Assembly (NCBI RefSeq): GCF_000212355.1
Contig: NC_015496.1
Span: forward strand, 1,934,501 to 1,998,500
Length of the DNA stretch: 64,000 bases
From: Dokdonia sp. 4H-3-7-5
GTDB taxonomy: Bacteria > Bacteroidota > Bacteroidia > Flavobacteriales > Flavobacteriaceae
Direction of reading: 5' to 3'
The position numbers and the translations under genes were made by a program. The notes below the pieces were generated by a model that saw only the letters and a list, made by a program, of their open reading frames with translations, did not search any database and was not told the DNA's origin. Every line of letters starts with the position of its first letter. The stretch's first letter is position 1. Shown one piece after another: positions 1 to 64,000 of the stretch.

Positions 1-50
1 AATCATATTATTTAATTATGACTTATTTTGTGACGGCATAAATAAATTGA

Positions 51-2849
51 ATGAACGAATCAACTACAAGGAAAGAACTCATAGATGTTCAGCTAAAAGA
101 AGCTGGATGGGATATAAACGATCACACTCAAGTTGTAGAAGAATATATTGTTGATTTATTAGCTAAAAATCAAGTAGATGAACCAGCTAGAAACTATAAA
201 AAGAATCAGTTTTCAGATTATGTTCTATTAGGGAAGAATGGAAAACCTCTAGCAGTTGTAGAAGCTAAAAAAAGTACTAAGGATGCAAAAACTGGTCGCG
301 AACAAGCAAAACAATATTGCTATAATATTCAGATGGAAACAAAAGATATTTTGCCTTTCTGTTTTTACACTAACGGTCACGAGATATTCTTTTGGGATTT
401 AGAAAATGCTCCACCAAGAAAAGTGATTGGTTATCCTACTCGAGAAGATCTAGAAAGGTACCAGTATATTAGAGAAGCAAAAAAGCCACTTACCACAGAA
501 TTAATAAATACCAATGTAGCAGGAAGAGATTATCAAATAAGGGCTATCCGTTCTGTAATGGATGGGCTAGAACAAAAAAGAAGAACATTTTTAATTGTAA
601 TGGCAACTGGTACTGGAAAAACCAGAACTACCATTGCATTAGTTGAAGCGCTAATGAGAGCAGGGTGGGCGGAAAAAGCTCTATTTTTAGTAGATAGGAT
701 TGCTTTAAGAGACCAAGCGCTTGAAGCTTTTAAAGAGCATTTGCCTAACGAACCTAGATGGCCTAAACAAGGAGAAAAAAGTATTGCAAAGGATAGACGG
801 ATTTATATCTCTACTTATCCAACAATGCTGAATATTGTTCGTGAAGAAAAAGAAACTTTATCACCTCACTTTTTTGATTTAATAGTGGTAGACGAAAGTC
901 ACCGAAGTATTTACAATACCTATAAAGAAGTATTAGATTATTTTAACACCATTACTATTGGCTTAACTGCTACACCAACAGATGTTATTGACCATAACAC
1001 CTTTAAAATATTTAATTGTGAAGATGGTTTGCCGTCTTTTGCTTATACCTATGAAGAAGCTGTAAATAATATCCCTCCGTATTTGTGCAATTTTCAGGTA
1101 ATGAAAATTAAAACCAAATTTCAAACGGATGGCATTAGCAAAAGAACTGTTTCCTTAGAAGACCAAAAGAAATTAATTCTTGAAGGAAAGGAGATTTCCG
1201 AAATCAATTTTGAAGGCGTAGAGTTAGAAAAGAAAGTCATAAATAGAGGGACAAATACACTTATTGTAAAGGAATTTATGGAGGAATCCATAAAAGATAT
1301 CAATGGTGTATTGCCTGGGAAAACAATATTTTTCTGTGCCAATATTGCTCACGCAAGACGCATTGAAGAAATATTTGACCAACTCTATCCACAATACAAT
1401 GGGGAATTAGCCAAAGTAATGGTTTCTGAAGATTCAAGAGTTCACGGAAAAGGAGGTTTACTAGACCAGTTTAAAAACAAAGATTTTCCGAGAGTTGCTA
1501 TTAGTGTGGATATGTTAGATACTGGTATCGATATTAGAGAATTGGTGAACTTAGTTTTTGCAAAACCTGTTTACTCTTATACCAAATTTTGGCAAATGAT
1601 TGGAAGAGGAACTCGTTTACTCGAACCTACACAAATGAAATCTTGGTGTACTGAAAAAGACGTTTTCTTAATTTTAGATTGTTGGGATAATTTTGAATAT
1701 TTCAAGCTAAAACCGAAAGGAAAAGAACTAAAACAAGCCATACCTATTCCTGTAAAACTATTCGGTTTACGATTAGATAAATTAGAGTTTGCACTTGAAG
1801 CTAGTATTCAAAATACGATTGAGGAAGAATGCAAAAGGCTACAAAAACAAATCATACTGCTACCTGCAAACTCAATAGTCATAAAAGAGAATAGCAAAGG
1901 TATTGCAAAAGTTAACAACCCTGATTTTTGGGAAAATATAAATTCTGAAAAAATAGACTTCTTAAAAGCTGAAATACTTCCTCTAATGCGAACTATTTCT
2001 GGTGTAGACTATAAAGCTATGCGTTTTGAGAAAGATATTTTAGAGGTTTCTTTAGCAAAAATGCAAAATGAAGTCGAAAAGTACAATATGCTCAAAGATG
2101 CTTTAATAGAACGTATTTCTGATTTACCGCTATCATTAAACATAGTATCCAAACAACAAGAACTTATAAAAAATGCTCAACGAATTCATTTTTGGAACAA
2201 TGTCAAAGAAAACAACTTCAATAGTTTAATAGATAAATTGTCTCCTCTCGCTAGATATATTGACACCAGAGAAAATACTTCTGGACCTTCTAAATTTAAT
2301 TTTGAAGATGAACTTGTCGCTAAAGAAATGGTAGAATTTGGACCACAAAATGAAGCTGTAAGTATTACACGCTACAAGGAAATGGTTGAAGAAAAGATTA
2401 AAGAATTGATGGAATCAAATCCTATTCTTCAAAAAATAGTTACTGGTAATGCGATTACTGAAGAAGAAATCGAAATACTAGCTCAAGAATTACACGAAGA
2501 AAATCCTCATATTACTATTGGTTTATTGCGTAGAGTTTATCAAAATAAAAAAGCAAAGTTTATACAGTTTATAAAGCATATTTTAGGCCTTGAAGTATTA
2601 GAAACTTTTACGGATAGTCTTTCCAATGCTTTTGATAATTTTATTACCGAACATAATGATTTATCGAGCCGACAACTGCAGTTTCTAGATATCTTAAAAA
2701 AATACATTCTAGAAAAAGGAAATTTAGAAAAGAAAAACTTGATAGAATCACCGTTTACAATGATCCACCCAGAAGGAATAAGAGGCATATTTTCGCCAAA
2801 AGAGATTAACGAAATCCTCCAATTAACAACAAAAATATTAGCAGCATAA
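51..2849 (+). CDS. hsdR: Type I restriction enzyme, HsdR subunit
   Basis: The motor and nuclease subunit of a type I restriction-modification complex, which translocates DNA and cuts unmethylated targets. The N-terminus has a PD-(D/E)xK nuclease signature with Asp56, then Glu71-Ala-Lys73 (VVEAKKS). A superfamily 2 helicase core follows: Walker A ATGTGKTRTT at about residues 185-194, DESH at 281-284, and a late helicase motif MIGRGTRL near 520. At 932 aa it is in the normal family range. The stop overlaps the hsdM start by one base (TAATG). Only 50 bases lie upstream in the window, so its promoter cannot be judged. The start ATG at 51 precedes a sensible N-terminus. Confidence 0.95.
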   Translation: MNESTTRKELIDVQLKEAGWDINDHTQVVEEYIVDLLAKNQVDEPARNYKKNQFSDYVLLGKNGKPLAVVEAKKSTKDAKTGREQAKQYCYNIQMETKDILPFCFYTNGHEIFFWDLENAPPRKVIGYPTREDLERYQYIREAKKPLTTELINTNVAGRDYQIRAIRSVMDGLEQKRRTFLIVMATGTGKTRTTIALVEALMRAGWAEKALFLVDRIALRDQALEAFKEHLPNEPRWPKQGEKSIAKDRRIYISTYPTMLNIVREEKETLSPHFFDLIVVDESHRSIYNTYKEVLDYFNTITIGLTATPTDVIDHNTFKIFNCEDGLPSFAYTYEEAVNNIPPYLCNFQVMKIKTKFQTDGISKRTVSLEDQKKLILEGKEISEINFEGVELEKKVINRGTNTLIVKEFMEESIKDINGVLPGKTIFFCANIAHARRIEEIFDQLYPQYNGELAKVMVSEDSRVHGKGGLLDQFKNKDFPRVAISVDMLDTGIDIRELVNLVFAKPVYSYTKFWQMIGRGTRLLEPTQMKSWCTEKDVFLILDCWDNFEYFKLKPKGKELKQAIPIPVKLFGLRLDKLEFALEASIQNTIEEECKRLQKQIILLPANSIVIKENSKGIAKVNNPDFWENINSEKIDFLKAEILPLMRTISGVDYKAMRFEKDILEVSLAKMQNEVEKYNMLKDALIERISDLPLSLNIVSKQQELIKNAQRIHFWNNVKENNFNSLIDKLSPLARYIDTRENTSGPSKFNFEDELVAKEMVEFGPQNEAVSITRYKEMVEEKIKELMESNPILQKIVTGNAITEEEIEILAQELHEENPHITIGLLRRVYQNKKAKFIQFIKHILGLEVLETFTDSLSNAFDNFITEHNDLSSRQLQFLDILKKYILEKGNLEKKNLIESPFTMIHPEGIRGIFSPKEINEILQLTTKILAA

Positions 2850-4507
2850 TGTTACAAAACAATCCAAAATTAAAAGCTTTAATCGTAAGTCTTTGGAATA
2901 CCTTCTGGAGTGGTGGTGTCTCAAATCCTATCGATGCTATTTCCCAGATAACCTATTTACTTTTTATAAAAAGACTAGATGAGCTGGAAAGCAAGAGAGA
3001 GCGTGATGCTGAATGGAATGGTGAAGAATACGAATCTAAATTTGATGGCGAATACACCCCTTGGATAGATGAAAGTTCATATAGACCAAAACCTGATACT
3101 ACCGAAGAAGAAAAAGCCGAATTATTTAAAAAACGTGAAGAAGCATTAGCTCCTAGACCCAAAAAGGAACTAAAATGGAGTTTCTTTAAATCTATGCCTG
3201 CTGACGATATGTTGTTACACTTTAGGAACAATGTATTCCCACATATTAAAGATTTGAATGACGAAACATCATCCTTTACGAAGTATATGAAAAATGCAGT
3301 TTTCATCATTCAAAAACCATCTTTGCTTGTAGAAGCAGTAAAGAAAGTAGATGAAATTTTTATTGAAATTGAAGAAGATGCCAAAGATGGCAAGCAATCT
3401 TTCCAAGATATACAAGGCGATGTCTATGAAATGTTGTTAAAAGAAATTGCTACTGCTGGTAAAAACGGGCAATTCCGTACACCTAGGCATTTAATTAAAC
3501 TATTGGCAGAATTAACTGAACCAAAATTGGGTCATAAAATAGCAGACCCAGCTTGTGGAACAAGTGGTTTTTTATTGGGTGCATACAATTACATTTTAAG
3601 TGACCTAGTGCGTAAAAAAGAACCTGAGCTGTTACAAATAGATGAAGATGGCTTTGAACGCGCAACAATTTCTTCTGTTTTGACAGAAGAAAACAAACAA
3701 ATATTAAATGACAGCTTTTATGGGTTTGATATAGATACCACTATGGTGCGTTTGGGTTTAATGAACCTAATGATGCACGGTATAGATAACCCTCATATAG
3801 AATATAAAGACACGCTCAGTAAAAACTATAACGAATCAGGGAATTACGATATTGTGCTCGCTAATCCACCATTTACTGGTAAGTTAGACAAAGGAGATGT
3901 AAACCCAGATTTAGGCATTGATACAGGTTCTACCGAACTTTTATTTTTAGCTCGTATTTCCAAAATGTTACGCGCTGGAGGTAAAGCTGCCGTAATTATA
4001 CCCGAAGGGGTTTTATTTGGTGCTTCTAAAGCTCAAAAAGCGACTAGAGAAATACTGTTAAGAGATAACCAACTAGAAGCCGTTATTTCATTACCAGCTG
4101 GTGCATTTAAGCCTTACACAGGTGTAAAAACGGCTATTTTGGTTTTTACGAAAGTGGAGGAGGATAGTAAAAAATGGCACACGGATAAAGTATGGTTTTA
4201 TGTTTTAGAAAATGATGGCTATAGCTTAGACGATAACCGTAGAAAGCTAAAAGAAAACCCTTTGCCATTAGTGAAAAGTAATTACATAGCTAGAAAAAGT
4301 GCTGAATATACTGACCGTAAAAACCACTTTTTTGTACCACTTACTGAAATTCAAGAAAACGACTTAGACCTAAGTTACAACCGCTATAAAGAATACGAAT
4401 ATACTGAGCAGAAATACGACCCACCTAAAGAGATTCTAGCGAGACTACTAGAAACGGAAGAAAGCATTTTAGCAGATATGCAAGAACTAAATGACTTGAT
4501 AGGATGA
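2849..4507 (+). CDS. hsdM: Type I restriction-modification N6-adenine methyltransferase, HsdM subunit
   Basis: Modification subunit that methylates adenine at the site chosen by HsdS. It has an N-terminal helical HsdM_N region, then the SAM-binding motif ADPACGTSGF at about 232-241 and the catalytic NPPF at 339-342, the N6-adenine methylase signature. At 552 aa it is typical. A charged insert rich in Glu and Lys (about residues 50-110) separates the N-terminal helices. It overlaps hsdR by 1 bp and hsdS by 4 bp (ATGA), so the three are very likely translationally coupled. Confidence 0.95.
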   Translation: MLQNNPKLKALIVSLWNTFWSGGVSNPIDAISQITYLLFIKRLDELESKRERDAEWNGEEYESKFDGEYTPWIDESSYRPKPDTTEEEKAELFKKREEALAPRPKKELKWSFFKSMPADDMLLHFRNNVFPHIKDLNDETSSFTKYMKNAVFIIQKPSLLVEAVKKVDEIFIEIEEDAKDGKQSFQDIQGDVYEMLLKEIATAGKNGQFRTPRHLIKLLAELTEPKLGHKIADPACGTSGFLLGAYNYILSDLVRKKEPELLQIDEDGFERATISSVLTEENKQILNDSFYGFDIDTTMVRLGLMNLMMHGIDNPHIEYKDTLSKNYNESGNYDIVLANPPFTGKLDKGDVNPDLGIDTGSTELLFLARISKMLRAGGKAAVIIPEGVLFGASKAQKATREILLRDNQLEAVISLPAGAFKPYTGVKTAILVFTKVEEDSKKWHTDKVWFYVLENDGYSLDDNRRKLKENPLPLVKSNYIARKSAEYTDRKNHFFVPLTEIQENDLDLSYNRYKEYEYTEQKYDPPKEILARLLETEESILADMQELNDLIG

Positions 4508-5901
4508 TAACAGAAAAATTTGATGAGCTGTTCGATTTTGCTAAGAAATCAAAGATTAAAGCTGGTGATGGCAATAAGGAAGGTTTATATCCTTTTTACA
4601 CTTCTAGTGCTATTTTATCTAAAAGAATAGATGTCTTTCAAGAAGAAAGGGTTTCATTGATTTTTGGAACGGGAGGAAAAGCGAGTGCACATTATGTTGA
4701 TGAGCAATTTTCAACTTCAACAGATTGTATTGTCGCCTATAAGAAAGAAGATAAAGATCTTAACGAAAAGTTTGTTTTCTACTACTTATTTGGAAACATT
4801 CACATTCTTGAAAGAGGATTTAAAGGTGCTGGTTTAAAACATATATCCAAGAAATATATTCAGAATCTTGATATACCAATTCTTCCGATAGAAACCCAAA
4901 ACAAAATAGTAGCCTTACTAGACAAAGCCAGTGCTTTAGTGCAAAAAAGAGAAGAGAGTATTGCTTTGCTTGATGAGTTGTTAAGAGCTCAGTTTTTAAA
5001 GATGTTTGGAAAAGCAAATCCACAATTTAGTGTTTGGGCAGATGTTCAAATTAAATCTTTAGTATTAGATAGGAAAAACTCAATGAGGACTGGTCCATTT
5101 GGTAGTAATCTAAAACATTCAGAGTTTGTTGAAGATGGCCCAGTTGCAGTTTTAGGTATTGACAATGCTGTTAAAAACACTTTCGAATGGAAAGAAAGAA
5201 GATTTATAACTAATGAAAAATATGAAGAGTTAAAAAGATATACGGTTTTTCCAAGAGATGTTATTATCACTATAATGGGTACAGTCGGACGTTCAGCAGT
5301 AATACCCGAAAATATTCCTACAGCAATAAACACAAAGCATTTGGCTTGTCTTTCCTTAGACCCTAAAAAGTGTAACCCTTACTATTTAGCATATTCTATT
5401 CATTCAAATCCATATTTAAGCTTTCAAATGAAAGCTCGAGAAAAGGGAGCTATAATGGCAGGATTAAACCTGACCATCATAAAGGATTTGAAATTGAAAG
5501 ATGTACCAATAGAACTTCAAAACAAATTTGAAGACATTTATCACAACATACAAGTCCAAAAAGAAACTCTCACCCAATCCAAAAATGAGTTGGATAACCT
5601 GTATAACAGTTTGTTACAACGAGCTTTTAGTGAGCAACTTAACTTTAACGTAGATATAGAGCTAGATACTTTACTAGCTGCAATTGATATTGAACAAGAC
5701 ACTGACAAAGAAGAACACGATATTAAAGAAATTGCTACAGTTTATGCAGGCAGATTGTTAGAACGCATAGAAGAGCAAAAGTTTGACAACCAAACCCAAT
5801 ATCAACAAGCCAAACAAGTGGTTTTTCAAATGTTAGAAGAAGGCATTGTAGAACAAGCATATGATGAAAACGAAGAAGCTGTAAAACTAAAATTGATATG
5901 A
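4504..5901 (+). CDS. hsdS: Type I restriction-modification specificity subunit HsdS
   Basis: DNA target recognition subunit. Two target-recognition domains are visible. TRD1 covers about residues 1-125 and is followed by a helical spacer with the typical PIETQNKIVALLDKASALVQ pattern. TRD2 covers about 180-330 and is followed by a second spacer (IELQNKFEDIYHNIQ). A C-terminal acidic extension of roughly 90 residues (375-465) goes beyond the usual second spacer. TRD1 begins almost at the start codon and looks short. The ORF is intact, 465 aa, and overlaps hsdM and the downstream ATPase gene by 4 bp each. Target specificity cannot be read from the sequence. Confidence 0.92.
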   Translation: MITEKFDELFDFAKKSKIKAGDGNKEGLYPFYTSSAILSKRIDVFQEERVSLIFGTGGKASAHYVDEQFSTSTDCIVAYKKEDKDLNEKFVFYYLFGNIHILERGFKGAGLKHISKKYIQNLDIPILPIETQNKIVALLDKASALVQKREESIALLDELLRAQFLKMFGKANPQFSVWADVQIKSLVLDRKNSMRTGPFGSNLKHSEFVEDGPVAVLGIDNAVKNTFEWKERRFITNEKYEELKRYTVFPRDVIITIMGTVGRSAVIPENIPTAINTKHLACLSLDPKKCNPYYLAYSIHSNPYLSFQMKAREKGAIMAGLNLTIIKDLKLKDVPIELQNKFEDIYHNIQVQKETLTQSKNELDNLYNSLLQRAFSEQLNFNVDIELDTLLAAIDIEQDTDKEEHDIKEIATVYAGRLLERIEEQKFDNQTQYQQAKQVVFQMLEEGIVEQAYDENEEAVKLKLI

Positions 5902-7628
5902 AGCTACTAAATCTTACCATACAAGACGAGTTTAGAAGCTTACACAAAGGCTTTAGCATAAATTTTCATAAGAATTTAGATTCTATGGACACGTTTCAGC
6001 CTTTTTGTTTTGCTGGTCTTAATGGTAGTGGTAAATCTAATGTTTTAGAAGCATTAGCGTCTATTTTTTATCATTTAGAGTTTTGTGTAGCCAAGTTTCG
6101 CCCAAACAGTTTTGATAAGCATTTTAAAAGACACGTATCTACACCAGATGCCTACACTTTGCAGTATATAATTGTTCAAAAAGATTCACCAGACTTAAAT
6201 CGTTCGTACAAAGTCACCATTACAAAAAAGAACAATCAGAAAAAAAAAGAAGACAACGAGCCACAACTTTTCATTCAAAAATATCCATATACAGATGCAG
6301 TTGAAAAGCATAAGATTTCTATGCATCCATCAAAAAATAATGAAGCACCAGCCGAAGCTAAATATTATTTACCTGATTTGGTAGTTGCTTATTCTTCTGG
6401 AGAAAATGAAACATTGAGTTTACCTTTCATCAAAAATAGACTGATCAACTTTGATAATTACTGCGAAGATTATAAAAAAAACATTGTATTTAAAGAACCT
6501 GAATCTAGTCTTATTTATATTGATGAGAGTATGAGTCAAGCTGTTTTACTAGCAGCATTACTTTTTGAAGATGTGAAAACTTTAAAGCCTTTAAGAAAGG
6601 AATTGGGAATTCAATCTTTAGAAAGCTTTAGCATACAATTATATAATCAAGGTATCCCTTTTGAAAATGAAAAAGAAATAGTTTACAACCCAATACTATT
6701 ACACATTAACGAAATATTAAATGATTTAAAAAAATGTGCGACTTGCTGGAATGAATTCGATGATGATATTGAAAAAGATGAATATACAGGCCCTTTTAAT
6801 ATTCTAAAATTAGACTTTTATGTTAATGAAGCTACCAAAACAGCATTTAAAAATTATTTTAGCACTTCTTTTGAACTCTTCCGCTTTTTTCAAGTATTAT
6901 ATGAATTAAATTCAAGTATAGTTTCGGAAAGTATAAAAGAAGAAGTCTATAGTTCTAAAGGATTTTACACCAAAGGGAAATTACCTGTTGCAGCTCCTAC
7001 AGATACTGTCTTCCATTTTCTAGATTATAAAATCTTAAAAAAGATAAAAGGCAAAAAGAAACCTAAAGCGCTATTGCTAAGAGAATTTTCGGATGGTGAA
7101 CAACAATTTCTACATACCATTGGTATTTGCTTAATGCTAAAAGAACGTAGGACATTGTTATTGTTAGATGAACCTGAAACTCATTTTAATCCAGCGTGGA
7201 GAGCAAAATTCATTAAAATATTAAACGATAGCATTGAAGCAGGCAATTTGAAAAATGGAGCTAATGTACATTTGTTAAAAGATGTACTTCTTACCTCCCA
7301 TTCACCATTTATAATTTCAGATTGTATGCCTAATAACGTTATCTTTTTTGATAGAGATAAAAAAACAGAGCTAGTAGAAGCAAAAAGTGCCAAAGAACTA
7401 GAGTTTAATACTTTTGGCACATCAGTAGAAACTATTCTAGATGAATTGTTTAATTATAACCAATCTATTGGAGACTGGTCTAACGAAACTTTAATGGAGA
7501 TTGAATTTGATAACATTAAAACAGAAGCCGATAAAAAAGCTTTGAAAAAAGAATTAAGAATATTAGGCCCTTCCATAGAAAAGGATTTAGTCTTAGCTAA
7601 GTTGAATCGTTTAGACCTAAAAAGTTAA
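5898..7628 (+). CDS. Restriction-associated AAA (ABC/SMC-type) ATPase, PtuA-like
   Basis: A 576-aa ATPase of the OLD/SMC-like class. Walker A GLNGSGKSN lies at about residues 40-48. The ABC-type signature region REFSDGEQQ is near 396-404, Walker B LLLLDEPE near 418-425, and a switch-type TSHSP near 466-470. Between them is a long insertion of about 300 residues. This layout matches ATPases paired with HNH nucleases in Septu (PtuA) and retron-associated systems; that is family knowledge. It starts 4 bp inside hsdS (ATGA) and ends 1 bp inside the HNH gene, so it belongs to the same operon. The inferred role is DNA or nucleotide sensing for the partner nuclease. Confidence 0.8.
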   Translation: MKLLNLTIQDEFRSLHKGFSINFHKNLDSMDTFQPFCFAGLNGSGKSNVLEALASIFYHLEFCVAKFRPNSFDKHFKRHVSTPDAYTLQYIIVQKDSPDLNRSYKVTITKKNNQKKKEDNEPQLFIQKYPYTDAVEKHKISMHPSKNNEAPAEAKYYLPDLVVAYSSGENETLSLPFIKNRLINFDNYCEDYKKNIVFKEPESSLIYIDESMSQAVLLAALLFEDVKTLKPLRKELGIQSLESFSIQLYNQGIPFENEKEIVYNPILLHINEILNDLKKCATCWNEFDDDIEKDEYTGPFNILKLDFYVNEATKTAFKNYFSTSFELFRFFQVLYELNSSIVSESIKEEVYSSKGFYTKGKLPVAAPTDTVFHFLDYKILKKIKGKKKPKALLLREFSDGEQQFLHTIGICLMLKERRTLLLLDEPETHFNPAWRAKFIKILNDSIEAGNLKNGANVHLLKDVLLTSHSPFIISDCMPNNVIFFDRDKKTELVEAKSAKELEFNTFGTSVETILDELFNYNQSIGDWSNETLMEIEFDNIKTEADKKALKKELRILGPSIEKDLVLAKLNRLDLKS

Positions 7629-8671
7629 TGTTAAGACTCTACACGCCAATACAGCATGATGTTTTTACACTTCACAACCTTTTAGAGAAAGTTGTATGTG
7701 ATGTTTGGTGTAATGCTTGTGATGATAGTTGTGATGATAAGTTAGAACAAGCATTCAAAGATATTTATCATTATTCATACAAATCAACTCCCAAAGTCAA
7801 GAAGACCTTGAAAGATGAGGTTGAACGTATTTATGAAAAGTTCAAAAAACTTAACCAACATGATAAAAATATTATCAAGTCTGCTTTCAAAATTAATAAT
7901 TCTATAGAAGAATTATGTAATGGATTAGTATTGAATTATCTAAAAGAATTACCTGAAATTGTAGAAAACGATATAAAACCTCTTTTTAAATGGTGTTATG
8001 AAACATTATTAGAAAAAGGAAAGGTTGCTGGTGATAAAATGGAATATTACAACGAATTGATAAAACATGCTGAAAATGATTTTGATGTTTGTCCTTGTTG
8101 TGGTCTTATTGATATTGAATCAGCAGAAAGTATTTGTCGTGAAGATTACGACCATTACTTACCAAAAGCACATTATCCATTTGCTAGTGTAAACTTTTTG
8201 AATCTTGTTCCTATTTGTAAAAAGTGTAATCAAGATAGAAAAAAGACGAAAGATCCAATAGAAAATGATAGAATTACTTTTTATCCATTTTCATCAAAAG
8301 TGCACAATATCGAGATAAACTTAAACTACAAAGCCGATATAAATGAAGAGGATAAAGAATTGAATTTTACAGATTTAGAAATTAACTTGAATGGTCAAGC
8401 AGATAAAATAGAGACTTGGGATTGGTTGTTTGATATCGTTACTCGTTATGAAGATAAAGTAAAGACATTTTCAAAACGGTTTTTAAATGAAATTAAAAGA
8501 AGGCATGAAAGATTTCAAAAGAGTGATAATGCTTGGACTTATTTAAATACGTTAGATGAATTGATAGAAGACTATGAATTTGATTATTATGATGATAAGA
8601 AGTTTTTAAAGATTGCCTTTTTGAAAGCAATAAAAAATGATGTGGAGTTTAAAGCTGTGTACTCTTTATAA
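7628..8671 (+). CDS. HNH endonuclease, PtuB-like partner of the upstream ATPase
   Basis: A 347-aa protein with an HNH core. A CPCCG zinc knuckle lies at about residues 155-159, the catalytic DHYLPK near 174-179, and a second knuckle ICKKCNQDRKK near 197-207. The N-terminal 140 residues are helical and lysine-rich, with an unusual Cys-rich stretch at about 24-36 (CDVWCNACDDSC). HNH proteins of this architecture are the effector nucleases of Septu-type defence when encoded next to an AAA ATPase. It is the last gene of the hsdRMS-ATPase-HNH operon, joined by a TAATG overlap. No terminator hairpin is obvious after it. Confidence 0.8.
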   Translation: MLRLYTPIQHDVFTLHNLLEKVVCDVWCNACDDSCDDKLEQAFKDIYHYSYKSTPKVKKTLKDEVERIYEKFKKLNQHDKNIIKSAFKINNSIEELCNGLVLNYLKELPEIVENDIKPLFKWCYETLLEKGKVAGDKMEYYNELIKHAENDFDVCPCCGLIDIESAESICREDYDHYLPKAHYPFASVNFLNLVPICKKCNQDRKKTKDPIENDRITFYPFSSKVHNIEINLNYKADINEEDKELNFTDLEINLNGQADKIETWDWLFDIVTRYEDKVKTFSKRFLNEIKRRHERFQKSDNAWTYLNTLDELIEDYEFDYYDDKKFLKIAFLKAIKNDVEFKAVYSL

Positions 8672-8904
8672 GATTATCTCTTTTCTAATATAATTCTAAT
8701 TGGAACCTCAAACGATCTGAAGTTATAAATGCGATGAGTGCTTCAAGAGATTAGTTGTAATACAGAATAGCTGATTTATAAACTTTGTAATACTTGTTGT
8801 GTTAGTATGTAATACAAGCTATATATTTGAATAAATAAATTATAAATCAGAGTACACTATACCGTACACGATTTTGTTAAGCGGAAGCTATTTAGGAAGC
8901 TTTA
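8672..8904. other. Non-coding right flank of the island with three TGTAATAC direct repeats
   Basis: No gene is visible here. The octamer TGTAATAC occurs three times in the same orientation at 8756-8763, 8786-8793 and 8808-8815. Repeats of this kind next to an attachment core could be arm-type sites for an integrase or excisionase; this is inference. The stretch is AT-rich. Confidence 0.4.
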
Positions 8905-8963
8905 TTCGGTTATTTGTTAAACTCATAACCCGAAGGTCACTGGTTCGAGTCCAGTTCCCGCTA
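8905..8963 (+). other. Attachment site: duplicated 3' half of initiator tRNA-fMet
   Basis: From 8922 the sequence reads as the 3' part of an initiator tRNA. It has anticodon loop CTCATAA (CAU, 8922-8928), anticodon stem 3' strand CCCGA, variable AGGTC, T-stem ACTGG with loop TTCGAGT (8944-8950) and CCAGT, acceptor TCCCGCT and discriminator A8963. The three C residues of the anticodon stem match the initiator hallmark. The 5' half is missing: upstream bases do not form the D-arm, and TCGGG is replaced. TTCGGTTAT (8905-8913) is a near inverted copy of ATAACCCGAA (8925-8934), which resembles two core-type recombinase sites around an overlap. It therefore looks like an att site, not a working tRNA. 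Confidence 0.75.
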
Positions 8964-8970
8964 CTAAGTA

Positions 8971-9001
8971 AAAAGCTTCACAGCAATGTGAAGCTTTTTT
9001 T
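8971..9001 (+). terminator. Rho-independent terminator of the original tRNA locus
   Basis: AAAAGCTTCACA - GCAA - TGTGAAGCTTTT forms a 12-bp stem with a four-base loop followed by T residues. It lies just after the tRNA 3' half, so it is probably the native terminator of the tRNA-fMet gene and marks chromosomal DNA outside the island. Confidence 0.85.
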
Positions 9002-9166
9002 ATGCATTGTATTTTATGAGATGAATAGAGTTTAAGTATCTCATATCGTTGCTATTCTATAAAAACATTAGTATTATCACGGTTGAATACAAAATATTTA
9101 TTGCAAATAATATTAAATAACCACTTATTAGATTATCTTCTCGGCAAAAGAAACTAAATCCACATT

Positions 9167-10039
9167 ATGAGAATTGTAGTGCTATCACAAAATCCAAATT
9201 TATATTCAACAAAGCGTCTTATCGAAGCGGGGGAGAAAAAAGGTCACGAGATGATCATTATCGACCATACTAAGTGTAACCTCGTTATTGAAAAGAAAAA
9301 CCCAACTATTGTCTATAAGGGTAAGGAAATAAAGGATATTGATGGGGTAATCCCGAGAATAGGGGCTTCTGTAACATTTTTTGGTACAGCAGTAGTGAGA
9401 CAATTTGAGATGATGAAGGTCTTCTCTGCAACAGAATCGCAAGCATTAGTAAGATCACGTGATAAATTAAGAAGTTTACAGATTTTATCAAGAGCCGGTT
9501 TAGGACTTCCTAAAACAGTTTTTACTAACTACTCTAAGGATGTTGGTCAGGTTGTAGATGGAGTAGGAGGAGCGCCACTTGTAATTAAATTACTTGAAGG
9601 AACGCAAGGCCTAGGTGTAGTACTAGCAGATAATAAGAACTCTGCAGAGTCTATACTAGAAGCTTTTAATGGATTACAAGCAAGAGTAATTGCTCAAGAA
9701 TTTATTAAAGAAGCTGGAGGAGCAGATATACGTGTGTTTATTGTAGATGGAGTAGTAGTGGGAGCTATGAAAAGACAAGGTAAAGAAGGAGAGTTTAGAT
9801 CTAACTTACACAGAGGAGGAAGTGCAAACGTAATCGAACTCACAGACGAAGAGGAAAATGCAGCACTTAAAGCCGCAAAAGCAATGGGATTAGGAATTGC
9901 AGGAGTAGATCTCTTACAATCTGCTCGTGGTCCATTAATACTAGAAGTAAACTCGTCTCCAGGTCTCGAAGGGATTGAGACTGCAACAGGAAAAAATATT
10001 GCCAACTATATTATCAAGTACGTAGAGAGAAATGCCTAA
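9167..10039 (+). CDS. rimK: RimK-family alpha-L-glutamate ligase (ATP-grasp)
   Basis: ATP-grasp ligase that adds glutamate residues to a protein C-terminus, classically ribosomal protein S6. At 290 aa it has the normal RimK length. The ATP-grasp features are visible: the lysine and glycine loop [13 protein letters not shown] at about 140-152, a metal/ATP-binding region DIRVFIV near 185, and [15 protein letters not shown] near 262-276 with the Glu-x-Asn metal ligands. The stop overlaps the next gene by 8 bp, so the two are co-transcribed. The start ATG at 9167 gives the conserved [10 protein letters not shown] opening. Confidence 0.9.
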
Positions 10040-10994
10040 TGATATTGAAATACTAGGGAACGCTGTTTCTTTAGGAAAAGGATTGCAAGTAAACCTAGAT
10101 ATTGCAAAGCTTCACACTAGAACAAAGATTGAAGTGCCCATCATTATTGAGCGAGCACCAAAGCCCGGTCCATGTATTCTTATTACTGGAGGTATTCACG
10201 GTGATGAGGTCAATGGAGTAGAGATTGTAAGGCAGATTGTTTCAAAAAAATATAATAAGCCAACGCACGGGACGATTATATGTATCCCTGTGGTAAATGT
10301 TTTTGGGTTTCTTAATCAGACGCGAGAGTTTCCAGATGGTAGAGATCTCAATAGAGTGTTCCCAGGAAGTATAAGGGGATCGCTAGCCAGCAGGTATGCT
10401 TATAATTTAATGACAGAGATTATACCACACGTTGATTACTGTATGGATTTTCATACAGGTGGTAGAGAGCGATTTAATGCTCCACAGATAAGGATTAATG
10501 AGGATGATGAAACGCTAGAGCTTGCAAAAGCCTTTGGCGCACCATTTATACTTAAATCACAAAATAGAGAGAAATCCTTTAGAGATTCTTGTGTAAAAAA
10601 GGGGAAGAAAGTCTTGCTTTTTGAAGGTGGAAAATCCCTTGCTATCAATAGTGATATTACAGATGCTGGTGTGGCAGGCGCATTAAAAGTAATGCAGCAC
10701 CTTGGTGTGCGCGACTTTACAAAAGAGCTTGCAGATGATTATAGCTGGAGATTAGAGACAGAGTCTATTATTATCGAGAAGTCATTTTGGATTAGAGCGC
10801 GATATTCTGGAATGTATAGGCCTCATGTAAAGGCTGGAACTTTTGTAGAAAAAGGAGATGTAATTGCGAGTGTTTCTGGACCTTTTGGTGATTTTGAAAA
10901 AAATATAAAGGCACCTAATTCAGGATATATTATCTGTATTAATCATGCTCCTATCGTAAATCAAGGAGACGCTATTGTACATATTACAAAATAA
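10032..10994 (+). CDS. Succinylglutamate desuccinylase/aspartoacylase-family zinc deacylase
   Basis: A 320-aa M14-like zinc enzyme. The zinc-binding [10 protein letters not shown] lies at about residues 54-63, the substrate-arginine motif [10 protein letters not shown] near 98-107, and the third zinc ligand region CMDFHTGG near 137-144. A C-terminal barrel-like domain (about 250-320) resembles the lipoyl-like end of AstE/AspA proteins. It starts inside rimK (8-bp overlap). The pairing suggests it acts on the same modification, perhaps trimming or releasing acylated or glutamylated products. That link is inferred from context only; the true substrate is unknown. Confidence 0.8.
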
Positions 10995-11011
10995 TAATTC
11001 TTTTTAAGTAA

Positions 11012-11033
11012 TTACGCTTTCGCGAAAGCGTAA
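11012..11033. repeat. 22-bp palindromic repeat (REP-like), intergenic copy
   Basis: Perfect palindrome with core TACGCTTTCGCGAAAGCGTA plus one extra T/A pair at the ends. It lies between the converging deacylase gene (+) and the YeeE/YedE genes (-), and is the first copy of the family in the window. Confidence 0.95.
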
Positions 11034-11053
11034 CAACAACACTCAATATAGAT

Positions 11054-11091
11054 AAAGGATAAACAGCCTCTAGTGAGGTAGTTTATCCTTT
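11054..11091 (-). terminator. Terminator of the YeeE/YedE operon, overlapping the last codons
   Basis: AAAGGATAAAC (11054-11064) pairs with GTTTATCCTTT (11081-11091). The stop codon of the minus-strand gene lies in the loop, so the 5' arm of the hairpin is coding. Confidence 0.7.
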
Positions 11092-11483
11092 ATTAATCCA
11101 TATACGAATGTACCCAACAGCGAGGCAGCAATAACTACAAGAATAGGAATGTAACCTGCTCCTATTAAGGTAAACATAGGTCCTGGACAAGCTCCTGCTA
11201 GTGCCCAGCCTAAACCAAATAAAACGCCACCTATCATGTAACGACTAAAACTTTTTGCCTTAGGGTGAAAATGAATTTTCTCACCATAAAATGATTTGAT
11301 GTTGAGACGTTTAATAAGTTGTACTACTACAATGCCTATCACTAGCGCAGATCCTATAATTCCATACATGTGAAATGACTCAAACTTGAACATTTCATAA
11401 ATACGAAACCACGAAGCAGCTTCAGATTTAAACATAGTTATTCCGAAAAGAATACCGATTAACAAATATATAAGTGTTCTCAT
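11070..11483 (-). CDS. YeeE/YedE-family sulfur transporter subunit (DUF6691-like)
   Basis: A 137-aa inner-membrane protein with four probable transmembrane segments. The conserved motif LAGACPGPMF (about residues 97-106) carries the Cys typical of YeeE/YedE proteins, which move thiosulfate or related sulfur species. It lies 3 bases downstream of another YeeE/YedE gene on the same strand; such half-size pairs are common and probably act together. The operon is preceded by the GTAAC-N4-GTTAC operator at 12089-12102. Confidence 0.85.
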   Translation of the reverse strand: MRTLIYLLIGILFGITMFKSEAASWFRIYEMFKFESFHMYGIIGSALVIGIVVVQLIKRLNIKSFYGEKIHFHPKAKSFSRYMIGGVLFGLGWALAGACPGPMFTLIGAGYIPILVVIAASLLGTFVYGLIKDKLPH

Positions 11484-11486
11484 TTT

Positions 11487-12044
11487 TTAAAATATAAAGG
11501 GGAATAGCACGTGAATCATAAACAGGCCGCCTATAAAAAACCCTATAACGGCGATGAGTGATGGTAGTTGTAAATTACTTAAACCAGAGATGGCGTGACC
11601 GGAAGTACATCCACCCGCATATCTAGCACCGAAGCCCACTAAAAATCCACCTATAGTTAATAAGGCCAAGTTTTTAAAACTAAGTAATGCGCTTGTGTCA
11701 AATAGCTCTGTAGGTAAATAGGCTTTTCCCGCACTATTAAAGCCAAGATTGTTGAGGTCTGTTATTGTGTCTTGATTGATAGCTACTGCAATGTCTGTAG
11801 ATAGCCATTGAGATCCTATATAACCGCCTATAATCGCACCTAGAACCACAGTGAGATTCCATCGTTGATGTTTCCAGTCAAATTTGAAGAAATCTGCTTT
11901 GTTTCCTGCGCCGCAGATGGTGCACATTGTTCTTAAGTTAGAAGACATTCCAAAATTCTTACCTACCATAATAAGTAAAAACATGATGAAAGCAATGATG
12001 GGTCCTGATACATACCAAGGCCAGGGGGAGAAAATCCAATCCAT
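11487..12044 (-). CDS. YeeE/YedE-family sulfur transporter subunit
   Basis: A 185-aa membrane protein with about four or five hydrophobic segments. Cysteines are placed as in the TsuA thiosulfate transporter family: TMCTICGAGNK (about 39-49) and YAGGCTSGHA (about 142-151). The likely role is uptake of thiosulfate or a related reduced sulfur compound across the inner membrane. It is the first gene of the pair. The upstream operator ends 45 bases from the start codon and a -7-like box GATATTTG lies at 12059-12066, so it appears to belong to the Crp/Fnr regulon described in this window. Confidence 0.88.
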   Translation of the reverse strand: MDWIFSPWPWYVSGPIIAFIMFLLIMVGKNFGMSSNLRTMCTICGAGNKADFFKFDWKHQRWNLTVVLGAIIGGYIGSQWLSTDIAVAINQDTITDLNNLGFNSAGKAYLPTELFDTSALLSFKNLALLTIGGFLVGFGARYAGGCTSGHAISGLSNLQLPSLIAVIGFFIGGLFMIHVLFPFIF

Positions 12045-12058
12045 GTTATTATTTTATG

Positions 12059-12102
12059 CAAATATCAACTTTTAAAGCAAGCTTATTTGTAACCTAGGTT
12101 AC
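12059..12102 (-). promoter_or_regulatory. Crp/Fnr-type promoter of the yeeE/yedE pair
   Basis: Palindrome GTAACCTAGGTTAC at 12089-12102, then exactly 22 nt, then the -7-like box GATATTTG (12059-12066, minus strand). This matches the shared architecture at ten other units here. Confidence 0.8.
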
Positions 12103-12125
12103 TCAAATAGATGATTGTAATAAAG

Positions 12126-12154
12126 AAAGCACACTAGGATATCTAGTGTGCTTT
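12126..12154 (-). terminator. Terminator after cydB
   Basis: AAAGCACACTAG - GATAT - CTAGTGTGCTTT, a 12-bp stem with a T-rich end, downstream of cydB on the minus strand. Confidence 0.8.
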
Positions 12155-12188
12155 TAATGTGACGATTATACTTTTTCAAAACGCTCGT

Positions 12189-13226
12189 TTAATAACTGTG
12201 GTCATCAAGTTTTACTTTACCTGCAAAGGTTTTATACACAAAGAAAGTATATCCTAAAACGAGCGGAGTTCCTATAGCAACCATTGTCAAGCTTATGCCT
12301 AATGACTTATCTGAAGATGCGGCATTGTAAATCGTAATACTATTTGCCGGATCAATTGTTGAGTATAGAAGCGTAGGGTATAACTCTATAGCTACAAGCA
12401 CCATCATTAAAGAAATGGTAAGTGCAGAGAAGAAAAAGGCTATCTTAAAACGCTTTTTGTGAGCCAGTCTCGGGATGTTTGCGATACTTAAAAACGTAAG
12501 TATTGGTATGATAAATAAAGCTGGAGTTTCCTTAAAATCATCAGAAAGATGAGGTATGTAAATAAGCGTGTATAAAGATGTGATTAGAAAGAACACTATA
12601 AAAAGAATAATAGCCTTTTTAAGAAGTCCTTCTAGTTTATCAAAAAGCTTTCCTTCTGTTTTGAGTAGTAAATAGATAGCTCCGTGGGTCATAAATAAGA
12701 ATAGTGTAGTAAATCCTGTAATGATTGCGTACGGATTTAAAAAGCCAAGAAATGGACTTCCGTCATACTCTAGATCTGGACCTATAGGAATTCCCTGTAG
12801 TACGTTGCCCATTACGACACCTAGTAAAAACGCTAGCATGATACTACTCACACTGTAGCATATATCCCACATTTTGCGCCACCATAGCCATTCTTCTTTA
12901 CTTCTAAATTCTATAGCAATTGCTCTAAAAATGATAAACATTAAAAAGAGCATAAAAGGGATATACAAGCCAGAAAAGAAAGTGGCATACATTACTGGGA
13001 ATCCAGCAAAGAGAGCACCTCCACCTATTACTAGCCATACTTCGTTTCCGTCCCATACAGGTCCTACCGCATTGAGAGCAACACGTCTACTTAATTCCTT
13101 TCTAAAAAATAAATGCCAGGCACCAGCCCCAAAATCAAAACCATCTAGTATGGCATATCCAGAAAAAACACCTCCTACAACGAGAAACCAAAGTGTAGGG
13201 TAATCTATACCTAATAAAGTTTCCAT
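12189..13226 (-). CDS. cydB: Cytochrome bd ubiquinol oxidase subunit II
   Basis: A 345-aa polytopic protein with the CydB opening pattern (YPTLWFLVVGGVFSGYAILDG) and about eight or nine hydrophobic segments; the conserved WDGNEVWLV lies near residues 57-65. With CydA it forms the quinol-oxidising, oxygen-reducing bd oxidase of the inner membrane. It starts 2 bases after cydA on the same strand, so the two form an operon. No cydX-like mini-gene or cydDC exporter is seen beside it. bd oxidases are known to resist sulfide, which fits the surrounding sulfide genes. Confidence 0.95.
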   Translation of the reverse strand: METLLGIDYPTLWFLVVGGVFSGYAILDGFDFGAGAWHLFFRKELSRRVALNAVGPVWDGNEVWLVIGGGALFAGFPVMYATFFSGLYIPFMLFLMFIIFRAIAIEFRSKEEWLWWRKMWDICYSVSSIMLAFLLGVVMGNVLQGIPIGPDLEYDGSPFLGFLNPYAIITGFTTLFLFMTHGAIYLLLKTEGKLFDKLEGLLKKAIILFIVFFLITSLYTLIYIPHLSDDFKETPALFIIPILTFLSIANIPRLAHKKRFKIAFFFSALTISLMMVLVAIELYPTLLYSTIDPANSITIYNAASSDKSLGISLTMVAIGTPLVLGYTFFVYKTFAGKVKLDDHSY

Positions 13227-13228
13227 AG

Positions 13229-14623
13229 TTATGAATTTAAAGTGTTTGCTACCTGTTCTGTAATTTCCTTAGTAAAGGTTCTTTCTTCCATATCATTATC
13301 ATCTTCGTTATAAGGGCCGTGTTTAATTTTCTTAGTTAATAAGTAAAGAAATAAGAAAAGTAATAAAGCATAAACTACAAAGAATAGTACGAGTGAGAAT
13401 ACAATCTGATTTGCAGTAACAGCTTGTGAGAAGGCCTCAGAAGTTCTCAAATGACCGTATACTACCCAAGGCTGTCTTCCCATCTCTGCTGCAAACCAGC
13501 CTACTTGATTCCCTATCTGCGCAAGTATTACAGATGGCACAAATATCTTGAGCAACCATTTTGTTTCAAACAGCGTACCTCGCCACCATAAGAAACAAGC
13601 AAAAAGCGTAAGCCCAATGAAGAACATACCGATTGCAATCATAATATGATAAAACTGGAAGACCGCATTTACTTGTCCAGGTCTGTCTTCTTCTGGAAAG
13701 GCATTAAGACCAGTTACTGGAGCGTCAAAATCTTGATGCAGTAAGAAAGATAATCCTCCTGGTAATTTAATCCCTGTGACTTCTTGTGTCTCATTATCAA
13801 CCCAGCCAAAAAGATATAAATCTGCTGGGCCACTTGCATCATAATGTCCTTCTAGCGCAGCTAGTTTTGCTGGCTGATTAACAGCAACGCCCTCTGCCGA
13901 ACTGTGACCAGTGACTAATTGCATTAAAGAAAAGATAGTGGCAACTCCTAGCGCAATTTTAAATGCCATTTTAGAAATCACAACATAACGACCTTTAATA
14001 AGGTAATATGCATGTACACTAAGTACTAAGAATGCTCCAGCGAGAAATGCTGCAAACCACGTATGCGTAAGTCTATCTACACTAGAAGGATTAAAAACCA
14101 TTGCCCAGAAATCTGTAATCTCTGCACGGGCATTCATTCCTTCTCCTACAATATGATAACCAGCAGGCGTTTGCTGCCAGCTATTTGCTACCACAATCCA
14201 AACGGCAGAAAACATAGATCCTAAAAATACACCTATGGTTGCAACAAGGTGTACCCAAGGTTTTACACGGTTCCATCCAAAGAGTAAGATACCTAGAAAT
14301 CCGCTTTCTAGAGCAAAGGCAAAAATACCTTCGGCGGCTAGCGCACTGCCGAATATGTCACCTACATAGCGAGAATATGTTGCCCAGTTTGTCCCAAACT
14401 CAAACTCCATTACGATTCCCGTAACCACTCCTATCCCAAAGGTGAGTGCAAAAATCTTAGTCCAAAACTTGGCAAGGATGTGATATTGTTCATTTTTTGT
14501 GCGTATCCACAAGCTTTCCATAATTACCATAATAAGACCTAGGCCTATACTTAATGGTGGGTAGATGTAGTGAAAGGAGATGGTAAAAGCAAACTGGATT
14601 CTAGCAAGAATTTCGGTATCCAT
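13229..14623 (-). CDS. cydA: Cytochrome bd ubiquinol oxidase subunit I
   Basis: Haem-bearing subunit of the bd oxidase, 464 aa from the start chosen here. The N-terminus MDTEILARIQFAFTISFHYI places the haem ligand His in SFHYIYPP near residue 18. GHSSAEGVAVNQPAKLAALE (about 230-250) is the conserved Q-loop entry, and the GRQPWVVYGHLRTSEA motif sits near 380. A longer in-frame start at 14680 exists, but it would put the operator-linked -7 box (14644-14651) inside the gene, so ATG at 14623 is preferred. It is co-transcribed with cydB. Confidence 0.95.
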   Translation of the reverse strand: MDTEILARIQFAFTISFHYIYPPLSIGLGLIMVIMESLWIRTKNEQYHILAKFWTKIFALTFGIGVVTGIVMEFEFGTNWATYSRYVGDIFGSALAAEGIFAFALESGFLGILLFGWNRVKPWVHLVATIGVFLGSMFSAVWIVVANSWQQTPAGYHIVGEGMNARAEITDFWAMVFNPSSVDRLTHTWFAAFLAGAFLVLSVHAYYLIKGRYVVISKMAFKIALGVATIFSLMQLVTGHSSAEGVAVNQPAKLAALEGHYDASGPADLYLFGWVDNETQEVTGIKLPGGLSFLLHQDFDAPVTGLNAFPEEDRPGQVNAVFQFYHIMIAIGMFFIGLTLFACFLWWRGTLFETKWLLKIFVPSVILAQIGNQVGWFAAEMGRQPWVVYGHLRTSEAFSQAVTANQIVFSLVLFFVVYALLLFLFLYLLTKKIKHGPYNEDDNDMEERTFTKEITEQVANTLNS

Positions 14624-14643
14624 AGTTATGAAGATTTTGTAAA

Positions 14644-14687
14644 CAAAAATAAAAATTAAACATTTTTGGTTGGGTAACAATGGTTAC
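14644..14687 (-). promoter_or_regulatory. Crp/Fnr-type promoter of cydAB
   Basis: GTAACAATGGTTAC at 14674-14687, 22 nt, then -7 box TATTTTTG (14644-14651, minus strand). The start codon follows 20 bases after the box. Confidence 0.85.
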
Positions 14688-14717
14688 ACAAGTGTAGTTT
14701 TAATTTATTTTTCTTGT

Positions 14718-14761
14718 GTAACCTAGGTAGCTTATAGAAGGTAGATTTCTCAATATTTTTG
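14718..14761 (+). promoter_or_regulatory. Crp/Fnr-type promoter of the copper-receptor operon
   Basis: GTAACCTAGGTAGC (14718-14731; one mismatch from the palindrome), then 22 nt, then TATTTTTG at 14754-14761 on the plus strand. It is divergent from the cydAB promoter. The expected transcript start is near 14768. Confidence 0.75.
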
Positions 14762-14780
14762 ACTAGTTAACTTTTTTAAT

Positions 14781-14800
14781 TACGCTTTCGCGAAAGCGTA
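14781..14800. repeat. 20-bp REP-like palindrome in a 5' leader
   Basis: Perfect TACGCTTTCGCGAAAGCGTA. It lies between the inferred transcript start (about 14768) and the gene at 14824, so it would form a hairpin in the leader RNA. Confidence 0.95.
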
Positions 14801-14823
14801 CCTATCATCTATAAGTTTATTTA

Positions 14824-15204
14824 GTGAAGCTGTTTGCCATGTCCATACTATCATTGTTACTCTTGAGCAATAGCTTAAGAGTATCTGCTGTTTATGGATG
14901 GTACACTCTGGATATAGAAAGTTTTGTAGCACAATTATGTGAGAACACAGATAAGCCAGAACTAAAGTGTGATGGTAAATGCTTTCTAACTAAAGTAGCA
15001 GCCAATACATCATCTCAAGATGAACAAAAGACTCCAATTCTAGAGTGGGATCAATTGGTTTTTTGTCAGCTTGAGGTGAGCTTCCAAGAAGTAGCATTTG
15101 TGCCAGCCACAAAAGGTAATAATCATCACTACACGGCTTTGTATAGTGATATGTTTTCTTACGCAATTTTCCATCCTCCAAAGGTGTGTCCTTTTTTTAT
15201 TTAA
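14824..15204 (+). CDS. Small secreted Cys-containing protein upstream of a copper receptor
   Basis: A 126-aa protein of unknown function. A hydrophobic N-terminus (MSILSLLLLSNSLRVSA) looks like a signal peptide. A conserved-looking cluster LCENTDKPELKCDGKCFL (about residues 39-56) has three cysteines and could bind a metal; two more Cys follow. It begins with GTG at 14824, or with ATG at 14839 (MSIL). It lies 69 bases before the TonB-dependent receptor start and shares its promoter. A role in copper handling is inferred only from this linkage. Confidence 0.65.
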   Translation: MKLFAMSILSLLLLSNSLRVSAVYGWYTLDIESFVAQLCENTDKPELKCDGKCFLTKVAANTSSQDEQKTPILEWDQLVFCQLEVSFQEVAFVPATKGNNHHYTALYSDMFSYAIFHPPKVCPFFI

Positions 15205-15211
15205 AAAAGGA

Positions 15212-15238
15212 GAGGAAATAGATGTATGCTATTTCCTC
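15212..15238. other. Intercistronic hairpin before the receptor gene
   Basis: GAGGAAATAG - ATGTATG - CTATTTCCTC forms a perfect 10-bp stem without a following T run. It could set mRNA processing or the relative level of the two products; the role is not known. Confidence 0.5.
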
Positions 15239-15273
15239 CATATCACTGTGATGTAATTTGGAATAAAGAAACA

Positions 15274-17379
15274 ATGAATATAAAAAGAACTGCGCTTCTG
15301 TGCGCACTTATACCTGTATCAATGATAGCTCAAGAAACAGGGGAAAAACAAGACACAATAACTTCAAAATCTATTCAATTAAATACAGTACTTGTCACTG
15401 GACAAGGAAATACAGACCCAGTACTAACTACAGTTAAAACAGATCTTCTTAAGAAAGTAGTGCAACCCAAAAATGTAGCCGACTTATTTAATGATTTCAA
15501 CGGGTTTTCATTAATTAAACGAGGTAACTATGCCATAGATCCGTCATTTAGAGCTATTCAGTATGAACAGCTTAATATTCAATTTGATGGCGGTACAAAA
15601 GCAGTACACGCTTGCCCTAACAGAATGGATCCTATTACTACTCATGTGGTACCTGAAGAGATAGAACGTATTGAGGTAATAAAAGGGCCTTATACCGTGA
15701 GGTATGGAGCAACCTTTGGCGGAGTGATTAATTTAGTCACTCAGAAACCTCAATCTATGGACAACGGCTTGCATGGTCGTGTAAATACTGGATATGAATC
15801 TAATGGCAATTCTCTCGTATCTTCTTTATCGCTAAATCAAGTAACTGAGAAATATGATATCACTGCAAATGCTGGTTATCGTGATTTTGGTAATTATGAA
15901 GATGGGGATGGTGTTGAGATTCCTTCGTCCTTTAGAAGTTTAGATTATGGTTTGAGGTTAGGGTATAATATAAACGATAACCAAAGAATTCAAGCGCACT
16001 GGAGACAATCATTTGGCAGAGATGTATTACACGCTGGATTACCTATGGATACAGAAGAGGATAATAGTTCAATTTTATCCATAGACTATAAGAAGACTAA
16101 GAAGAATGGTTTTATAAAAGAGCTTAATGCAAAAGTATATTACTCTTATGTAGATCATATCATGTCTAACGAAAACAGACCTTCGTTCATGACTACAGAG
16201 GCGCTGTCTGCTATAGATGCTACTACGGCAGGAGGGAAACTAGAGTTAAAAATGAAACCAACAGATAATTGGATTCTCTATGGAGGTCTTGATGCCATGC
16301 TTATTGCAAGAGATGGTGGTAGGACGAGAGTTGTAAAACGTAATATGATGGGTATGGAGCTTGCAGAACCTTTGGTTTTTCAGGATAAAGTATGGCAAGA
16401 CTCTTATGTAAATGACTTTGGGTTATTTGTAGAAAATAAATATGCATTGTCAGATAAGACAATGCTTACTGCAGGAGTGAGATATGATCTTGTGGTCTCA
16501 GACATCCAAGATCCAGAAGCAGATTTCCAGTCGCTATATACTAACTTAGAGCAGCGAGAGGAACATAATATCTCAGCAACGGTCTCTATCAAGCATAAAG
16601 TGTCAGATAATGTAACTTTAGAAGCAGCTTATGGGCGTGGCGTACGATCTGCAAATATGATAGAGCGTTATATAAATCACTTTTCTGTAGGACAAGATCC
16701 TTTTGAATATGTCGGAAATCCTTTTCTAGAAGCTGAGGTGAATAACCAGTTTGAAATAGGAATAAAAGGGAAGCAGTTCTTTACTACTGGAATTGATGCA
16801 ATTAGATACGGCTTATCTGGATACTATTCATTTTATGAAAACTATATTGTACAAGTAGTAGACCCGGAGCTGGACCGTAAATTTATGCCTATGACACAAC
16901 CACAAGAAGTAAAACGATTTGTAAATCTTGATAACGCTTACAAAACAGGTTTTGAAGCCGATGTAGCAATCGATTTTGCTCTTTATTTCAATGTTAATAC
17001 AAGTCTCTCTTATGTTTATACTAAAAATGAAGATCTAGATGAGTCGCTGCCATTAACACCTCCTTTGATTACAAGACTAGGAGTAGCTTTTGAAAAAGAT
17101 AGATACTGGGCTAGTGTAGATTATACAGTGACATCAAAACAAGATGAGATAGCGTCAAGCTTTAGAGAGCAAGAAACTGCAGGTTATGAAACCTTAGACG
17201 TGCGTTTTGGTATGGAAGTTATTAAAGACTTTAATGTAGGTCTAGCAGTCTTAAATGCATTTGATGAGACTTATAATAATCACCTCAACTTCTCTTTTGT
17301 AAATCAGGCAGATTTTACAAGAGTACCTATAAACGACCCAGGTAGAAATTTCTCTGTATTTGTACAGTATGGATTTTAG
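15274..17379 (+). CDS. TonB-dependent copper receptor, OprC/NosA-like
   Basis: Outer-membrane beta-barrel receptor of 701 aa with an N-terminal signal (ALLCALIPVSMIAQ) and a plug domain. The plug contains HACPNRMDP at about residues 112-120. The CxxxM pattern (Cys114, Met118) is the hallmark copper site of OprC-type receptors; this is family knowledge. EEIERIEVIKGPYTVRYGA is the plug TonB-family signature, and the protein ends in an aromatic residue (VFVQYGF), as barrels do. ATG at 15274 is chosen over 15226 because it directly precedes the signal peptide. It is in the same transcription unit as the small Cys protein, under the regulon-type promoter at 14718-14761. Confidence 0.85.
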   Translation: MNIKRTALLCALIPVSMIAQETGEKQDTITSKSIQLNTVLVTGQGNTDPVLTTVKTDLLKKVVQPKNVADLFNDFNGFSLIKRGNYAIDPSFRAIQYEQLNIQFDGGTKAVHACPNRMDPITTHVVPEEIERIEVIKGPYTVRYGATFGGVINLVTQKPQSMDNGLHGRVNTGYESNGNSLVSSLSLNQVTEKYDITANAGYRDFGNYEDGDGVEIPSSFRSLDYGLRLGYNINDNQRIQAHWRQSFGRDVLHAGLPMDTEEDNSSILSIDYKKTKKNGFIKELNAKVYYSYVDHIMSNENRPSFMTTEALSAIDATTAGGKLELKMKPTDNWILYGGLDAMLIARDGGRTRVVKRNMMGMELAEPLVFQDKVWQDSYVNDFGLFVENKYALSDKTMLTAGVRYDLVVSDIQDPEADFQSLYTNLEQREEHNISATVSIKHKVSDNVTLEAAYGRGVRSANMIERYINHFSVGQDPFEYVGNPFLEAEVNNQFEIGIKGKQFFTTGIDAIRYGLSGYYSFYENYIVQVVDPELDRKFMPMTQPQEVKRFVNLDNAYKTGFEADVAIDFALYFNVNTSLSYVYTKNEDLDESLPLTPPLITRLGVAFEKDRYWASVDYTVTSKQDEIASSFREQETAGYETLDVRFGMEVIKDFNVGLAVLNAFDETYNNHLNFSFVNQADFTRVPINDPGRNFSVFVQYGF

Positions 17380-17394
17380 ATGGTAGCTATAGAA

Positions 17395-17425
17395 AAAGCC
17401 CTTTTGAGAAAATCAAAAGGGCTTT
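17395..17425. terminator. Bidirectional terminator between the copper receptor gene and dps
   Basis: AAAGCCCTTTTGA - GAAAA - TCAAAAGGGCTTT, a 13-bp stem with A/T flanks, between convergent genes. Confidence 0.85.
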
Positions 17426-17446
17426 ACTTTTTATTGATTAGATATA

Positions 17447-17920
17447 CTAGTTACGATATGCAGAGAGCATCCACACTAGCTTTTCTTGTTGTGTAATGTA
17501 ATCACTCATTAAAGCAACAGTACCTTCATCACCACCGTCTCCAGCAGTTGTAAGTATTGTTCTTTCCTTTTGTAACAACACCTTTAAAGATTCAAGGATG
17601 TTATCTATTGCCTCTTCGCCATCAGTTACATTTTTGGCAGCTTCAATGTCTGAGCTGTTTAAGTAGTCCTTAAATGAATGAGTAGGAGTAGCACTTAAAG
17701 TAAGTACACGCTCTGCGATTTCATCTACTTTGATGAGTGCATTATTATATAACTCTTCAAATTTTACATGTAGTTCAAAAAATTTCTTTCCCGTAATATT
17801 CCAGTGAAAACCTCTTAGGTTCATATAAAAGATCTGGTAGTTAGAAAGTAAGTCGTTAAGTTGGGTTGCTGTGGTTTGAGATGTTGAAATGTCTAAACCT
17901 ATGTTGTTTGTATTGCTCAT
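17447..17920 (-). CDS. dps: Dps-family ferritin-like DNA protection protein
   Basis: A 157-aa Dps. The ferroxidase ligands are spaced exactly as in the family: His39 and His51 (NLRGFHWNITGKKFFELH), Asp66 and Glu70 (KVDEIAER). It forms a dodecamer that oxidises Fe2+ with peroxide and stores iron. It starts 6 bases after the stop of the persulfide dioxygenase-rhodanese gene on the same strand and is probably co-transcribed with it. This suggests linked protection against sulfide- and iron-driven oxidative stress. Confidence 0.93.
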   Translation of the reverse strand: MSNTNNIGLDISTSQTTATQLNDLLSNYQIFYMNLRGFHWNITGKKFFELHVKFEELYNNALIKVDEIAERVLTLSATPTHSFKDYLNSSDIEAAKNVTDGEEAIDNILESLKVLLQKERTILTTAGDGGDEGTVALMSDYITQQEKLVWMLSAYRN

Positions 17921-17926
17921 AATTGA

Positions 17927-19255
17927 TTATTTAAAATTATTAATATTCTCACTGAGGTCAAAAATAGTTGCTCCGGTTAATTCTCTTTCTAGAATACTAC
18001 TTCCTGCAGCACTTCTATATCCACCAGCACAATGTACTACAATAGGTTTGTCCTTAGAGATGTTACTTGCTGTTTCTCTCAATTCATTAAGTGGATGTGA
18101 CAGTGCGTTCTTAAAGAATTGCTCTTCTTGAACTTCGCTCACATTACGGATGTCTATAATGGTATAGTTGTCGGGATTGTTTTTGAAATCTTGCACATCT
18201 AAATCTGCTGATTTAACTAGACCTTCAGTTCCCAGTGTTATTATTTCTTTTAGCTGCTTTTCGTAGCCTATTTTGGCAACTCTGTTCAGCATATAGTTTT
18301 TATCTTCTTCAGAAGTTATAACTAGTGTAAACTCTTCTTCAGGTTGTACGATTGCACCTAGCCAAGTTTCAAACTTTGCATTATCAGAAACTGCCTGTAT
18401 GTTTATACTTCCTGCAAGATGGCCTTCTTTAAATATGGCTTCATCTCTCATATCTACAATTAAGCCAGTCGCTGCGACATCCTTCTTAAAAGGAACTCGT
18501 TCTATAGCAGGCTCTAAGCTTTCTGCGCCAGTTTTATTGATGGCAACATTAAACCCAAAATAAGATGGTATAAATGGCTGTCCGTCAAGGATGGTATCCA
18601 TAAATTCTTTTTTGGATTGTGCTTTAAACGCCCAGTTACCCATACGTTCATTACCTAGCGTGCTGCTATTTGCATCACTCAGATTTTTACCACATAAAGA
18701 TCCTGCTCCATGTGCTGGATATACTACAGCGTTATCAGGTAGATCTGTAAACTTAGTAGTTATAGTCTGGTACATCATTTCTGCGAGTTTCTCACGCTTA
18801 GCTTTCATATTCCCAGCTTTTTCACGTAAGTCAGGACGGCCTACATCTCCTATAAAAATGGTGTCTCCTGTAAATAAGATAGTATCACTACCTTGACTTG
18901 CAACAATAGTAATGCTATCTGGTGAGTGGCCTGGAGTATTTATAGCTTTTAGTGTTGCTTTTCCTATTGTAATGCTATCACCTTCATCAAATGCTGTATG
19001 TGGATAATCTGCTCCTAGCTTTGCACTATTGTAAATTGTTGCTCCAGTTTCCTTTTGAATTTGCAAGTGCGAACTCACAAAATCTGCATGTGGATGTGTT
19101 TCTATGATAGCTACGATCTTTGCATTATTCGCTTTCGCGAAAGCGTAATACTCCTTAGGGTCACGCTCTGGATCTATAATGGCTATCTCTCCATTACTCA
19201 CTAATGCGTATGAGTAATGTGCTAATGGTTTATATTCAAATTGTTGTACTTTCAT
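17927..19255 (-). CDS. Persulfide dioxygenase-rhodanese fusion (CstB-like), copy 1
   Basis: A 442-aa protein. The N-terminal metallo-beta-lactamase domain has THPHADF (His54, His56, Asp58), His110, Asp131 and His182, as in mononuclear-iron persulfide dioxygenases. GAGSLCGK carries Cys188 near the active site. A degenerate rhodanese domain without Cys follows (about 250-340), then a C-terminal rhodanese with Cys409 in HCAGGYRS. It probably oxidises glutathione- or protein-type persulfide and transfers sulfane sulfur. A REP palindrome lies in frame and encodes YAFAKA at residues 37-42. It has no regulon operator of its own; it follows the peroxiredoxin terminator and precedes dps. Confidence 0.88.
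   Translation of the reverse strand: MKVQQFEYKPLAHYSYALVSNGEIAIIDPERDPKEYYAFAKANNAKIVAIIETHPHADFVSSHLQIQKETGATIYNSAKLGADYPHTAFDEGDSITIGKATLKAINTPGHSPDSITIVASQGSDTILFTGDTIFIGDVGRPDLREKAGNMKAKREKLAEMMYQTITTKFTDLPDNAVVYPAHGAGSLCGKNLSDANSSTLGNERMGNWAFKAQSKKEFMDTILDGQPFIPSYFGFNVAINKTGAESLEPAIERVPFKKDVAATGLIVDMRDEAIFKEGHLAGSINIQAVSDNAKFETWLGAIVQPEEEFTLVITSEEDKNYMLNRVAKIGYEKQLKEIITLGTEGLVKSADLDVQDFKNNPDNYTIIDIRNVSEVQEEQFFKNALSHPLNELRETASNISKDKPIVVHCAGGYRSAAGSSILERELTGATIFDLSENINNFK
19130..19145. repeat. REP-like palindrome inside a coding region
   Basis: CGCTTTCGCGAAAGCG, the 16-bp core, extended by TA on one side only. It is read on the minus strand as Tyr-Ala-Phe-Ala-Lys-Ala within copy 1 of the persulfide dioxygenase. 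Confidence 0.9.
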
Positions 19256-19275
19256 AATCTTAGGTTTAAGAAAAC

Positions 19276-19310
19276 AAAAGGGCTTAAGTGAATGCTCTTA
19301 AGCCCTTTTT
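19276..19310 (-). terminator. Terminator or attenuator after the peroxiredoxin gene
   Basis: AAAAGGGCTTAAG - TGAATGCT - CTTAAGCCCTTTTT, a 13-bp stem. The next gene starts only 20 bases further on, so read-through may drive it. Confidence 0.85.
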
Positions 19311-19318
19311 TATAACTT

Positions 19319-19984
19319 TTAGATACTCTTTTTTGCGAGATACCAAGTAACTTTTTCTACAGAATCATCTGCAAGTCTCTCGTTTAATGCGTCTAGTGTT
19401 TTAGGTGGAGAGCAAATCACTTGATCACCTCTTTTCCAGTCTAGCGGCATAGATACCTTATGCTTATCTGACATTTGCAGTGCATCTAGCGCTCTTAGAA
19501 TTTCATCCATATTACGACCAACATTAAGCGGGTAATACATAATAAGACGAATTTTTTTGGCAGGATCGATAAAGAAAACAGCTCTTACTGCTGCAGTCTC
19601 ACTCTCGTTAGGCTGTAACATCCCGTATAGCTTTGATACCTTCATATCAATATCTGCGATGATAGGAAAATCAAAGTAAATACCTGTGTTTTCTCTTACA
19701 TTTTGAACCCATCCTAAGTGAGCGTGTATACTGTCTATACTAAGACCTAGTAGTTCTGTATTTAAGGCGTCAAATTCTGGTTTTCTAATAGCGAAACCAC
19801 TCATTTCTGTGGTACACACTGGAGTGAAATCTGCAGGGTGAGAGAACATCACTGTCCACTTATCTTTTGCAAACTCAGACATTTTTATAGTTCCCTTAGT
19901 CGTAACTGCCTCAAAATCTGGTGCTGTATCACCTATTCTAGGCATTGAGATTACTTGTTCTGGCAATAGGTTTTCTTTATCCAT
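19319..19984 (-). CDS. Peroxiredoxin (Prx6/AhpC2 type)
   Basis: A 221-aa thiol peroxidase. The peroxidatic Cys57 sits in PADFTPVCTTE, and Arg134 lies in the expected conserved region. Cys191 in the C-terminal arm could be the resolving residue, as in archaeal-type Prx6 enzymes. It reduces peroxides, and possibly persulfides or peroxynitrite, in the cytoplasm. A regulon-type promoter lies upstream (operator 20048-20061, -7 box 20018-20025) and a strong terminator follows. The surrounding cysteine and sulfide genes suggest a shared sulfur-stress response. Confidence 0.9.
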   Translation of the reverse strand: MDKENLLPEQVISMPRIGDTAPDFEAVTTKGTIKMSEFAKDKWTVMFSHPADFTPVCTTEMSGFAIRKPEFDALNTELLGLSIDSIHAHLGWVQNVRENTGIYFDFPIIADIDMKVSKLYGMLQPNESETAAVRAVFFIDPAKKIRLIMYYPLNVGRNMDEILRALDALQMSDKHKVSMPLDWKRGDQVICSPPKTLDALNERLADDSVEKVTWYLAKKSI

Positions 19985-20017
19985 AATAGTATATGTTTAT
20001 CGTTATGTTTTACAATA

Positions 20018-20061
20018 TAAAGATACGTTATAGATGTAGGTGGCTTAGTAACCTATGTTAC
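20018..20061 (-). promoter_or_regulatory. Crp/Fnr-type promoter of the peroxiredoxin gene
   Basis: GTAACCTATGTTAC at 20048-20061, 22 nt, then TATCTTTA (20018-20025) on the minus strand. Confidence 0.85.
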
Positions 20062-20091
20062 ATACTTAGTTTTTTTAAAATAACTTTAACA

Positions 20092-20135
20092 AATGAGGGT
20101 AACTACGCTTTCGCGAAAGCGTAATTACCCTCATT
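20092..20135 (-). terminator. Terminator of cysM with a REP palindrome nested in the hairpin
   Basis: Outer arms AATGAGGGTAA (20092-20102) and TTACCCTCATT (20125-20135) enclose the perfect palindrome TACGCTTTCGCGAAAGCGTA at 20104-20123. The whole can fold as one long stem. It looks as if the repeat was inserted into, or replaced, the loop of an older terminator. Confidence 0.75.
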
Positions 20136-20168
20136 ATTATTTATCCTATATTACGAAGTAAGCAATCA

Positions 20169-21047
20169 CTATTCAAATAACTCTGACGAAAGGTATCTAT
20201 CTCCGCGATCACAAATGATGCTTACTATAATTCCGCTTTCTAGTTCGCTAGCTAGTTTTAGAGCCGCCGTAGTTGCGCCACCGCTACTCATACCTGCTAG
20301 TATTCCTTCTTCTTGTGCTAGCCTTCTAGCCATGGCAATAGACTCATCACGACTTACTTCGATGGTTCTATCTACTTTTGATGCATTAAAGATTTTTGGT
20401 AAATATTCTTGTGGCCATTTACGTATGCCCGGAATGCTAGATCCATCTGTAGGTTGTACTCCTACAATCTGGATATCGCTGTTTTGTTCTTTTAAAAATG
20501 TTGAGGTTCCCATGATGGTACCTGTGGTTCCCATAGAAGATACAAAGTGCGTTACCTCACCTTGAGTATCTCTCCATATTTCTGGACCTGTGGTTTTGTA
20601 GTGAGCCTGCCAGTTATGATCATTTGAAAACTGGTTAAAAGAGAAGTACCCTTCATTTTCAACCTTATCAATAGCATAATCTCTAGCGCCTTCTATCCCG
20701 TCAGGGTGAAGTGTAACTTTTGCTCCGTAAGCTCTCATGGTTTGCACACGTTCCTTAGTTGCCTTTGAAGGCATTACGAGTTCTATTTCTAGCCCATAAA
20801 TAGCAGCAATCATGGCAAGTGCTATACCTGTATTACCACTTGTAGCCTCAATAAGCTTTGTGCTTTTATCTATAGCGCCGCTATCTAGCGCGCTTTTAAT
20901 CATATTATAAGCAGCTCTGTCTTTTACACTACCTCCAGGATTGTCACCTTCTAGTTTAAAATATAAACTCACATTTGGGTTTGTATTTAATGCTATAGAC
21001 TTGACTATTGGAGTGTTTCCTATTTGATCTAAGAGTGTCTTATTCAT
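20169..21047 (-). CDS. cysM: Cysteine synthase B (O-acetylserine sulfhydrylase, PLP enzyme)
   Basis: A 292-aa fold type II PLP enzyme. The Schiff-base Lys42 lies in NPGGSVKDRAA, the substrate loop EATSGNTGIALA at about 68-79, and the phosphate-binding glycine loop MGTTGTIMGT near 172-181. Its length and motifs fit CysM, which makes cysteine from O-acetylserine and sulfide or thiosulfate. It starts 7 bases after cysE on the same strand, so serine acetylation and sulfur incorporation are co-expressed. Assimilating sulfide into cysteine is one way to consume it. Confidence 0.92.
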   Translation of the reverse strand: MNKTLLDQIGNTPIVKSIALNTNPNVSLYFKLEGDNPGGSVKDRAAYNMIKSALDSGAIDKSTKLIEATSGNTGIALAMIAAIYGLEIELVMPSKATKERVQTMRAYGAKVTLHPDGIEGARDYAIDKVENEGYFSFNQFSNDHNWQAHYKTTGPEIWRDTQGEVTHFVSSMGTTGTIMGTSTFLKEQNSDIQIVGVQPTDGSSIPGIRKWPQEYLPKIFNASKVDRTIEVSRDESIAMARRLAQEEGILAGMSSGGATTAALKLASELESGIIVSIICDRGDRYLSSELFE

Positions 21048-21054
21048 TGCTTAT

Positions 21055-21840
21055 TTATTTTTTATTGCGAATTTCTACTTTAGGATTGTGGAGTACTATA
21101 GAGTTTTGAGGTACTGTCTTTGTCACCCAAGTATTACCTCCTATGATACTATCTTTTCCTATAACTGTAATTCCACCTAGTATTGTTGCATTTGCATAAA
21201 TCGTAACATTATCCTCAATGGTAGGGTGTCTTTTTATGCTCTTTAAATCCTTGTTTACCGTAAGTGCACCTAGGGTAACTCCTTGATATAGTTTTACATT
21301 ATTATGTATTTCGGCAGTCTCTCCTATCACCACTCCGGTTCCGTGATCAATAAAAAAGGATTCTCCTATTTGCGCTCCTGGATGAATATCTATACCCGTA
21401 AGCTGGTGTGCATATTCTGTCATTAGTCGTGGTATGAGTGGTAAACCTAACTCATAAAATTCTCTTGCCATTCTATAAATCGCAATAGCAAAAAAACCAG
21501 GATAGGCTAGGTACACTTCTTCTAGAGATTGTGCAGCAGGATCATTGCTATAAATAGCCTCTGCATCCTTTTTTAAACTACAAAAGAGCGTAGGTATTAC
21601 AAGTGTGAAGTCATCCCATTTTTTACACGGACTACCTTTAATCTCTGGACAAGCAAGATCTCTTATGGTAATAAATAAGGCTTCAAGAGTCTCAAGAGTC
21701 TTTTCTGTATCTGTTCCATTATCAAACAGTGTGTTAAATAACAACTGTGTAAATCGTTGCGATTCTTGCTTCAATAGAATGGAAACTTTGATTTCCTTTT
21801 TCTGTTTATTGATAGATGTAATTAAATCGGTATAATTCAT
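21055..21840 (-). CDS. cysE: Serine O-acetyltransferase
   Basis: A 261-aa protein with an N-terminal helical domain and a C-terminal left-handed beta-helix of hexapeptide repeats (about 165-255), including DIHPGAQIGESFFIDHGTG and VVIGETAEI. It makes O-acetylserine for CysM and resembles the EpsC-like form common in Bacteroidota. It is the first gene of the cysE-cysM operon. No GTAAC-N4-GTTAC site is present directly upstream; a terminator hairpin (21881-21915) for the preceding SQR gene lies there, so it has its own promoter or depends on read-through. Confidence 0.92.
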   Translation of the reverse strand: MNYTDLITSINKQKKEIKVSILLKQESQRFTQLLFNTLFDNGTDTEKTLETLEALFITIRDLACPEIKGSPCKKWDDFTLVIPTLFCSLKKDAEAIYSNDPAAQSLEEVYLAYPGFFAIAIYRMAREFYELGLPLIPRLMTEYAHQLTGIDIHPGAQIGESFFIDHGTGVVIGETAEIHNNVKLYQGVTLGALTVNKDLKSIKRHPTIEDNVTIYANATILGGITVIGKDSIIGGNTWVTKTVPQNSIVLHNPKVEIRNKK

Positions 21841-21880
21841 TTTTATATCTCTGTAGGTAATTATAAAACATTAGTTAATG

Positions 21881-21915
21881 AAAAAGAGACAAAATTGATA
21901 TTTTGTCTCTTTTTT
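21881..21915 (-). terminator. Terminator after the sulfide:quinone oxidoreductase gene
   Basis: AAAAAGAGACAAAA - TTGATA - TTTTGTCTCTTTTTT, a 14-bp stem and T run. Confidence 0.88.
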
Positions 21916-21932
21916 AACGCGATAGTAGGGGC

Positions 21933-23249
21933 TTATACGTTGTCTCCTTTCATCATTTTATTCCAGTATAAGTAGGGTAGCATGTATTTTTTAAGCATCC
22001 AAAGTCTCCAGTGTTCTTTAGAACTATCTTTTATTAATAGTTGCTTGAGTTTAGGATCTGGTGTAAAGTTGTTATGATAATCAAACTCTGCTAGCACCAT
22101 CTTGCCATAATCTGTTACTAGTGGGCAAGAAGAGTAGCCTCCATAAGATTGCTTACCTATTGTATTGCTCTGCATGAGTTTAGATAAATTATCAACTACG
22201 ATAGGTACTTGCTTGCGGATTGCGGCACCAGTTTTTGCAGTAGGCAGTGCGGCTACATCACCTAAGCCAAAGATGTTACTATATCTTTTATGTTGCATAC
22301 TGTGTATATCTACATCAAGCCAGCCAGCATCATTCACGAGCTTAGAATCTCGTATAAATTGAGGCGCAACAGATGGAGGTGCAGTATGTAGCATGTCATA
22401 ATGTATTCCGTACTTATCACCTTTCTTAGTCACCTTGACATTCTTGTAATTATATTGGAAAGTCTCGTCTAGATATTTTCCTTCATCATCACCAGACATT
22501 ACAACACAACCTCCAGCAGAGATGTCTTTAGTGAGCTCGTACCATGCAATCTTATTTTCACTATCTACTTCAACGAGTCTATGATTAAATCGTAAATTAA
22601 TGTTCTTGCGATCTACAACTTCCATGAGTGTTTTTGCAATTTCCTTAACGCCAAAAATGATGGTTCCTGCAGTAGCAAATACAATATCAGTTTTTGATGC
22701 AGTGTCACTTTTTCTCCAGTGATTTTCTGCTAGATACATGATTTTTTGAGGTGCTCCTCCACATTTTATTGGGGTTGCAGGTTGTGTAAATAATGCAACA
22801 CCACCTTTAAAGTTCTTTATTACATCCCATGTATGTTGAGGATCTGTATAATTACTACACACAACACCTTTATCCATTGCTTGACCTAATCCAGGGACAA
22901 GACTCAAATCATAAGCAAGGCCGGGAGCAACTACGAGATAGTCATAAGTGATGTTTCCAGAGCTAGCGGTGTGTACCGTATTATTATCTGCATCAAAAGC
23001 AGCTGCTTTATCTTTGATCCACTTTGCTCCCTTAGGAATCACAGCAGACATGGGTTTACCTGTCTTTTTAAAATCATAGGTACCGGCACCTACAAGCGTC
23101 CATGCTGGCTGGTAGTAGTGTGTGTCTGCAGGTTCAATGATAGCTACGCTATTCGTTTTTTTGTTTTTAAGAAGTTGGGCGGCAGTCATGATACCTGCGG
23201 TACCTCCTCCTATTATTAAAACTTGAAAATGTAAAGCCATAGATGTCAT
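21933..23249 (-). CDS. sqr: Sulfide:quinone oxidoreductase (type II, SQOR-like)
   Basis: FAD enzyme of 438 aa that oxidises H2S at the membrane, passes electrons to quinone and yields persulfide. The FAD-binding GGGTAG is at residues 14-19. Cys131, Cys163 (IKCGGAPQK) and Cys375 (SSCPLVTDYGK) are the three expected redox cysteines. An amphipathic C-terminus (KYMLPYLYWNKMM) could anchor it to the membrane. Alternative ATG at 23240 (MALHFQ) is also plausible. The persulfide it makes is the substrate for the three persulfide dioxygenases nearby, and its quinol could feed the bd oxidase. It has a regulon-type promoter. Confidence 0.93.
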   Translation of the reverse strand: MTSMALHFQVLIIGGGTAGIMTAAQLLKNKKTNSVAIIEPADTHYYQPAWTLVGAGTYDFKKTGKPMSAVIPKGAKWIKDKAAAFDADNNTVHTASSGNITYDYLVVAPGLAYDLSLVPGLGQAMDKGVVCSNYTDPQHTWDVIKNFKGGVALFTQPATPIKCGGAPQKIMYLAENHWRKSDTASKTDIVFATAGTIIFGVKEIAKTLMEVVDRKNINLRFNHRLVEVDSENKIAWYELTKDISAGGCVVMSGDDEGKYLDETFQYNYKNVKVTKKGDKYGIHYDMLHTAPPSVAPQFIRDSKLVNDAGWLDVDIHSMQHKRYSNIFGLGDVAALPTAKTGAAIRKQVPIVVDNLSKLMQSNTIGKQSYGGYSSCPLVTDYGKMVLAEFDYHNNFTPDPKLKQLLIKDSSKEHWRLWMLKKYMLPYLYWNKMMKGDNV

Positions 23250-23265
23250 TTTAGTGTTGATGATT

Positions 23266-23309
23266 TAAAAATAGTCGAATACTTAAGGAATTACTGTAAC
23301 TCAAGTTAC
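23266..23309 (-). promoter_or_regulatory. Crp/Fnr-type promoter of sqr
   Basis: GTAACTCAAGTTAC at 23296-23309, 22 nt, then TATTTTTA (23266-23273) on the minus strand. Confidence 0.85.
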
Positions 23310-23432
23310 ATAGACGTAAAAAAGGTAAACTAGTGTGCTAAAGGAACTTCTATAGAAGAATTTCAAATAGAAGTATACTTGGATTTTTGAGATAAACTTG
23401 TATTTCGAAATGCTATAAAATAATATGCAGTG

Positions 23433-24218
23433 TTACTTTGACACTCTAATTACCCTGCCATTTTGTGGTTGCTCATCTCTATAATTGTTGAGTGGCATTA
23501 AGGCTTTTAATTTTTCAACTTGTTCTAAAGATACCGTTATAGGCTCCTTAAAAATAAACCATTCTACACGCTCCGTGCAAGGTGGTGTGGTAAGAGATCC
23601 CGTGTAGTTAAAATATGTTTTGTTCTCGGGTAGGTTTAAATTCATATCAAAAGCAGTGTCAACAACCTTGGTTTCTTCTACATTCAAAGGAAGATAACTT
23701 TCTAAAAAATCAAAAGGAGAGCTACTTACACCTTCTTTTGCCATTACAGCAAACACAGCATATTCTCCAGCATCACTTATATGCACAAGGTGTAAAACCA
23801 TAGGGTAACGCACTCCATCTATCAAATGCTCTGCGGGCTCATGAAAGTGAAACTGTTTTAGCTCATACCTTTTGTTATCTAATGTTATATAATCTCCCGC
23901 ATCAAAATTATATTGAATACTATGTCCATTGTTTACTACATCATGTATGTGTGTGCTATCAGAATAAGTGATGTTTAATGGAGCAAGTGTTTCATCTAGT
24001 TGATAATTCACAATATTTATAGGAGATTGATACTTTCCGCCACAGTCAGAATTTACTTCAAGTTCTTTCCAGTGTGAAGGACCTGTCTCGCCATTATAGC
24101 TCCAGTGCTTCTCTGTGTGTGCGTTGTTGTTTTGGTTGTTATCAGTATGCGTAGTTGCTTTATTTTGACAACTAGTAACCGCTATAAGTATAGATATTCC
24201 GGCGATAAGCAATTTCAT
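23433..24218 (-). CDS. Alpha-type carbonic anhydrase, lipoprotein
   Basis: A 261-aa alpha carbonic anhydrase for reversible CO2 hydration in the periplasm or at the membrane. A lipoprotein signal ends in VTSC (Cys17). The enzyme motifs are visible: SPINIV, the zinc histidines in QFHFHEPAEH and the third in LHLVH, and TTPPCTE near the end. It starts 3 bases after the DUF2490 gene and is the last member of a five-gene minus-strand run (HMA, DUF202, cytochrome-like lipoprotein, DUF2490, carbonic anhydrase). The reason for its link to sulfide genes is not evident from sequence. Confidence 0.92.
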   Translation of the reverse strand: MKLLIAGISILIAVTSCQNKATTHTDNNQNNNAHTEKHWSYNGETGPSHWKELEVNSDCGGKYQSPINIVNYQLDETLAPLNITYSDSTHIHDVVNNGHSIQYNFDAGDYITLDNKRYELKQFHFHEPAEHLIDGVRYPMVLHLVHISDAGEYAVFAVMAKEGVSSSPFDFLESYLPLNVEETKVVDTAFDMNLNLPENKTYFNYTGSLTTPPCTERVEWFIFKEPITVSLEQVEKLKALMPLNNYRDEQPQNGRVIRVSK

Positions 24219-24221
24219 CTA

Positions 24222-24959
24222 TTATATTTTATAAGTTAATGTAGTTTCCCAGATTCGGTTATTTCTAAAGATGCTTCCTCTTTTTGCATAGATGTCATGA
24301 TAGCCAGATCGAATGTGTATATGTTCGCTTGCGCGAAAACCTACTCCTATAAACATCCAGTTCTGATCAAGTTTTTCTGGTCGTAAACCATTGCCAAAGG
24401 CTAAAAAAGCCTCATCATATATCACTAAACTTAGAGATTGATTTGATGTAAAAGTTTTTACAGGAACCGTAATCTGAAATTTATAGCGGAATCGATTTCT
24501 GTAAGTAGTACCATCTATTAAGAATGTACCACCATCATTCTCTGTTATTTTATCAATAAAGCGCTCCTCAAAACGTAGCCTGTGATCAAATGAGAATTTT
24601 GAAAACTTATGCTTTATCGTAAGTTGTTGAAATACATTATTTTCAGTAGCATCAATGGGTGTGCTATAAGAAGCGTAGTTGTAGTTTTTTATATAGCTAT
24701 ACCCAATGGCAATATCTAAATCATTTTCAAACATATAATGCACAAAAGGACGAATCACAATTTGCTCCCAATCTCTTAAGAAGTTAGTGCGTCTTGCGTT
24801 AAGCTCTACATTTACCGCCCATTGATCATTGAACTTTTTTACAACATTTATGGTGTTCCAGCTGCTGTAATGTGTTTTGTTTTCATCTTGTGCGTGAGCA
24901 TTGTATAAAGTGGTAATTGTAAAAACTAGCGTGATAAAAAACCTCATGCTAATTCTCAT
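24222..24959 (-). CDS. DUF2490-family outer-membrane protein
   Basis: A 245-aa protein with signal peptide MRFFITLVFTITTLYNAHAQ and alternating beta-strand pattern; it probably forms a small outer-membrane barrel of the DUF2490 family, whose function is unknown. The start at 24959 (MRISMRFF) overlaps the end of the upstream gene by 11 bases; ATG at 24947 would remove the overlap. Its place between a c-type cytochrome-like lipoprotein and a carbonic anhydrase suggests an envelope complex, but this is inference. Confidence 0.75.
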   Translation of the reverse strand: MRISMRFFITLVFTITTLYNAHAQDENKTHYSSWNTINVVKKFNDQWAVNVELNARRTNFLRDWEQIVIRPFVHYMFENDLDIAIGYSYIKNYNYASYSTPIDATENNVFQQLTIKHKFSKFSFDHRLRFEERFIDKITENDGGTFLIDGTTYRNRFRYKFQITVPVKTFTSNQSLSLVIYDEAFLAFGNGLRPEKLDQNWMFIGVGFRASEHIHIRSGYHDIYAKRGSIFRNNRIWETTLTYKI

Positions 24960-25965
24960 ATGAGATACTCCAAATACCGCGTACTTCATTCACGTTATAA
25001 CCCACTGCTTTATCTGTAGGGTAAAGATTTTTAATGGAAGAAAGAACAGCAGGTTCAATATCTATTGTAGGAGTGCCATGACATTGTAAACACATAGAAT
25101 TTGTAGTAATAGGGTAATAAAAGTTTACTTTATCGTCCACTAATTCTGTTACTGGCTCATAATCTTCATCACTTGCTATTACTTTTTTAAAATGTGTTAT
25201 GATGCTTAGTTCTTTTTGAGAAGCTTGATTTGCTGGATTGCGAGGCTTGTCAGACACTCGTCTTATTGTTGCATTTTGAACCACAGCCATACTATCAGTA
25301 ATAGGGTAGGCTTTTTTATTGCAGAAAGAGACAGCTTCAAGAGTGCCTTTTTTCTGTATAGTACCCATTAGGTTTTTTCCTAACTCTTGTTTTGTTTGTA
25401 GTGCGTAGCGCAAACCTATATCTGCCTTGTTTTCAGTTTGAAAAGAGGCTAAGGTGTCGTCTATTTTACCATCATTTCTATATTGCATCTTGCCTTTGCT
25501 CTCTTCCTCTACGTGTTCTTTAAACCATGCTGGCTCATCTATTTTGTAGTCATACATATAATCTGCAATGAGCTCAATTTCCTCTTGAGGGAATGGTTGG
25601 TAGGGCATAAGGTCAAAACGCTTTACGGCTCCTCTCATTTTTGATGTTTCCTTAGATGGTTTTTGTACAAAGTTCCAGACTGCTGCTATAAACTCTTCCT
25701 TAGTAGTATCATCGTTCATATAATGAGATTTTACTGCAACCATAGGAGGTGCTATCCTTCCTTCGTGACCCGTAGAGGGATTGTGGCAAGCGTAGCACTT
25801 TGATTCCATTAACTTCTTTCCTGGGTGGTTTACAGCAGTAGTGATCTTATCTAGTTCTGGTGTCACACCTGACTGGCTCACATATGTAGTCTTTTGTGAC
25901 TCGTTACAACTAGTAAGAAGTATTAGTGTGAATACAAGGGGCAGGTAAAAAAGCGATGGTTTCAT
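24949..25965 (-). CDS. Cytochrome c-type lipoprotein with C-terminal DUF3365 domain
   Basis: A 338-aa lipoprotein (signal ending LLTSC). Two CxxCH-like haem sites are visible: CYACHNP near residues 57-63, in a cytochrome c domain that also has LMPYQPF (Met ligand), and CLQCHGT near 298-304, within a DUF3365 (Tll0287-like) haem-sensor domain at about 175-335. The likely roles are periplasmic electron transfer and haem-based sensing. It is preceded by HMA and DUF202 genes and followed by DUF2490 and carbonic anhydrase, all minus strand and closely spaced. Confidence 0.85.
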   Translation of the reverse strand: MKPSLFYLPLVFTLILLTSCNESQKTTYVSQSGVTPELDKITTAVNHPGKKLMESKCYACHNPSTGHEGRIAPPMVAVKSHYMNDDTTKEEFIAAVWNFVQKPSKETSKMRGAVKRFDLMPYQPFPQEEIELIADYMYDYKIDEPAWFKEHVEEESKGKMQYRNDGKIDDTLASFQTENKADIGLRYALQTKQELGKNLMGTIQKKGTLEAVSFCNKKAYPITDSMAVVQNATIRRVSDKPRNPANQASQKELSIITHFKKVIASDEDYEPVTELVDDKVNFYYPITTNSMCLQCHGTPTIDIEPAVLSSIKNLYPTDKAVGYNVNEVRGIWSISYEN

Positions 25966-25988
25966 AATGTTATGAGTGTAAATTTGAT

Positions 25989-26249
25989 TTAAGCTGCGTA
26001 GTATTTCCTAATTTTTCTTTTCACATATAAGAAACGTATCAGGCCTATTAAAAACACTACGGGGGCTATGATGTTAAGCATAGATCCTATCCACTTTATT
26101 TCGGTGAGAATGTCGAGTTTTATAATAGCTAGACCAGAACTCAAAAACACAATAAAAGTTCTAAAGTATGCTAGAAAAGTACGCTCATTTGCAAGTTTTG
26201 TTCTGTCTATCGCTAGTTTGTCTGTGAGTGATAGTGATAATTTTTTCAT
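25989..26249 (-). CDS. DUF202-family small membrane protein
   Basis: An 86-aa protein with the DUF202 opening (LAIDRTKLANERTFLAYFRT) and two hydrophobic segments (about 30-50 and 55-75). The family function is unknown. It starts 3 bases after the HMA gene and ends 23 bases before the cytochrome-like gene, so it is part of the same transcript. Confidence 0.85.
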   Translation of the reverse strand: MKKLSLSLTDKLAIDRTKLANERTFLAYFRTFIVFLSSGLAIIKLDILTEIKWIGSMLNIIAPVVFLIGLIRFLYVKRKIRKYYAA

Positions 26250-26252
26250 AAG

Positions 26253-26519
26253 TCATTTCATTTTTCCGGTAGCGCAACTTACAAAAGATTTTGCCTTAGA
26301 GAGCACTCCATTTTCATCTTCAATAGATGGGTAGCCTAATGACTTGAGCTTTTCTTTTACACTTAATGCGTCTTCTGTACCTTGAGCAATAAAGGAAACA
26401 GTAGCAGTTTCGGTGTTCACTTGTACGGTTGATATATTATCAAGTTCAGATATTTTTGATGTGATTGTTATTGCACAACCACTACATTTTAGGTTCTGTA
26501 CTATAATTGATGTTTTCAT
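26253..26519 (-). CDS. Heavy-metal-associated (HMA) domain protein, copper chaperone-like
   Basis: An 88-aa protein whose first about 67 residues form an HMA domain with the metal site KCSGCA (Cys12, Cys15). Such proteins carry Cu(I) or Zn(II) to transporters or enzymes. The tail adds one more Cys (VSCATGKMK). It heads a five-gene minus-strand run. No regulon operator precedes it; a variant REP palindrome lies 68 bases upstream. Confidence 0.88.
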   Translation of the reverse strand: MKTSIIVQNLKCSGCAITITSKISELDNISTVQVNTETATVSFIAQGTEDALSVKEKLKSLGYPSIEDENGVLSKAKSFVSCATGKMK

Positions 26520-26586
26520 GAGATATGTATTGAGTAAATAATTATCTAAAGAGGCCGCTTGATTTAGTAGCCTTGAGAGGTCTGTG

Positions 26587-26608
26587 TTATGCTTTTGCGA
26601 AAGCGTAA
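26587..26608. repeat. Variant REP-like palindrome
   Basis: A 22-bp copy, TTATGCTTTTGCGAAAGCGTAA in two parts (TTATGCTTTTG then CGAAAGCGTAA), with two changes in the left arm only. It lies between the HMA and rhodanese genes. Confidence 0.8.
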
Positions 26609-26657
26609 TTAATTAAATGTAATAGAATAAACCTGTTTTTAAACAGATGAATAAGCA

Positions 26658-27023
26658 TTACTGCCAAGCCATAAATCCTCCTTTTAAATCAAAAATCTGC
26701 TTGAACCCTAAACTATCTAAGGTCTGTGAGGCTTTCTTACTTCTGTTTCCAGATCTACAGTAGATATAAATAGGCTCTTCTTTACTGTAAGAGTTGAAAG
26801 CAGAAATAAAATTTTCTTTATCAAAAACATCAATGTTTACAGCTTTCTTTATATGACCGCTATCAAACTCATTCTTAGTTCTAACATCTACTAACTGCAC
26901 TTTTTTATCTGTGATAGCGGTTTTAAAGTCGGCTGTGCTTAGAACAGTGATATTGCTATTTTGTTGAGGCTTACCTCCAAAGAGAAATGATAATATGGAC
27001 ATAATAAGGATTATTAATTTCAT
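26658..27023 (-). CDS. Secreted or membrane-anchored single-domain rhodanese
   Basis: A 121-aa protein. An N-terminal hydrophobic segment (LIILIMSILSFLFG) is a signal or anchor, followed by a rhodanese domain with active Cys in YCRSGNRS (about residue 89). It transfers sulfane sulfur, probably in the periplasm. Its own regulon-type promoter lies 42 bases upstream (operator 27065-27078; -7 box 27035-27042), so it is a single-gene unit. Confidence 0.88.
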   Translation of the reverse strand: MKLIILIMSILSFLFGGKPQQNSNITVLSTADFKTAITDKKVQLVDVRTKNEFDSGHIKKAVNIDVFDKENFISAFNSYSKEEPIYIYCRSGNRSKKASQTLDSLGFKQIFDLKGGFMAWQ

Positions 27024-27034
27024 TATTTTTTTAT

Positions 27035-27078
27035 TAAAGATAGTCCTCTAGTTACCCACTGCCAGTAACTTAAGTTAC
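27035..27078 (-). promoter_or_regulatory. Crp/Fnr-type promoter of the secreted rhodanese gene
   Basis: GTAACTTAAGTTAC at 27065-27078, 22 nt, then TATCTTTA (27035-27042) on the minus strand. Confidence 0.85.
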
Positions 27079-27093
27079 ATATCATGTTAAATT

Positions 27094-27130
27094 AAAAACG
27101 AGATTATCATTACTGATAACCTCGTTTTTT
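27094..27130 (-). terminator. Terminator after the cytoplasmic rhodanese gene
   Basis: AAAAACGAGATTATCA pairs with TGATAACCTCGTTTTT around a TTAC loop, with one internal mismatch. Confidence 0.75.
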
Positions 27131-27179
27131 ACTAACCAATCAATAAGACCATAGTCATCACTCTATGGAATATCTTTGT

Positions 27180-27497
27180 TTAAGCTGGAATTACGGTTTT
27201 ACCATTCCAGTCTAGCATTCCACCTACTAGATTAAACGTGTTTTTTATCGCTAGATTATCTAATGCTCGGCATGCTTGACCACTACGATTACCACTTCTA
27301 CAGTACACGTAGTAATTCTTTGTTTGATCAAGTTTTTTTATTTCTTCTTGAAACTTAGCGCTATTTAGAAAATCAATCATTACTGCATTTTCAATGATAC
27401 CCTCACTGCATTCTCCAGGAGTTCTAACATCAAGAATTATAGCATTGCTGTCATTCTCAATTGCCGACTCCCAATCTACTTGTGATATATTTTTCAT
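27180..27497 (-). CDS. Cytoplasmic single-domain rhodanese
   Basis: A 105-aa rhodanese with active Cys in YCRSGNRSGQAC (about residue 71) and no signal peptide. It starts 6 bases after the stop of the persulfide dioxygenase-rhodanese gene (copy 2), so the two are one operon. It is a probable sulfane-sulfur carrier working with that enzyme. Confidence 0.9.
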   Translation of the reverse strand: MKNISQVDWESAIENDSNAIILDVRTPGECSEGIIENAVMIDFLNSAKFQEEIKKLDQTKNYYVYCRSGNRSGQACRALDNLAIKNTFNLVGGMLDWNGKTVIPA

Positions 27498-27503
27498 AGT
27501 CTT

Positions 27504-28910
27504 TTAAAGTGTTGAAGGACAAACAAAGGCAGACACCGGAATGCCAGCTTCTTTAATATCTTTAAAGCCGCCTTGTACATCTATTAAGTTATGGATTCCT
27601 CTACTTTTTAATATAGATGAGGCTATCATACTTCTATAACCTCCGGCACAATGCACATAAAAAGGTTTGTCTGGAAATTCAGCTAGATGATCATTTAAGA
27701 AATCTAGTGGTGTGTTGTTTGCTCCAAGTACATGTTCTGATAGGTACTCACTTTCTTTGCGCACATCAAAAACAGGTTTGTTACCTTTTTCTAATTCGCT
27801 TTTAAAACCATCTGCTGTGATAGAACTTACGGTATCGTATTCCATGGCAGCGTCTTTCCAAGCATCAAATCCTCCTTCCAGATATCCTATTGTGTTGTCA
27901 AACCCTACACGAGATAACCTAGTGATGGTTTCTTTCTCTCTACCTGGCTCTGTAACTAGCAATAAGGGTTGTTTTACATCTGCAATTAAGGCGCCTACCC
28001 ATGGAGCGAAACTCCCATCTAGGCCTATAAATATAGATCTAGGGATATGCCCTTTGGCAAATTTATCTTGATGACGCACGTCTAGTACGATAGCTCCTGT
28101 CTCATTTGCAACAGCTTCAAAAGCTTCTGGAGATAGTGCATGCGTACCTCTTTTGAGTACGTCTTCAATATCTTCATAACCTTCTTTATTCATTTTGACA
28201 TTAAGAGGGAAGTACTGAGGTGGAGGTAATAAACCATCTATCACTTCTGCTATAAATTCTTCCTTAGTCATATCTGCACGTAGTGCATAATTCATTTGCT
28301 TTTGATTCCCTAGTGTGTCTACTGTTTCTTTCATCATGTTCTTTCCGCAAGCAGATCCAGCTCCGTGAGCAGGGTATACTGTAACGTCATCTGCTAGGGG
28401 CATAATTTTATTACGTAAGCTATCATAAAGAAAACCTGCGAGATCTTTTTCTGTGAGTTCGCCCATTTTTTGAGCAAGATCTGGTCTTCCCACGTCGCCT
28501 AGAAATAATGTGTCTCCACTAAATATCGCATGATCCTTCCCGTCTTTATCTCTAAGAAGATATGTGGTGCTTTCCATCGTATGACCAGGCGTGTGTAACG
28601 CTATAATTGTAATGTCACCTAGAGGAAATTCTTGCCTATCTGTTGCGATAATAGCATCAAAACTTGGGTTTGCATTTGGTCCAAAAACAATAGGAGCACC
28701 TGTCGCCTTTGATAAGGTTACGTGACCACTTACAAAGTCTGCATGAAAATGAGTTTCAAAAATATATTTGATTTTTGCATCATCTTGTTTGGCCCTATTT
28801 AAATATGGCGTTACCTCTCTTAAAGGGTCAATGATAGCTACTTCACCATTACTTTCAATGTAATAAGCTCCTTGAGCTAGACAACCAGTATATATTTGTT
28901 CAACGTTCAT
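27504..28910 (-). CDS. Persulfide dioxygenase-rhodanese fusion (CstB-like), copy 2
   Basis: A 468-aa protein. The metallo-beta-lactamase domain has THFHADF, HTPGHTMEST, SGDTLFLGDVGRPDL and a Cys in GAGSACGK. A middle rhodanese fold without an active Cys and a C-terminal rhodanese with Cys421 (HCAGGYRS) follow. Start ATG at 28910 (MNVEQIYTGC) is chosen because the alternative at 28949 would read through a REP palindrome and lacks family similarity. It is closely similar along its whole length to copy 3 next door, so they look like a tandem duplication. It has its own operator and a downstream rhodanese partner. Confidence 0.9.
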   Translation of the reverse strand: MNVEQIYTGCLAQGAYYIESNGEVAIIDPLREVTPYLNRAKQDDAKIKYIFETHFHADFVSGHVTLSKATGAPIVFGPNANPSFDAIIATDRQEFPLGDITIIALHTPGHTMESTTYLLRDKDGKDHAIFSGDTLFLGDVGRPDLAQKMGELTEKDLAGFLYDSLRNKIMPLADDVTVYPAHGAGSACGKNMMKETVDTLGNQKQMNYALRADMTKEEFIAEVIDGLLPPPQYFPLNVKMNKEGYEDIEDVLKRGTHALSPEAFEAVANETGAIVLDVRHQDKFAKGHIPRSIFIGLDGSFAPWVGALIADVKQPLLLVTEPGREKETITRLSRVGFDNTIGYLEGGFDAWKDAAMEYDTVSSITADGFKSELEKGNKPVFDVRKESEYLSEHVLGANNTPLDFLNDHLAEFPDKPFYVHCAGGYRSMIASSILKSRGIHNLIDVQGGFKDIKEAGIPVSAFVCPSTL

Positions 28911-28924
28911 AAGTGTATTTTTTT

Positions 28925-28943
28925 TACGCTTTCGCGAAAGCGG
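28925..28943. repeat. REP-like palindrome in the 5' leader of copy 2
   Basis: TACGCTTTCGCGAAAGCGG, perfect core with an altered right end. It lies between the inferred -7 box (28962-28969) and the start codon. This explains why operator-to-start distance is longer here (82) than at the other sites (37-64). Confidence 0.9.
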
Positions 28944-28961
28944 ACTCAACTATTAATAACG

Positions 28962-29005
28962 TAAAATTAGCTAATAGAAGTAGTTGCTACAGTAACATAG
29001 GTTAC
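28962..29005 (-). promoter_or_regulatory. Crp/Fnr-type promoter of persulfide dioxygenase copy 2
   Basis: GTAACATAGGTTAC at 28992-29005, 22 nt, then TAATTTTA (28962-28969) on the minus strand. Confidence 0.85.
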
Positions 29006-29020
29006 AAAGGAGAAAAATAA

Positions 29021-29055
29021 ATAGAGCCCTTATCCTTAAAAGGGTAAGAGCTCTA
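29021..29055 (-). terminator. Terminator-like hairpin after persulfide dioxygenase copy 3
   Basis: AGAGCCCTTATCCTT and AAGGGTAAGAGCTCT pair imperfectly around a short loop. On the minus strand T-rich sequence follows. Confidence 0.6.
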
Positions 29056-29070
29056 CAAAGTAATAGCCGG

Positions 29071-30483
29071 TTAGAGCAAAGTGGTAGGGCATACATACTC
29101 AGACCTAGGAACCGTAGTTTCTGTAATTTGAGCAAAACCACCTCGTACATCACTAAAATCTTGCCAGCCACGTTGCTTTAAAATAGAGGCAGCAATCATA
29201 CTTCTATATCCTCCAGCACAGTGAAGGATGAAAGGTTTGTTTTTTGGAAATTGTGCCAGATGCTGGTTAATCTCATTGAGAGGCACGTTAATAGCCCCTA
29301 GTATATGTTCTGATAGGAATTCACTCTTTTTGCGTACGTCAAAAATGAGAGGTTGACCCATTTTATATTCGGCTTCTAGTTGTTGAGGTGAGATACGAGT
29401 GACTGTTTCAAAATCTTTACCGCTCTCTTTCCACGAGGAAAAACTATTTTTTAAAAACCCAATCGTAAAATCATAACCCACACGAGAAAGTCTAGTAATT
29501 GTTTCTTCTTCTTTACCAGGATCTGTAATTAGCAATATTTCTTGTTTTACATCAGGAATCATTTCTCCTACCCATTGTGCAAAATTACCGTCTAAGCCTA
29601 TGTTTATACTATTAGGTATAAAACCTTTTGCAAAAACTTCGGCATCGCGAGTGTCAAGCATAAGAGCACCGGTCTCATTTGCTATTATTTCAAAGGCCGC
29701 TGGATCAAGTGGCTTAGTTGCCCGATCCATAATAGTATCTAAGCTTTCATATCCTTTAATATTCATCAAGACATTTTGAGGGAAGTATCCAGGAGGTGCC
29801 GTAAGTCCAGTAAGTACAGCTTTAATAAACTCATCTTTAGTCATTTCTTGAAGCGCATAATTGAATTTTTTCTGATTCCCTAAGGTGTCTGTAGTTTCCT
29901 TACTCATCATTTTACCACACGCAGATCCAGCTCCGTGATTAGGATATACAATAAGATGGTCATCAAGTGGTATTATTTTGTTTCTTAAAGAGTCGTACAA
30001 GTGACCAGCGAGTTTTTCTTCTGTGAGGTCAGACACTACATGCTGCGCAAGGTCTGGACGACCTACGTCACCTATAAATAATGTGTCTCCAGTTATAATA
30101 CCGTGCTCGTTTCCTAGTTGGTCTATGAGAAGATATGTTGTGCTTTCCATGGTATGACCAGGAGTATGGATGACTTTAACTTTATAATTACCTACCTCAA
30201 AAATTTGACCATCTGTTGCTGTAATAGCATCATAAGCGGGTTTTGCTTCTGGACCAAAAACAATATCAGCTCCTGTTTTTTTACGTAAATCAAGGTGGCC
30301 ACTTACAAAGTCTGCATGAAAGTGTGTTTCAAAAACATACTTGATTGTAGCATTATCTATTTGTGCACGTTCTATGTATGGTTGCACCTCTCTTAAAGGG
30401 TCAAAGACTGCAGCTTCTCCGTTACTTTCAATATAATATGCTGCATGAGCAATGCATCCTGTATAAATTTGTTCTACTTTCAT
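29071..30483 (-). CDS. Persulfide dioxygenase-rhodanese fusion (CstB-like), copy 3
   Basis: A 470-aa paralogue of copy 2 with the same domain order: metallo-beta-lactamase (THFHADF, HTPGHTMEST, GDTLFIGDVGRPDL, GAGSACGK), a Cys-less middle rhodanese, and a C-terminal rhodanese with Cys422. It is expected to oxidise persulfides and move sulfane sulfur in the cytoplasm. It is a single-gene unit with its own operator, which has one mismatch. The usual HxHxDH motif has Phe in place of the last His in all three copies; that His is not one of the iron ligands in mononuclear persulfide dioxygenases. Confidence 0.9.
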   Translation of the reverse strand: MKVEQIYTGCIAHAAYYIESNGEAAVFDPLREVQPYIERAQIDNATIKYVFETHFHADFVSGHLDLRKKTGADIVFGPEAKPAYDAITATDGQIFEVGNYKVKVIHTPGHTMESTTYLLIDQLGNEHGIITGDTLFIGDVGRPDLAQHVVSDLTEEKLAGHLYDSLRNKIIPLDDHLIVYPNHGAGSACGKMMSKETTDTLGNQKKFNYALQEMTKDEFIKAVLTGLTAPPGYFPQNVLMNIKGYESLDTIMDRATKPLDPAAFEIIANETGALMLDTRDAEVFAKGFIPNSINIGLDGNFAQWVGEMIPDVKQEILLITDPGKEEETITRLSRVGYDFTIGFLKNSFSSWKESGKDFETVTRISPQQLEAEYKMGQPLIFDVRKKSEFLSEHILGAINVPLNEINQHLAQFPKNKPFILHCAGGYRSMIAASILKQRGWQDFSDVRGGFAQITETTVPRSEYVCPTTLL

Positions 30484-30513
30484 TTTATGTGGATTTTTAA
30501 AATTATAACAACA

Positions 30514-30557
30514 TAAAAGTAAGCAGTCATTTCAAGTGTGTAGGTTACTTAAGTTAC
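30514..30557 (-). promoter_or_regulatory. Crp/Fnr-type promoter of persulfide dioxygenase copy 3
   Basis: GTTACTTAAGTTAC at 30544-30557 (one mismatch in the distal half-site), 22 nt, then TACTTTTA (30514-30521) on the minus strand. Confidence 0.78.
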
Positions 30558-30625
30558 ATAAACGTAGATAGTTAGTAAACTATGATATTTGTCATATCAA
30601 GACAAAGTAGTATCGAGCGTTAAAA

Positions 30626-30666
30626 CAAAAAAGGCTATTTCTAATAATAAGAAATAGCCTTTTTTA
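30626..30666 (-). terminator. Terminator after the TauE/SafE gene
   Basis: GGCTATTTCT and AGAAATAGCC form a 10-bp stem flanked by A and T runs. Confidence 0.82.
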
Positions 30667-30681
30667 TGATTTTTATTCTCT

Positions 30682-31494
30682 TTAATGTTTTACAAAAAAC
30701 TCCATGTAAAAAATGAATATTGCCATTACAAATATGAAGTAGCCAAAACCTCTTTTCAATTTATCTCCATCTATAAAATTACTGAGGTAACTGCCTATAA
30801 AAATCCCTACAAATGATATGCCTGTAAATATGGAAAGAAATAGCCAATCTATATCCATGGTTAATGCATCTCCTAGAAAGAAACCCATCAATGATTTAAA
30901 AGCGATAATGATTAAAGAAGTTCCTACCGCAACTTTCATTTCTACATTTGCTAGTATAACAAGAGCGGGAATAATGAGAAAACCTCCCCCAGCGCCTATC
31001 ATTCCAGTAATACCTCCTACGATGAGGCCTTCTATTAAAATAAGTGGATAATTGTAAGTGACAGTGCCGTCCCCTTTTTGTTTATTATCCTTTCTTTTTT
31101 TGAGCATAGAAAAGGCTGCAGGAATCATGAGTACCGCAAAGAGGCCAAACATTGCCATTCTACGTGTAAACTCAAAATCACCTGTGGTAAGTAAAATATC
31201 TGGTAATGCAGGTACTACATAATGTCTCACAACGGTAACTCCTACAATAGCGGGTAGTCCAAAAACAATTGCTGTTCTCCAGTCTACATAGCCTTTAAGA
31301 TGTTGTTTAAAACCACCTACGAGCGCACTTGCTCCTACAATGAATAAAGAATATGCAGTGGCAACTTTTTCATTTACAGAAAATAAGTAAGCTAGTACTG
31401 GTACAGCGAGTATAGAACCACCACCACCTATTAAACCTAAAGAAATGCCGATGATCAAGGCACTTATATATCCAAGTATTTCTAGTATCTCCAT
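30682..31494 (-). CDS. TauE/SafE-family sulfite/sulfonate exporter
   Basis: A 270-aa membrane protein with about eight hydrophobic segments and the two internally similar halves of the family, marked by GLIGGGGSILAVPVL and GMIGAGGGFLIIPALV. It probably exports sulfite or related sulfur anions made by persulfide oxidation. A longer in-frame start at 31521 lies within the regulon-type -7 box (31519-31526), upstream of any transcript start, so ATG at 31494 is chosen. It lies directly downstream of the Crp/Fnr gene but has its own promoter. Confidence 0.88.
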   Translation of the reverse strand: MEILEILGYISALIIGISLGLIGGGGSILAVPVLAYLFSVNEKVATAYSLFIVGASALVGGFKQHLKGYVDWRTAIVFGLPAIVGVTVVRHYVVPALPDILLTTGDFEFTRRMAMFGLFAVLMIPAAFSMLKKRKDNKQKGDGTVTYNYPLILIEGLIVGGITGMIGAGGGFLIIPALVILANVEMKVAVGTSLIIIAFKSLMGFFLGDALTMDIDWLFLSIFTGISFVGIFIGSYLSNFIDGDKLKRGFGYFIFVMAIFIFYMEFFVKH

Positions 31495-31518
31495 TATAAA
31501 CCTCTTTGTATTGAGAGA

Positions 31519-31562
31519 CAAAAATAGACTTGCTATAACGACCTAGGTGTAACCCAAGTTAC
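31519..31562 (-). promoter_or_regulatory. Crp/Fnr-type promoter of the TauE/SafE gene
   Basis: GTAACCCAAGTTAC at 31549-31562, 22 nt, then TATTTTTG (31519-31526) on the minus strand. It lies between the regulator gene and the exporter gene. Confidence 0.85.
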
Positions 31563-31569
31563 TTAAGGT

Positions 31570-32202
31570 CTATAAATCTATAATTTGGATATTATTTCTG
31601 TGTAATTCAATTTTTCCTAAGTTCTCTAATTTCTTAAGAAGTCTTGATACCACTACTCTTGAGGTGTGCAATTCGTAAGCAATTTCTTGATGCGTGTTAT
31701 TAATAATTTGCTCATCGTTTACTCTAGCCTTTTCTTTTAAGTAGTTTAAAAGGCGTTCATCCATGTTATCAAATGCGATACTGTCAAGAGTTTGTAATAG
31801 CTCGTTGAGGCGGTTGTGGTAACTCTCAAAAACAAAATTTCTCCAAGATTTGTACTTAGCCGTCCATTCTTCCATTTTCTGTACAGGTACCATAATGAGC
31901 TTGGTGTCTGTCTCTGCAATTGCTCGTATTTCACTTTTAGTTTGCCCCATGCAGCAGGTCATTGTCATAGAGCAGGTATCTCCTTTTTCTAGATAGTAGA
32001 GGAGAAGCTCATCTCCATTTTTATCTTCTCTTAATACCTTAATTACTCCAGAGACCAGTAGCGGCATTCCTTTTACATAGCCGCCTATTTCCATGAGTTT
32101 AAAACCTTCAGGAACCTCCTTGTAAGTGCCTACTTGGAGTATTTCATTGATAAGTTCATCTTCAAAGAGATGACCGTAACTGGCTTTTAGTTCTTGAATC
32201 AT
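31570..32202 (-). CDS. Crp/Fnr-family transcription regulator, proposed sulfur-stress activator
   Basis: A 210-aa regulator with an N-terminal cyclic-nucleotide-binding-type beta-roll (about 15-115), a dimer helix (about 117-150) and a helix-turn-helix at about 169-192 (HTSRVVVSRLLKKLE). Cys77, Cys83 and Cys84 cluster in GDTCSMTMTCC, where a thiol or persulfide switch could sit. There is no FNR-type N-terminal Cys cluster. It shares a TAATG-type overlap with DUF983 upstream, and that unit carries the palindrome GTAAC-N4-GTTAC. The same palindrome precedes most sulfur genes nearby, so this protein is the best candidate to bind it, with autoregulation. The inducer is unknown. Confidence 0.88.
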   Translation of the reverse strand: MIQELKASYGHLFEDELINEILQVGTYKEVPEGFKLMEIGGYVKGMPLLVSGVIKVLREDKNGDELLLYYLEKGDTCSMTMTCCMGQTKSEIRAIAETDTKLIMVPVQKMEEWTAKYKSWRNFVFESYHNRLNELLQTLDSIAFDNMDERLLNYLKEKARVNDEQIINNTHQEIAYELHTSRVVVSRLLKKLENLGKIELHRNNIQIIDL

Positions 32203-32591
32203 TATGCGGCTTTTTTAAGAATGCTAGGGTCATATTTAAAAAAGAAATGAGCCCAAATAGATTTTGATACGGCACCTATGTATGGCATTGTGATGATTAA
32301 TGCAATGACGATACTCGTTAGAATACCTGTAGGTCCAAAATCTAAACCAAAAATAAAGGATAAAACATAAACGGCCACGGCAACTGCGATTCCCACACCA
32401 TAAGATACGTACATAGAGCCCGTATAAAAGCTAGGTTCTATACTATATTTTAATTGGCATTTAGGACAGTTCTTTTTAACCTTATTCATGTTAGAAAGCT
32501 TATAAGGATGCGCCTCAAGAAATTCACCTTCTCTGCATTGAGGACATTTTAAAAATAAGATGCTATATATTATCGATTTACCCATGGACAA
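32202..32591 (-). CDS. DUF983-family zinc-ribbon membrane protein
   Basis: A 129-aa protein. The N-terminal zinc ribbon has two Cys pairs, CPQC and CPKC, about 28 residues apart, and two transmembrane segments follow (about 55-80 and 85-105). The family function is unknown. It overlaps the regulator gene by one base and is first in that unit. Its conservation beside the regulator suggests a functional link such as signal input, but this is inference. Confidence 0.85.
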   Translation of the reverse strand: MSMGKSIIYSILFLKCPQCREGEFLEAHPYKLSNMNKVKKNCPKCQLKYSIEPSFYTGSMYVSYGVGIAVAVAVYVLSFIFGLDFGPTGILTSIVIALIITMPYIGAVSKSIWAHFFFKYDPSILKKAA

Positions 32592-32605
32592 TTCAGTTTT
32601 TTATG

Positions 32606-32680
32606 TAAAATTAAACGTATTAAAATATGCTCACGGTAACTTATGTTACATATTGTAATATTTAAAATTAGTTATCTTTA
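32606..32680. promoter_or_regulatory. Divergent Crp/Fnr-type promoter region shared by DUF983-regulator and the RND operon
   Basis: A single operator, GTAACTTATGTTAC at 32636-32649. To the left, 22 nt then TAATTTTA (32606-32613) points at DUF983. To the right, 23 nt then TATCTTTA (32673-32680) points at the His-rich gene. Confidence 0.8.
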
Positions 32681-32685
32681 TACCC

Positions 32686-33084
32686 TTGAGTAAACTTATA
32701 TCCATATCGTTGTCACTTGTTTTCCTATTGCAAAGCTTTGGGATGCACATTAATGATATGGTGCAACTAGGCGATTTTTTTGAGCATGCAGAGTTCCATA
32801 AAGAGCAGTATGGAGATAATATATTCGTATTTGTTGCAAAGCATTATGGCGAACTAAAAGCAGAGCACGAAAAAGAACATCAAGAAGAACAGAAAGACCA
32901 CGAGCAATTACCTTTCCAGCATCAAACACATCATACGGCTGTAGCAGATTTTATTTTGAATACTATTAAAGAGGAATTCAAAACACTTGAATTTGTAGAT
33001 TTTAGAACTCATAACTTTCACTACCAAGCTCCATCATCTTCGTTACACCTAGATGGACTATTCCAGCCACCACGGCTTTCATAA
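32686..33084 (+). CDS. Small secreted His-rich protein, probable metal binder
   Basis: A 132-aa protein with a signal-like N-terminus (LISISLSLVFLLQSFG) and a His/Glu-rich middle (about 55-90) that includes EHEKEHQEEQKDHEQ. It begins with TTG, only about 5 bases after the inferred -7 box, so the mRNA may be nearly leaderless or another promoter may be used. It precedes the heavy-metal RND pump gene by 78 bases. Periplasmic metal buffering or delivery is inferred. Similar short His-rich proteins often head such operons in Bacteroidota. Confidence 0.7.
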   Translation: MSKLISISLSLVFLLQSFGMHINDMVQLGDFFEHAEFHKEQYGDNIFVFVAKHYGELKAEHEKEHQEEQKDHEQLPFQHQTHHTAVADFILNTIKEEFKTLEFVDFRTHNFHYQAPSSSLHLDGLFQPPRLS

Positions 33085-33162
33085 ATAATCAGATCTAATT
33101 TATTTTTAGCACCTAGTCTTGTAAAGATTTGGGGCTCTTCACATTGATTATTTTATGACAAA

Positions 33163-36100
33163 ATGCTATCACATATTATCAATTTCAGCATAAGAAACAA
33201 GTTTGTTGTTCTCTTATTTACGGCCTTTATTATAGGTTTTGGGCTGTATTCCTTGTCGCAAATTCCTATAGGTGCCGTGCCAGATGTTACAAACAATCAG
33301 GTGCAGGTTATTACTACTTCACGTAATCTCTCTACGCAGGATATGGAGCAATTCATAACCTACCCTGTAGAGTTAGAAATGGCAAACTTACCAGGCGTGA
33401 TAGAGATACGCTCTGTTTCAAAATTTGGATTATCTGTCGTCACCATTGTATTTGAGGACGATATGGGAACCTATTTGCCTAGGCAGCTCATTGCTGAGAA
33501 AATCAAATCTGCATCAGAAAAAATCCCTAAGGGTTTTGGCACACCAGAGATGGGGCCTATCACAACCGGACTAGGTGAGATTTACCAATACATACTTGAT
33601 GTAGAACCAGAATTTAAAGACAGGTATAATGCTGAAGATTTAAGAACCATCCAAGATTGGATAGTAAAGCGCCAGCTCTCAGGAATTCCGGGAGTAGTTG
33701 AGGTAAATACCTGGGGCGGATTCTTAAAGCAGTACGAAGTTGCTATCAATACAGAAAAACTTAACGCGATGGATATAAGTGCGCGCGAGATTTTTACAGC
33801 TTTAGAAATGAATAATAGTGTCTCTGGAGGTGGCTATATAGAAAAGGTAAATCAGGCATTTTTTATACGTGGGGAGGGTCTCATTTCATCACTAGATGAT
33901 ATAAGTAACATCGTGGTTAAGAATGACGATGGAGTACCTGTGTATATAAAAGACGTTGCCAAAGTAGGTTATGGGAGCGCCACACGTTTTGGAGCAATTA
34001 CCGGAAACGGTGAGGGCGAGAAGGTGCTAGGGCAAGTGATGATGCTTAAAGATGCAAATTCTAAAAAAGTGATAGAAGCTGTAAAGGAACGCGTTGCCGA
34101 GATGTCGAAATCACTTCCAGAGGGTGTATATATTAATGCATTTTTAGACCGTAGTGACCTTATTGCAAAAACCACCTTTACCGTTGCCGAAAATCTCATT
34201 TTAGGATGTCTAATTGTGATTTTTGTAGTGGTTTTATTACTCGGTAATTTTAGATCTGGGCTAGTAGTGGCATCCGTAATTCCGTTGTGTTTGTTATTTG
34301 CATTATCACTTATGTACATCTTTGGAGTAGATGCAAACTTGATGAGTCTTGGCGCTATAGATTTTGGGATTATTATAGACGGCGCGGTCATAATTGTAGA
34401 ATTTATAGCATTTGAAATAACGAGAAAGAAAGATGAGATTTACGCTTTCGCGAAAGCGGAACAACAACAATTAAAAGATAAGATTACATTCTCTGGAGCA
34501 TCAAAAATGATGAATTCGGCCATCTTTGGTCAGCTTATTATTTTGATAGTTTTTATTCCTATTCTCTCACTGAGCGGTGTAGAAGGAAAAATGTTTAAGC
34601 CTATGGCGCTCACCTTTAGCTTTGCATTAATAGGAGCGATGATTTTTTGTTTTACGTATGTACCCGTAGCGGCATCTATGTTTTTAAAACCATCTAATGC
34701 GACAGATAAAAATATCTCCGTAAGGTTAATGAAATGGCTAAATAAAATGTATGAGCCAGTTATTCACTGGGCATTACAGAGCAAGAGACTCGTATTAGGA
34801 ATTGCGGTAGTTTTACTTGCAATAGCTATCTATTTGTATAGCACCATGGGTGGAGAATTTGTCCCCACACTTGATGAAGGTGATTTTGTGATTCAGCCAG
34901 TATTAAAAACAGGAACCTCTCTAAGTAACACAGTAGAAATTACCACCGAAATTGAGAAAATACTATTAAGTCAATTTCCAGAAGTAAAGCAAGTGGTAAC
35001 TCGTATAGGTGCTGCAGAGGTGCCTACAGATCCCATGTCTATGGAAGAAAGCGATGTGATTATTGTACTCAAACCTAAAGGAGAGTGGACGTCTGCCTCG
35101 TCAAAAGATGAGCTGGCAGATAAGTTTAAAAAAGCACTTGCTGTCATCCCGGGAATGGAAGTAGAGTTTACACAACCTATAGAGATGCGTTTTAATGAAT
35201 TGATTACCGGTGTACGTGCAGATATTGCGATTAAGATTTTTGGCGATGATCTTGAAATCCTTGCAAAGAAAGGAAGTGAGATAGGAGCTCTTATCGAAAA
35301 CGTAGCAGGCGCAGCAGATGTTTCTGTTGAGAAAGTGGCAGGCTTGCCTGAGATGAGTGTGCAATACAATAGAGCAAAAATAGCTAGGTATGGTCTCAAT
35401 ATTCAGGATCTCAATGATATGGTTTCCATGGGATTTGCGGGTAAGACTGCTGGAAGCGTTTTTGAAGGAGAAAAGCGTTTTGACCTAGTAGTACGACTAG
35501 ACAAGGAGAAGCGTCAAGATATCGATAACCTTAAAAATCTATACATTGATCTCCCTGCTGGTGGAAAAATACCATTAAGCGAACTAGCAACTATAAGCTA
35601 TAAAACAGGAGCTGCCAAAATATCTCGTGACGATACAAGAAGAAGAATTGTAGTGGGTGTTAACGTGCGTAATCGTGATTTACAATCTGTGGTGGCTGAC
35701 GTCCAGAAGTTGATTAACGAGAATGTAAAATTACCTATAGGGTATTCTATTACTTATGGAGGGCAGTTTGAAAACTTACAAAGTGCAAAGGCACGATTAA
35801 TGGTTGCGGTGCCTATTGCACTTATTCTCATATTTATTCTTCTCTATTTTGCTTTTAAATCTGTCAAGGAAGCACTGATGATTTATTCTGCAATACCGCT
35901 GGCTGCAGTAGGAGGTGTTCTCTTATTGTGGCTGCGTGATCTACCTTTCAGTATTTCGGCCGGCGTAGGTTTTATTGCGTTGTTTGGGATTGCAGTTTTA
36001 AATGGAATTGTATTAATAGAGCATTTTAAAGAATTACAAAAAGAAGGTTTTGAAAGTATAGAAGCGTTAATAAAGCAAGGAACAAAAGATAGGTTGAGGG

Positions 36101-37494
36101 CTGTTTTACTCACAGCATCTGCTGCGGCTTTAGGGTTTTTACCTATGGCAATTTCTACAAATGCTGGAGCCGAGGTGCAGCGACCGCTAGCCACTGTGGT
36201 AATAGGAGGGTTGATTACAGCGACCTTACTTACCCTCATCGTATTGCCAGTTCTGTATGCTTACCTAAATACTCCTAAGAAAAATAATGAAGGCTTGTCC
36301 AAAGGCAAGGTTACAACCATAGGTATAGTGGTATTACTATTTTCTGTAAACCTAGGAGCGCAAGAAGAGGCTAAGTCGTTGCAAGAGTTAATCCCATTAG
36401 CTATTGAAAATAATCTTGGGTTAAAAGCGAGTAGGCTAGAAGTAGCACAATCTGAAGCCTTGATTAATAGCGCTTTTAGCTTTGATAAAACGCAGGTGTA
36501 TTATGAGTTTGACGAGAATAATCTGGCCATAAACGATCGACCACTACGGGTTTTTGGGATACAGCAGGACTTTAAATTTCCCACCGTTTATTTTTCAGAA
36601 AAGAGCGTAAATAAAGCCAGCGTTAAGGTGGCTTCTAGTGCGTTTGATATTAAGAAAAAGGAAATTGAGCGTAAAGTAATAGGAGCTTATTATGACTATC
36701 AAATTGCTAGACAAAAGGAACGAGTGTATAGCGCACTAGATAGTTTGTACACAGATTTTTCTAGAATGGCGTCAAGGCGTTTTGAACTAGGAGAGACTAA
36801 TTACCTAGAGAAGATTACTGCGACTTCTAAGCAAAAACAGGTGGAGCTTAGCTATAAACAAGCGCAGAGCGAAGTAGCACTTGCCTATGGGGATTTACTA
36901 AAAGTGGTGCAGGTAGACGAAGCTATTGTAGTCGCTAGTGAGCCTTCGTTTAAAGTAGCGCTAGCAACTTTAGATATAAGCAGTAGTGCAGAAGTGGCAT
37001 ATTATCAAAACAGAGTATCCCTGCTTCAGGCAAAGGGTCGTTTTGAAAAACAACAGCTCCTGCCAGATCTAAGTCTCAATTATTTTCAAGGAACAAATTC
37101 TGGGCTTAATGGTAGTCTTTATGGATATCAATTAGGAGTGAAGATCCCAATATTATTTGGCGGTCAATCTGCTAAAATAAAAGCAGCAAAAATCGCCGAA
37201 GATATCGCAGTCACACAATCTAGTGAGTATGAGATACAACTCGATGCAAAATATAATGCCCTAACAGAAAAGTTGTCGCAACTTCAAGAAGCACTAGATT
37301 ATTATGAAAATGAAGGAGCATCACTTTCTCAAGAAATTTTAAAAACAGCAAACGGTAGTTTTAGAAATGGTGAGATTAATTTTTACCAGTATATCCAGAG
37401 TCTTGAGAGCGCTTATGAGATAAGACTAAGCCACCTTGAGAAACTCCATGTATACAATCAAACTGTAATTGCCATTAATTACTTAACCTTATAA
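33163..37494 (+). CDS. CusA/CzcA heavy-metal RND pump fused to a TolC-like outer-membrane factor
   Basis: A 1443-aa fusion. Residues 1 to about 1040 are a heavy-metal efflux RND transporter: SIRNKFVVLLF at the first membrane helix, FGIIIDGAVIIVE with the proton-relay Asp and Glu of TM4, and a C-terminal half ending TLIVLPVLYAYL. From about 1048 there is a second signal-peptide-like segment (TIGIVVLLFSVNLGAQ), and then a TolC-family coiled-coil/barrel region (about 1067-1443). The segment may be cleaved to release the outer-membrane part. A REP palindrome encodes YAFAKAE at about 426-432 in the loop after TM4. The adaptor gene follows 10 bases downstream. Confidence 0.92.
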   Translation: MLSHIINFSIRNKFVVLLFTAFIIGFGLYSLSQIPIGAVPDVTNNQVQVITTSRNLSTQDMEQFITYPVELEMANLPGVIEIRSVSKFGLSVVTIVFEDDMGTYLPRQLIAEKIKSASEKIPKGFGTPEMGPITTGLGEIYQYILDVEPEFKDRYNAEDLRTIQDWIVKRQLSGIPGVVEVNTWGGFLKQYEVAINTEKLNAMDISAREIFTALEMNNSVSGGGYIEKVNQAFFIRGEGLISSLDDISNIVVKNDDGVPVYIKDVAKVGYGSATRFGAITGNGEGEKVLGQVMMLKDANSKKVIEAVKERVAEMSKSLPEGVYINAFLDRSDLIAKTTFTVAENLILGCLIVIFVVVLLLGNFRSGLVVASVIPLCLLFALSLMYIFGVDANLMSLGAIDFGIIIDGAVIIVEFIAFEITRKKDEIYAFAKAEQQQLKDKITFSGASKMMNSAIFGQLIILIVFIPILSLSGVEGKMFKPMALTFSFALIGAMIFCFTYVPVAASMFLKPSNATDKNISVRLMKWLNKMYEPVIHWALQSKRLVLGIAVVLLAIAIYLYSTMGGEFVPTLDEGDFVIQPVLKTGTSLSNTVEITTEIEKILLSQFPEVKQVVTRIGAAEVPTDPMSMEESDVIIVLKPKGEWTSASSKDELADKFKKALAVIPGMEVEFTQPIEMRFNELITGVRADIAIKIFGDDLEILAKKGSEIGALIENVAGAADVSVEKVAGLPEMSVQYNRAKIARYGLNIQDLNDMVSMGFAGKTAGSVFEGEKRFDLVVRLDKEKRQDIDNLKNLYIDLPAGGKIPLSELATISYKTGAAKISRDDTRRRIVVGVNVRNRDLQSVVADVQKLINENVKLPIGYSITYGGQFENLQSAKARLMVAVPIALILIFILLYFAFKSVKEALMIYSAIPLAAVGGVLLLWLRDLPFSISAGVGFIALFGIAVLNGIVLIEHFKELQKEGFESIEALIKQGTKDRLRAVLLTASAAALGFLPMAISTNAGAEVQRPLATVVIGGLITATLLTLIVLPVLYAYLNTPKKNNEGLSKGKVTTIGIVVLLFSVNLGAQEEAKSLQELIPLAIENNLGLKASRLEVAQSEALINSAFSFDKTQVYYEFDENNLAINDRPLRVFGIQQDFKFPTVYFSEKSVNKASVKVASSAFDIKKKEIERKVIGAYYDYQIARQKERVYSALDSLYTDFSRMASRRFELGETNYLEKITATSKQKQVELSYKQAQSEVALAYGDLLKVVQVDEAIVVASEPSFKVALATLDISSSAEVAYYQNRVSLLQAKGRFEKQQLLPDLSLNYFQGTNSGLNGSLYGYQLGVKIPILFGGQSAKIKAAKIAEDIAVTQSSEYEIQLDAKYNALTEKLSQLQEALDYYENEGASLSQEILKTANGSFRNGEINFYQYIQSLESAYEIRLSHLEKLHVYNQTVIAINYLTL
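34441..34459. repeat. REP-like palindrome inside the RND pump gene
   Basis: TACGCTTTCGCGAAAGCGG in frame, read as Tyr-Ala-Phe-Ala-Lys-Ala. Confidence 0.92.
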
Positions 37495-37504
37495 ATACGA
37501 CTAC

Positions 37505-38641
37505 ATGATACGTAACTTAAATATAATAGCATTACTAGGTTTTGTACTAGTAAGCTGTGGAGAAAAAACCACAGACAAAACCGAGCCATCTTCTCATACG
37601 GAAGCGATGGATGATCGCATTCAAGTAACTCAGGCGCAGTTTGATCAAAGTAAGATGTCTTTAGGAGGACTGGAAGAAAAATCATTTCCTACAGTAGTTA
37701 CTTTAAATGGGATGATTGATGTACCGCCAGAAAACAGAGCCGTTGTAACTGCTTCTTTGGGTGGTTATATAAAAACGACTCCATTGCTTATAGGTGATAT
37801 CGTGCGCAAAGGTCAGCTGCTTGTAACTATTGAAAATCCTGAGTTTGTAGCCCTGCAACAGCAATACATGGAGGTAAATGAGCAACTCACTTATCTCAAA
37901 GCGAAATACGACAGACAGGTAACAATGAGAGCAGAAAATATTACCTCTCAAAAAAGTTATCTAAAAGCCGAAAGTGAGTACAAAACAGCAGTTGCTAGAC
38001 ACACGGGATTAGATAGACAACTTAGAATGATTAATATTTCTCCAGCGAGTGTTCGAGCTGGAAAGATAAGTTCTGTGGTAAGCATTAACGCGCCTATTTC
38101 GGGAAGCATTACTAAGGTAAACGTTTCAAAAGGATCATACGTTTCACCAGCTACCGAAATTTTAGAAATTATAGACAATGATCATATACATCTAGAACTT
38201 TCGGTTTTTGAAAAAGACATCTTAAAAGTAAAGAAAGGTCAGGCAATAGATTTTAAAATCCCAGAAGCTTCTTCAGCGATTTATAAGGCTGAGGTGCATC
38301 TTGTAGGCACTTCGATTGAAGCAAATAGAACGATTAAAGTGCATGGACATCTAGAAGATGAGTCTGGTGTTAATTTCTTAACGGGAATGTTTGTAGATGC
38401 TAGTATTGTAACAAATTCCGCTTTCGCGAAAGCGTTACCTTCATCCTCCATAGTGACGGTAGATGAGAATTCTTATATCTTAGTGCTAGATGAGAAGCAG
38501 GGTGATACCTATTATTTCCGTCAAGCCGAAGTTGAGGTAGTTCAAGAAAGTGAAGGATTTTCATTAGTGCAATTCAATACTAACATGGCGGCCGATACGC
38601 AGTTTTTAACTAAAGGAGTGTTTAATTTATTAGGAGAGTAA
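37505..38641 (+). CDS. RND efflux periplasmic adaptor (CusB/CzcB type), lipoprotein
   Basis: A 378-aa membrane-fusion protein. A lipoprotein signal ends in LVSC at about residue 18. A barrel-sandwich hybrid half (about 70-120), a short coiled coil (about 120-170), the second lipoyl half with SVVSINAPISGSITKVNV, and a beta-barrel follow. It bridges the RND pump and the outer-membrane factor. A REP palindrome at 38419-38434 encodes AFAKA in the C-terminal beta-barrel/proximal region. It is translationally close to both neighbours (10 and 2 bases). Confidence 0.92.
   Translation: MIRNLNIIALLGFVLVSCGEKTTDKTEPSSHTEAMDDRIQVTQAQFDQSKMSLGGLEEKSFPTVVTLNGMIDVPPENRAVVTASLGGYIKTTPLLIGDIVRKGQLLVTIENPEFVALQQQYMEVNEQLTYLKAKYDRQVTMRAENITSQKSYLKAESEYKTAVARHTGLDRQLRMINISPASVRAGKISSVVSINAPISGSITKVNVSKGSYVSPATEILEIIDNDHIHLELSVFEKDILKVKKGQAIDFKIPEASSAIYKAEVHLVGTSIEANRTIKVHGHLEDESGVNFLTGMFVDASIVTNSAFAKALPSSSIVTVDENSYILVLDEKQGDTYYFRQAEVEVVQESEGFSLVQFNTNMAADTQFLTKGVFNLLGE
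38419..38434. repeat. REP-like palindrome inside the adaptor gene
   Basis: The 16-bp core CGCTTTCGCGAAAGCG in frame, read as part of Ser-Ala-Phe-Ala-Lys-Ala. Confidence 0.9.
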
Positions 38642-38643
38642 TC

Positions 38644-39339
38644 ATGGAGGCAAGGATACCAGAAAAGCATTACATCTATAGAAGTGGGTGGCTTAGGGCG
38701 GCAGTACTTGGTGCAAACGACGGGATTCTGTCTACAGCGAGTATCGTTATAGGAGTTGCGGCTGCAAGTATTACTAGAGAACCTGTATTACTTGCAGGTG
38801 TTGCCGGCTTAGTGGCTGGCGCATTATCTATGGCAGCTGGAGAGTATGTATCTGTTAGTTCGCAAACAGATGTTGAGAAGTCTGATCTTGCTCGTGAGCA
38901 GCGCGAACTTATAGAAACACCACATGAGGAGCTCCTAGAGCTAGCAAGAATATATGAGCGTCGTGGTCTCAGTCCAGCGACTGCGCTAGAAGTTGCCACC
39001 CAATTAACAGCTCATAATGCCTTAGAAGCGCACGCAAGAGATGAACTAGGAATACATGAAATGACGGAGGCAAAACCATTGCAAGCAGCACTTTCTTCTG
39101 GTGTGGCTTTTACAGTGGGTGGTTTTTTACCTGTACTGGTTGCTTTTATGGCGCCTTTAGAGATGATGGAATATGTGCAATATATAGCTGCCATTTTATT
39201 TTTAATCATTTTAGGTGTCGTGTCAGCAAAGGCTGGAGGGTCGAGCCCTATAAAGGCTGTGCTTAGAATTACTTTCTGGGGTACGCTGGCTATGGGATTA
39301 ACTGCACTTATAGGTCAGTTCTTTAATGTGAGTATCTAA
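38644..39339 (+). CDS. VIT1/CCC1-family iron/manganese transporter
   Basis: A 231-aa membrane protein of the vacuolar iron transporter family. The first helix motif GANDGILSTASIVIGVAAA, MAAGEYVSVSSQTD, and the acidic metal-binding cytoplasmic helix region (about 85-140) are recognisable. Three more hydrophobic segments follow. It starts 2 bases after the adaptor gene and so completes the metal efflux operon. It probably moves Fe2+ or Mn2+ out of the cytosol. Confidence 0.9.
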   Translation: MEARIPEKHYIYRSGWLRAAVLGANDGILSTASIVIGVAAASITREPVLLAGVAGLVAGALSMAAGEYVSVSSQTDVEKSDLAREQRELIETPHEELLELARIYERRGLSPATALEVATQLTAHNALEAHARDELGIHEMTEAKPLQAALSSGVAFTVGGFLPVLVAFMAPLEMMEYVQYIAAILFLIILGVVSAKAGGSSPIKAVLRITFWGTLAMGLTALIGQFFNVSI

Positions 39340-39380
39340 TTGTGAGTTAATTATCGAGGGTGTTAGTGTATTTAAGAATG

Positions 39381-39404
39381 ACTGCGCAAAAGACTGTGCG
39401 CAGT
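39381..39404 (+). other. GC-rich hairpin after the metal efflux operon
   Basis: ACTGCGCA - AAAGACTG - TGCGCAGT, an 8-bp perfect stem without a T run. It may be a weak terminator or an mRNA end. Confidence 0.45.
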
Positions 39405-39442
39405 AGGATAGGTCGCTAGTATCATTACCATAGGTTTAAAGT

Positions 39443-39473
39443 TTGTGATGGATTAGATTGTAAAGTATCTTCG
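39443..39473 (+). promoter_or_regulatory. Bacteroidota-type promoter
   Basis: TTG at 39443-39445, 20 nt, then TATCTTCG at 39466-39473, close to the TTG / TAnnTTTG consensus, 45 bases before the next gene. Confidence 0.5.
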
Positions 39474-39518
39474 CGCGTTCATGTCAGTGCGCGTTGCGTA
39501 CTAAAACAATAAAAAATA

Positions 39519-39737
39519 ATGGAAATCAATCCTACAGAAATTGTCGGTTACTTAGCAAGTCTTTTTGTATTGTTATCATTTTTAAATAAAGATCTACGAA
39601 AGTTGCGTATTGTAAACTCTATAGGTTGTGCATTATTTGTAACGTATGGAGTGTTATTAGGTAGTATTCCTATCATTATTACTAATCTTGCAATACTATT
39701 TGTAAACGGATATTATCTCTTTGTAAAGAAGGATTAA
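39519..39737 (+). CDS. Small YgjV-like membrane protein
   Basis: A 72-aa protein with three hydrophobic segments (about 5-22, 28-45 and 48-68). The pattern GYLASLFVLLSF followed by LRIVNSIGCALFVTYG resembles the YgjV/PQ-loop-like family of inner-membrane proteins. The function is unknown. It is a stand-alone gene with a plausible promoter. Confidence 0.7.
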   Translation: MEINPTEIVGYLASLFVLLSFLNKDLRKLRIVNSIGCALFVTYGVLLGSIPIIITNLAILFVNGYYLFVKKD

Positions 39738-39896
39738 TGTATCTCTCTGTTTTACAGTGCTTATCGTGAGTGAGAAGAGCAATAGTTTTATTTATGCTTT
39801 TTGATTCTACAAATGAATATTGCTAAACATAAATTTGTATAAATCCTTGTAAATTAGTATGAGTTCGCTTATATTCGCCAAAATTTGAAATACTGT

Positions 39897-40121
39897 ATGA
39901 AATTAATGGAAGAAGCGGTGGCTTTTGAAAATGCTTCAATGAGCAATATGTCCACCAGTGATCGCGTTGCTGCTTCAAGAGAGGCAAAACGACTCATTCT
40001 TGCACTGAATGAGATTTTTAAAGAGACAAAAGACTCTGAAATAATGGATGCTATGAAGCGTCTCACCGAAAAGAAAAAAAAGATAGAAAAACGCTTGAAG
40101 GGTAGACCTGATAGTATGTAA
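39897..40121 (+). CDS. Small charged hypothetical protein
   Basis: A 74-aa protein, entirely helical-looking and very rich in Lys and Glu, ending in a basic stretch KKKKIEKRLKGR. ATG at 39897 is chosen over an in-frame TTG at 39885. A good terminator follows directly (40125-40157), which supports it as a real gene. The function is not recognisable; a nucleic-acid-binding role is possible from its charge only. Confidence 0.65.
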   Translation: MKLMEEAVAFENASMSNMSTSDRVAASREAKRLILALNEIFKETKDSEIMDAMKRLTEKKKKIEKRLKGRPDSM

Positions 40122-40124
40122 AAT

Positions 40125-40157
40125 AAAAGAGGCCTCACTTGTGACGGTCTCTTTTTT
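40125..40157 (+). terminator. Terminator after the small charged gene
   Basis: AAAAGAGGCC - TCACTTGTGAC - GGTCTCTTTT followed by TT, a 10-bp stem with one G-T pair. Confidence 0.75.
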
Positions 40158-40184
40158 ATTGAACCCCTTTTTAAGCGTGTGGCT

Positions 40185-40646
40185 ATGCAACCAGACAACT
40201 TTACAAACGAATTTTTTGGCATTGGGATACAGAATGGTAAAACACCAGAAAATCTAGGTGTTTTATGGCGCTCTGCTCAAAACCTAGGAGCCAGTTTTAT
40301 TTTTACCATCGGTAATAGATATGCAAAGCAATCTAGTGATACGCATAATGCGGTAAAGGCAATGCCGTATTACCATTATGATACCTTTGATGACTTTTTT
40401 AAGCACTTGCCTAAAGGTGTACGCATTGTAGGTGTAGAGCTTGATGATCGCGCAGAGACGCTAGAAACCTTTCATCACCCGCGTCGTTGCGTTTACTTAT
40501 TGGGTGCAGAAGATCATGGTCTTACTAATGAGGCTATAGAAAAGTCGCATTTTCTTATAAAATTCCCATCTACATTAAGTCTCAATGTTTCGGTGGCGGG
40601 AAGTATTGTGCTTTACGATAGGACTAGGGTAAAGCCTAGATCTTGA
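40185..40646 (+). CDS. SpoU/TrmH-family RNA 2'-O-methyltransferase
   Basis: A 153-aa minimal SpoU methylase. The family motifs are visible: NGKTPENLGVLWRSAQ (motif 1, Asn and Arg), LLGAEDHGLT (motif 2) and LSLNVSVAGSIVLYD (motif 3). The trefoil-knot domain makes up nearly the whole protein. The RNA target cannot be told from sequence. ATG at 40185 is preferred over GTG at 40179. A second SpoU methylase lies on the far side of era. Confidence 0.88.
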   Translation: MQPDNFTNEFFGIGIQNGKTPENLGVLWRSAQNLGASFIFTIGNRYAKQSSDTHNAVKAMPYYHYDTFDDFFKHLPKGVRIVGVELDDRAETLETFHHPRRCVYLLGAEDHGLTNEAIEKSHFLIKFPSTLSLNVSVAGSIVLYDRTRVKPRS

Positions 40647-40651
40647 TGAGT

Positions 40652-40671
40652 TACGCTTTCGCTAAAGCGTA
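40652..40671. repeat. Variant REP-like palindrome, intergenic
   Basis: TACGCTTTCGCTAAAGCGTA, one base changed at the centre, 6 bases after the methylase stop. Confidence 0.9.
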
Positions 40672-40760
40672 CTTATAGAATTTGTAAACTCCAATTATAT
40701 ATTTATTCATCTATTACCTCAGTTCTCGCTGAGGAGCAAGCGCAACGTGGCAAATTAAAG

Positions 40761-40768
40761 TATCTTTG
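40761..40768 (+). promoter_or_regulatory. -7 box of the era promoter
   Basis: TATCTTTG matches TAnnTTTG, 16 bases before the era start. No clear TTG is seen at -33. Confidence 0.55.
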
Positions 40769-40784
40769 CCTAAAATAAATTATT

Positions 40785-41669
40785 ATGTCTCATAAAGCAG
40801 GATTTGTAAACATCATCGGTAACCCTAATGTGGGTAAAAGTACGCTTATGAATGCCTTTGTGGGCGAGCGTCTTAGTATCATCACCTCAAAAGCGCAGAC
40901 TACGCGTCACCGTATTTTAGGTATTGTAAATGGGGAGGATTTCCAGATGCTATTGAGTGATACGCCTGGTATTATAAAGCCGGCATATGAGTTACAGGCT
41001 TCTATGATGGACTTTGTAAAAAGTGCTTTTGAAGATGCAGATGTACTTTTATACATTGTAGAGCTAGGTGAGAAAGAGCTTAAAGATGAGGCATTTTTTA
41101 ATAAAATACGCGGTTCAAAAATCCCTGTTTTATTACTTATAAATAAAATAGATAAAGGTAACGAAGATACACTAGCAGAGGCTTTAAAATTATGGTCTGA
41201 AAAAGTACCAAATGCTGAGGTGTTTGCTATATCTGCACTCGAGAGCTTTGGTGTGCCACAGGTATTCAATAGAATTATAGAACTCTTGCCAGAGTCACCA
41301 GCTTTTTATCCTAAGGACCAACTTACAGACAAACCAGAGCGCTTTTTTGTAAATGAGATTATCCGTGAGAAAATCTTGATGCACTACAAGAAGGAAATTC
41401 CTTATGCTGTAGAGATTGATACAGAAGATTTCTTTGAAGAGGATGAGATTATCCGCATGCGATCAGTCATTATGGTGGAGCGTGATAGCCAGAAAGGAAT
41501 TATAATTGGACATAAAGGAACTGCTCTAAAAAGAGTAGGTGTAGAGGCTAGAAAGGATTTGCAGAAATTCTTTGGTAAGCAAGTACATATTGAGCTTTAT
41601 GTAAAGGTGAATAAGAACTGGAGAAGTAATTCTAACCAGCTTAAGCGTTTTGGATACAACCAGAAGTAA
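40785..41669 (+). CDS. era: GTPase Era
   Basis: Ribosome-assembly GTPase of 294 aa. G1 GNPNVGKST lies at about residues 11-19, G3 DTPG near 59-62, and G4 NKID near 119-122. A C-terminal KH domain, at about 220-285, includes GIIIGHKGTALKRVGVEARKDL. It binds the 3' end of 16S rRNA during 30S maturation. Length and motifs are normal. It lies between two SpoU RNA methylase genes. Confidence 0.96.
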   Translation: MSHKAGFVNIIGNPNVGKSTLMNAFVGERLSIITSKAQTTRHRILGIVNGEDFQMLLSDTPGIIKPAYELQASMMDFVKSAFEDADVLLYIVELGEKELKDEAFFNKIRGSKIPVLLLINKIDKGNEDTLAEALKLWSEKVPNAEVFAISALESFGVPQVFNRIIELLPESPAFYPKDQLTDKPERFFVNEIIREKILMHYKKEIPYAVEIDTEDFFEEDEIIRMRSVIMVERDSQKGIIIGHKGTALKRVGVEARKDLQKFFGKQVHIELYVKVNKNWRSNSNQLKRFGYNQK

Positions 41670-41676
41670 TTATGAG

Positions 41677-41696
41677 TACGCTTTCGCGAAAGCGTA
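41677..41696. repeat. REP-like palindrome, intergenic after era
   Basis: Perfect TACGCTTTCGCGAAAGCGTA, 7 bases after the era stop. Confidence 0.95.
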
Positions 41697-41731
41697 AGTT
41701 TACAAAGCATTACGGCCAGACCGACTGATTC

Positions 41732-42268
41732 ATGAATAGAAAACTTAAAAATAGCGAACTCAACCGAAAATCTGTTTCTGATTTTAAAGAGGCAGAGAAG
41801 ACGCCTATAATTATCGTACTGGATAATATACGTAGCCTTAATAATGTAGGGTCCGTTTTCCGAACTTCAGATGCTTTTTTAGTAGAGAAAATCTATCTCT
41901 GTGGCATTACTGCAACGCCACCGCATCGCGATATACAAAAGACAGCCTTAGGAGCGACAGATGCTGTAACTTGGGAATATGTAGAAGACAGTATTGCTCT
42001 AGTGAGAAAATTAAAAGAGGATGGTGTTCATGTGTGTGCAATAGAGCAAGCAGAAGGAGCAGTGATGCTTGATAAGTTTGTGCCCACTACTGGTGAGAAG
42101 TATGCTGTTGTTTTTGGAAACGAAGTAAAGGGTGTTCAGCAAGAAATTGTGTCTCTAAGTAATACTGTTATTGAAATCCCACAGGTGGGTACAAAGCATT
42201 CTCTTAATATTTCTGTGAGCGCTGGGGTAGTTATCTGGGACCTATTCAGCAAGTTAGGAGTTTCTTAA
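41732..42268 (+). CDS. SpoU/TrmH-family RNA methyltransferase
   Basis: A 178-aa SpoU methylase. IRSLNNVGSVFRTSDAF (motif 1), VFGNEVKGV (motif 2) and SLNISVSAGVVIWDL (motif 3) are visible. A short basic N-terminal extension (NRKLKNSELNRKS) precedes the knot domain and may bind RNA. It follows era by 62 bases with a REP palindrome between them. It resembles TrmH-type tRNA Gm18 or rRNA methylases, but the target is undetermined. Confidence 0.88.
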   Translation: MNRKLKNSELNRKSVSDFKEAEKTPIIIVLDNIRSLNNVGSVFRTSDAFLVEKIYLCGITATPPHRDIQKTALGATDAVTWEYVEDSIALVRKLKEDGVHVCAIEQAEGAVMLDKFVPTTGEKYAVVFGNEVKGVQQEIVSLSNTVIEIPQVGTKHSLNISVSAGVVIWDLFSKLGVS

Positions 42269-42352
42269 TGATTTGTTAAGCTGTTATTTAACAGTGGGTT
42301 AAGAATGTGATCGCATTTTTTGTTTATCTTTATCTAACAAAAACTAAACAAC

Positions 42353-42841
42353 ATGTCAAAATTCACAATGCCTATCAGATTTGCTTTTGCAATGAGCGGT
42401 GGCCTCATAGCGTACTTCTTAGTACTTTCTCTATTTAATTTGCATACTAATGTGCTATTCTCACTCTTTAATGGAGTGATCGTAGGCTTTGGTATATACG
42501 AGGTTATCAAGTACACACAAATCAAAAACGGAGCTACATATAGCTATACCGACGGTATGGTAAATGGAGTTGTCTCGGGATTTGTAGCAACTATCATTTT
42601 TACAGGGTTTTTTGCATTATATGCAGGAAACGTAAATCCAGAATTTTTAGATGGATTAATAGGTCCTTGGGAGCAAACGTATAATACAAGTATAGGTTCT
42701 GTGGTGTTTACAGTAGCGATTGCAGGTTTTGCAACTGCGGTATGCTTATCTCTTTGCTTTATGCAATTATTTAAGCCAAGTTGGAACACAGAAGGAACAA
42801 AGAAAGTATTAAAAGATAGAGGTGACTCTGTGAGAGGGTAA
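42353..42841 (+). CDS. DUF4199-family membrane protein
   Basis: A 162-aa protein with four hydrophobic segments (about 8-28, 33-52, 70-92 and 112-135), in the pattern of the DUF4199 family found across Bacteroidota. The function is unknown. It is followed by a strong bidirectional terminator. Confidence 0.8.
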   Translation: MSKFTMPIRFAFAMSGGLIAYFLVLSLFNLHTNVLFSLFNGVIVGFGIYEVIKYTQIKNGATYSYTDGMVNGVVSGFVATIIFTGFFALYAGNVNPEFLDGLIGPWEQTYNTSIGSVVFTVAIAGFATAVCLSLCFMQLFKPSWNTEGTKKVLKDRGDSVRG

Positions 42842-42861
42842 TTACTTAAAAATAGAAACAC

Positions 42862-42891
42862 AAAAAAAACCGCCAATTGGCGGTTTTTTTT
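42862..42891. terminator. Bidirectional terminator
   Basis: AAAAAAAACCGCC - AATT - GGCGGTTTTTTTT between the convergent DUF4199 and lipoprotein genes. Confidence 0.92.
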
Positions 42892-42909
42892 GATCTTGTG
42901 AGTTACGTT

Positions 42910-43479
42910 TTAATTTACTCTAGTTAGCGTTACGTCGCTAGATCCTTCTATGTTTATATCTATTCCTTCTGGTAAATCTAAAGGTACAGCATCTTCAAGA
43001 TCGCTAGTTATAAGAAGGGTAGTTGCGTTGAGAATTTCTATTGTCGAGCTTCCTGCATCTTGACCTCCGCTAATAAAATCATTGTCAACTTGGGCAGTTG
43101 TAAATCCTGTAAAAGTTAGTTGGTTTCCATCGATGCTCCAAGTTCCATTAGTGTCAACGTCTTCGATAGTAATTGTTTGGGTGAATTCTTCGCCATCTGT
43201 TGTTGAGGTTACTATGTAGTCATAAGATCCATTTGCAACCAGTGTGTTGTCTTCATTAAAAGTTACTGTGTAATCAAAGTTTGATCCGCTACCGTTTGAG
43301 GTAGATGAGATAGTTTGACCAGCAAAAGCATATGTAAGATCGCTGCTGAAGTTTAAATCTTGGATTGACCATGTTCCTACAATAAGATTTGTGTCAACAT
43401 CTGGAGCGTCATCTGTAGAGCAAGATGTAAGTGTAAATGTTAAAATGATTAATGTGATGATTGATTTTAAATGTTTCAT
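42910..43479 (-). CDS. Lipocalin-like lipoprotein
   Basis: A 189-aa lipoprotein (signal ending TLTSC, Cys20). The mature part is a run of beta strands opening with LIVGTWSIQDLNF, the GxW pattern of lipocalin-like domains common in Bacteroidota. Its surface is acidic, rich in Asp and Thr. The ligand is unknown. It is a stand-alone gene. Confidence 0.7.
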   Translation of the reverse strand: MKHLKSIITLIILTFTLTSCSTDDAPDVDTNLIVGTWSIQDLNFSSDLTYAFAGQTISSTSNGSGSNFDYTVTFNEDNTLVANGSYDYIVTSTTDGEEFTQTITIEDVDTNGTWSIDGNQLTFTGFTTAQVDNDFISGGQDAGSSTIEILNATTLLITSDLEDAVPLDLPEGIDINIEGSSDVTLTRVN

Positions 43480-43734
43480 TGTTAATTGATTGATTAGTTA
43501 AGTGAGCGAAAATATATCTACAATCGTTAAAGTGCAAATAAAAACGTTAAAATATTTTTTTCATAGGGTTATGTTTCTTATTAATAGTATTACTGTGCTG
43601 TTAAATAGGAGTTTGTTGTTTCAGCTTTGTAAGAATGAGACGTGGTGCCGGGTGATTATTGTAAGTTCATTTTAGAATTTCTGTAAGAATGTATTTGTAG
43701 AGTGATATTATTATATAAAAACAAATGATGCTTA
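43480..43734. other. Intergenic region without a recognised gene
   Basis: AT-rich spacer between the divergent lipoprotein and ribosomal genes. No ORF with coding character and no RNA gene is seen. It probably holds the lipoprotein promoter and the upstream control region of rplU. Confidence 0.5.
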
Positions 43735-43764
43735 TTGTAAATCTTAAGATAAATAGTATATTTG
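43735..43764 (+). promoter_or_regulatory. Promoter of rplU-rpmA
   Basis: TTG at 43735-43737, 19 nt, then TATATTTG at 43757-43764, a perfect match to TTG / TAnnTTTG. The leader is about 60 bases long and could carry ribosomal autoregulation. Confidence 0.75.
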
Positions 43765-43827
43765 CACCCGCTTAAACTGAGAGGTTTGGGCTATTATTAG
43801 TGTAATAACAATATTTAATTAATCGCT

Positions 43828-44490
43828 ATGTACGCAATTGTAGAGATAGCAGGGCAGCAATTTAAAGTTGCAAAAGACCAAAAAGTCTTTGTTAACCGCC
43901 TATCTACCGAAGAAGGAAAAACTGTCGATTTCGACAAAGTACTTTTGGTAGGAGACGGATCTAACATCACTTTAGGCGCCCCAGCTATAGACGGAGCTCT
44001 AGTAGGAGCAAAAGTCTTAAGACACCTTAAAGGTGACAAAGTAATCGTTTTCAAGAAGAAAAGACGTAAAGGATACCGTGTGAAAAACGGACACCGCCAG
44101 TCTCTTACTGAAATCGTAATTGAAAGTATCGCTACTTCTGGAGCTAAGAAAGCTGCTCCTAAGAAAGAAGAGAAAAAAGCTGAACCTAAAGCTGCTGCTC
44201 CTGCAAAGGAAACTGCACCTAAGGCTACTGCAAAAAAATCTTCTAAAGCAGACGATCTTAAAAAAGTAGAAGGTATCGGACCTAAAATTGCTGAAACTCT
44301 TGTAGAGGCAGGAATTTCAACTTTTGCAGAACTTGCAAAAACTGATGCTGCTAAGATTTCTGAAATTATCGCAGGTGTACGTGGAAATCACGTAACTGAC
44401 ACATGGCCAGCACAAGCACAAATGGCTGCTGATGGTAAGTGGGATGAGCTTAAGAAATGGCAAGACGAATTAGACGGTGGTAAAGCTTAA
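43828..44490 (+). CDS. rplU: Ribosomal protein bL21 with C-terminal helix-hairpin-helix extension
   Basis: Residues 1 to about 103 are normal bL21 (MYAIVEIAGQQFKVAKDQ, then RRKGYRVKNGHRQSLTEI). They continue into a Lys/Ala/Pro/Glu-rich linker (about 108-145) and a helix-hairpin-helix domain (about 148-185) with DDLKKVEGIGPKIAETL. The total of 220 aa is about double the usual bL21. The extension is known in flavobacterial L21 proteins and may contact rRNA. It is followed by rpmA, 40 bases downstream. Confidence 0.95.
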   Translation: MYAIVEIAGQQFKVAKDQKVFVNRLSTEEGKTVDFDKVLLVGDGSNITLGAPAIDGALVGAKVLRHLKGDKVIVFKKKRRKGYRVKNGHRQSLTEIVIESIATSGAKKAAPKKEEKKAEPKAAAPAKETAPKATAKKSSKADDLKKVEGIGPKIAETLVEAGISTFAELAKTDAAKISEIIAGVRGNHVTDTWPAQAQMAADGKWDELKKWQDELDGGKA

Positions 44491-44530
44491 TTGCTATACT
44501 ATCAAGTATAACTTATAAAACCGAAACAAG

Positions 44531-44791
44531 ATGGCTCACAAAAAAGGAGTTGGTAGTTCTAAAAACGGTCGCGAATCAGAATCGAAACGCTTAGGTGTTA
44601 AGATCTTTGGAGGACAAGCTGCAATCGCAGGGAACATCATCGTACGTCAAAGAGGTAATACGCATCACCCAGGTGAGAACGTATACGGAGGAAAAGATCA
44701 CACACTACACGCAAGAGTAGATGGTGTTGTAAAATTCCAAAAGAAAAGAGACAACAAATCTTACGTTTCTATCGTGCCTTTTGAGGCATAA
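44531..44791 (+). CDS. rpmA: Ribosomal protein bL27
   Basis: An 86-aa ribosomal protein of the 50S subunit with the conserved opening [20 protein letters not shown] and the [18 protein letters not shown] core. The N-terminal tail reaches the peptidyl-transferase centre and no cleavable leader is present. It is co-transcribed with rplU and ends before a strong terminator. Confidence 0.97.
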
Positions 44792-44821
44792 TAAACGAGG
44801 ATAGTTTCTCAATTATCATAT

Positions 44822-44852
44822 AAAACCCTTACCGCAATGCGGTAAGGGTTTT
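44822..44852 (+). terminator. Terminator after rplU-rpmA
   Basis: AAAACCCTTACCGC - AAT - GCGGTAAGGGTTTT, a 14-bp perfect stem. Confidence 0.92.
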
Positions 44853-44925
44853 CTTGATTATACTCAGTTCAATAAGTGCTTATGGTTTTGGTATGTTGTT
44901 TGATGCGTTGTGTAAAACACATTAA

Positions 44926-45477
44926 ATGAGATGTATACTAAGTTTATTCTGTGTAGTTGTTTTACAATCATGTTTTCCAGTGGCAATAGCTCCTGACCTC
45001 AGTAATGGTTCTATTAAAAATGCTAAGAAGTTTAATAAAAAGCTGCCAAAGAGGTATTCATACATCTTTACAGACCCAAAAGATGCAGATGAGTTTTATA
45101 CTTACGTAAATACAAAGTATGACCTACAGCACAACTATGTAGAAGATAATGTGCCAGTAGTACTTGATGGAAATAATTATTATGTCTCGTTTTATGAAGT
45201 GAGTAAGAATACAAAAACTGTCAATTTACTAAGACCCTTAGCAAATAAAATGTTGGAAGAAAATGGGATAGGTCCTGTATTTAATGACGATCCTGTTAGA
45301 ATTTATGGCGACACATGGTATATCGCGCTTCTTATCACAGATGAGGACTTTAATGATGGTCTTAATCCATCATATGTAAATTTTGCAAGGGTAGAAGAGT
45401 TTGCCTCTTCTTTGCATGCAGAGTATTACAGTATGCGTAATTATAAGCAAGCGATTTTAACCGTAAAAAGGGATTAG
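44926..45477 (+). CDS. Hypothetical lipoprotein
   Basis: A 183-aa protein with a lipoprotein-type signal (FCVVVLQSCFP, Cys16). The mature part has mixed alpha/beta character with many Asp and Tyr residues. No known domain is recognised. It converges on the minus-strand gene at 45481 with only 3 bases between stop codons and no visible terminator. Confidence 0.7.
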   Translation: MRCILSLFCVVVLQSCFPVAIAPDLSNGSIKNAKKFNKKLPKRYSYIFTDPKDADEFYTYVNTKYDLQHNYVEDNVPVVLDGNNYYVSFYEVSKNTKTVNLLRPLANKMLEENGIGPVFNDDPVRIYGDTWYIALLITDEDFNDGLNPSYVNFARVEEFASSLHAEYYSMRNYKQAILTVKRD

Positions 45478-45480
45478 CGA

Positions 45481-46203
45481 TTAATCTTGTACAATGCTAT
45501 CTGTTCCTAAGTATCCATCATCCTTGTTATAATACCAAGCGCGGTTTTTAGGCATTTTAATACCTTCGATGAGAGCTATGTCATCAAGAAGAATATACTC
45601 GCCTGTAGTCTCATCGGTGCCTTTAAAGAATTGATATACTTCCAGGGCATACGTAGAGGGGTTAAAGTAAAATTGCCAAACATCTGAACCTACAGCTTCG
45701 TCATAAGTTATCTTTACCATGATAAATTTTTTTCCTTTGAAAGTGACATTTTTTACCATGGGATCTATTTGAGTTCCTGGATCATGTAACTTCATAGGAA
45801 GTCCGTACAAATAGGAATAGTAATCGCGATACATTCTTGTTCTCTCGCACTCTTTGCTATTAGTAGTTGTGGTGGTTACTTCTCCAGTCTCATCTGTATA
45901 TTTACAAGTGTCACTGCTTATCTCCCTAAACGAAGTTGTCTCTTCTTGTTCTGTGGTGAGATTAAAATATTCATTCGGGATGTCTAGTGTGATTGCGCTT
46001 TTTCTAGAGGCTTTTTCTGGCATATCAAGTGCTAGGGTAAATTCCCCTTGAAAAGTTGACCAATTACCATTAGGGTCATGAAATGCTATTGATTTTTTAA
46101 TAATCTCTGCACCTGTAACAGGTCTCAAAGATTGTGCAGTTGCAAAGTCCGCTTTCGCGAAAGCGAGACAATAAACAATACTCGTTATTAATAATTTTTT
46201 CAT
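45481..46203 (-). CDS. Secreted protein of the DUF6503 type
   Basis: A 240-aa protein with a signal peptide MKKLLITSIVYCLAFAKADF that contains a REP palindrome in frame (LAFAKAD). The mature part has repeated beta strands (for example WSTFQGEFTLALDMPEK and VTFKGKKFIMVKITYDE), like the lipoprotein-sorting-type folds that DUF6503 proteins resemble; the family assignment is tentative. ATG at 46203 is preferred over GTG at 46230. Its start codon is only 15 bases from that of the divergent metallopeptidase gene. Confidence 0.7.
   Translation of the reverse strand: MKKLLITSIVYCLAFAKADFATAQSLRPVTGAEIIKKSIAFHDPNGNWSTFQGEFTLALDMPEKASRKSAITLDIPNEYFNLTTEQEETTSFREISSDTCKYTDETGEVTTTTTNSKECERTRMYRDYYSYLYGLPMKLHDPGTQIDPMVKNVTFKGKKFIMVKITYDEAVGSDVWQFYFNPSTYALEVYQFFKGTDETTGEYILLDDIALIEGIKMPKNRAWYYNKDDGYLGTDSIVQD
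46150..46165. repeat. REP-like palindrome inside a signal-peptide coding region
   Basis: CGCTTTCGCGAAAGCG in frame on the minus strand, encoding part of Leu-Ala-Phe-Ala-Lys-Ala at the end of the signal peptide. Confidence 0.9.
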
Positions 46204-46218
46204 ACCTATGTTTTGAAG

Positions 46219-46893
46219 ATGAAGATACACATTGCTTTTTGGATTATCCTAACTAACTTTAGTATGCTCTTAACAGCACAGCAAGCAGATAAACCCTACT
46301 TTGAAAGTATGACAGAGAAAGATGTAATACCTACTGAGGATGCAGTGCTCAACCTTGAGAATAAAGTAATTCCTAAAGAAATTTATGATGAAGCTATACT
46401 TGCTTTAGAGCATTACCCAGAGTTGTGGAATACTGCAATAACTTTTCAGTTTAAAGACAATATAAAAAAGTCAACAATGCAGGCACAACCACGTTGGGCT
46501 AGTTTTTTAAAGTCTCGTAAAAAACGTGAATATATAATTCTTATTTCGAGAACGATACAAATAGATCAAGACGAGCTCAGTTTCTCTGAAGTGCCAAGTG
46601 ATGTGGTTACGGGATGGTTAGGGCATGAGCTAGGTCATGTAATGGATTATAGGGAACGTTCTGGGTTTGGGATGTTAGTTTTTGGGGTAAAGTATTTATA
46701 TTCTGGCGCTCATATTAAAGAAGTAGAACGTACCGCAGATGTATATGCCATTACGCATGGAATGGGAACCTATATTTTAAAAACTAAAAACTTTATACTC
46801 GACCATGCAAATATCTCTGAGGCTTATAAAGAACGCCTGCGCAGTTTATATATGTCGCCAGAAGAAGTCATGCACCTGCTAGAGCATAACTAG
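46219..46893 (+). CDS. Secreted zinc metallopeptidase-like protein (HELGH)
   Basis: A 224-aa protein with signal peptide IHIAFWIILTNFSMLLTAQQ. WLGHELGHVMDYRERSG carries HExxH (His136, Glu137, His140), and a second acidic site, EVERTADVYA, follows about 35 residues later, as in M48-type enzymes. No extended protease family is certain. ATG at 46219 is chosen over TTG at 46213. It diverges from the gene at 45481-46203. Confidence 0.72.
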   Translation: MKIHIAFWIILTNFSMLLTAQQADKPYFESMTEKDVIPTEDAVLNLENKVIPKEIYDEAILALEHYPELWNTAITFQFKDNIKKSTMQAQPRWASFLKSRKKREYIILISRTIQIDQDELSFSEVPSDVVTGWLGHELGHVMDYRERSGFGMLVFGVKYLYSGAHIKEVERTADVYAITHGMGTYILKTKNFILDHANISEAYKERLRSLYMSPEEVMHLLEHN

Positions 46894-46905
46894 CCAGATA
46901 TTTAT

Positions 46906-46941
46906 AAAAAACGGGTATCACTATTATGATACCCGTTTTTT
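46906..46941. terminator. Bidirectional terminator
   Basis: AAAAAACGGGTATCA - CTATTA - TGATACCCGTTTTTT between convergent genes. Confidence 0.92.
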
Positions 46942-46961
46942 TATAGTTGATTTTTTATAAA

Positions 46962-48482
46962 CTATTGCTTAGCAACAAAGTCTTCAAAGGTTTCAAATTT
47001 CTCTTCATCCATCACTTTCTCCATTTTTACTTGTCCTCCTTTTTTCTTGTTTTGACCACTCCATTCGTGAAAAATATTAGGGTCAATAGTGGTGACTTTT
47101 ACTCCTTTGAGAGATTTTCCTCTTGCCACTTTATAATTCTTGTTTGCTTCTTTTAAACTTTTATCTAGAGCCTCTGCAAGTTCGCTTTCATTTGTAGTTG
47201 CCGTTGTACCTAGATACCAGCAGTGGTAAAACTCTCCATCTATCTTTTTTGCACTCAATGTAAATTCAGGAATTTCAATATCAAATTGTTCTTCAAGTTC
47301 TCTCAAGGCTACTTCCATTTTATTTACAGAAAGTTGAGAGCCTACTACGTTTAAGAAAAACTTAGTCCGTCCTGTTATTTTAATTTCTGCTCTCTCTACA
47401 TCCGTAAAAGCAACCGTGTCACCTATAAGATATCTCCATGCGCCAGAAACCGTACTTATTATAAGGACGTAGTCTACATCTGTTTCTACTTCTTTTAAAG
47501 TAAGAGATGGAGCATCTTGTGATAGCGAGCCGTCATTATTGATATACTCTGGAGTGAAGGGTACAAATTCAAAGTAAATACCAGCATTAGTAGAAAGCTT
47601 CATAGAGGAAGTCTCAGGTCTGCTCTGGTAAGCCATGAACCCCTCAGATGCTAGATATGTGTCAATAACAGTAATATCTCTTCCTAGTAGTTGTCTAAAG
47701 CTCTTTTCGTAAGGTTTAAAGGCTACGCCTCCACTTGTAAAAACTTGTAGATTGGGCCAGATTTCATGAATATTTTCTACATTATGATAAGCAATTACTT
47801 CTTTAAGCATAAGCTCTATCCATGATGGAATCCCGCTCAGTGCGCCTATGTCCCAATTTTTGGCTCTTTCTGCAATTGTTTTTACGCGTTCATCCCAGTT
47901 TTCAATTTTGGCGATATCTTCTCCAGGCTTGTAAAATCCTTTAAACCAAAAAGGAATATTACTCGCTGTAATACCACTTATTTCACCCTCAAGAAATTCG
48001 TCATGTTCGATAAGATCTGTGGAGCTACCTAGAGCCATTACTTCTTTATCAAAAAAATCTGTTGGTAAGTCATAATGAGCAAGTGCAGATACTTGGGCAA
48101 GACTGGTGCTTCTTATGGCAGCAACCATTTCCTCCGTGACTGGAATTCTTTTGCTCGTTTTTCCAGTGGTACCACTAGAAAGTGCAAAATAGTGAGGTTT
48201 TCCAGGCCATGTTATATCTTCTAATCCATGTTTTATGCGATCCCACCACATACTATCCATCTGGTTATAATCGTGGTAAGGAACCATTTTTGAAAAGGCA
48301 GCTGCTTGATCTTCTTCTTCTAGTAGTTGAGAAAACCCATAATACTTTCCAAAGGCAGTATCCTTTGCAGTATTCAGCATATCTGCTAGAACCTGTTTCT
48401 GCTCTTGAATAGGATTAATGTCTGAGGATAATGTATCCTTTAAGTCAATTGCACTTTTTATTATAGATCCTAGAATAGCCAT
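46962..48482 (-). CDS. GH3 auxin-responsive-promoter-family acyl-adenylate protein
   Basis: A 506-aa protein of the plant GH3-like adenylate-forming superfamily. The ATP-binding signature ALSSGTTGKTSKRIPVT lies at about residues 88-104, and there is a second motif around YLASEGFMAYQ near 280. A C-terminal lid domain (about 390-506) follows. It probably activates a carboxylic acid with ATP; the acceptor is unknown in bacteria. ATG at 48482 (MAILGSII) fits the conserved opening better than 48518. It is a stand-alone gene. Confidence 0.85.
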   Translation of the reverse strand: MAILGSIIKSAIDLKDTLSSDINPIQEQKQVLADMLNTAKDTAFGKYYGFSQLLEEEDQAAAFSKMVPYHDYNQMDSMWWDRIKHGLEDITWPGKPHYFALSSGTTGKTSKRIPVTEEMVAAIRSTSLAQVSALAHYDLPTDFFDKEVMALGSSTDLIEHDEFLEGEISGITASNIPFWFKGFYKPGEDIAKIENWDERVKTIAERAKNWDIGALSGIPSWIELMLKEVIAYHNVENIHEIWPNLQVFTSGGVAFKPYEKSFRQLLGRDITVIDTYLASEGFMAYQSRPETSSMKLSTNAGIYFEFVPFTPEYINNDGSLSQDAPSLTLKEVETDVDYVLIISTVSGAWRYLIGDTVAFTDVERAEIKITGRTKFFLNVVGSQLSVNKMEVALRELEEQFDIEIPEFTLSAKKIDGEFYHCWYLGTTATTNESELAEALDKSLKEANKNYKVARGKSLKGVKVTTIDPNIFHEWSGQNKKKGGQVKMEKVMDEEKFETFEDFVAKQ

Positions 48483-48580
48483 GGTTGTGATTGTTTTTAC
48501 AAATATGTTAAATCTCACTATAAAGTTAATATAGATTGTAGCAAGTTTAACCCGATGTTAAGGAAGAATTGTGAAAAGAT

Positions 48581-48606
48581 ATAGCCACTCTTTGCAGAGT
48601 GGCTAT
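48581..48606 (-). terminator. Terminator-like hairpin after the astacin gene
   Basis: ATAGCCACTCT - TTGC - AGAGTGGCTAT, an 11-bp perfect stem, 20 bases beyond the stop. Confidence 0.75.
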
Positions 48607-48626
48607 TGATAGATATTTATAAAAGC

Positions 48627-49787
48627 CTAACCACAATCGCCTATACGATCCCAACTAGATGATAAACGTTCATAAAGCCCGCCTTGGTAGGTCACAAAAT
48701 CACCTACACTATAACTTTGATTACCATTGTATGCTGGCACACCTTCGCATATATCTGCAGGTGGTTGATTGCTTCCGCAAGGACCTAGGTTTGTCCAACC
48801 GCCATTTACACGTTCATAAAGATTGCCTTGGTAAGTCACTTGATTGCCAATAGTATAATTTGTGTTGCTATTGTATGCAGCTACACCATCACAAATGTCT
48901 CCACTATTACCTCCGTCGCCACCATCACCTGGGTACATGATATTGATGCCAGTAATATCTCCATTAGAGAGTGCTGTGCGGTTTGTAGTATATGTGGAAC
49001 CATCTTTTTTTGTGATGGTAGGTTGGCCATTTTTGCTAAAAGCAAAAGAGCTATAGAGCATTACAGAATTAAAATCAAGCTGGGCTGTATATTCTGTTCC
49101 ATCTTGTCCTTGTGCAACATATGTTAGAAAGTTATAATCCACTCCATCTTGTACATTGTTTAGGTTGATGGTGAGGTAGTCATCACGATCTGCGCGACTT
49201 TGTTCGTGCCATAAACCTACGGCATGACCTATTTCATGAATGGTGCTACCCGTAGAGCAACCGCTTGCAAGTGTAATGTCTTGGCGGCCACCTATTCTTC
49301 CTACATATGAAGAACAACCACTACCAGGAGTGAAGTAGACATAGTCAGCTTGGTTTGTGCGTTGTACAAAACGTACAGAAGTGCTCGCTTCCCAGTTTGC
49401 TATGGCATTTGTAACACGAGCTTGATTAGGAAGACTAGGATTTATAGCATAATACACGGTATTGTTTGCCCATCTACCTCCAGTACGTCCAGTGCTGCGA
49501 GTAGCATCCGTGCTTTCTTGTAGTTGATTTTTTGAGAAGATTATATCTCCTTCAAAGACATAAGTGTCATTTATGGTAGCCACTTCTAGACTATGTAAGC
49601 CGTAAAAGAGGTTTTGTGATTTTCCTTTTTGACCTGGGAAAGCTTCTTCTGCTTTCTCGATGTCATTTGATTGGATTTCTACAGTGGTGTTTTCTGCTTC
49701 GCTGATTTCATTAATGTCTTCTTTCTCACAAGAATTAAATAGACATAATGATAAGGCACAAGCGACTGCTAGATGAAAATTTTTCAT
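48627..49787 (-). CDS. Secreted astacin (M12A) metallopeptidase with two C-terminal CBM5/12-like modules
   Basis: A 386-aa lipoprotein (Cys20 in LFNSC) with a propeptide-like region (about 25-100). The astacin catalytic domain (about 104-290) carries HEIGHAVGLWHEQSRADRD; the zinc ligands are His184, His188 and His194. The Met-turn region MLYSS lies near 243. Two similar modules of about 42 residues (about 296-340 and 345-386) with VTYQGNLYERVNGGW-like cores resemble CBM5/12 chitin-binding domains. It is a likely surface or secreted protease for biopolymer use. Confidence 0.88.
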   Translation of the reverse strand: MKNFHLAVACALSLCLFNSCEKEDINEISEAENTTVEIQSNDIEKAEEAFPGQKGKSQNLFYGLHSLEVATINDTYVFEGDIIFSKNQLQESTDATRSTGRTGGRWANNTVYYAINPSLPNQARVTNAIANWEASTSVRFVQRTNQADYVYFTPGSGCSSYVGRIGGRQDITLASGCSTGSTIHEIGHAVGLWHEQSRADRDDYLTINLNNVQDGVDYNFLTYVAQGQDGTEYTAQLDFNSVMLYSSFAFSKNGQPTITKKDGSTYTTNRTALSNGDITGINIMYPGDGGDGGNSGDICDGVAAYNSNTNYTIGNQVTYQGNLYERVNGGWTNLGPCGSNQPPADICEGVPAYNGNQSYSVGDFVTYQGGLYERLSSSWDRIGDCG

Positions 49788-50047
49788 AATTGGATTTTAA
49801 ATTAAAAAGGTTAATTCCAAAATCACTTATCGCGGCCGCAGAAAGTTGTCTTGAATGTTTGTATGAATACAGTAAAAAAATACTGTAATGGTTACAAATA
49901 TTTAAACGTGAGAAAATTCTTATTGGATTATATGAATTTTGTTAAAAAATATAGATTACTGATTAGCAATTATTTAAAGTGCATAATCGTTAAAATTTTA
50001 ACATTTAGCTTAAGTTTATAAGAAGATATGGTGGTTAAAACTTACGC

Positions 50048-50506
50048 TTATTTTAAATACAAGCAATTATATTGATAATCAATAATCCCTTTTCCTGCAT
50101 TGAGTACATCTGCTCCTAGAATTCCATGAACAGGAGCAGCATCGTGATTTTTCAGTGCTGTATTTACATGTGACATATCAAAGAGGACGATGTCTAGTTT
50201 TTTATATTCCCATTTTTGAATGGTAATGGTATTTTTTCGCGAAAGCTTAGTAATCATATCAGTTGCGCCAGCACCTGCAGCTAGGACTTCACTGTCTTCA
50301 GAAAGTAGCCCAAACAACTCTGCAAATTCAAAGTCTATGCACGAACTAGAAGCTCCTGTATCAAGTATGAAGGAACCTTCTACACCATTAATTCTTGCTT
50401 TCATTTCAAGATGATTAGTCACGGTAGGGAAAAGGCGTGAACGGCAATATTTTTTTGAAAGTAGAAACTCGCGTAATGAAGGCATATTTATTAGTGTATT
50501 ACTCAA
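50048..50506 (-). CDS. Retropepsin-like aspartic protease
   Basis: A 152-aa protein with the active-site motif FILDTGASSSCID at about residues 40-52 and the flap-like region after it; HGILGADVL near 125-133 is the conserved second glycine motif. A single Asp motif means it should work as a homodimer. There is no signal peptide. A decayed REP-like palindrome lies in frame. The substrate is unknown. Confidence 0.78.
   Translation of the reverse strand: MSNTLINMPSLREFLLSKKYCRSRLFPTVTNHLEMKARINGVEGSFILDTGASSSCIDFEFAELFGLLSEDSEVLAAGAGATDMITKLSRKNTITIQKWEYKKLDIVLFDMSHVNTALKNHDAAPVHGILGADVLNAGKGIIDYQYNCLYLK
50235..50250. repeat. Degenerate REP-like half palindrome inside the aspartic protease gene
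   Basis: TTTCGCGAAAGCTTAG keeps the centre TTTCGCGAAA and the right arm start, but the left arm is lost. Confidence 0.5.
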
Positions 50507-50606
50507 AAATACTACAATCCTATAGACTTACAGCTTTGTAAAGCATTGCTCAAGTTTATGTGTTTTCCCTTCTCTCTTTTCTATGCGCTAGCTATTTTTG
50601 TGGTCT

Positions 50607-51383
50607 ATGAATTTTACAGATACCCATACCCATTTATACAGCGAGTCTTTTGATGAAGATCAGGACGTGATGATACAACGAGCAATTGACGCTGGCGTAA
50701 ACAGATTTTTTATTCCTGCGATAGACTCTGAGTATACAGAGCGTATGTATGCGTTAGAAAAAAACTATCCAGATCATATGTTTTTAATGGCGGGTCTACA
50801 TCCTACGCATGTTAAGGAGAATTACGAAGAAGAGCTGGCGCATGTGGAGGCACAATTTGCCGCTCGTGATTTTTATGCAGTAGGGGAGATAGGGATAGAT
50901 TTGTATTGGGATAAGTCTACTTTAGAAATTCAGCGAGATGCTTTCAAACGACAAATACAACTAGCCAAAAAGTATCAAAAACCTATCGTCATACACTGTA
51001 GAGAGGCATTTGACGAAGTTTTTGAAGTATTAGAAAGTGAGAAAGGAGATGATCTCTTTGGGATTTTTCACTGCTTTTCTGGAACTAAAGAACAAGCAGA
51101 GCAGGCTATCAGCTATAACATGAAACTTGGGATAGGTGGTGTAGCAACCTTTAAAAATGGTAAAATCGATCAATTTCTAGCGGAGATACCGTTATCACAT
51201 ATTGTACTAGAAACAGATGCGCCGTATTTGAGTCCTGTGCCGTATCGTGGTAAACGTAATGAAAGTAGCTACGTGGTTTTAGTAGCCGAAAAGTTGGCGA
51301 CAATTTATCAAAAACCTTTAGATGAAATCGCTGCAATAACAAGTAGCAATGCAGATGAAGTGTTTTTTACAAAGCGTGCATAG
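50607..51383 (+). CDS. tatD: TatD-family metal-dependent hydrolase/DNase
   Basis: A 258-aa TIM-barrel hydrolase. FTDTHTHLYS carries the first metal His pair, and GEIGIDLYWDKS, PIVIHCREAFDE, GIFHCFSGT and LETDAPYLSPVPYRGKRNE are the successive TatD motifs. It is a 3'-5' exonuclease or DNase-type enzyme of the cytoplasm. ATG at 50607 is used in place of an upstream TTG at 50598. It lies upstream of the acyltransferase and asparaginase genes, all on the plus strand, with a 70-base gap. Confidence 0.92.
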   Translation: MNFTDTHTHLYSESFDEDQDVMIQRAIDAGVNRFFIPAIDSEYTERMYALEKNYPDHMFLMAGLHPTHVKENYEEELAHVEAQFAARDFYAVGEIGIDLYWDKSTLEIQRDAFKRQIQLAKKYQKPIVIHCREAFDEVFEVLESEKGDDLFGIFHCFSGTKEQAEQAISYNMKLGIGGVATFKNGKIDQFLAEIPLSHIVLETDAPYLSPVPYRGKRNESSYVVLVAEKLATIYQKPLDEIAAITSSNADEVFFTKRA

Positions 51384-51453
51384 CATCTTCTTGTAAATAG
51401 TAGATGAAGACTCAAAATATTTTGTTCTTTTGTGACAAACAATCCAGACTATT

Positions 51454-52575
51454 TTGAATAGATACGACCATATACGACCTTATAATGATAATGAAGTAAA
51501 TCAGGCTTTACTTCACGCAGCAAGACATCCTATGTTTAGGATTTTACTGCAATTTACATTTCCAGATAAAACACAAGAAGAAATTGTCGAAGTACTCAGT
51601 ACCTGCTTTTCAATAGCCGATTTTCAAGAAAAAGTTATCTATAAATCAGTAACAAATCTACTTGATAAAAGTGCTGAGGATTTTACGTGTAGTGGGTTTG
51701 ATACGCTTTCGCGAAAGCGGTCTTATCTATACCTGTCAAATCATCGTGATATTGTACTTGATACGTCATTACTTAATATGACGCTTATAGATCATGGTCT
51801 TATAACAACAGCCTCTGCAATAGGAGATAATCTTGTGCAAAAAGATTTTTTAATGGAGCTGTCTAAGCTCAACAGGAATTTCTTAGTGCAAAGAGGGCAG
51901 TCACCACGTGAGATGCTTATGAGTTCTAAACTCTTGTCTCAATATATTAAGCACTTGCTAGTAGAAAATAGATCTGTGTGGGTAGCCCAGCGAGAAGGAC
52001 GAACAAAAGACGGACTTGATAAAACGCAGCAAGGCGTACTCAAGATGATCACCATTGCTCGTGGTAAAACACCACTAATGCAATACCTCAAAGAACTTAA
52101 CATAGTAGGAGTCGCAATCTCTTATGAGTATGACCCTACAGATATTTTGAAGGTACCCGAAATTGTGGCAAAACAAGAAAATGTACCTTACATAAAAACA
52201 GCAAACGAAGATTTTAATAGCATCCTAAAAGGTGCGCTAGGTAATAAACGCAATATCCATATAGCAGCTGCACCTATGCCAGAAGAAATTTATGATCAAA
52301 TTGCTCAGGATTATGCAAGTGATAATGATAAGCTACAAGCATTTGCCAGTGCCTTAGATACTATAATCTGGAAGCATTATAAGTTGTGGCCGTCTAATTA
52401 TATTGCATATGATCTATACCATAAAAGCAATAAGTACAGCGCTCATTATGATGAGAAAGAATTACGTCATTTTGAACGTAGGTTAGAAGTGCGAGTAGAT
52501 AAAGAAAAGCAGATAGAAGTAGACAGTTTCTTATTAATGTATGCAAACCCAGTAGTACAATCAGAAAAAGTATGA
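51454..52575 (+). CDS. 1-acyl-glycerol-3-phosphate acyltransferase-family protein
   Basis: A 373-aa acyltransferase. The catalytic block SNHRDIVLDTSLL (a variant of HxxxxD: His-Arg-Asp-Ile-Val-Leu-Asp) lies near residues 92-104. FLVQRGQSP and VWVAQREGRTKDGLDKTQ match the PlsC substrate and phosphate motifs. It starts with TTG at 51454; the N-terminal NRYDHIRPYNDNEV is a family-like opening, so the longer form is kept. A REP palindrome in frame (TLSRKRS) sits just before the catalytic motif. It overlaps the asparaginase start by 4 bp. Confidence 0.82.
   Translation: MNRYDHIRPYNDNEVNQALLHAARHPMFRILLQFTFPDKTQEEIVEVLSTCFSIADFQEKVIYKSVTNLLDKSAEDFTCSGFDTLSRKRSYLYLSNHRDIVLDTSLLNMTLIDHGLITTASAIGDNLVQKDFLMELSKLNRNFLVQRGQSPREMLMSSKLLSQYIKHLLVENRSVWVAQREGRTKDGLDKTQQGVLKMITIARGKTPLMQYLKELNIVGVAISYEYDPTDILKVPEIVAKQENVPYIKTANEDFNSILKGALGNKRNIHIAAAPMPEEIYDQIAQDYASDNDKLQAFASALDTIIWKHYKLWPSNYIAYDLYHKSNKYSAHYDEKELRHFERRLEVRVDKEKQIEVDSFLLMYANPVVQSEKV
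51702..51720. repeat. REP-like palindrome inside the acyltransferase gene
   Basis: TACGCTTTCGCGAAAGCGG, here read in another frame as Thr-Leu-Ser-Arg-Lys-Arg, within 30 bases of the catalytic histidine codon. Confidence 0.92.
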
Positions 52576-53594
52576 GCAAGGCTAAGATTCTCTTAATATA
52601 TACAGGAGGTACTATAGGTATGATCAAAGATTATGAAACGGGAGCTTTAAAAGCTTTCAACTTTGATGAACTACTTGAAAAAATCCCTGAATTAAGGTTG
52701 CTAGATTGTGAGATAAGCACCGCCTCATTTGATACCGTGATTGATTCGTCAAACATGAATCCTACCTACTGGAACGAGCTTTGTGATTTTATTAAAGAAG
52801 GATATGATAGTTATGACGGCTTTGTAGTGCTGCACGGTAGCGATACCATGAGTTATAGCGCATCTGCCATAAGTTTTATGCTAGAAAATCTATCTAAGCC
52901 TGTGGTGTTTACGGGATCACAGCTGCCTATAGGAGATTTACGCACAGATGCAAAGGAGAATTTAATTACTGCGGTTCAAGTAGCTGCTTTGAGAAAACGT
53001 AATAAACCACTTATAACTGAAGTATGTCTTTACTTTGAGTATAAACTATACCGAGCAAATCGTACATCAAAAATAAGTGCGGAAAATTTTGAAGCATTTA
53101 CTTCTCCTAATTATCCAGAACTCCTCACCTCAGGAGTACATCTCACCATAAACGAAGACGCACTCTGGAAACCGAATAAAAAGGTGCTTAAAGTTCACAG
53201 AAAATTAGTTACAGAGATTCTACTACTTAAAATATATCCTGGCATTTCGCAGTGCTTAGTAGAAGCCATGCTTAATATTCCTTGTACGCGTGGCGTGGTG
53301 CTAGAAACCTTCGGGGCAGGAAACACCTCTACGCAACCGTGGTTTGTAGATGCGCTTAAAGCAACTATCAAGCGAGGAGTTCCTATCGTAAATATCACGC
53401 AGTGTATCTCTGGCAGCGTGCACATGGGTAATTATGAAACTAGTGTCGCTTTAAAGAAAATGGGCGTCATTAATGGAGGCGATATGACTACAGAAGCCGC
53501 TACTACAAAAATGATGTATTTACTAGGGCAGGAGCTGGGGCCTAAAGTGTTTAAAACAGTCTTTGAAACTTCTTTACGAGGAGAGCTCACATAA
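52572..53594 (+). CDS. ansA: Type I (cytoplasmic) L-asparaginase
   Basis: A 340-aa asparaginase. YTGGTIGM at about residues 9-16 provides the first catalytic Thr, and VLHGSDTMSYSAS near 85-97 the second Thr-Asp pair. It hydrolyses asparagine to aspartate and ammonia. It has no signal peptide, in keeping with the type I form. Its ATG overlaps the acyltransferase stop (ATGA), so the two genes are coupled. Confidence 0.92.
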   Translation: MSKAKILLIYTGGTIGMIKDYETGALKAFNFDELLEKIPELRLLDCEISTASFDTVIDSSNMNPTYWNELCDFIKEGYDSYDGFVVLHGSDTMSYSASAISFMLENLSKPVVFTGSQLPIGDLRTDAKENLITAVQVAALRKRNKPLITEVCLYFEYKLYRANRTSKISAENFEAFTSPNYPELLTSGVHLTINEDALWKPNKKVLKVHRKLVTEILLLKIYPGISQCLVEAMLNIPCTRGVVLETFGAGNTSTQPWFVDALKATIKRGVPIVNITQCISGSVHMGNYETSVALKKMGVINGGDMTTEAATTKMMYLLGQELGPKVFKTVFETSLRGELT

Positions 53595-53663
53595 AGTGTG
53601 TAACTCTTGAATGAGTTATTATTTTTTTGTTATTTCGCAATCCTTTAGAAAGAGTATGAATTA

Positions 53664-53678
53664 TACGCTTTCGCGAAA
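53664..53678. repeat. Truncated REP-like palindrome before tRNA-Ser
   Basis: TACGCTTTCGCGAAA, left arm and centre intact, right arm lost (followed by ATTTG). Confidence 0.75.
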
Positions 53679-53760
53679 ATTTGAAACACCTACAACAGTG
53701 AGTTGTAATCAGATGTCGTTAAGAATAAATACCTGTAGAGCACTCGCTTTACAACAAAAT

Positions 53761-53845
53761 AGAGAGGTGGCCGAGTGGCTTAAGGCGCACGCCTGGAAAG
53801 CGTGTATACGGCAACGTATCGAGGGTTCGAATCCCTTCCTCTCTG
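53761..53845 (+). tRNA. tRNA-Ser (anticodon GGA)
   Basis: Full cloverleaf. Acceptor AGAGAGG (53761-53767) pairs with CCTCTCT (53838-53844), discriminator G53845. Anticodon stem CACGC/GCGTG encloses the loop CTGGAAA with anticodon GGA at 53795-53797. A long variable arm (TATACGGCAACGTAT region) is typical of tRNA-Ser. T-stem GAGGG/CCCTT encloses TTCGAAT. No CCA is encoded. Confidence 0.95.
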
Positions 53846-53849
53846 CTGT

Positions 53850-53885
53850 AAAGCTCGCTATCTCAACAATAGCGGGCTTTTTTAT
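53850..53885 (+). terminator. Terminator after tRNA-Ser
   Basis: AAAGCTCGCTAT - CTCAACA - ATAGCGGGCTTT followed by TTTTT; one G-T pair in a 12-bp stem. Confidence 0.88.
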
Positions 53886-54180
53886 TTATAGGGGCATAAA
53901 TAGAGGCATACTTCTTACAAATACAACTTACCCATATAATTCCTCTTTATAATCTGATATAGCAAATACATAGTAAAATATTTTGACAGAAGTTGAGTTG
54001 TCAAGCCGCTCACTTTAATTGAGGATACCTCCCTAAAACTTTTTAGCAAAAATTTATCATAAATATGAGTGATATTGTGAGTGTTTTTTTTGACAGCTTA
54101 ATGAGTTGTGCATTTTGTCGATATTTAAACCCTCTTTGTCGTAAGTGTCATGTTAATTGTTGATAACTTCTAATAAAATT
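53886..54180. other. Intergenic region without a recognised gene
   Basis: AT-rich spacer between tRNA-Ser and the giant surface-protein gene. No coding-like ORF or RNA gene is seen, and it has no REP palindrome. Confidence 0.5.
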
Positions 54181-54210
54181 TTGTAATGATTTAGAAGTTG
54201 TCTATCTTTT
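54181..54210 (+). promoter_or_regulatory. Probable promoter of the giant surface-protein gene
   Basis: TTG at 54181-54183, 19 nt, then TATCTTTT at 54203-54210, close to the TTG / TAnnTTTG consensus. It would leave a leader of about 75 bases before ATG 54291. Confidence 0.5.
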
Positions 54211-54290
54211 CCTCTTAAAGTATCTAGTGTTTAAATAGTAAACACTTTCATCAATACTAACTGACCAAAATCCTTTTAAAATCATCACGT

Positions 54291-57200
54291 ATGATTCATA
54301 AAACTACCAAAACTCAATTTACTGCTTTCATTTTTTTTGTAACGCTTCTATTTTGTTCCTTTCAATTAGAGGCTCAAATTATTGCAGGTACTAATAGACC
54401 AAACCCTGATCCTGCAGGTCCCCCAGGAAACCCAGATGCTATTATAGCTGTAAATGCGGTTCTTGGGGCAGATGGAGTTACTTTTCAAGTGCAAGGAGCA
54501 GAAGCCTGTATTACGGGTGGAGGAGGCAATAATGGTAGTCCAGGTGAAGATCCAGAATGGCGATTTGATGTAGTTCTAGCAGATCCAGGTAACATATTGC
54601 CAGTTTCTGAGGATATAGAAATTAGAGTGTGTAGGCGTGGAGATTTTGGTCAAACCGCTGAAGCTGTTTTTATTTTAGATGAGGATTTAAATCAAGTAGG
54701 TATAATACCTGGTCAAGGTAATATATCTTTTGATTGTACATCGGGCCCTGTTTGTGAAGTAATTACAATAACATCTTGTGCATTTAATGCACAAACTGCA
54801 GATGGTGTTTTTAGTTTGACATTATATACAGATGGAGCAGCTTCTGGAAATACAGTAGGTGATTTTTGTAATGTCCCTCCGGGTCCTCAACAAGATATAA
54901 CGCCAGCCGGATGTACTGGAGATTGTCTTACCTATAGTCAGTCCGTTCCATCTGGAGGTGGCAGGGTTTTTAATAACCAAGCAAATGGAGGGCCTATGGT
55001 AAACGCTGTGGCTGTAGCTGCAAACTGTGCATTTATTGATTATTTTATATTTCCGACAGGGGGTCTAGGGTTCACAATTGATGGTACAGATTCTATAGCT
55101 CTTGATGGCGAAGATTATTGTGTAGGTGAGTCTGTATTTATACCATCAGCATCTGGAGCTGGACAGCAGTTTACTGTTTCTGTAGATGGAGGTCCTGCAC
55201 AGGTGATTGGTGGAGGTGGCCAAGATGTTAATTATACATTTGCTTCCCCTGGAACCTATGTAATATGTAATGTAATCGATCCAGGCGGGTGCGCAGAACA
55301 ACGATGCACTACTCTTAATGTAGTAGGTGCTCCTATAGGAGAAGCGGGTCCAGATGAAGAGATTTGTGAAACAGCGTCTACATATAGTCTTACGGGAGCA
55401 AACATAGTTGCAGATATCGTATTATGGGAAACTACTGGAGACGGTGCTTTTAATGATGTTTCTGCGACTAATCCAATTTATACGTTAGGATCTGCAGATC
55501 AAAGTGCCACTTCGATACAGCTTTCTGTTACAGTATCTAATACAGATATGATTTGTGACCCTACGACAGATAGTCTTATATTAACTAGAATAGAAGAAGC
55601 AACGGTTGAGGCAGGAAATGATATTGAATTATGTAATGATTTTGGTAGTTATATACTTTCAAGTGCTTCTATAGGTGGTGGGGCAACTACTGGTCTATGG
55701 ACCATTACACAACCAAGCGGTGGTGATGGAGTAGTTAATCCAGCAACAGCGACATCAAATCCGGAAAGTGCTAGTTTTTCTGCAACAGTACCAGGTGATT
55801 ATATATTGACATTAACGACAAACACGGATACTCCATGCCCTGTGATTTTTGATACCGTTACCATTACGGTAGATGAAGCTCCAACTGCAAGCGTGGGTAC
55901 AGAGAAAGCAGCTACAATTTGCTCAAATGAGATGTATCAATTTACAGATGGTACTTCTTCAATAGGAGGAACTCCATCAGATGTAATCAGCTGGTCAACT
56001 AGTGGAAATGGAGTTTTTAGTAGTCTCACCGCTGAAAATCCAGCGTATACACCAAGTACTGATGATATTACGGCGACAACAATAACCCTAACTAAGACAG
56101 TGACAGGAACTGGCGGTTGTCTTACAAATACCGCATCAGATACCTTTACCCTTTCCATAAGTGAAGAGCCTACTGTTGAAGCAGGAAATCCAGTTACATT
56201 GTGTATTGATTTTGGTACTTATCAACTCTCAGGTGCTTCCATAGGTGGGGGTGCTACAACGGGAATATGGGCTGTAACTACAAATGCAGGAGATGGAGCT
56301 GTTAGTCCAACTACTGCTACTACTTCACCAGAAACAGCAAACTTTACGGCAACTACAGCTGGAACATATATACTAACTTTAACTACAGATGCTGCTTCAC
56401 CTTGTACTCCTGTTGAAGATACTCTAGTAATTACTGTAGTAGAACCGGAGCTTAACAGTATTCAAGACCTTATAGGGTGCGCAGTGCCGGGTGCTGTGCT
56501 AAACGCTAATGATGGAATCACTTTTGATTCGAATATATCTGTTACTTGGTATACTTCACTTACGGGAGGAAGTCCTATTACAGGTCAACCTGAATTAAAT
56601 ACAGCAGGAACGATTTCGTATTTTGCTGAAATTACAGACACTTCTATTTCTTGTACAAATCCAGAACGAGAAGAAGTTGTATTAACGCTTGTAGATCCAC
56701 CATTCCCAAACTTCATTGAAGCGGTTTGTTCTGGAGAAGTATTAAATATTGGAGTTGCATCTGTATCTCCTTCTTACACAGTTGTATCTTCTGATCAATT
56801 AAACGTGCCAGCGGGTCCCGATCGACCAACTCCATCCTCACAAAATATTACTGACACTTACGTAAATAGGACAGCAAATGATGTAATAATTACTTATACG
56901 TTAACGGTAAGTGATCCCGTAGCTTGTCAAGGGGAAATTTTTGATGTCGTTGTAACTGTCTCTCCAGAACCTGTAATTTCAAATACGTTGGATACGGCTG
57001 TATGTAGCGATAATCCTATTGGAGTAGTTTTAGATGTATTAAGTACAAGTACGGCTGCCGCTACATACAGACTCGCAAGTGTTACACCAGATGCTGGATT
57101 AATTGCTAGTGGTTCAAATGCTGCAACTGCAAATGGCTTAGCGGCAGATGCTATTCAAAATGACATTTTTTCAAACAATACAGGTACTTCTTTAAATGTT

Positions 57201-60200
57201 GAATATGTTGTAGAGCCTACATCTTCAGCAGGTTGTGTTGGTGAGCCTGAAACCATAATAGTAACTATAGAGCCATCTCCCATAGTAGATGCAGGACCTG
57301 ACGCGGCTAGTATATGCTCTGACGAGACCTATACTGTGGTAGGTAGTACTTCTGCAAACGGAACGATAGTCTGGAGCACTAGTGGTACAGGTACATTTAA
57401 TAACAACTCTATAGATAATCCAATTTATACAGTAAGTGGCCAAGATATTTCTGCAGGAGAGGTGACCTTAACAAAAACAGTTACGGGAACTGGTGTTTGT
57501 ATGTTAAATTCAGCTTCTGATAATACGGTTCTTACTATAAGTGAACTTCCTATTGTAGACGCAGGTATCAATCAGGTTCTATGTTCAGATAATAGTCCAT
57601 TTGTATTAAGTGGAGCATCAATTGGAGGAGGAGCTACAACAGGAGTATGGACCATAACATCTCAGCCTGGAACAGATGGAATACTAAGTGATGATACACC
57701 TACAGTAGATCCAGAAACGGTAAGCTTAACAGCTACCACTCCAGGGGTATACATCTTAACCTTAACTACAGATTTTACCACCCCCTGCTTAGAAGCGTCT
57801 GATAGTATATCAATAACGGTAGAAGATGAACCAACTGTTGAAGCCGGTCCTGAAACAGCAATTATATGCTCTGATGAGATGTACAATGTTATGGGTAGTA
57901 CCTCTACTAATGGTACAATTACTTGGAGCACAAGTGGAACTGGAACTTTTAATAACACTAGTGCCGAAAATCCAATCTATACTGCTAGTGTGCAAGACAT
58001 AACTGCAGGTGAGGTTACACTAACAAAAACTGTTACCGGAACTGGAGCTTGTGCTTCAAGTTCTGTGTCTGATGATACTGTTCTTACAATTAGTGAGGAG
58101 CCAACTGTAAATGCAGGAATAGATGCTGCTCTATGTTCAGATTTTGGACCCTATACACTTAGCGATGCCACAATAGGTGGTGGAGCTACTACTGGTATCT
58201 GGTCAATTACTACAAGTCCAGCTGGAGGTGATGGTGTTTTAAGTTCAGTCACTGCGTCTGCCACTCCTGAATCCGTAACGTTTACTGCTACAGTGCCGGG
58301 AAATTATATTTTAACTTTAACAACAGATTTTGTAGCGCCTTGTGAGGCTGCTACAGATATGGTGACAATTGTAGTAGAAGATGAGCCTACTGTAGATGCC
58401 GGCCCTGCAACAGCAACTATTTGTTCAGACGGAATGTATCCAGTATCTGGGAGCACATCCTCAAATGGTACAATTGTTTGGACTACTAGTGGATCTGGTT
58501 CTTTTTCTAATGCTACCATCGATAATCCGGTATATACGGCAAGTGCTTTGGATATTAGCGCAGGTACAATCACCCTTACTAAAACAGTATCGGGATCTGG
58601 AGCTTGTGCTTCAAGTTCAGTGTCGGATAGTACTATTCTCACAATTAATGAGGAGCCAACAGTAGAGGCAGGAAGTGCGGTAACATTATGTATTGATTTT
58701 GGTACATATCAATTAGCAGATGCTAGTATAAGTGGAGGAGCGACAACGGGTACTTGGACAGTAAGTACAAATCCTGGGGATGGAGCTGTTACACCTAATA
58801 CAGCTACTTCTTCTCCTGATACTGCCAATTTTATGGCAACTACACCAGGTACTTATGTGTTAACATTAACTACAGATGCAGCTGCTCCTTGTGTGCCTGC
58901 TTCAGATACGGTAACCATAATTGTTGTTGAACCACAGTTAAATTCTATACAAGATTTAATAGGTTGTGCAGTAGCAGGAGCAGAACTTAATGCAAATGAT
59001 GCTATAACTTCTGATGCAAACATATCGGTTGATTGGTATACTACAGCGACTGGGGGAACACCAATAGCTGGTGAGCCTGAACTTACTGCTGCAGGATCAA
59101 TATCTTATTTTGCTGAAATTTCAGATTCTAGTATTCCGTGTACTAACCCTGTAAGAGAAGAAGTTGTTCTAACATTAGTAGATCCGCCATTTCCAAATTT
59201 CGCGGAAGCGGTCTGCTCAGGAACAGCATTAAATATAGGTGTTTCTTCTGTTACACCATCCTATACGGTAGTATCTTCAGATGAGCTAAATGTTCCAGCG
59301 GGACCTGCTCGACCAACACCTTCTGCAACAAATATTACAGATACTTATGTTAACAGAACAGCAGACATTGTTACAATAACATATACATTAACGGTCAGTA
59401 ATCCAATGGCTTGTGAGGGGGAAGTGTTTGATGTTATAGTAACTGTCTCACCAGAGCCAGTTGTGTCAAATTTACTGAATACGACCATTTGTAGTGACAG
59501 TCCTACGGGTATCAGGTTAGGAGTTCTGACAACTAGTACAGAGGCTACTTCTTACAGGCTCGTAAGCACAACGGCGGAAAGTGGACTTGTTCCTGGCGTG
59601 GCTAATGCTGTAAGTACTTCAGGGCTAGATGCAAATGCAATAGAAAATGATGTCTTTACAAATAATACAGGCGCCTCATTAACTGTAGATTACGTTGTAG
59701 AAGCAACATCATTAGCAGGTTGTGTGGGACCTCAAGAAACAATTACAGTAACTGTTGAGCCAGCTCCTATGGTAGATGCAGGTGCAGCAACAGCAAGTAT
59801 TTGTTCTGATGCAATGTATAACGTATCGGGTGGTACTTCTTCAAACGGAACTATAGAGTGGACAACAAGCGGATCTGGAATTTTTAATGACGCTTTCGCA
59901 GAAAATCCTATTTACACACCTAGTGAGCTTGATATTAATTCAGGAGAAGTCACGTTAACGAAAACAATATCGGGTTCTGGAGCTTGCTCAACTAATAAAG
60001 TTTCAGATAATACAATACTTACTATTACCGAAGAGCCTACAGTAGATGCGGGTCCAAATATAGTATTATGTTCAGATAATGGACCATATGTTTTAGGCAA
60101 TGCTTCGATAGGAGGTGGTGCAACAACAGGAGTTTGGGAAGTGATTTCTCAACCTGCCGAAAGCATACTCAGTGATGATACACCTACGGCTAGTCCAGAA

Positions 60201-63200
60201 GCGGTAACATTTACGGCTGTTGTCCCAGGGGATTACGTACTTACATTGACAAGTGACTTTACGGCACCTTGTGCTGCTGCAACAGATACGGTAACCATTA
60301 CTGTGGAAGATGAGCCAACAGTAGCAGTAACCTCACCAACGGCAACGATTTGTTTTGATGATATGTTTACTGTTGCTGGAAGTACTTCTACCAACGGAAC
60401 AATTGCTTGGACTACTAGTGGAACAGGAACTTATGACAATGCTACGGCAGAGAATCCAATATACACTGCGAGTACACAAGATGTAAGCGCAGGAGTAATA
60501 ACACTTACCAAAACAGTAACAGGAACAGGAGCTTGTGCTTCGAGTACAGTATCTGCCTCAATAGCCTTAACCATCAGTGAAGAGCCAACAGTTGAAGCTG
60601 GAGCCGCTGCTTCCTTATGTTCTGATGCTAGTCCTTATACATTAAGTGATGCTACTATCAGTGGCGGAGCGACTATGGGAACTTGGTCACTAACGGCAAG
60701 TCCTGCAGGTGGTGATGGAGCATTAAGCTCTACTGCTGCAACAGCTAATCCTGAAACAGTAACTTTTACAGCTACGGTACCTGGAGATTACATACTTACA
60801 TTAACAAGTGACTTTACAGCACCTTGTGTTGCTGCCACAGATACGGTAACGATTACTGTGGAAGATGAGCCAACAGTAGCAGTAGCATCACCAACGGCAA
60901 CGATTTGTTTTGATGATATGTTTACGGTTGCTGGAAGTACTTCTACCAACGGAACGATTGCTTGGACTACTAGTGGGTCCGGATTCTTTTCAGATAATAC
61001 TATTGATAATCCTGTGTATACTGCAAGTCAATTAGATGTAGACGGAGGTTCGGTGACGCTAACAAAGACAGTAACTGGAACAGGCGCTTGTGCTTCAAGT
61101 ACAGTGTCAGCTTCAATAGCATTAACAATCAGCGAAGAGCCAACAGTGGAAGCTGGAGCCGCTGCTTCCTTATGTTCTGATGCTGGTCCTTATACCTTAA
61201 GTGATGCTACCATCGGTGGCGGAGCTACGATGGGAACTTGGTCACTAACGACAAGTCCTGCAGGTGGAGATGGAGTATTAAGCTCAACGGTTTCTACAGC
61301 TACTCCTGAAACAGTAACATTTACAGCTACGGTACCTGGAAATTATGTATTAACATTAACATCTGACTTTACAGCACCTTGCGTTGCTGCAACAGATACG
61401 GTAACGATTACTGTGGAAGATGAGCCAACAGTAGCAGTGGCATCACCAACGGCAACGATTTGTTTTGATGATATGTTTACGGTCGCTGGAAGTACTTCTA
61501 CCAACGGAACGATTGCTTGGACGACTAGTGGATCTGGATCTTTTACAGATAACACGATTGACAATCCTGTGTACACAGCAAGCGCACTTGACGTGGATGC
61601 AGGAGTAATAACACTTACCAAAACAGTAACTGGAACAGGAGCTTGTACTTCGAGTACAGTATCTGCTTCAATAGCATTAACAATCAGTGAAGAGCCAACA
61701 GTTGAAGCTGGAGCAGCTGCTTCTTTATGTTCTGATAATGGCGCATATACTTTAAGTGATGCTACAATTGGTGGCGGAGCTACGATGGGAACTTGGTCGC
61801 TTACGACCAGTCCTGCAACAGGGGATGGAGCATTAAGCTCTACTACTGCAACAGCTAATCCAGAAACGGTAACTTTTACAGCTACGGTACCTGGAGATTA
61901 CATACTGACATTGACAAGTGACTTTACTGCACCTTGCGTTGCAGCAACAGATACGGTAACAATAACTATAGAAGATGAGCCAACAGTAACAGTGGCATCA
62001 CCAACGGCAACTATTTGTTTTGATAATATGTTTACAGTTGCTGGAAGCACATCGACCAACGGAACGATTGCTTGGACTACTAGTGGAACAGGTACCTATG
62101 ACAATGCTACGGCAGAAAACCCAATATATACAGCGAGTACACAAGATGTAAGCGCTGGAGTAGTAACACTAACAAAGACAGTAACTGGAACAGGCGCTTG
62201 TGCTTCGAGTACAGTATCTGCTTCAATAGCCTTAACGATTAGCGAAGAGCCAACAGTTGAAGCTGGAGCAGCTGCTTCTTTATGTTCTGATAATGGCGCA
62301 TATATTTTAAGTGATGCTACCATCGGTGGTGGAGCTACTACGGGAACTTGGTCACTAACGACAAGTCCTGCAGGTGGTGATGGAGCATTAAGCTCAACTG
62401 CTGCAACAGCTACTCCTGAGACAGTAACTTTTATAGCTACGGTACCTGGAGATTACATACTGACATTAACAAGTGACTTTACAGCACCTTGTGTTGCTGC
62501 AACAGATACGGTAACCATTACTGTGGAAGATGAGCCAACAGTAGCAGTAGCATCACCAACGGCAACTATCTGTTTTGATGATATGTTTACGGTCGCTGGA
62601 AGTACATCTACCAACGGAACAATTGCTTGGACTACTAGTGGAACAGGAACTTATGACAATGCTACGGCAGAGAATCCAATATACACTGCGAGTACAGAAG
62701 ATGTAAGCGCAGGAGTAATAACACTTACCAAAACAGTAACTGGAACAGGAGCTTGTGCTTCGAGTACAGTATCTGCTTCAATAGCATTAACAATCAGTGA
62801 AGAGCCAACGGTGGAAGCTGGAGCAACTGCTTCTTTATGTTCTGATAATGGCGCATATACTTTAAGTGATGCTACCATCGGTGGTGGAGCGACAATGGGA
62901 ACTTGGTCACTAATGACCAGTCCTGCAGGTGGTGACGGAGCATTAAGCTCAACTGCTGCGACAGCTAACCCTGAAACAGTAACATTTACAGCTACGGTGC
63001 CTGGAGATTATGTATTGACATTATCAAGTGACTTTACAGCACCTTGTGTTGCTGCAACAGATACGGTGACCATTACCGTGGAAGATGAGCCAACAGTTGA
63101 CGCAGGACCAGCTACAGCTGAAATTTGTGATGATGAAATGTATACAGTTGTAGGAGGTTTGTCTACCAACGGAACAATTGCTTGGACTACAAGTGGAACT

Positions 63201-64000
63201 GGTAATTTTTCAAGTACAACAGTTGATAATCCAATCTATACTCCAAGTACTTTAGATATTAATTCGGGATCAGTAACGCTTACGAAAACTCTTACGGGAT
63301 TAGGTGCTTGTTCTTCTTCAATAGTTTTTGATACTACAGTGCTTACAATTAATTTACTGCCAACACCAACAATTACAGCACCTAGTAATGTTTGTACAGG
63401 AGAGCCAGCACTAGATCTGACTACTGCAGTTTCACCTGCTTTTGCAACTGGAGGTGCAGGAACAACTATTACTATAGATGGTGTAGTAAATACAACCTTT
63501 GATCCAGCGGTTGAAACTCCTGGACCACACACAATAGAATATACTTTCGTAGACCCTGTTACTGGATGTACAAATTCCGTTACAACTACGATTATTGCTT
63601 GTGCTCCATCACTCGACCTTGTAAAAACAAGTGCTTATGCAGATACCAATGGAGATGGTGTGGTAAGTCCTGGAGATATGATTGCTTACACTTTTGTGGT
63701 AACAAACACGGGTAATGTAACAGTAACATCGATTGATGTGACAGATACTAATTTGACGCCAAGTTTAGTAGGTACGATTGCGAGTCTAGCTCCAATGGCC
63801 AACCAAACACTAACGGCTAGTTATACCATTACTCAGGCAGATGTAAATGCAGGAGAGGTAATCAATGAAGCGGTTGCTTCTGGTGAGGATCCAAATGGAA
63901 ATACGGTAAGTGATGATTCTGATTCTGGTAACCCAGCAGATGATTCTGGAGCTGGTGATGATGATACGGTAACTCCGCTACCATCTTCTTCAGAGCTTAC
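54291..64000 (+). CDS. Giant secreted repeat protein (adhesin-like), 3' end outside the window
   Basis: A single frame stays open from ATG 54291 to the window edge (at least 3236 codons) with no stop. A signal peptide (AFIFFVTLLFCSFQLEAQ) is followed by a unique region of about 350 residues rich in Gly, Pro and Cys. Then come many alternating modules of about 90 residues, each with a Cys near both ends and patterns such as GTWSLTTSPAGGDG and YILTLTSDFTAPC, resembling Ig/PKD-like surface modules. From about 63600 a DUF11-type repeat begins (LDLVKTSAYADTNGDGVVSP). I infer export by the type IX system and a role in surface adhesion or gliding; the C-terminal sorting domain is not visible here. 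Confidence 0.88.
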   Translation, partial: MIHKTTKTQFTAFIFFVTLLFCSFQLEAQIIAGTNRPNPDPAGPPGNPDAIIAVNAVLGADGVTFQVQGAEACITGGGGNNGSPGEDPEWRFDVVLADPGNILPVSEDIEIRVCRRGDFGQTAEAVFILDEDLNQVGIIPGQGNISFDCTSGPVCEVITITSCAFNAQTADGVFSLTLYTDGAASGNTVGDFCNVPPGPQQDITPAGCTGDCLTYSQSVPSGGGRVFNNQANGGPMVNAVAVAANCAFIDYFIFPTGGLGFTIDGTDSIALDGEDYCVGESVFIPSASGAGQQFTVSVDGGPAQVIGGGGQDVNYTFASPGTYVICNVIDPGGCAEQRCTTLNVVGAPIGEAGPDEEICETASTYSLTGANIVADIVLWETTGDGAFNDVSATNPIYTLGSADQSATSIQLSVTVSNTDMICDPTTDSLILTRIEEATVEAGNDIELCNDFGSYILSSASIGGGATTGLWTITQPSGGDGVVNPATATSNPESASFSATVPGDYILTLTTNTDTPCPVIFDTVTITVDEAPTASVGTEKAATICSNEMYQFTDGTSSIGGTPSDVISWSTSGNGVFSSLTAENPAYTPSTDDITATTITLTKTVTGTGGCLTNTASDTFTLSISEEPTVEAGNPVTLCIDFGTYQLSGASIGGGATTGIWAVTTNAGDGAVSPTTATTSPETANFTATTAGTYILTLTTDAASPCTPVEDTLVITVVEPELNSIQDLIGCAVPGAVLNANDGITFDSNISVTWYTSLTGGSPITGQPELNTAGTISYFAEITDTSISCTNPEREEVVLTLVDPPFPNFIEAVCSGEVLNIGVASVSPSYTVVSSDQLNVPAGPDRPTPSSQNITDTYVNRTANDVIITYTLTVSDPVACQGEIFDVVVTVSPEPVISNTLDTAVCSDNPIGVVLDVLSTSTAAATYRLASVTPDAGLIASGSNAATANGLAADAIQNDIFSNNTGTSLNVEYVVEPTSSAGCVGEPETIIVTIEPSPIVDAGPDAASICSDETYTVVGSTSANGTIVWSTSGTGTFNNNSIDNPIYTVSGQDISAGEVTLTKTVTGTGVCMLNSASDNTVLTISELPIVDAGINQVLCSDNSPFVLSGASIGGGATTGVWTITSQPGTDGILSDDTPTVDPETVSLTATTPGVYILTLTTDFTTPCLEASDSISITVEDEPTVEAGPETAIICSDEMYNVMGSTSTNGTITWSTSGTGTFNNTSAENPIYTASVQDITAGEVTLTKTVTGTGACASSSVSDDTVLTISEEPTVNAGIDAALCSDFGPYTLSDATIGGGATTGIWSITTSPAGGDGVLSSVTASATPESVTFTATVPGNYILTLTTDFVAPCEAATDMVTIVVEDEPTVDAGPATATICSDGMYPVSGSTSSNGTIVWTTSGSGSFSNATIDNPVYTASALDISAGTITLTKTVSGSGACASSSVSDSTILTINEEPTVEAGSAVTLCIDFGTYQLADASISGGATTGTWTVSTNPGDGAVTPNTATSSPDTANFMATTPGTYVLTLTTDAAAPCVPASDTVTIIVVEPQLNSIQDLIGCAVAGAELNANDAITSDANISVDWYTTATGGTPIAGEPELTAAGSISYFAEISDSSIPCTNPVREEVVLTLVDPPFPNFAEAVCSGTALNIGVSSVTPSYTVVSSDELNVPAGPARPTPSATNITDTYVNRTADIVTITYTLTVSNPMACEGEVFDVIVTVSPEPVVSNLLNTTICSDSPTGIRLGVLTTSTEATSYRLVSTTAESGLVPGVANAVSTSGLDANAIENDVFTNNTGASLTVDYVVEATSLAGCVGPQETITVTVEPAPMVDAGAATASICSDAMYNVSGGTSSNGTIEWTTSGSGIFNDAFAENPIYTPSELDINSGEVTLTKTISGSGACSTNKVSDNTILTITEEPTVDAGPNIVLCSDNGPYVLGNASIGGGATTGVWEVISQPAESILSDDTPTASPEAVTFTAVVPGDYVLTLTSDFTAPCAAATDTVTITVEDEPTVAVTSPTATICFDDMFTVAGSTSTNGTIAWTTSGTGTYDNATAENPIYTASTQDVSAGVITLTKTVTGTGACASSTVSASIALTISEEPTVEAGAAASLCSDASPYTLSDATISGGATMGTWSLTASPAGGDGALSSTAATANPETVTFTATVPGDYILTLTSDFTAPCVAATDTVTITVEDEPTVAVASPTATICFDDMFTVAGSTSTNGTIAWTTSGSGFFSDNTIDNPVYTASQLDVDGGSVTLTKTVTGTGACASSTVSASIALTISEEPTVEAGAAASLCSDAGPYTLSDATIGGGATMGTWSLTTSPAGGDGVLSSTVSTATPETVTFTATVPGNYVLTLTSDFTAPCVAATDTVTITVEDEPTVAVASPTATICFDDMFTVAGSTSTNGTIAWTTSGSGSFTDNTIDNPVYTASALDVDAGVITLTKTVTGTGACTSSTVSASIALTISEEPTVEAGAAASLCSDNGAYTLSDATIGGGATMGTWSLTTSPATGDGALSSTTATANPETVTFTATVPGDYILTLTSDFTAPCVAATDTVTITIEDEPTVTVASPTATICFDNMFTVAGSTSTNGTIAWTTSGTGTYDNATAENPIYTASTQDVSAGVVTLTKTVTGTGACASSTVSASIALTISEEPTVEAGAAASLCSDNGAYILSDATIGGGATTGTWSLTTSPAGGDGALSSTAATATPETVTFIATVPGDYILTLTSDFTAPCVAATDTVTITVEDEPTVAVASPTATICFDDMFTVAGSTSTNGTIAWTTSGTGTYDNATAENPIYTASTEDVSAGVITLTKTVTGTGACASSTVSASIALTISEEPTVEAGATASLCSDNGAYTLSDATIGGGATMGTWSLMTSPAGGDGALSSTAATANPETVTFTATVPGDYVLTLSSDFTAPCVAATDTVTITVEDEPTVDAGPATAEICDDEMYTVVGGLSTNGTIAWTTSGTGNFSSTTVDNPIYTPSTLDINSGSVTLTKTLTGLGACSSSIVFDTTVLTINLLPTPTITAPSNVCTGEPALDLTTAVSPAFATGGAGTTITIDGVVNTTFDPAVETPGPHTIEYTFVDPVTGCTNSVTTTIIACAPSLDLVKTSAYADTNGDGVVSPGDMIAYTFVVTNTGNVTVTSIDVTDTNLTPSLVGTIASLAPMANQTLTASYTITQADVNAGEVINEAVASGEDPNGNTVSDDSDSGNPADDSGAGDDDTVTPLPSSSEL
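56442..59753 (+). repeat. 2.49-kb long-period repeat within the giant gene
   Basis: A segment starting with codons for EPELNSIQDLIGCAV at 56442 recurs as EPQLNSIQDLIGCAV at 58929, 2487 bases (829 codons) later, followed by the same order of modules (DPPFPNF, SYTVVSSD, ITDTYVNRTA). The matching point at 57270 recurs at 59754 (2484 bases). Confidence 0.85.
57270..58934 (+). repeat. 555-bp in-frame tandem repeats, first (diverged) block
   Basis: Equivalent positions (start of the GAxGAGCCA-like codons) recur at 57270, 57825 and 58380, each exactly 555 bases apart (185 codons). Each unit holds two Cys-paired modules. Copies are clearly related but diverged. Confidence 0.85.
59754..63300 (+). repeat. 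555-bp in-frame tandem repeats, second (homogeneous) block
   Basis: Equivalent positions recur at 59754, 60309, 60864, 61419, 61974, 62529 and 63084, always 555 bases apart. Units from 60309 onward are nearly identical in DNA, which suggests recent duplication or gene conversion. The last unit breaks off about 250 bases in. Confidence 0.92.

Follow-up and report, generated by a model that had tools for sequence, protein, structure and literature searches.

The window, a 64,000-nt stretch of the Dokdonia sp. 4H-3-7-5 genome, carries an island of sulfide- and persulfide-handling genes in which the palindrome GTAAC-N4-GTTAC recurs at a fixed distance from a -7 box. By computation, the sites and their geometry are conserved in relatives, the sites co-occur with a Crp/Fnr gene lying in the island (31570-32202), and a residue of the recognition helix covaries with the operator. 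We consider it probable that this Crp/Fnr protein is a local class II activator of the island, working through GTAAC-N4-GTTAC with sulfane sulfur as the signal. From the sequence we infer that a regulator dimer would bind the palindrome immediately in front of a sigma-A promoter whose -7 box is TAnnTTTR and whose -33 element is weak. When reactive sulfur rises, it would switch on its own DUF983-crp operon, together with the sulfide:quinone oxidoreductase (SQR), the CstB-like dioxygenases, the rhodaneses, the TauE and YeeE transporters, the peroxiredoxin and cytochrome bd, and sulfane sulfur would be read by cysteines 77, 83 and 84.

The features are collected in Table 1. The gene content was as described in the first-pass annotation, except that the MBL-rhodanese fusions number three (442, 470 and 481 aa) rather than two; the Crp/Fnr gene that it placed inside the set was confirmed by Pfam. 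The nearest solved relative of the SQR is a mitochondrial enzyme (6mp5). The hexapeptide-transferase and PALP genes are presumably CysE-like and CysK/M-like, respectively, and these names are our own. Beyond the rhodanese at 26658-27023, the same strand encodes HMA, DUF202, Tll0287-like cytochrome, DUF2490 and carbonic anhydrase proteins (Pfam). Since the listed TTG start of TauE at 31521 falls inside the -7 box, the ATG at 31494 is likely the start. The 31549 operator directly follows the stop codon of the regulator, a placement that recurs after many regulator homologues. Relatives of hyp126 have GTGAC-N4-GTCAC and a box upstream in five other genomes.

Table 1. Genes and operators of the island, in window coordinates
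Feature	Position	Strand	Remarks
YeeE/YedE, two halves	11070-12044		Downstream of 12089 operator; Pfam
Operator GTAACCTAGGTTAC, exact	12089-12102	-	Box variant GATATTTG at 22 nt; upstream of YeeE/YedE halves
cydAB	12189-14623		Downstream of 14674 operator; Pfam
Operator GTAACCATTGTTAC, exact	14674-14687	-	Box TATTTTTG at 22 nt; upstream of cydAB
Degenerate operator GTAACCTAGGTAGC	14718-14731	+	Box TATTTTTG at 22 nt; towards hyp126 and TonB-dependent receptor
TonB-dependent, copper-type receptor	14824-17379 (span given with hyp126)		Best NCBIfam model TIGR01778, under its cut-off
Dps-like ferritin	17447-17920	-	Pfam
MBL-rhodanese fusion, 442 aa	17927-19255	-	Pfam
1-Cys-type peroxiredoxin	19319-19984	-	Pfam
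Operator GTAACATAGGTTAC, exact	20048-20061	-	Box TATCTTTA at 22 nt
Hexapeptide-transferase and PALP genes	20169-21840		Follow SQR; Pfam
SQR	21933-23249	-	Pfam; phmmer 9.1e-101 to 6mp5
Operator GTAACTTGAGTTAC, exact	23296-23309	-	Box TATTTTTA at 22 nt
Rhodanese	26658-27023	-	Downstream of 27065 operator
Operator GTAACTTAAGTTAC, exact	27065-27078	-	Box TATCTTTA at 22 nt; upstream of rhodanese 26658-27023
Rhodanese, 105 aa	27180-27497		After 481-aa MBL-rhodanese fusion
MBL-rhodanese fusion, 481-aa ORF from TTG	27504-28910	-	Pfam, ORF; 468 aa from first in-frame ATG
Operator GTAACCTATGTTAC, exact	28992-29005	-	Box TAATTTTA at 22 nt
MBL-rhodanese fusion, 470 aa, CstB-like persulfide dioxygenase candidate	29071-30483	-	Pfam; PDB matches 3tp9 (1.9e-70), 3r2u (6.4e-57)
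Operator GTTACTTAAGTTAC (plus reading), one mismatch	30544-30557	-	Box TACTTTTA at 22 nt
TauE/SafE-family protein	30682-31494	-	Pfam
Operator GTAACTTGGGTTAC, exact	31549-31562	-	Box TATTTTTG at 31519-31526; faces TauE
Crp/Fnr regulator, 210 aa	31570-32202	-	cNMP-binding fold and HTH_Crp_2 (Pfam)
DUF983 protein	32202-32591	-	Pfam; first gene of presumed DUF983-regulator operon
Operator GTAACTTATGTTAC, exact	32636-32649	.	Between DUF983-regulator (minus) and RND operon (plus); boxes at 32606-32613 (minus, 22 nt) and 32673-32680 (plus, 23 nt)
RND efflux operon	33163-38641	+	CusA-like and OEP in one 1443-aa ORF, then CusB-like; Pfam

The palindrome had been reported to recur between 12 and 33 kb, and this was confirmed. 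The window holds eight exact copies, and at one mismatch or fewer nine sites were found versus 1.72 expected from shuffles, with none of 100 shuffles reaching nine. Two of ten sites had been credited with one mismatch, which is correct for 30544, but the 14718 site has two. Genome-wide, the 23 exact sites comprised the eight in the window and 15 elsewhere. In all 15 of the latter the TAnnTTT box is missing at +22, and a wider regulon built on them was therefore rejected. An exact site combined with TAnnTTT at +22 occurs seven times in the genome, always within the island, and the reversed control gave zero.

The -7 box lies exactly 22 nt off in 10 of the 11 promoter directions (nine on the minus strand, and 14718 on the plus strand), the variant box of 12089 being one of the ten; in the eleventh, 32636 on the plus strand, the distance is 23 nt. 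The fixed spacing first proposed for these promoters is thus borne out in the window. With the background taken from the sites' own flanks, the strict TAnnTTTR at +22 in 8 of the 18 directions of the nine better sites corresponds to a binomial P of ~4e-14. The idea that the operator replaces the -33 TTG was upheld only in part, as the spacer begins with TG in 85 of 193 sites. The class II operator of E. coli CRP is centred at -41.5. In F. psychrophilum, the sigma-A box extends from -12 to -5 according to PMC9723704, and a 22-nt spacer would then put the operator at -48 to -35. We conclude that the operators would be centred near -41.5, in a class II arrangement.

The same pattern was found in the orthologous loci of the best 80 of 190 relatives, where loci broken by contig ends were kept in the totals. 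Their 1.44 Mb contained 252 exact sites, far above the mean of 1.58 for 59 permuted half-sites, and N4 was the only enriched spacing (252 versus 0-2 at each of the remaining spacings between 0 and 12). Of these 80 loci, 72 contained an exact site followed by TAnnTTT at +22; seven had no exact site, and one more had seven sites, all without the box. Sites without TAnnTTT at +22 numbered 62 of the 252, and 37 of the 62 were one letter off TAnnTTTR. The 22-nt geometry is conserved in this best-80 set, with TAnnTTTR at +22 in 192 of 504 directions; the next commonest offsets were 10 (n=7) and 21 (n=6).

The sites track orthologues of the regulator, a check that the first-pass annotation had proposed. 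Across 149 family genomes, grouped by E-value classes of our own and not phylogenetically independent, site and box were found together in 78 of 82 genomes whose orthologue is close, in 21 of 35 where it is intermediate and in 2 of 32 where it is remote or missing; they were absent despite an orthologue in 4 of 82 (close) and 14 of 35 (intermediate). Within one genus, sites were present in 69 of 72 genomes with a close orthologue versus 26 of 107 without. The latter 26 suggest that a second regulator may share the motif. Seven such loci were examined; by BLAST label, the gene that the site faces is a rhodanese-domain gene in six of them and encodes a Tll0287-like cytochrome in the seventh.

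Pfam matches of the regulator to HTH_Crp_2 (8.7e-10) and cNMP_binding (3.4e-07) place it in the Crp/Fnr superfamily, and the fold agrees; the AlphaFold model has a mean pLDDT of 88.2. Its only three cysteines (77, 83 and 84) occur without exception in the 109 core orthologues, identical proteins being counted once, and align with the CRP segment GDFIGELGLFEEGQERS, which holds the cAMP phosphate cassette. Reactive-sulfur-sensing regulators are recognised by invariant cysteines together with a sulfide-clearing regulon, and both were found here. The recognition helix reads TSRVVVSR, with R and V at CRP positions 180 and 181; position 181 is Val in 108 of the 109 core orthologues and Ile in one.

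In the Glu-181 paralogues, Val is replaced and the adjoining site is GTGAC-N4-GTCAC, at the same distance from the box. Sites just after the stop codon, taken with spacers of 21-23 nt (92 at 22, 6 at 21), had GTAAC in both halves in 82 cases and GTGAC in both in none for Val-181 proteins, some of which may come from loci chosen by the GTAAC pattern. For Glu-181 proteins the counts were nine with GTGAC in both halves and none with GTAAC, loci L305, L307, L310 and L312 having been chosen for GTGAC sites and loci L148 and L195-L198 irrespective of motif. No such site directly follows the gene in 127 of 225 homologues. The Dokdonia genome has one GTGAC-N4-GTCAC-N22-TAnnTTT, immediately past the stop codon of a Glu-181 paralogue. 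A strict rule linking Val-181 to GTAAC was not upheld in Val-181 clade B (24 loci, 47-54% identical), whose boxed operators had GTGAC in both halves in five cases, mixed halves in four and GTAAC in both in three; Val therefore does not strictly dictate the A. For a broader reading the scales are evenly poised: a Crp/Fnr activator whose cyclic-nucleotide phosphate cassette turned into a three-cysteine (CX5CC) reactive-sulfur sensor may be widespread in the flavobacterial family, its Glu-181 paralogue forming with it a natural specificity pair (GTAAC versus GTGAC) of identical geometry.

At the orthologous loci of the best 80 of 190 relatives, 196 of the genes downstream of 227 promoter-sites were labelled by BLAST to window proteins, and 134 of the 196 were sulfur genes. 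The commonest labels in this best-80 set included TauE (34), MBL-rhodanese A (28), rhodanese (28), MBL-rhodanese B (24), regulator (17), peroxiredoxin (16), SQR (15), DUF983 (14) and CydA (7). Ten of the 31 unlabelled targets were scanned, and nine had a Pfam family, including SulP, molybdopterin oxidoreductase, OsmC and YgaP. Sulfur genes lay within 6 kb of 102 of 110 Val-181 proteins with CX5CC, of 8 of 17 Val-181 proteins without CC (five with YeeE genes only) and of 10 of 12 Glu-181 proteins without CC (five with YgaP only); in these and the post-stop counts, proteins sharing a C-terminal stretch were counted once. The CC motif as a requirement for a sulfur neighbourhood was thus not upheld.

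The same regulator and sites could instead answer to oxygen limitation or general thiol redox, with the sulfur genes following because sulfide and low oxygen coincide; we regard this as unlikely. The regulon includes cydAB (seven orthologous loci among the best 80 of 190 relatives), peroxiredoxin and OsmC are among the targets, and the conserved cysteines could make a plain disulfide; oxygen or copper control would account for cydAB and the TonB receptor just as well as sulfur would. However, TauE, dioxygenase, rhodanese and SQR dominate the targets and cydA is minor (7 of 196 in the best-80 set), and the sulfur neighbourhood of the CX5CC proteins likewise points to sulfur.

It is quite improbable that the regulator is a repressor, sitting on its sites without sulfide and released upon cysteine modification in the manner of SqrR or BigR. 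SqrR, BigR and SoxR belong to an ArsR-type repressor family (PMC10451225), and the operator lies right against the -33 region. We argue that a repressor would not require a constant distance, whereas the strict 22-nt spacing and the lack of a full -33 element favour class II activation.

A regulator of the HcpR type (NO/nitrite), with the same operator and a nitrosative-stress signal, is very unlikely. HcpR2 is also a Crp/Fnr protein, and its published operator is GTAACnnnnGTTAC (PMC1274295); it is set apart by regulating hcp and by usually carrying Pro-181, against Val in the core orthologues here. The regulon had been called new-looking, which does not hold for the operator sequence. Most of the labelled targets are sulfur genes; hcp lies outside the reference set and hence could not be labelled. 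A GTAAC site and its 22-nt box do precede hcp in one class-level relative (L209, G380), but no protein of that genome matches the window regulator at E<=1e-3. HcpR identity was rejected for the Dokdonia genome, in which no hcp (PF03063, Prismane family) was found at E<=1e-3.

A motif recognised by some other DNA-binding protein, or a repeat element falling in promoters by chance, is scarcely credible as an explanation. Eight of the 15 exact sites outside the window are copies of a single 282-bp repeat, and some genomes have a site without a close orthologue. However, a box at +22 is missing from the repeat copies, sites are abundant where the regulator is present, and the helix residue and the operator vary together. 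Chance or a repeat as the origin was rejected on the strength of shuffles, reversed patterns, and controls with permuted half-sites and with other spacers. A repeat finder (periods <=500) run over 53.9-64 kb returned no repeats.

The regulator is a candidate master switch for flavobacterial sulfide/persulfide defence, for which some ten promoters can be named and the operator is defined. If true, a reactive-sulfur response would be placed in the Crp/Fnr family, where our limited literature search found none; among the open-licence matches listed, none was a Crp/Fnr regulon for sulfide/persulfide clearance. Because the geometry is fixed, class II activation together with the divergent Bacteroidota sigma-A promoter can be tested directly. 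The Val/Glu paralogue pair is a natural counterpart of the older work on the specificity of CRP Glu181.

Among known systems, CstR is a CsoR-type regulator, not a Crp/Fnr protein, and the Staphylococcus cst operon holds SQR, CstB and TauE. CstR, SqrR, BigR and FisR likewise bear cysteines and respond to reactive sulfur, SqrR and BigR being of the ArsR family and FisR of the Fis family (PMC9774590); unlike the window regulator, none is a Crp/Fnr protein. The cyanobacterial nitrogen regulator NtcA has Arg-Val at the same helix positions (STRVTVTR), but the window regulator scores 33 bits against the NtcA model cut-off of 244.95, and the target genes differ. The NtcA operator is GTA-N8-TAC. FNR (4Fe-4S) has four cluster-ligating cysteines, three of them N-terminal, whereas the window regulator has three cysteines in all. 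The best PDB match by sequence (7e-15) and fold is 3dv8, a Eubacterium rectale Crp/Fnr protein for which we know of no assigned function; it carries CX5C in the same place, without the third cysteine. E. coli CRP is alike in fold (1zrf_A, TM 0.78 by query length) and in its palindromic operator; the regulator differs from it in scoring 51.4 bits against the CRP model cut-off of 266, and in having SMT for the GEL of CRP within the segment that carries CX5CC.

The palindrome GTAAC-N4-GTTAC was found nine times in the window at one mismatch or less, compared to 1.72 expected; the operator at 14718, first listed with one mismatch, actually carries two. The fixed geometry claimed in the first-pass annotation was confirmed, with exactly 22 nt between the operator and the -7 box in 10 of 11 directions and 23 nt in the eleventh. 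The box at the 12089 operator is GATATTTG, and the remaining ten directions match TAnnTTTR. The Dokdonia genome (one contig, 3.39 Mb) contains 23 exact sites, and the seven that are followed by TAnnTTT at +22 (22 nt after the operator) all lie within the window; the box was present at none of the 15 exact sites outside it. Eight of these 15 belong to the eight copies of one 282-bp repeat, each copy holding GTAACATCTGTTAC but lacking the -7 box at +22.

To determine conservation, the best 80 of 190 regulator relatives from a genome-contig scan (63-100% identical) were taken as orthologue loci. Their 1.44 Mb held 252 exact sites, while 59 permuted half-sites averaged 1.58. When all 1,024 half-sites were ranked, the runner-up to GTAAC was TTTTT (94), and spacings of 0 to 12 other than N4 gave 0-2 sites each. 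Of the 504 directions, 192 carried TAnnTTTR at +22. TAnnTTT was present there in one or both directions for 190 sites; 37 of the other 62 were one letter short of TAnnTTTR. The exact site was absent from seven of the 80 loci. In a Tenacibaculum MAG (L076), seven GTAACATTTGTTAC operators, 144-215 bp apart, directly precede the regulator orthologue, none with TAnnTTT at +22.

A test of whether sites track orthologues of the regulator had also been proposed, and tracking was seen among 149 family genomes: site plus box occurred in 78/82 with a close orthologue (best E<=1e-75; mean count 3.3), 21/35 with an intermediate one (to 1e-50) and 2/32 with a remote one or none. The reversed pattern gave 9 matches compared to 312 for the true one. 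In genus g128 (close, E<=1e-60), the proportions were 69/72 with and 26/107 without a close orthologue. In a phylum draw of 247 genomes, 30 had site plus box; a homologue at E<=1e-30 was present in 25 of these and in 88 of all those drawn. The pattern is real and conserved, and its reading as a regulon is well supported; the mode of action and the signal are proposals.

Among 227 promoter-sites, 196 face a gene with a BLAST relation to a window gene: TauE (34), MBL-rhodanese A (28), rhodanese (28), MBL-rhodanese B (24), the regulator (17), peroxiredoxin (16), SQR (15), DUF983 (14), CydA (7) and others (13). The genes of ten of the 31 unlabelled sites were scanned, giving FA hydroxylase (2), SulP (2), outer-membrane efflux (2), molybdopterin oxidoreductase, OsmC and YgaP, and one without a match.

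The recognition helix carries Arg-Val at CRP positions 180/181 in 108/109 core orthologues, and Arg-Glu in a Dokdonia paralogue. The genome's sole GTGAC-N4-GTCAC-N22-TAnnTTT lies directly after the stop of this Glu-181 paralogue, facing YgaP-like and SulP genes. In CRP, changing Glu181 to Val moves the preference from G:C to A:T at the corresponding base. The fetched loci contained 225 distinct homologues, of which 98 had a boxed site immediately downstream of the gene. Both halves read GTAAC for 82 Val and no Glu proteins and GTGAC for nine Glu and no Val proteins; half-sites were mixed in six (five Val, one Glu), and a single Thr protein had GTAAC. These counts are inflated by kinship and include four Glu/GTGAC cases found via their GTGAC sites. 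No boxed site followed the gene in the remaining 127 (110 Val, 16 Glu, 1 Ile). A strict Val-to-GTAAC rule is weakened by a Val clade of 24 loci, since its operators drifted towards GTGAC. Regulator, YeeE, TauE and MBL-rhodanese were consecutive in all ten of these loci inspected gene by gene, with a site between TauE and MBL-rhodanese in eight.

Fold comparison placed the regulator in Crp/Fnr (model pLDDT 88.2; residues 71-90 lower, at 62-76). Cys77, Cys83 and Cys84 (CX5CC) are invariant in 109/109 core orthologues and align with CRP segment GDFIGELGLFEEGQERS, which holds the cAMP phosphate cassette; judging from this alignment, thiol sensing of sulfane sulfur would be the likeliest signal. 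Sulfur-gene neighbours beside homologues without the CC motif, together with cydAB and the copper-type receptor, leave room for other signals. The T before the operator in 92% of box-bearing sites and TG at spacer positions 1-2 in 85/193 suggest that a -33 remnant may persist. More than half of the labelled start codons lie 16-30 nt downstream of the box, with a long tail beyond. Since the F. psychrophilum sigma-A box is placed at -12 to -5 in the available part of PMC9723704, the operator is predicted to span -48 to -35, centred at -41.5, a class II arrangement.

Further features of the window were recorded. The palindrome ACGCTTTCGCGAAAGCGT (one mismatch or less; shuffles mean 0.00) is partly intergenic and partly intragenic. 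A 14-mer recurring every 1110 bp hints at long protein repeats in the terminal open frame.

Coordinates of the features (window numbering unless a contig or locus is named)
Feature	Position	Description
Regulator	31570..32202 (-)	Crp/Fnr
ACGCTTTCGCGAAAGCGT	11014, 14782, 19129, 20105, 28926, 34442, 38418, 40653, 41678, 51703	ten copies in 64 kb
RND fusion	33163-37494	CusA-like pump and outer-membrane efflux (OEP) domain, one 1443-aa frame
Long frame	54291-63998	single frame, at least 3236 aa, extends past window end
14-mer	60495, 61605, 62715	inside long frame
282-bp repeat (L147)	G000:C1:125434-127421	Dokdonia genome, eight copies
Glu-181 paralogue	C1:2517643-2518221	region G000:C1:2517589-2518221 (L148, L298)
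Operator array	L076, 8548-9713	Tenacibaculum MAG

The motif is not new, because the HcpR2 operator published in PMC1274295, as printed in the part available, is identical to it. The HcpR and NikR motifs in the available part of PMC545781 are different. In a class-level relative (G380), GTAAC-N4-GTTAC lies upstream of hcp with its box again at 22 nt (L209) and looks like an HcpR2-type site sharing the window geometry; this genome had no homologue of the window regulator at E<=1e-3. The sulfide regulators named in the available parts of PMC9774590 and PMC10451225 include no Crp/Fnr member, and a persulfidated Crp-like protein is reported from Acinetobacter, its regulatory effect not established in the portion available (PMC7315123). 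The window SQR is similar to the mitochondrial enzyme. The 470-aa MBL-rhodanese is similar to 3tp9 and 3r2u, the latter being S. aureus CstB. In gene content the island resembles the Staphylococcus cst operon, with a regulator from another family.
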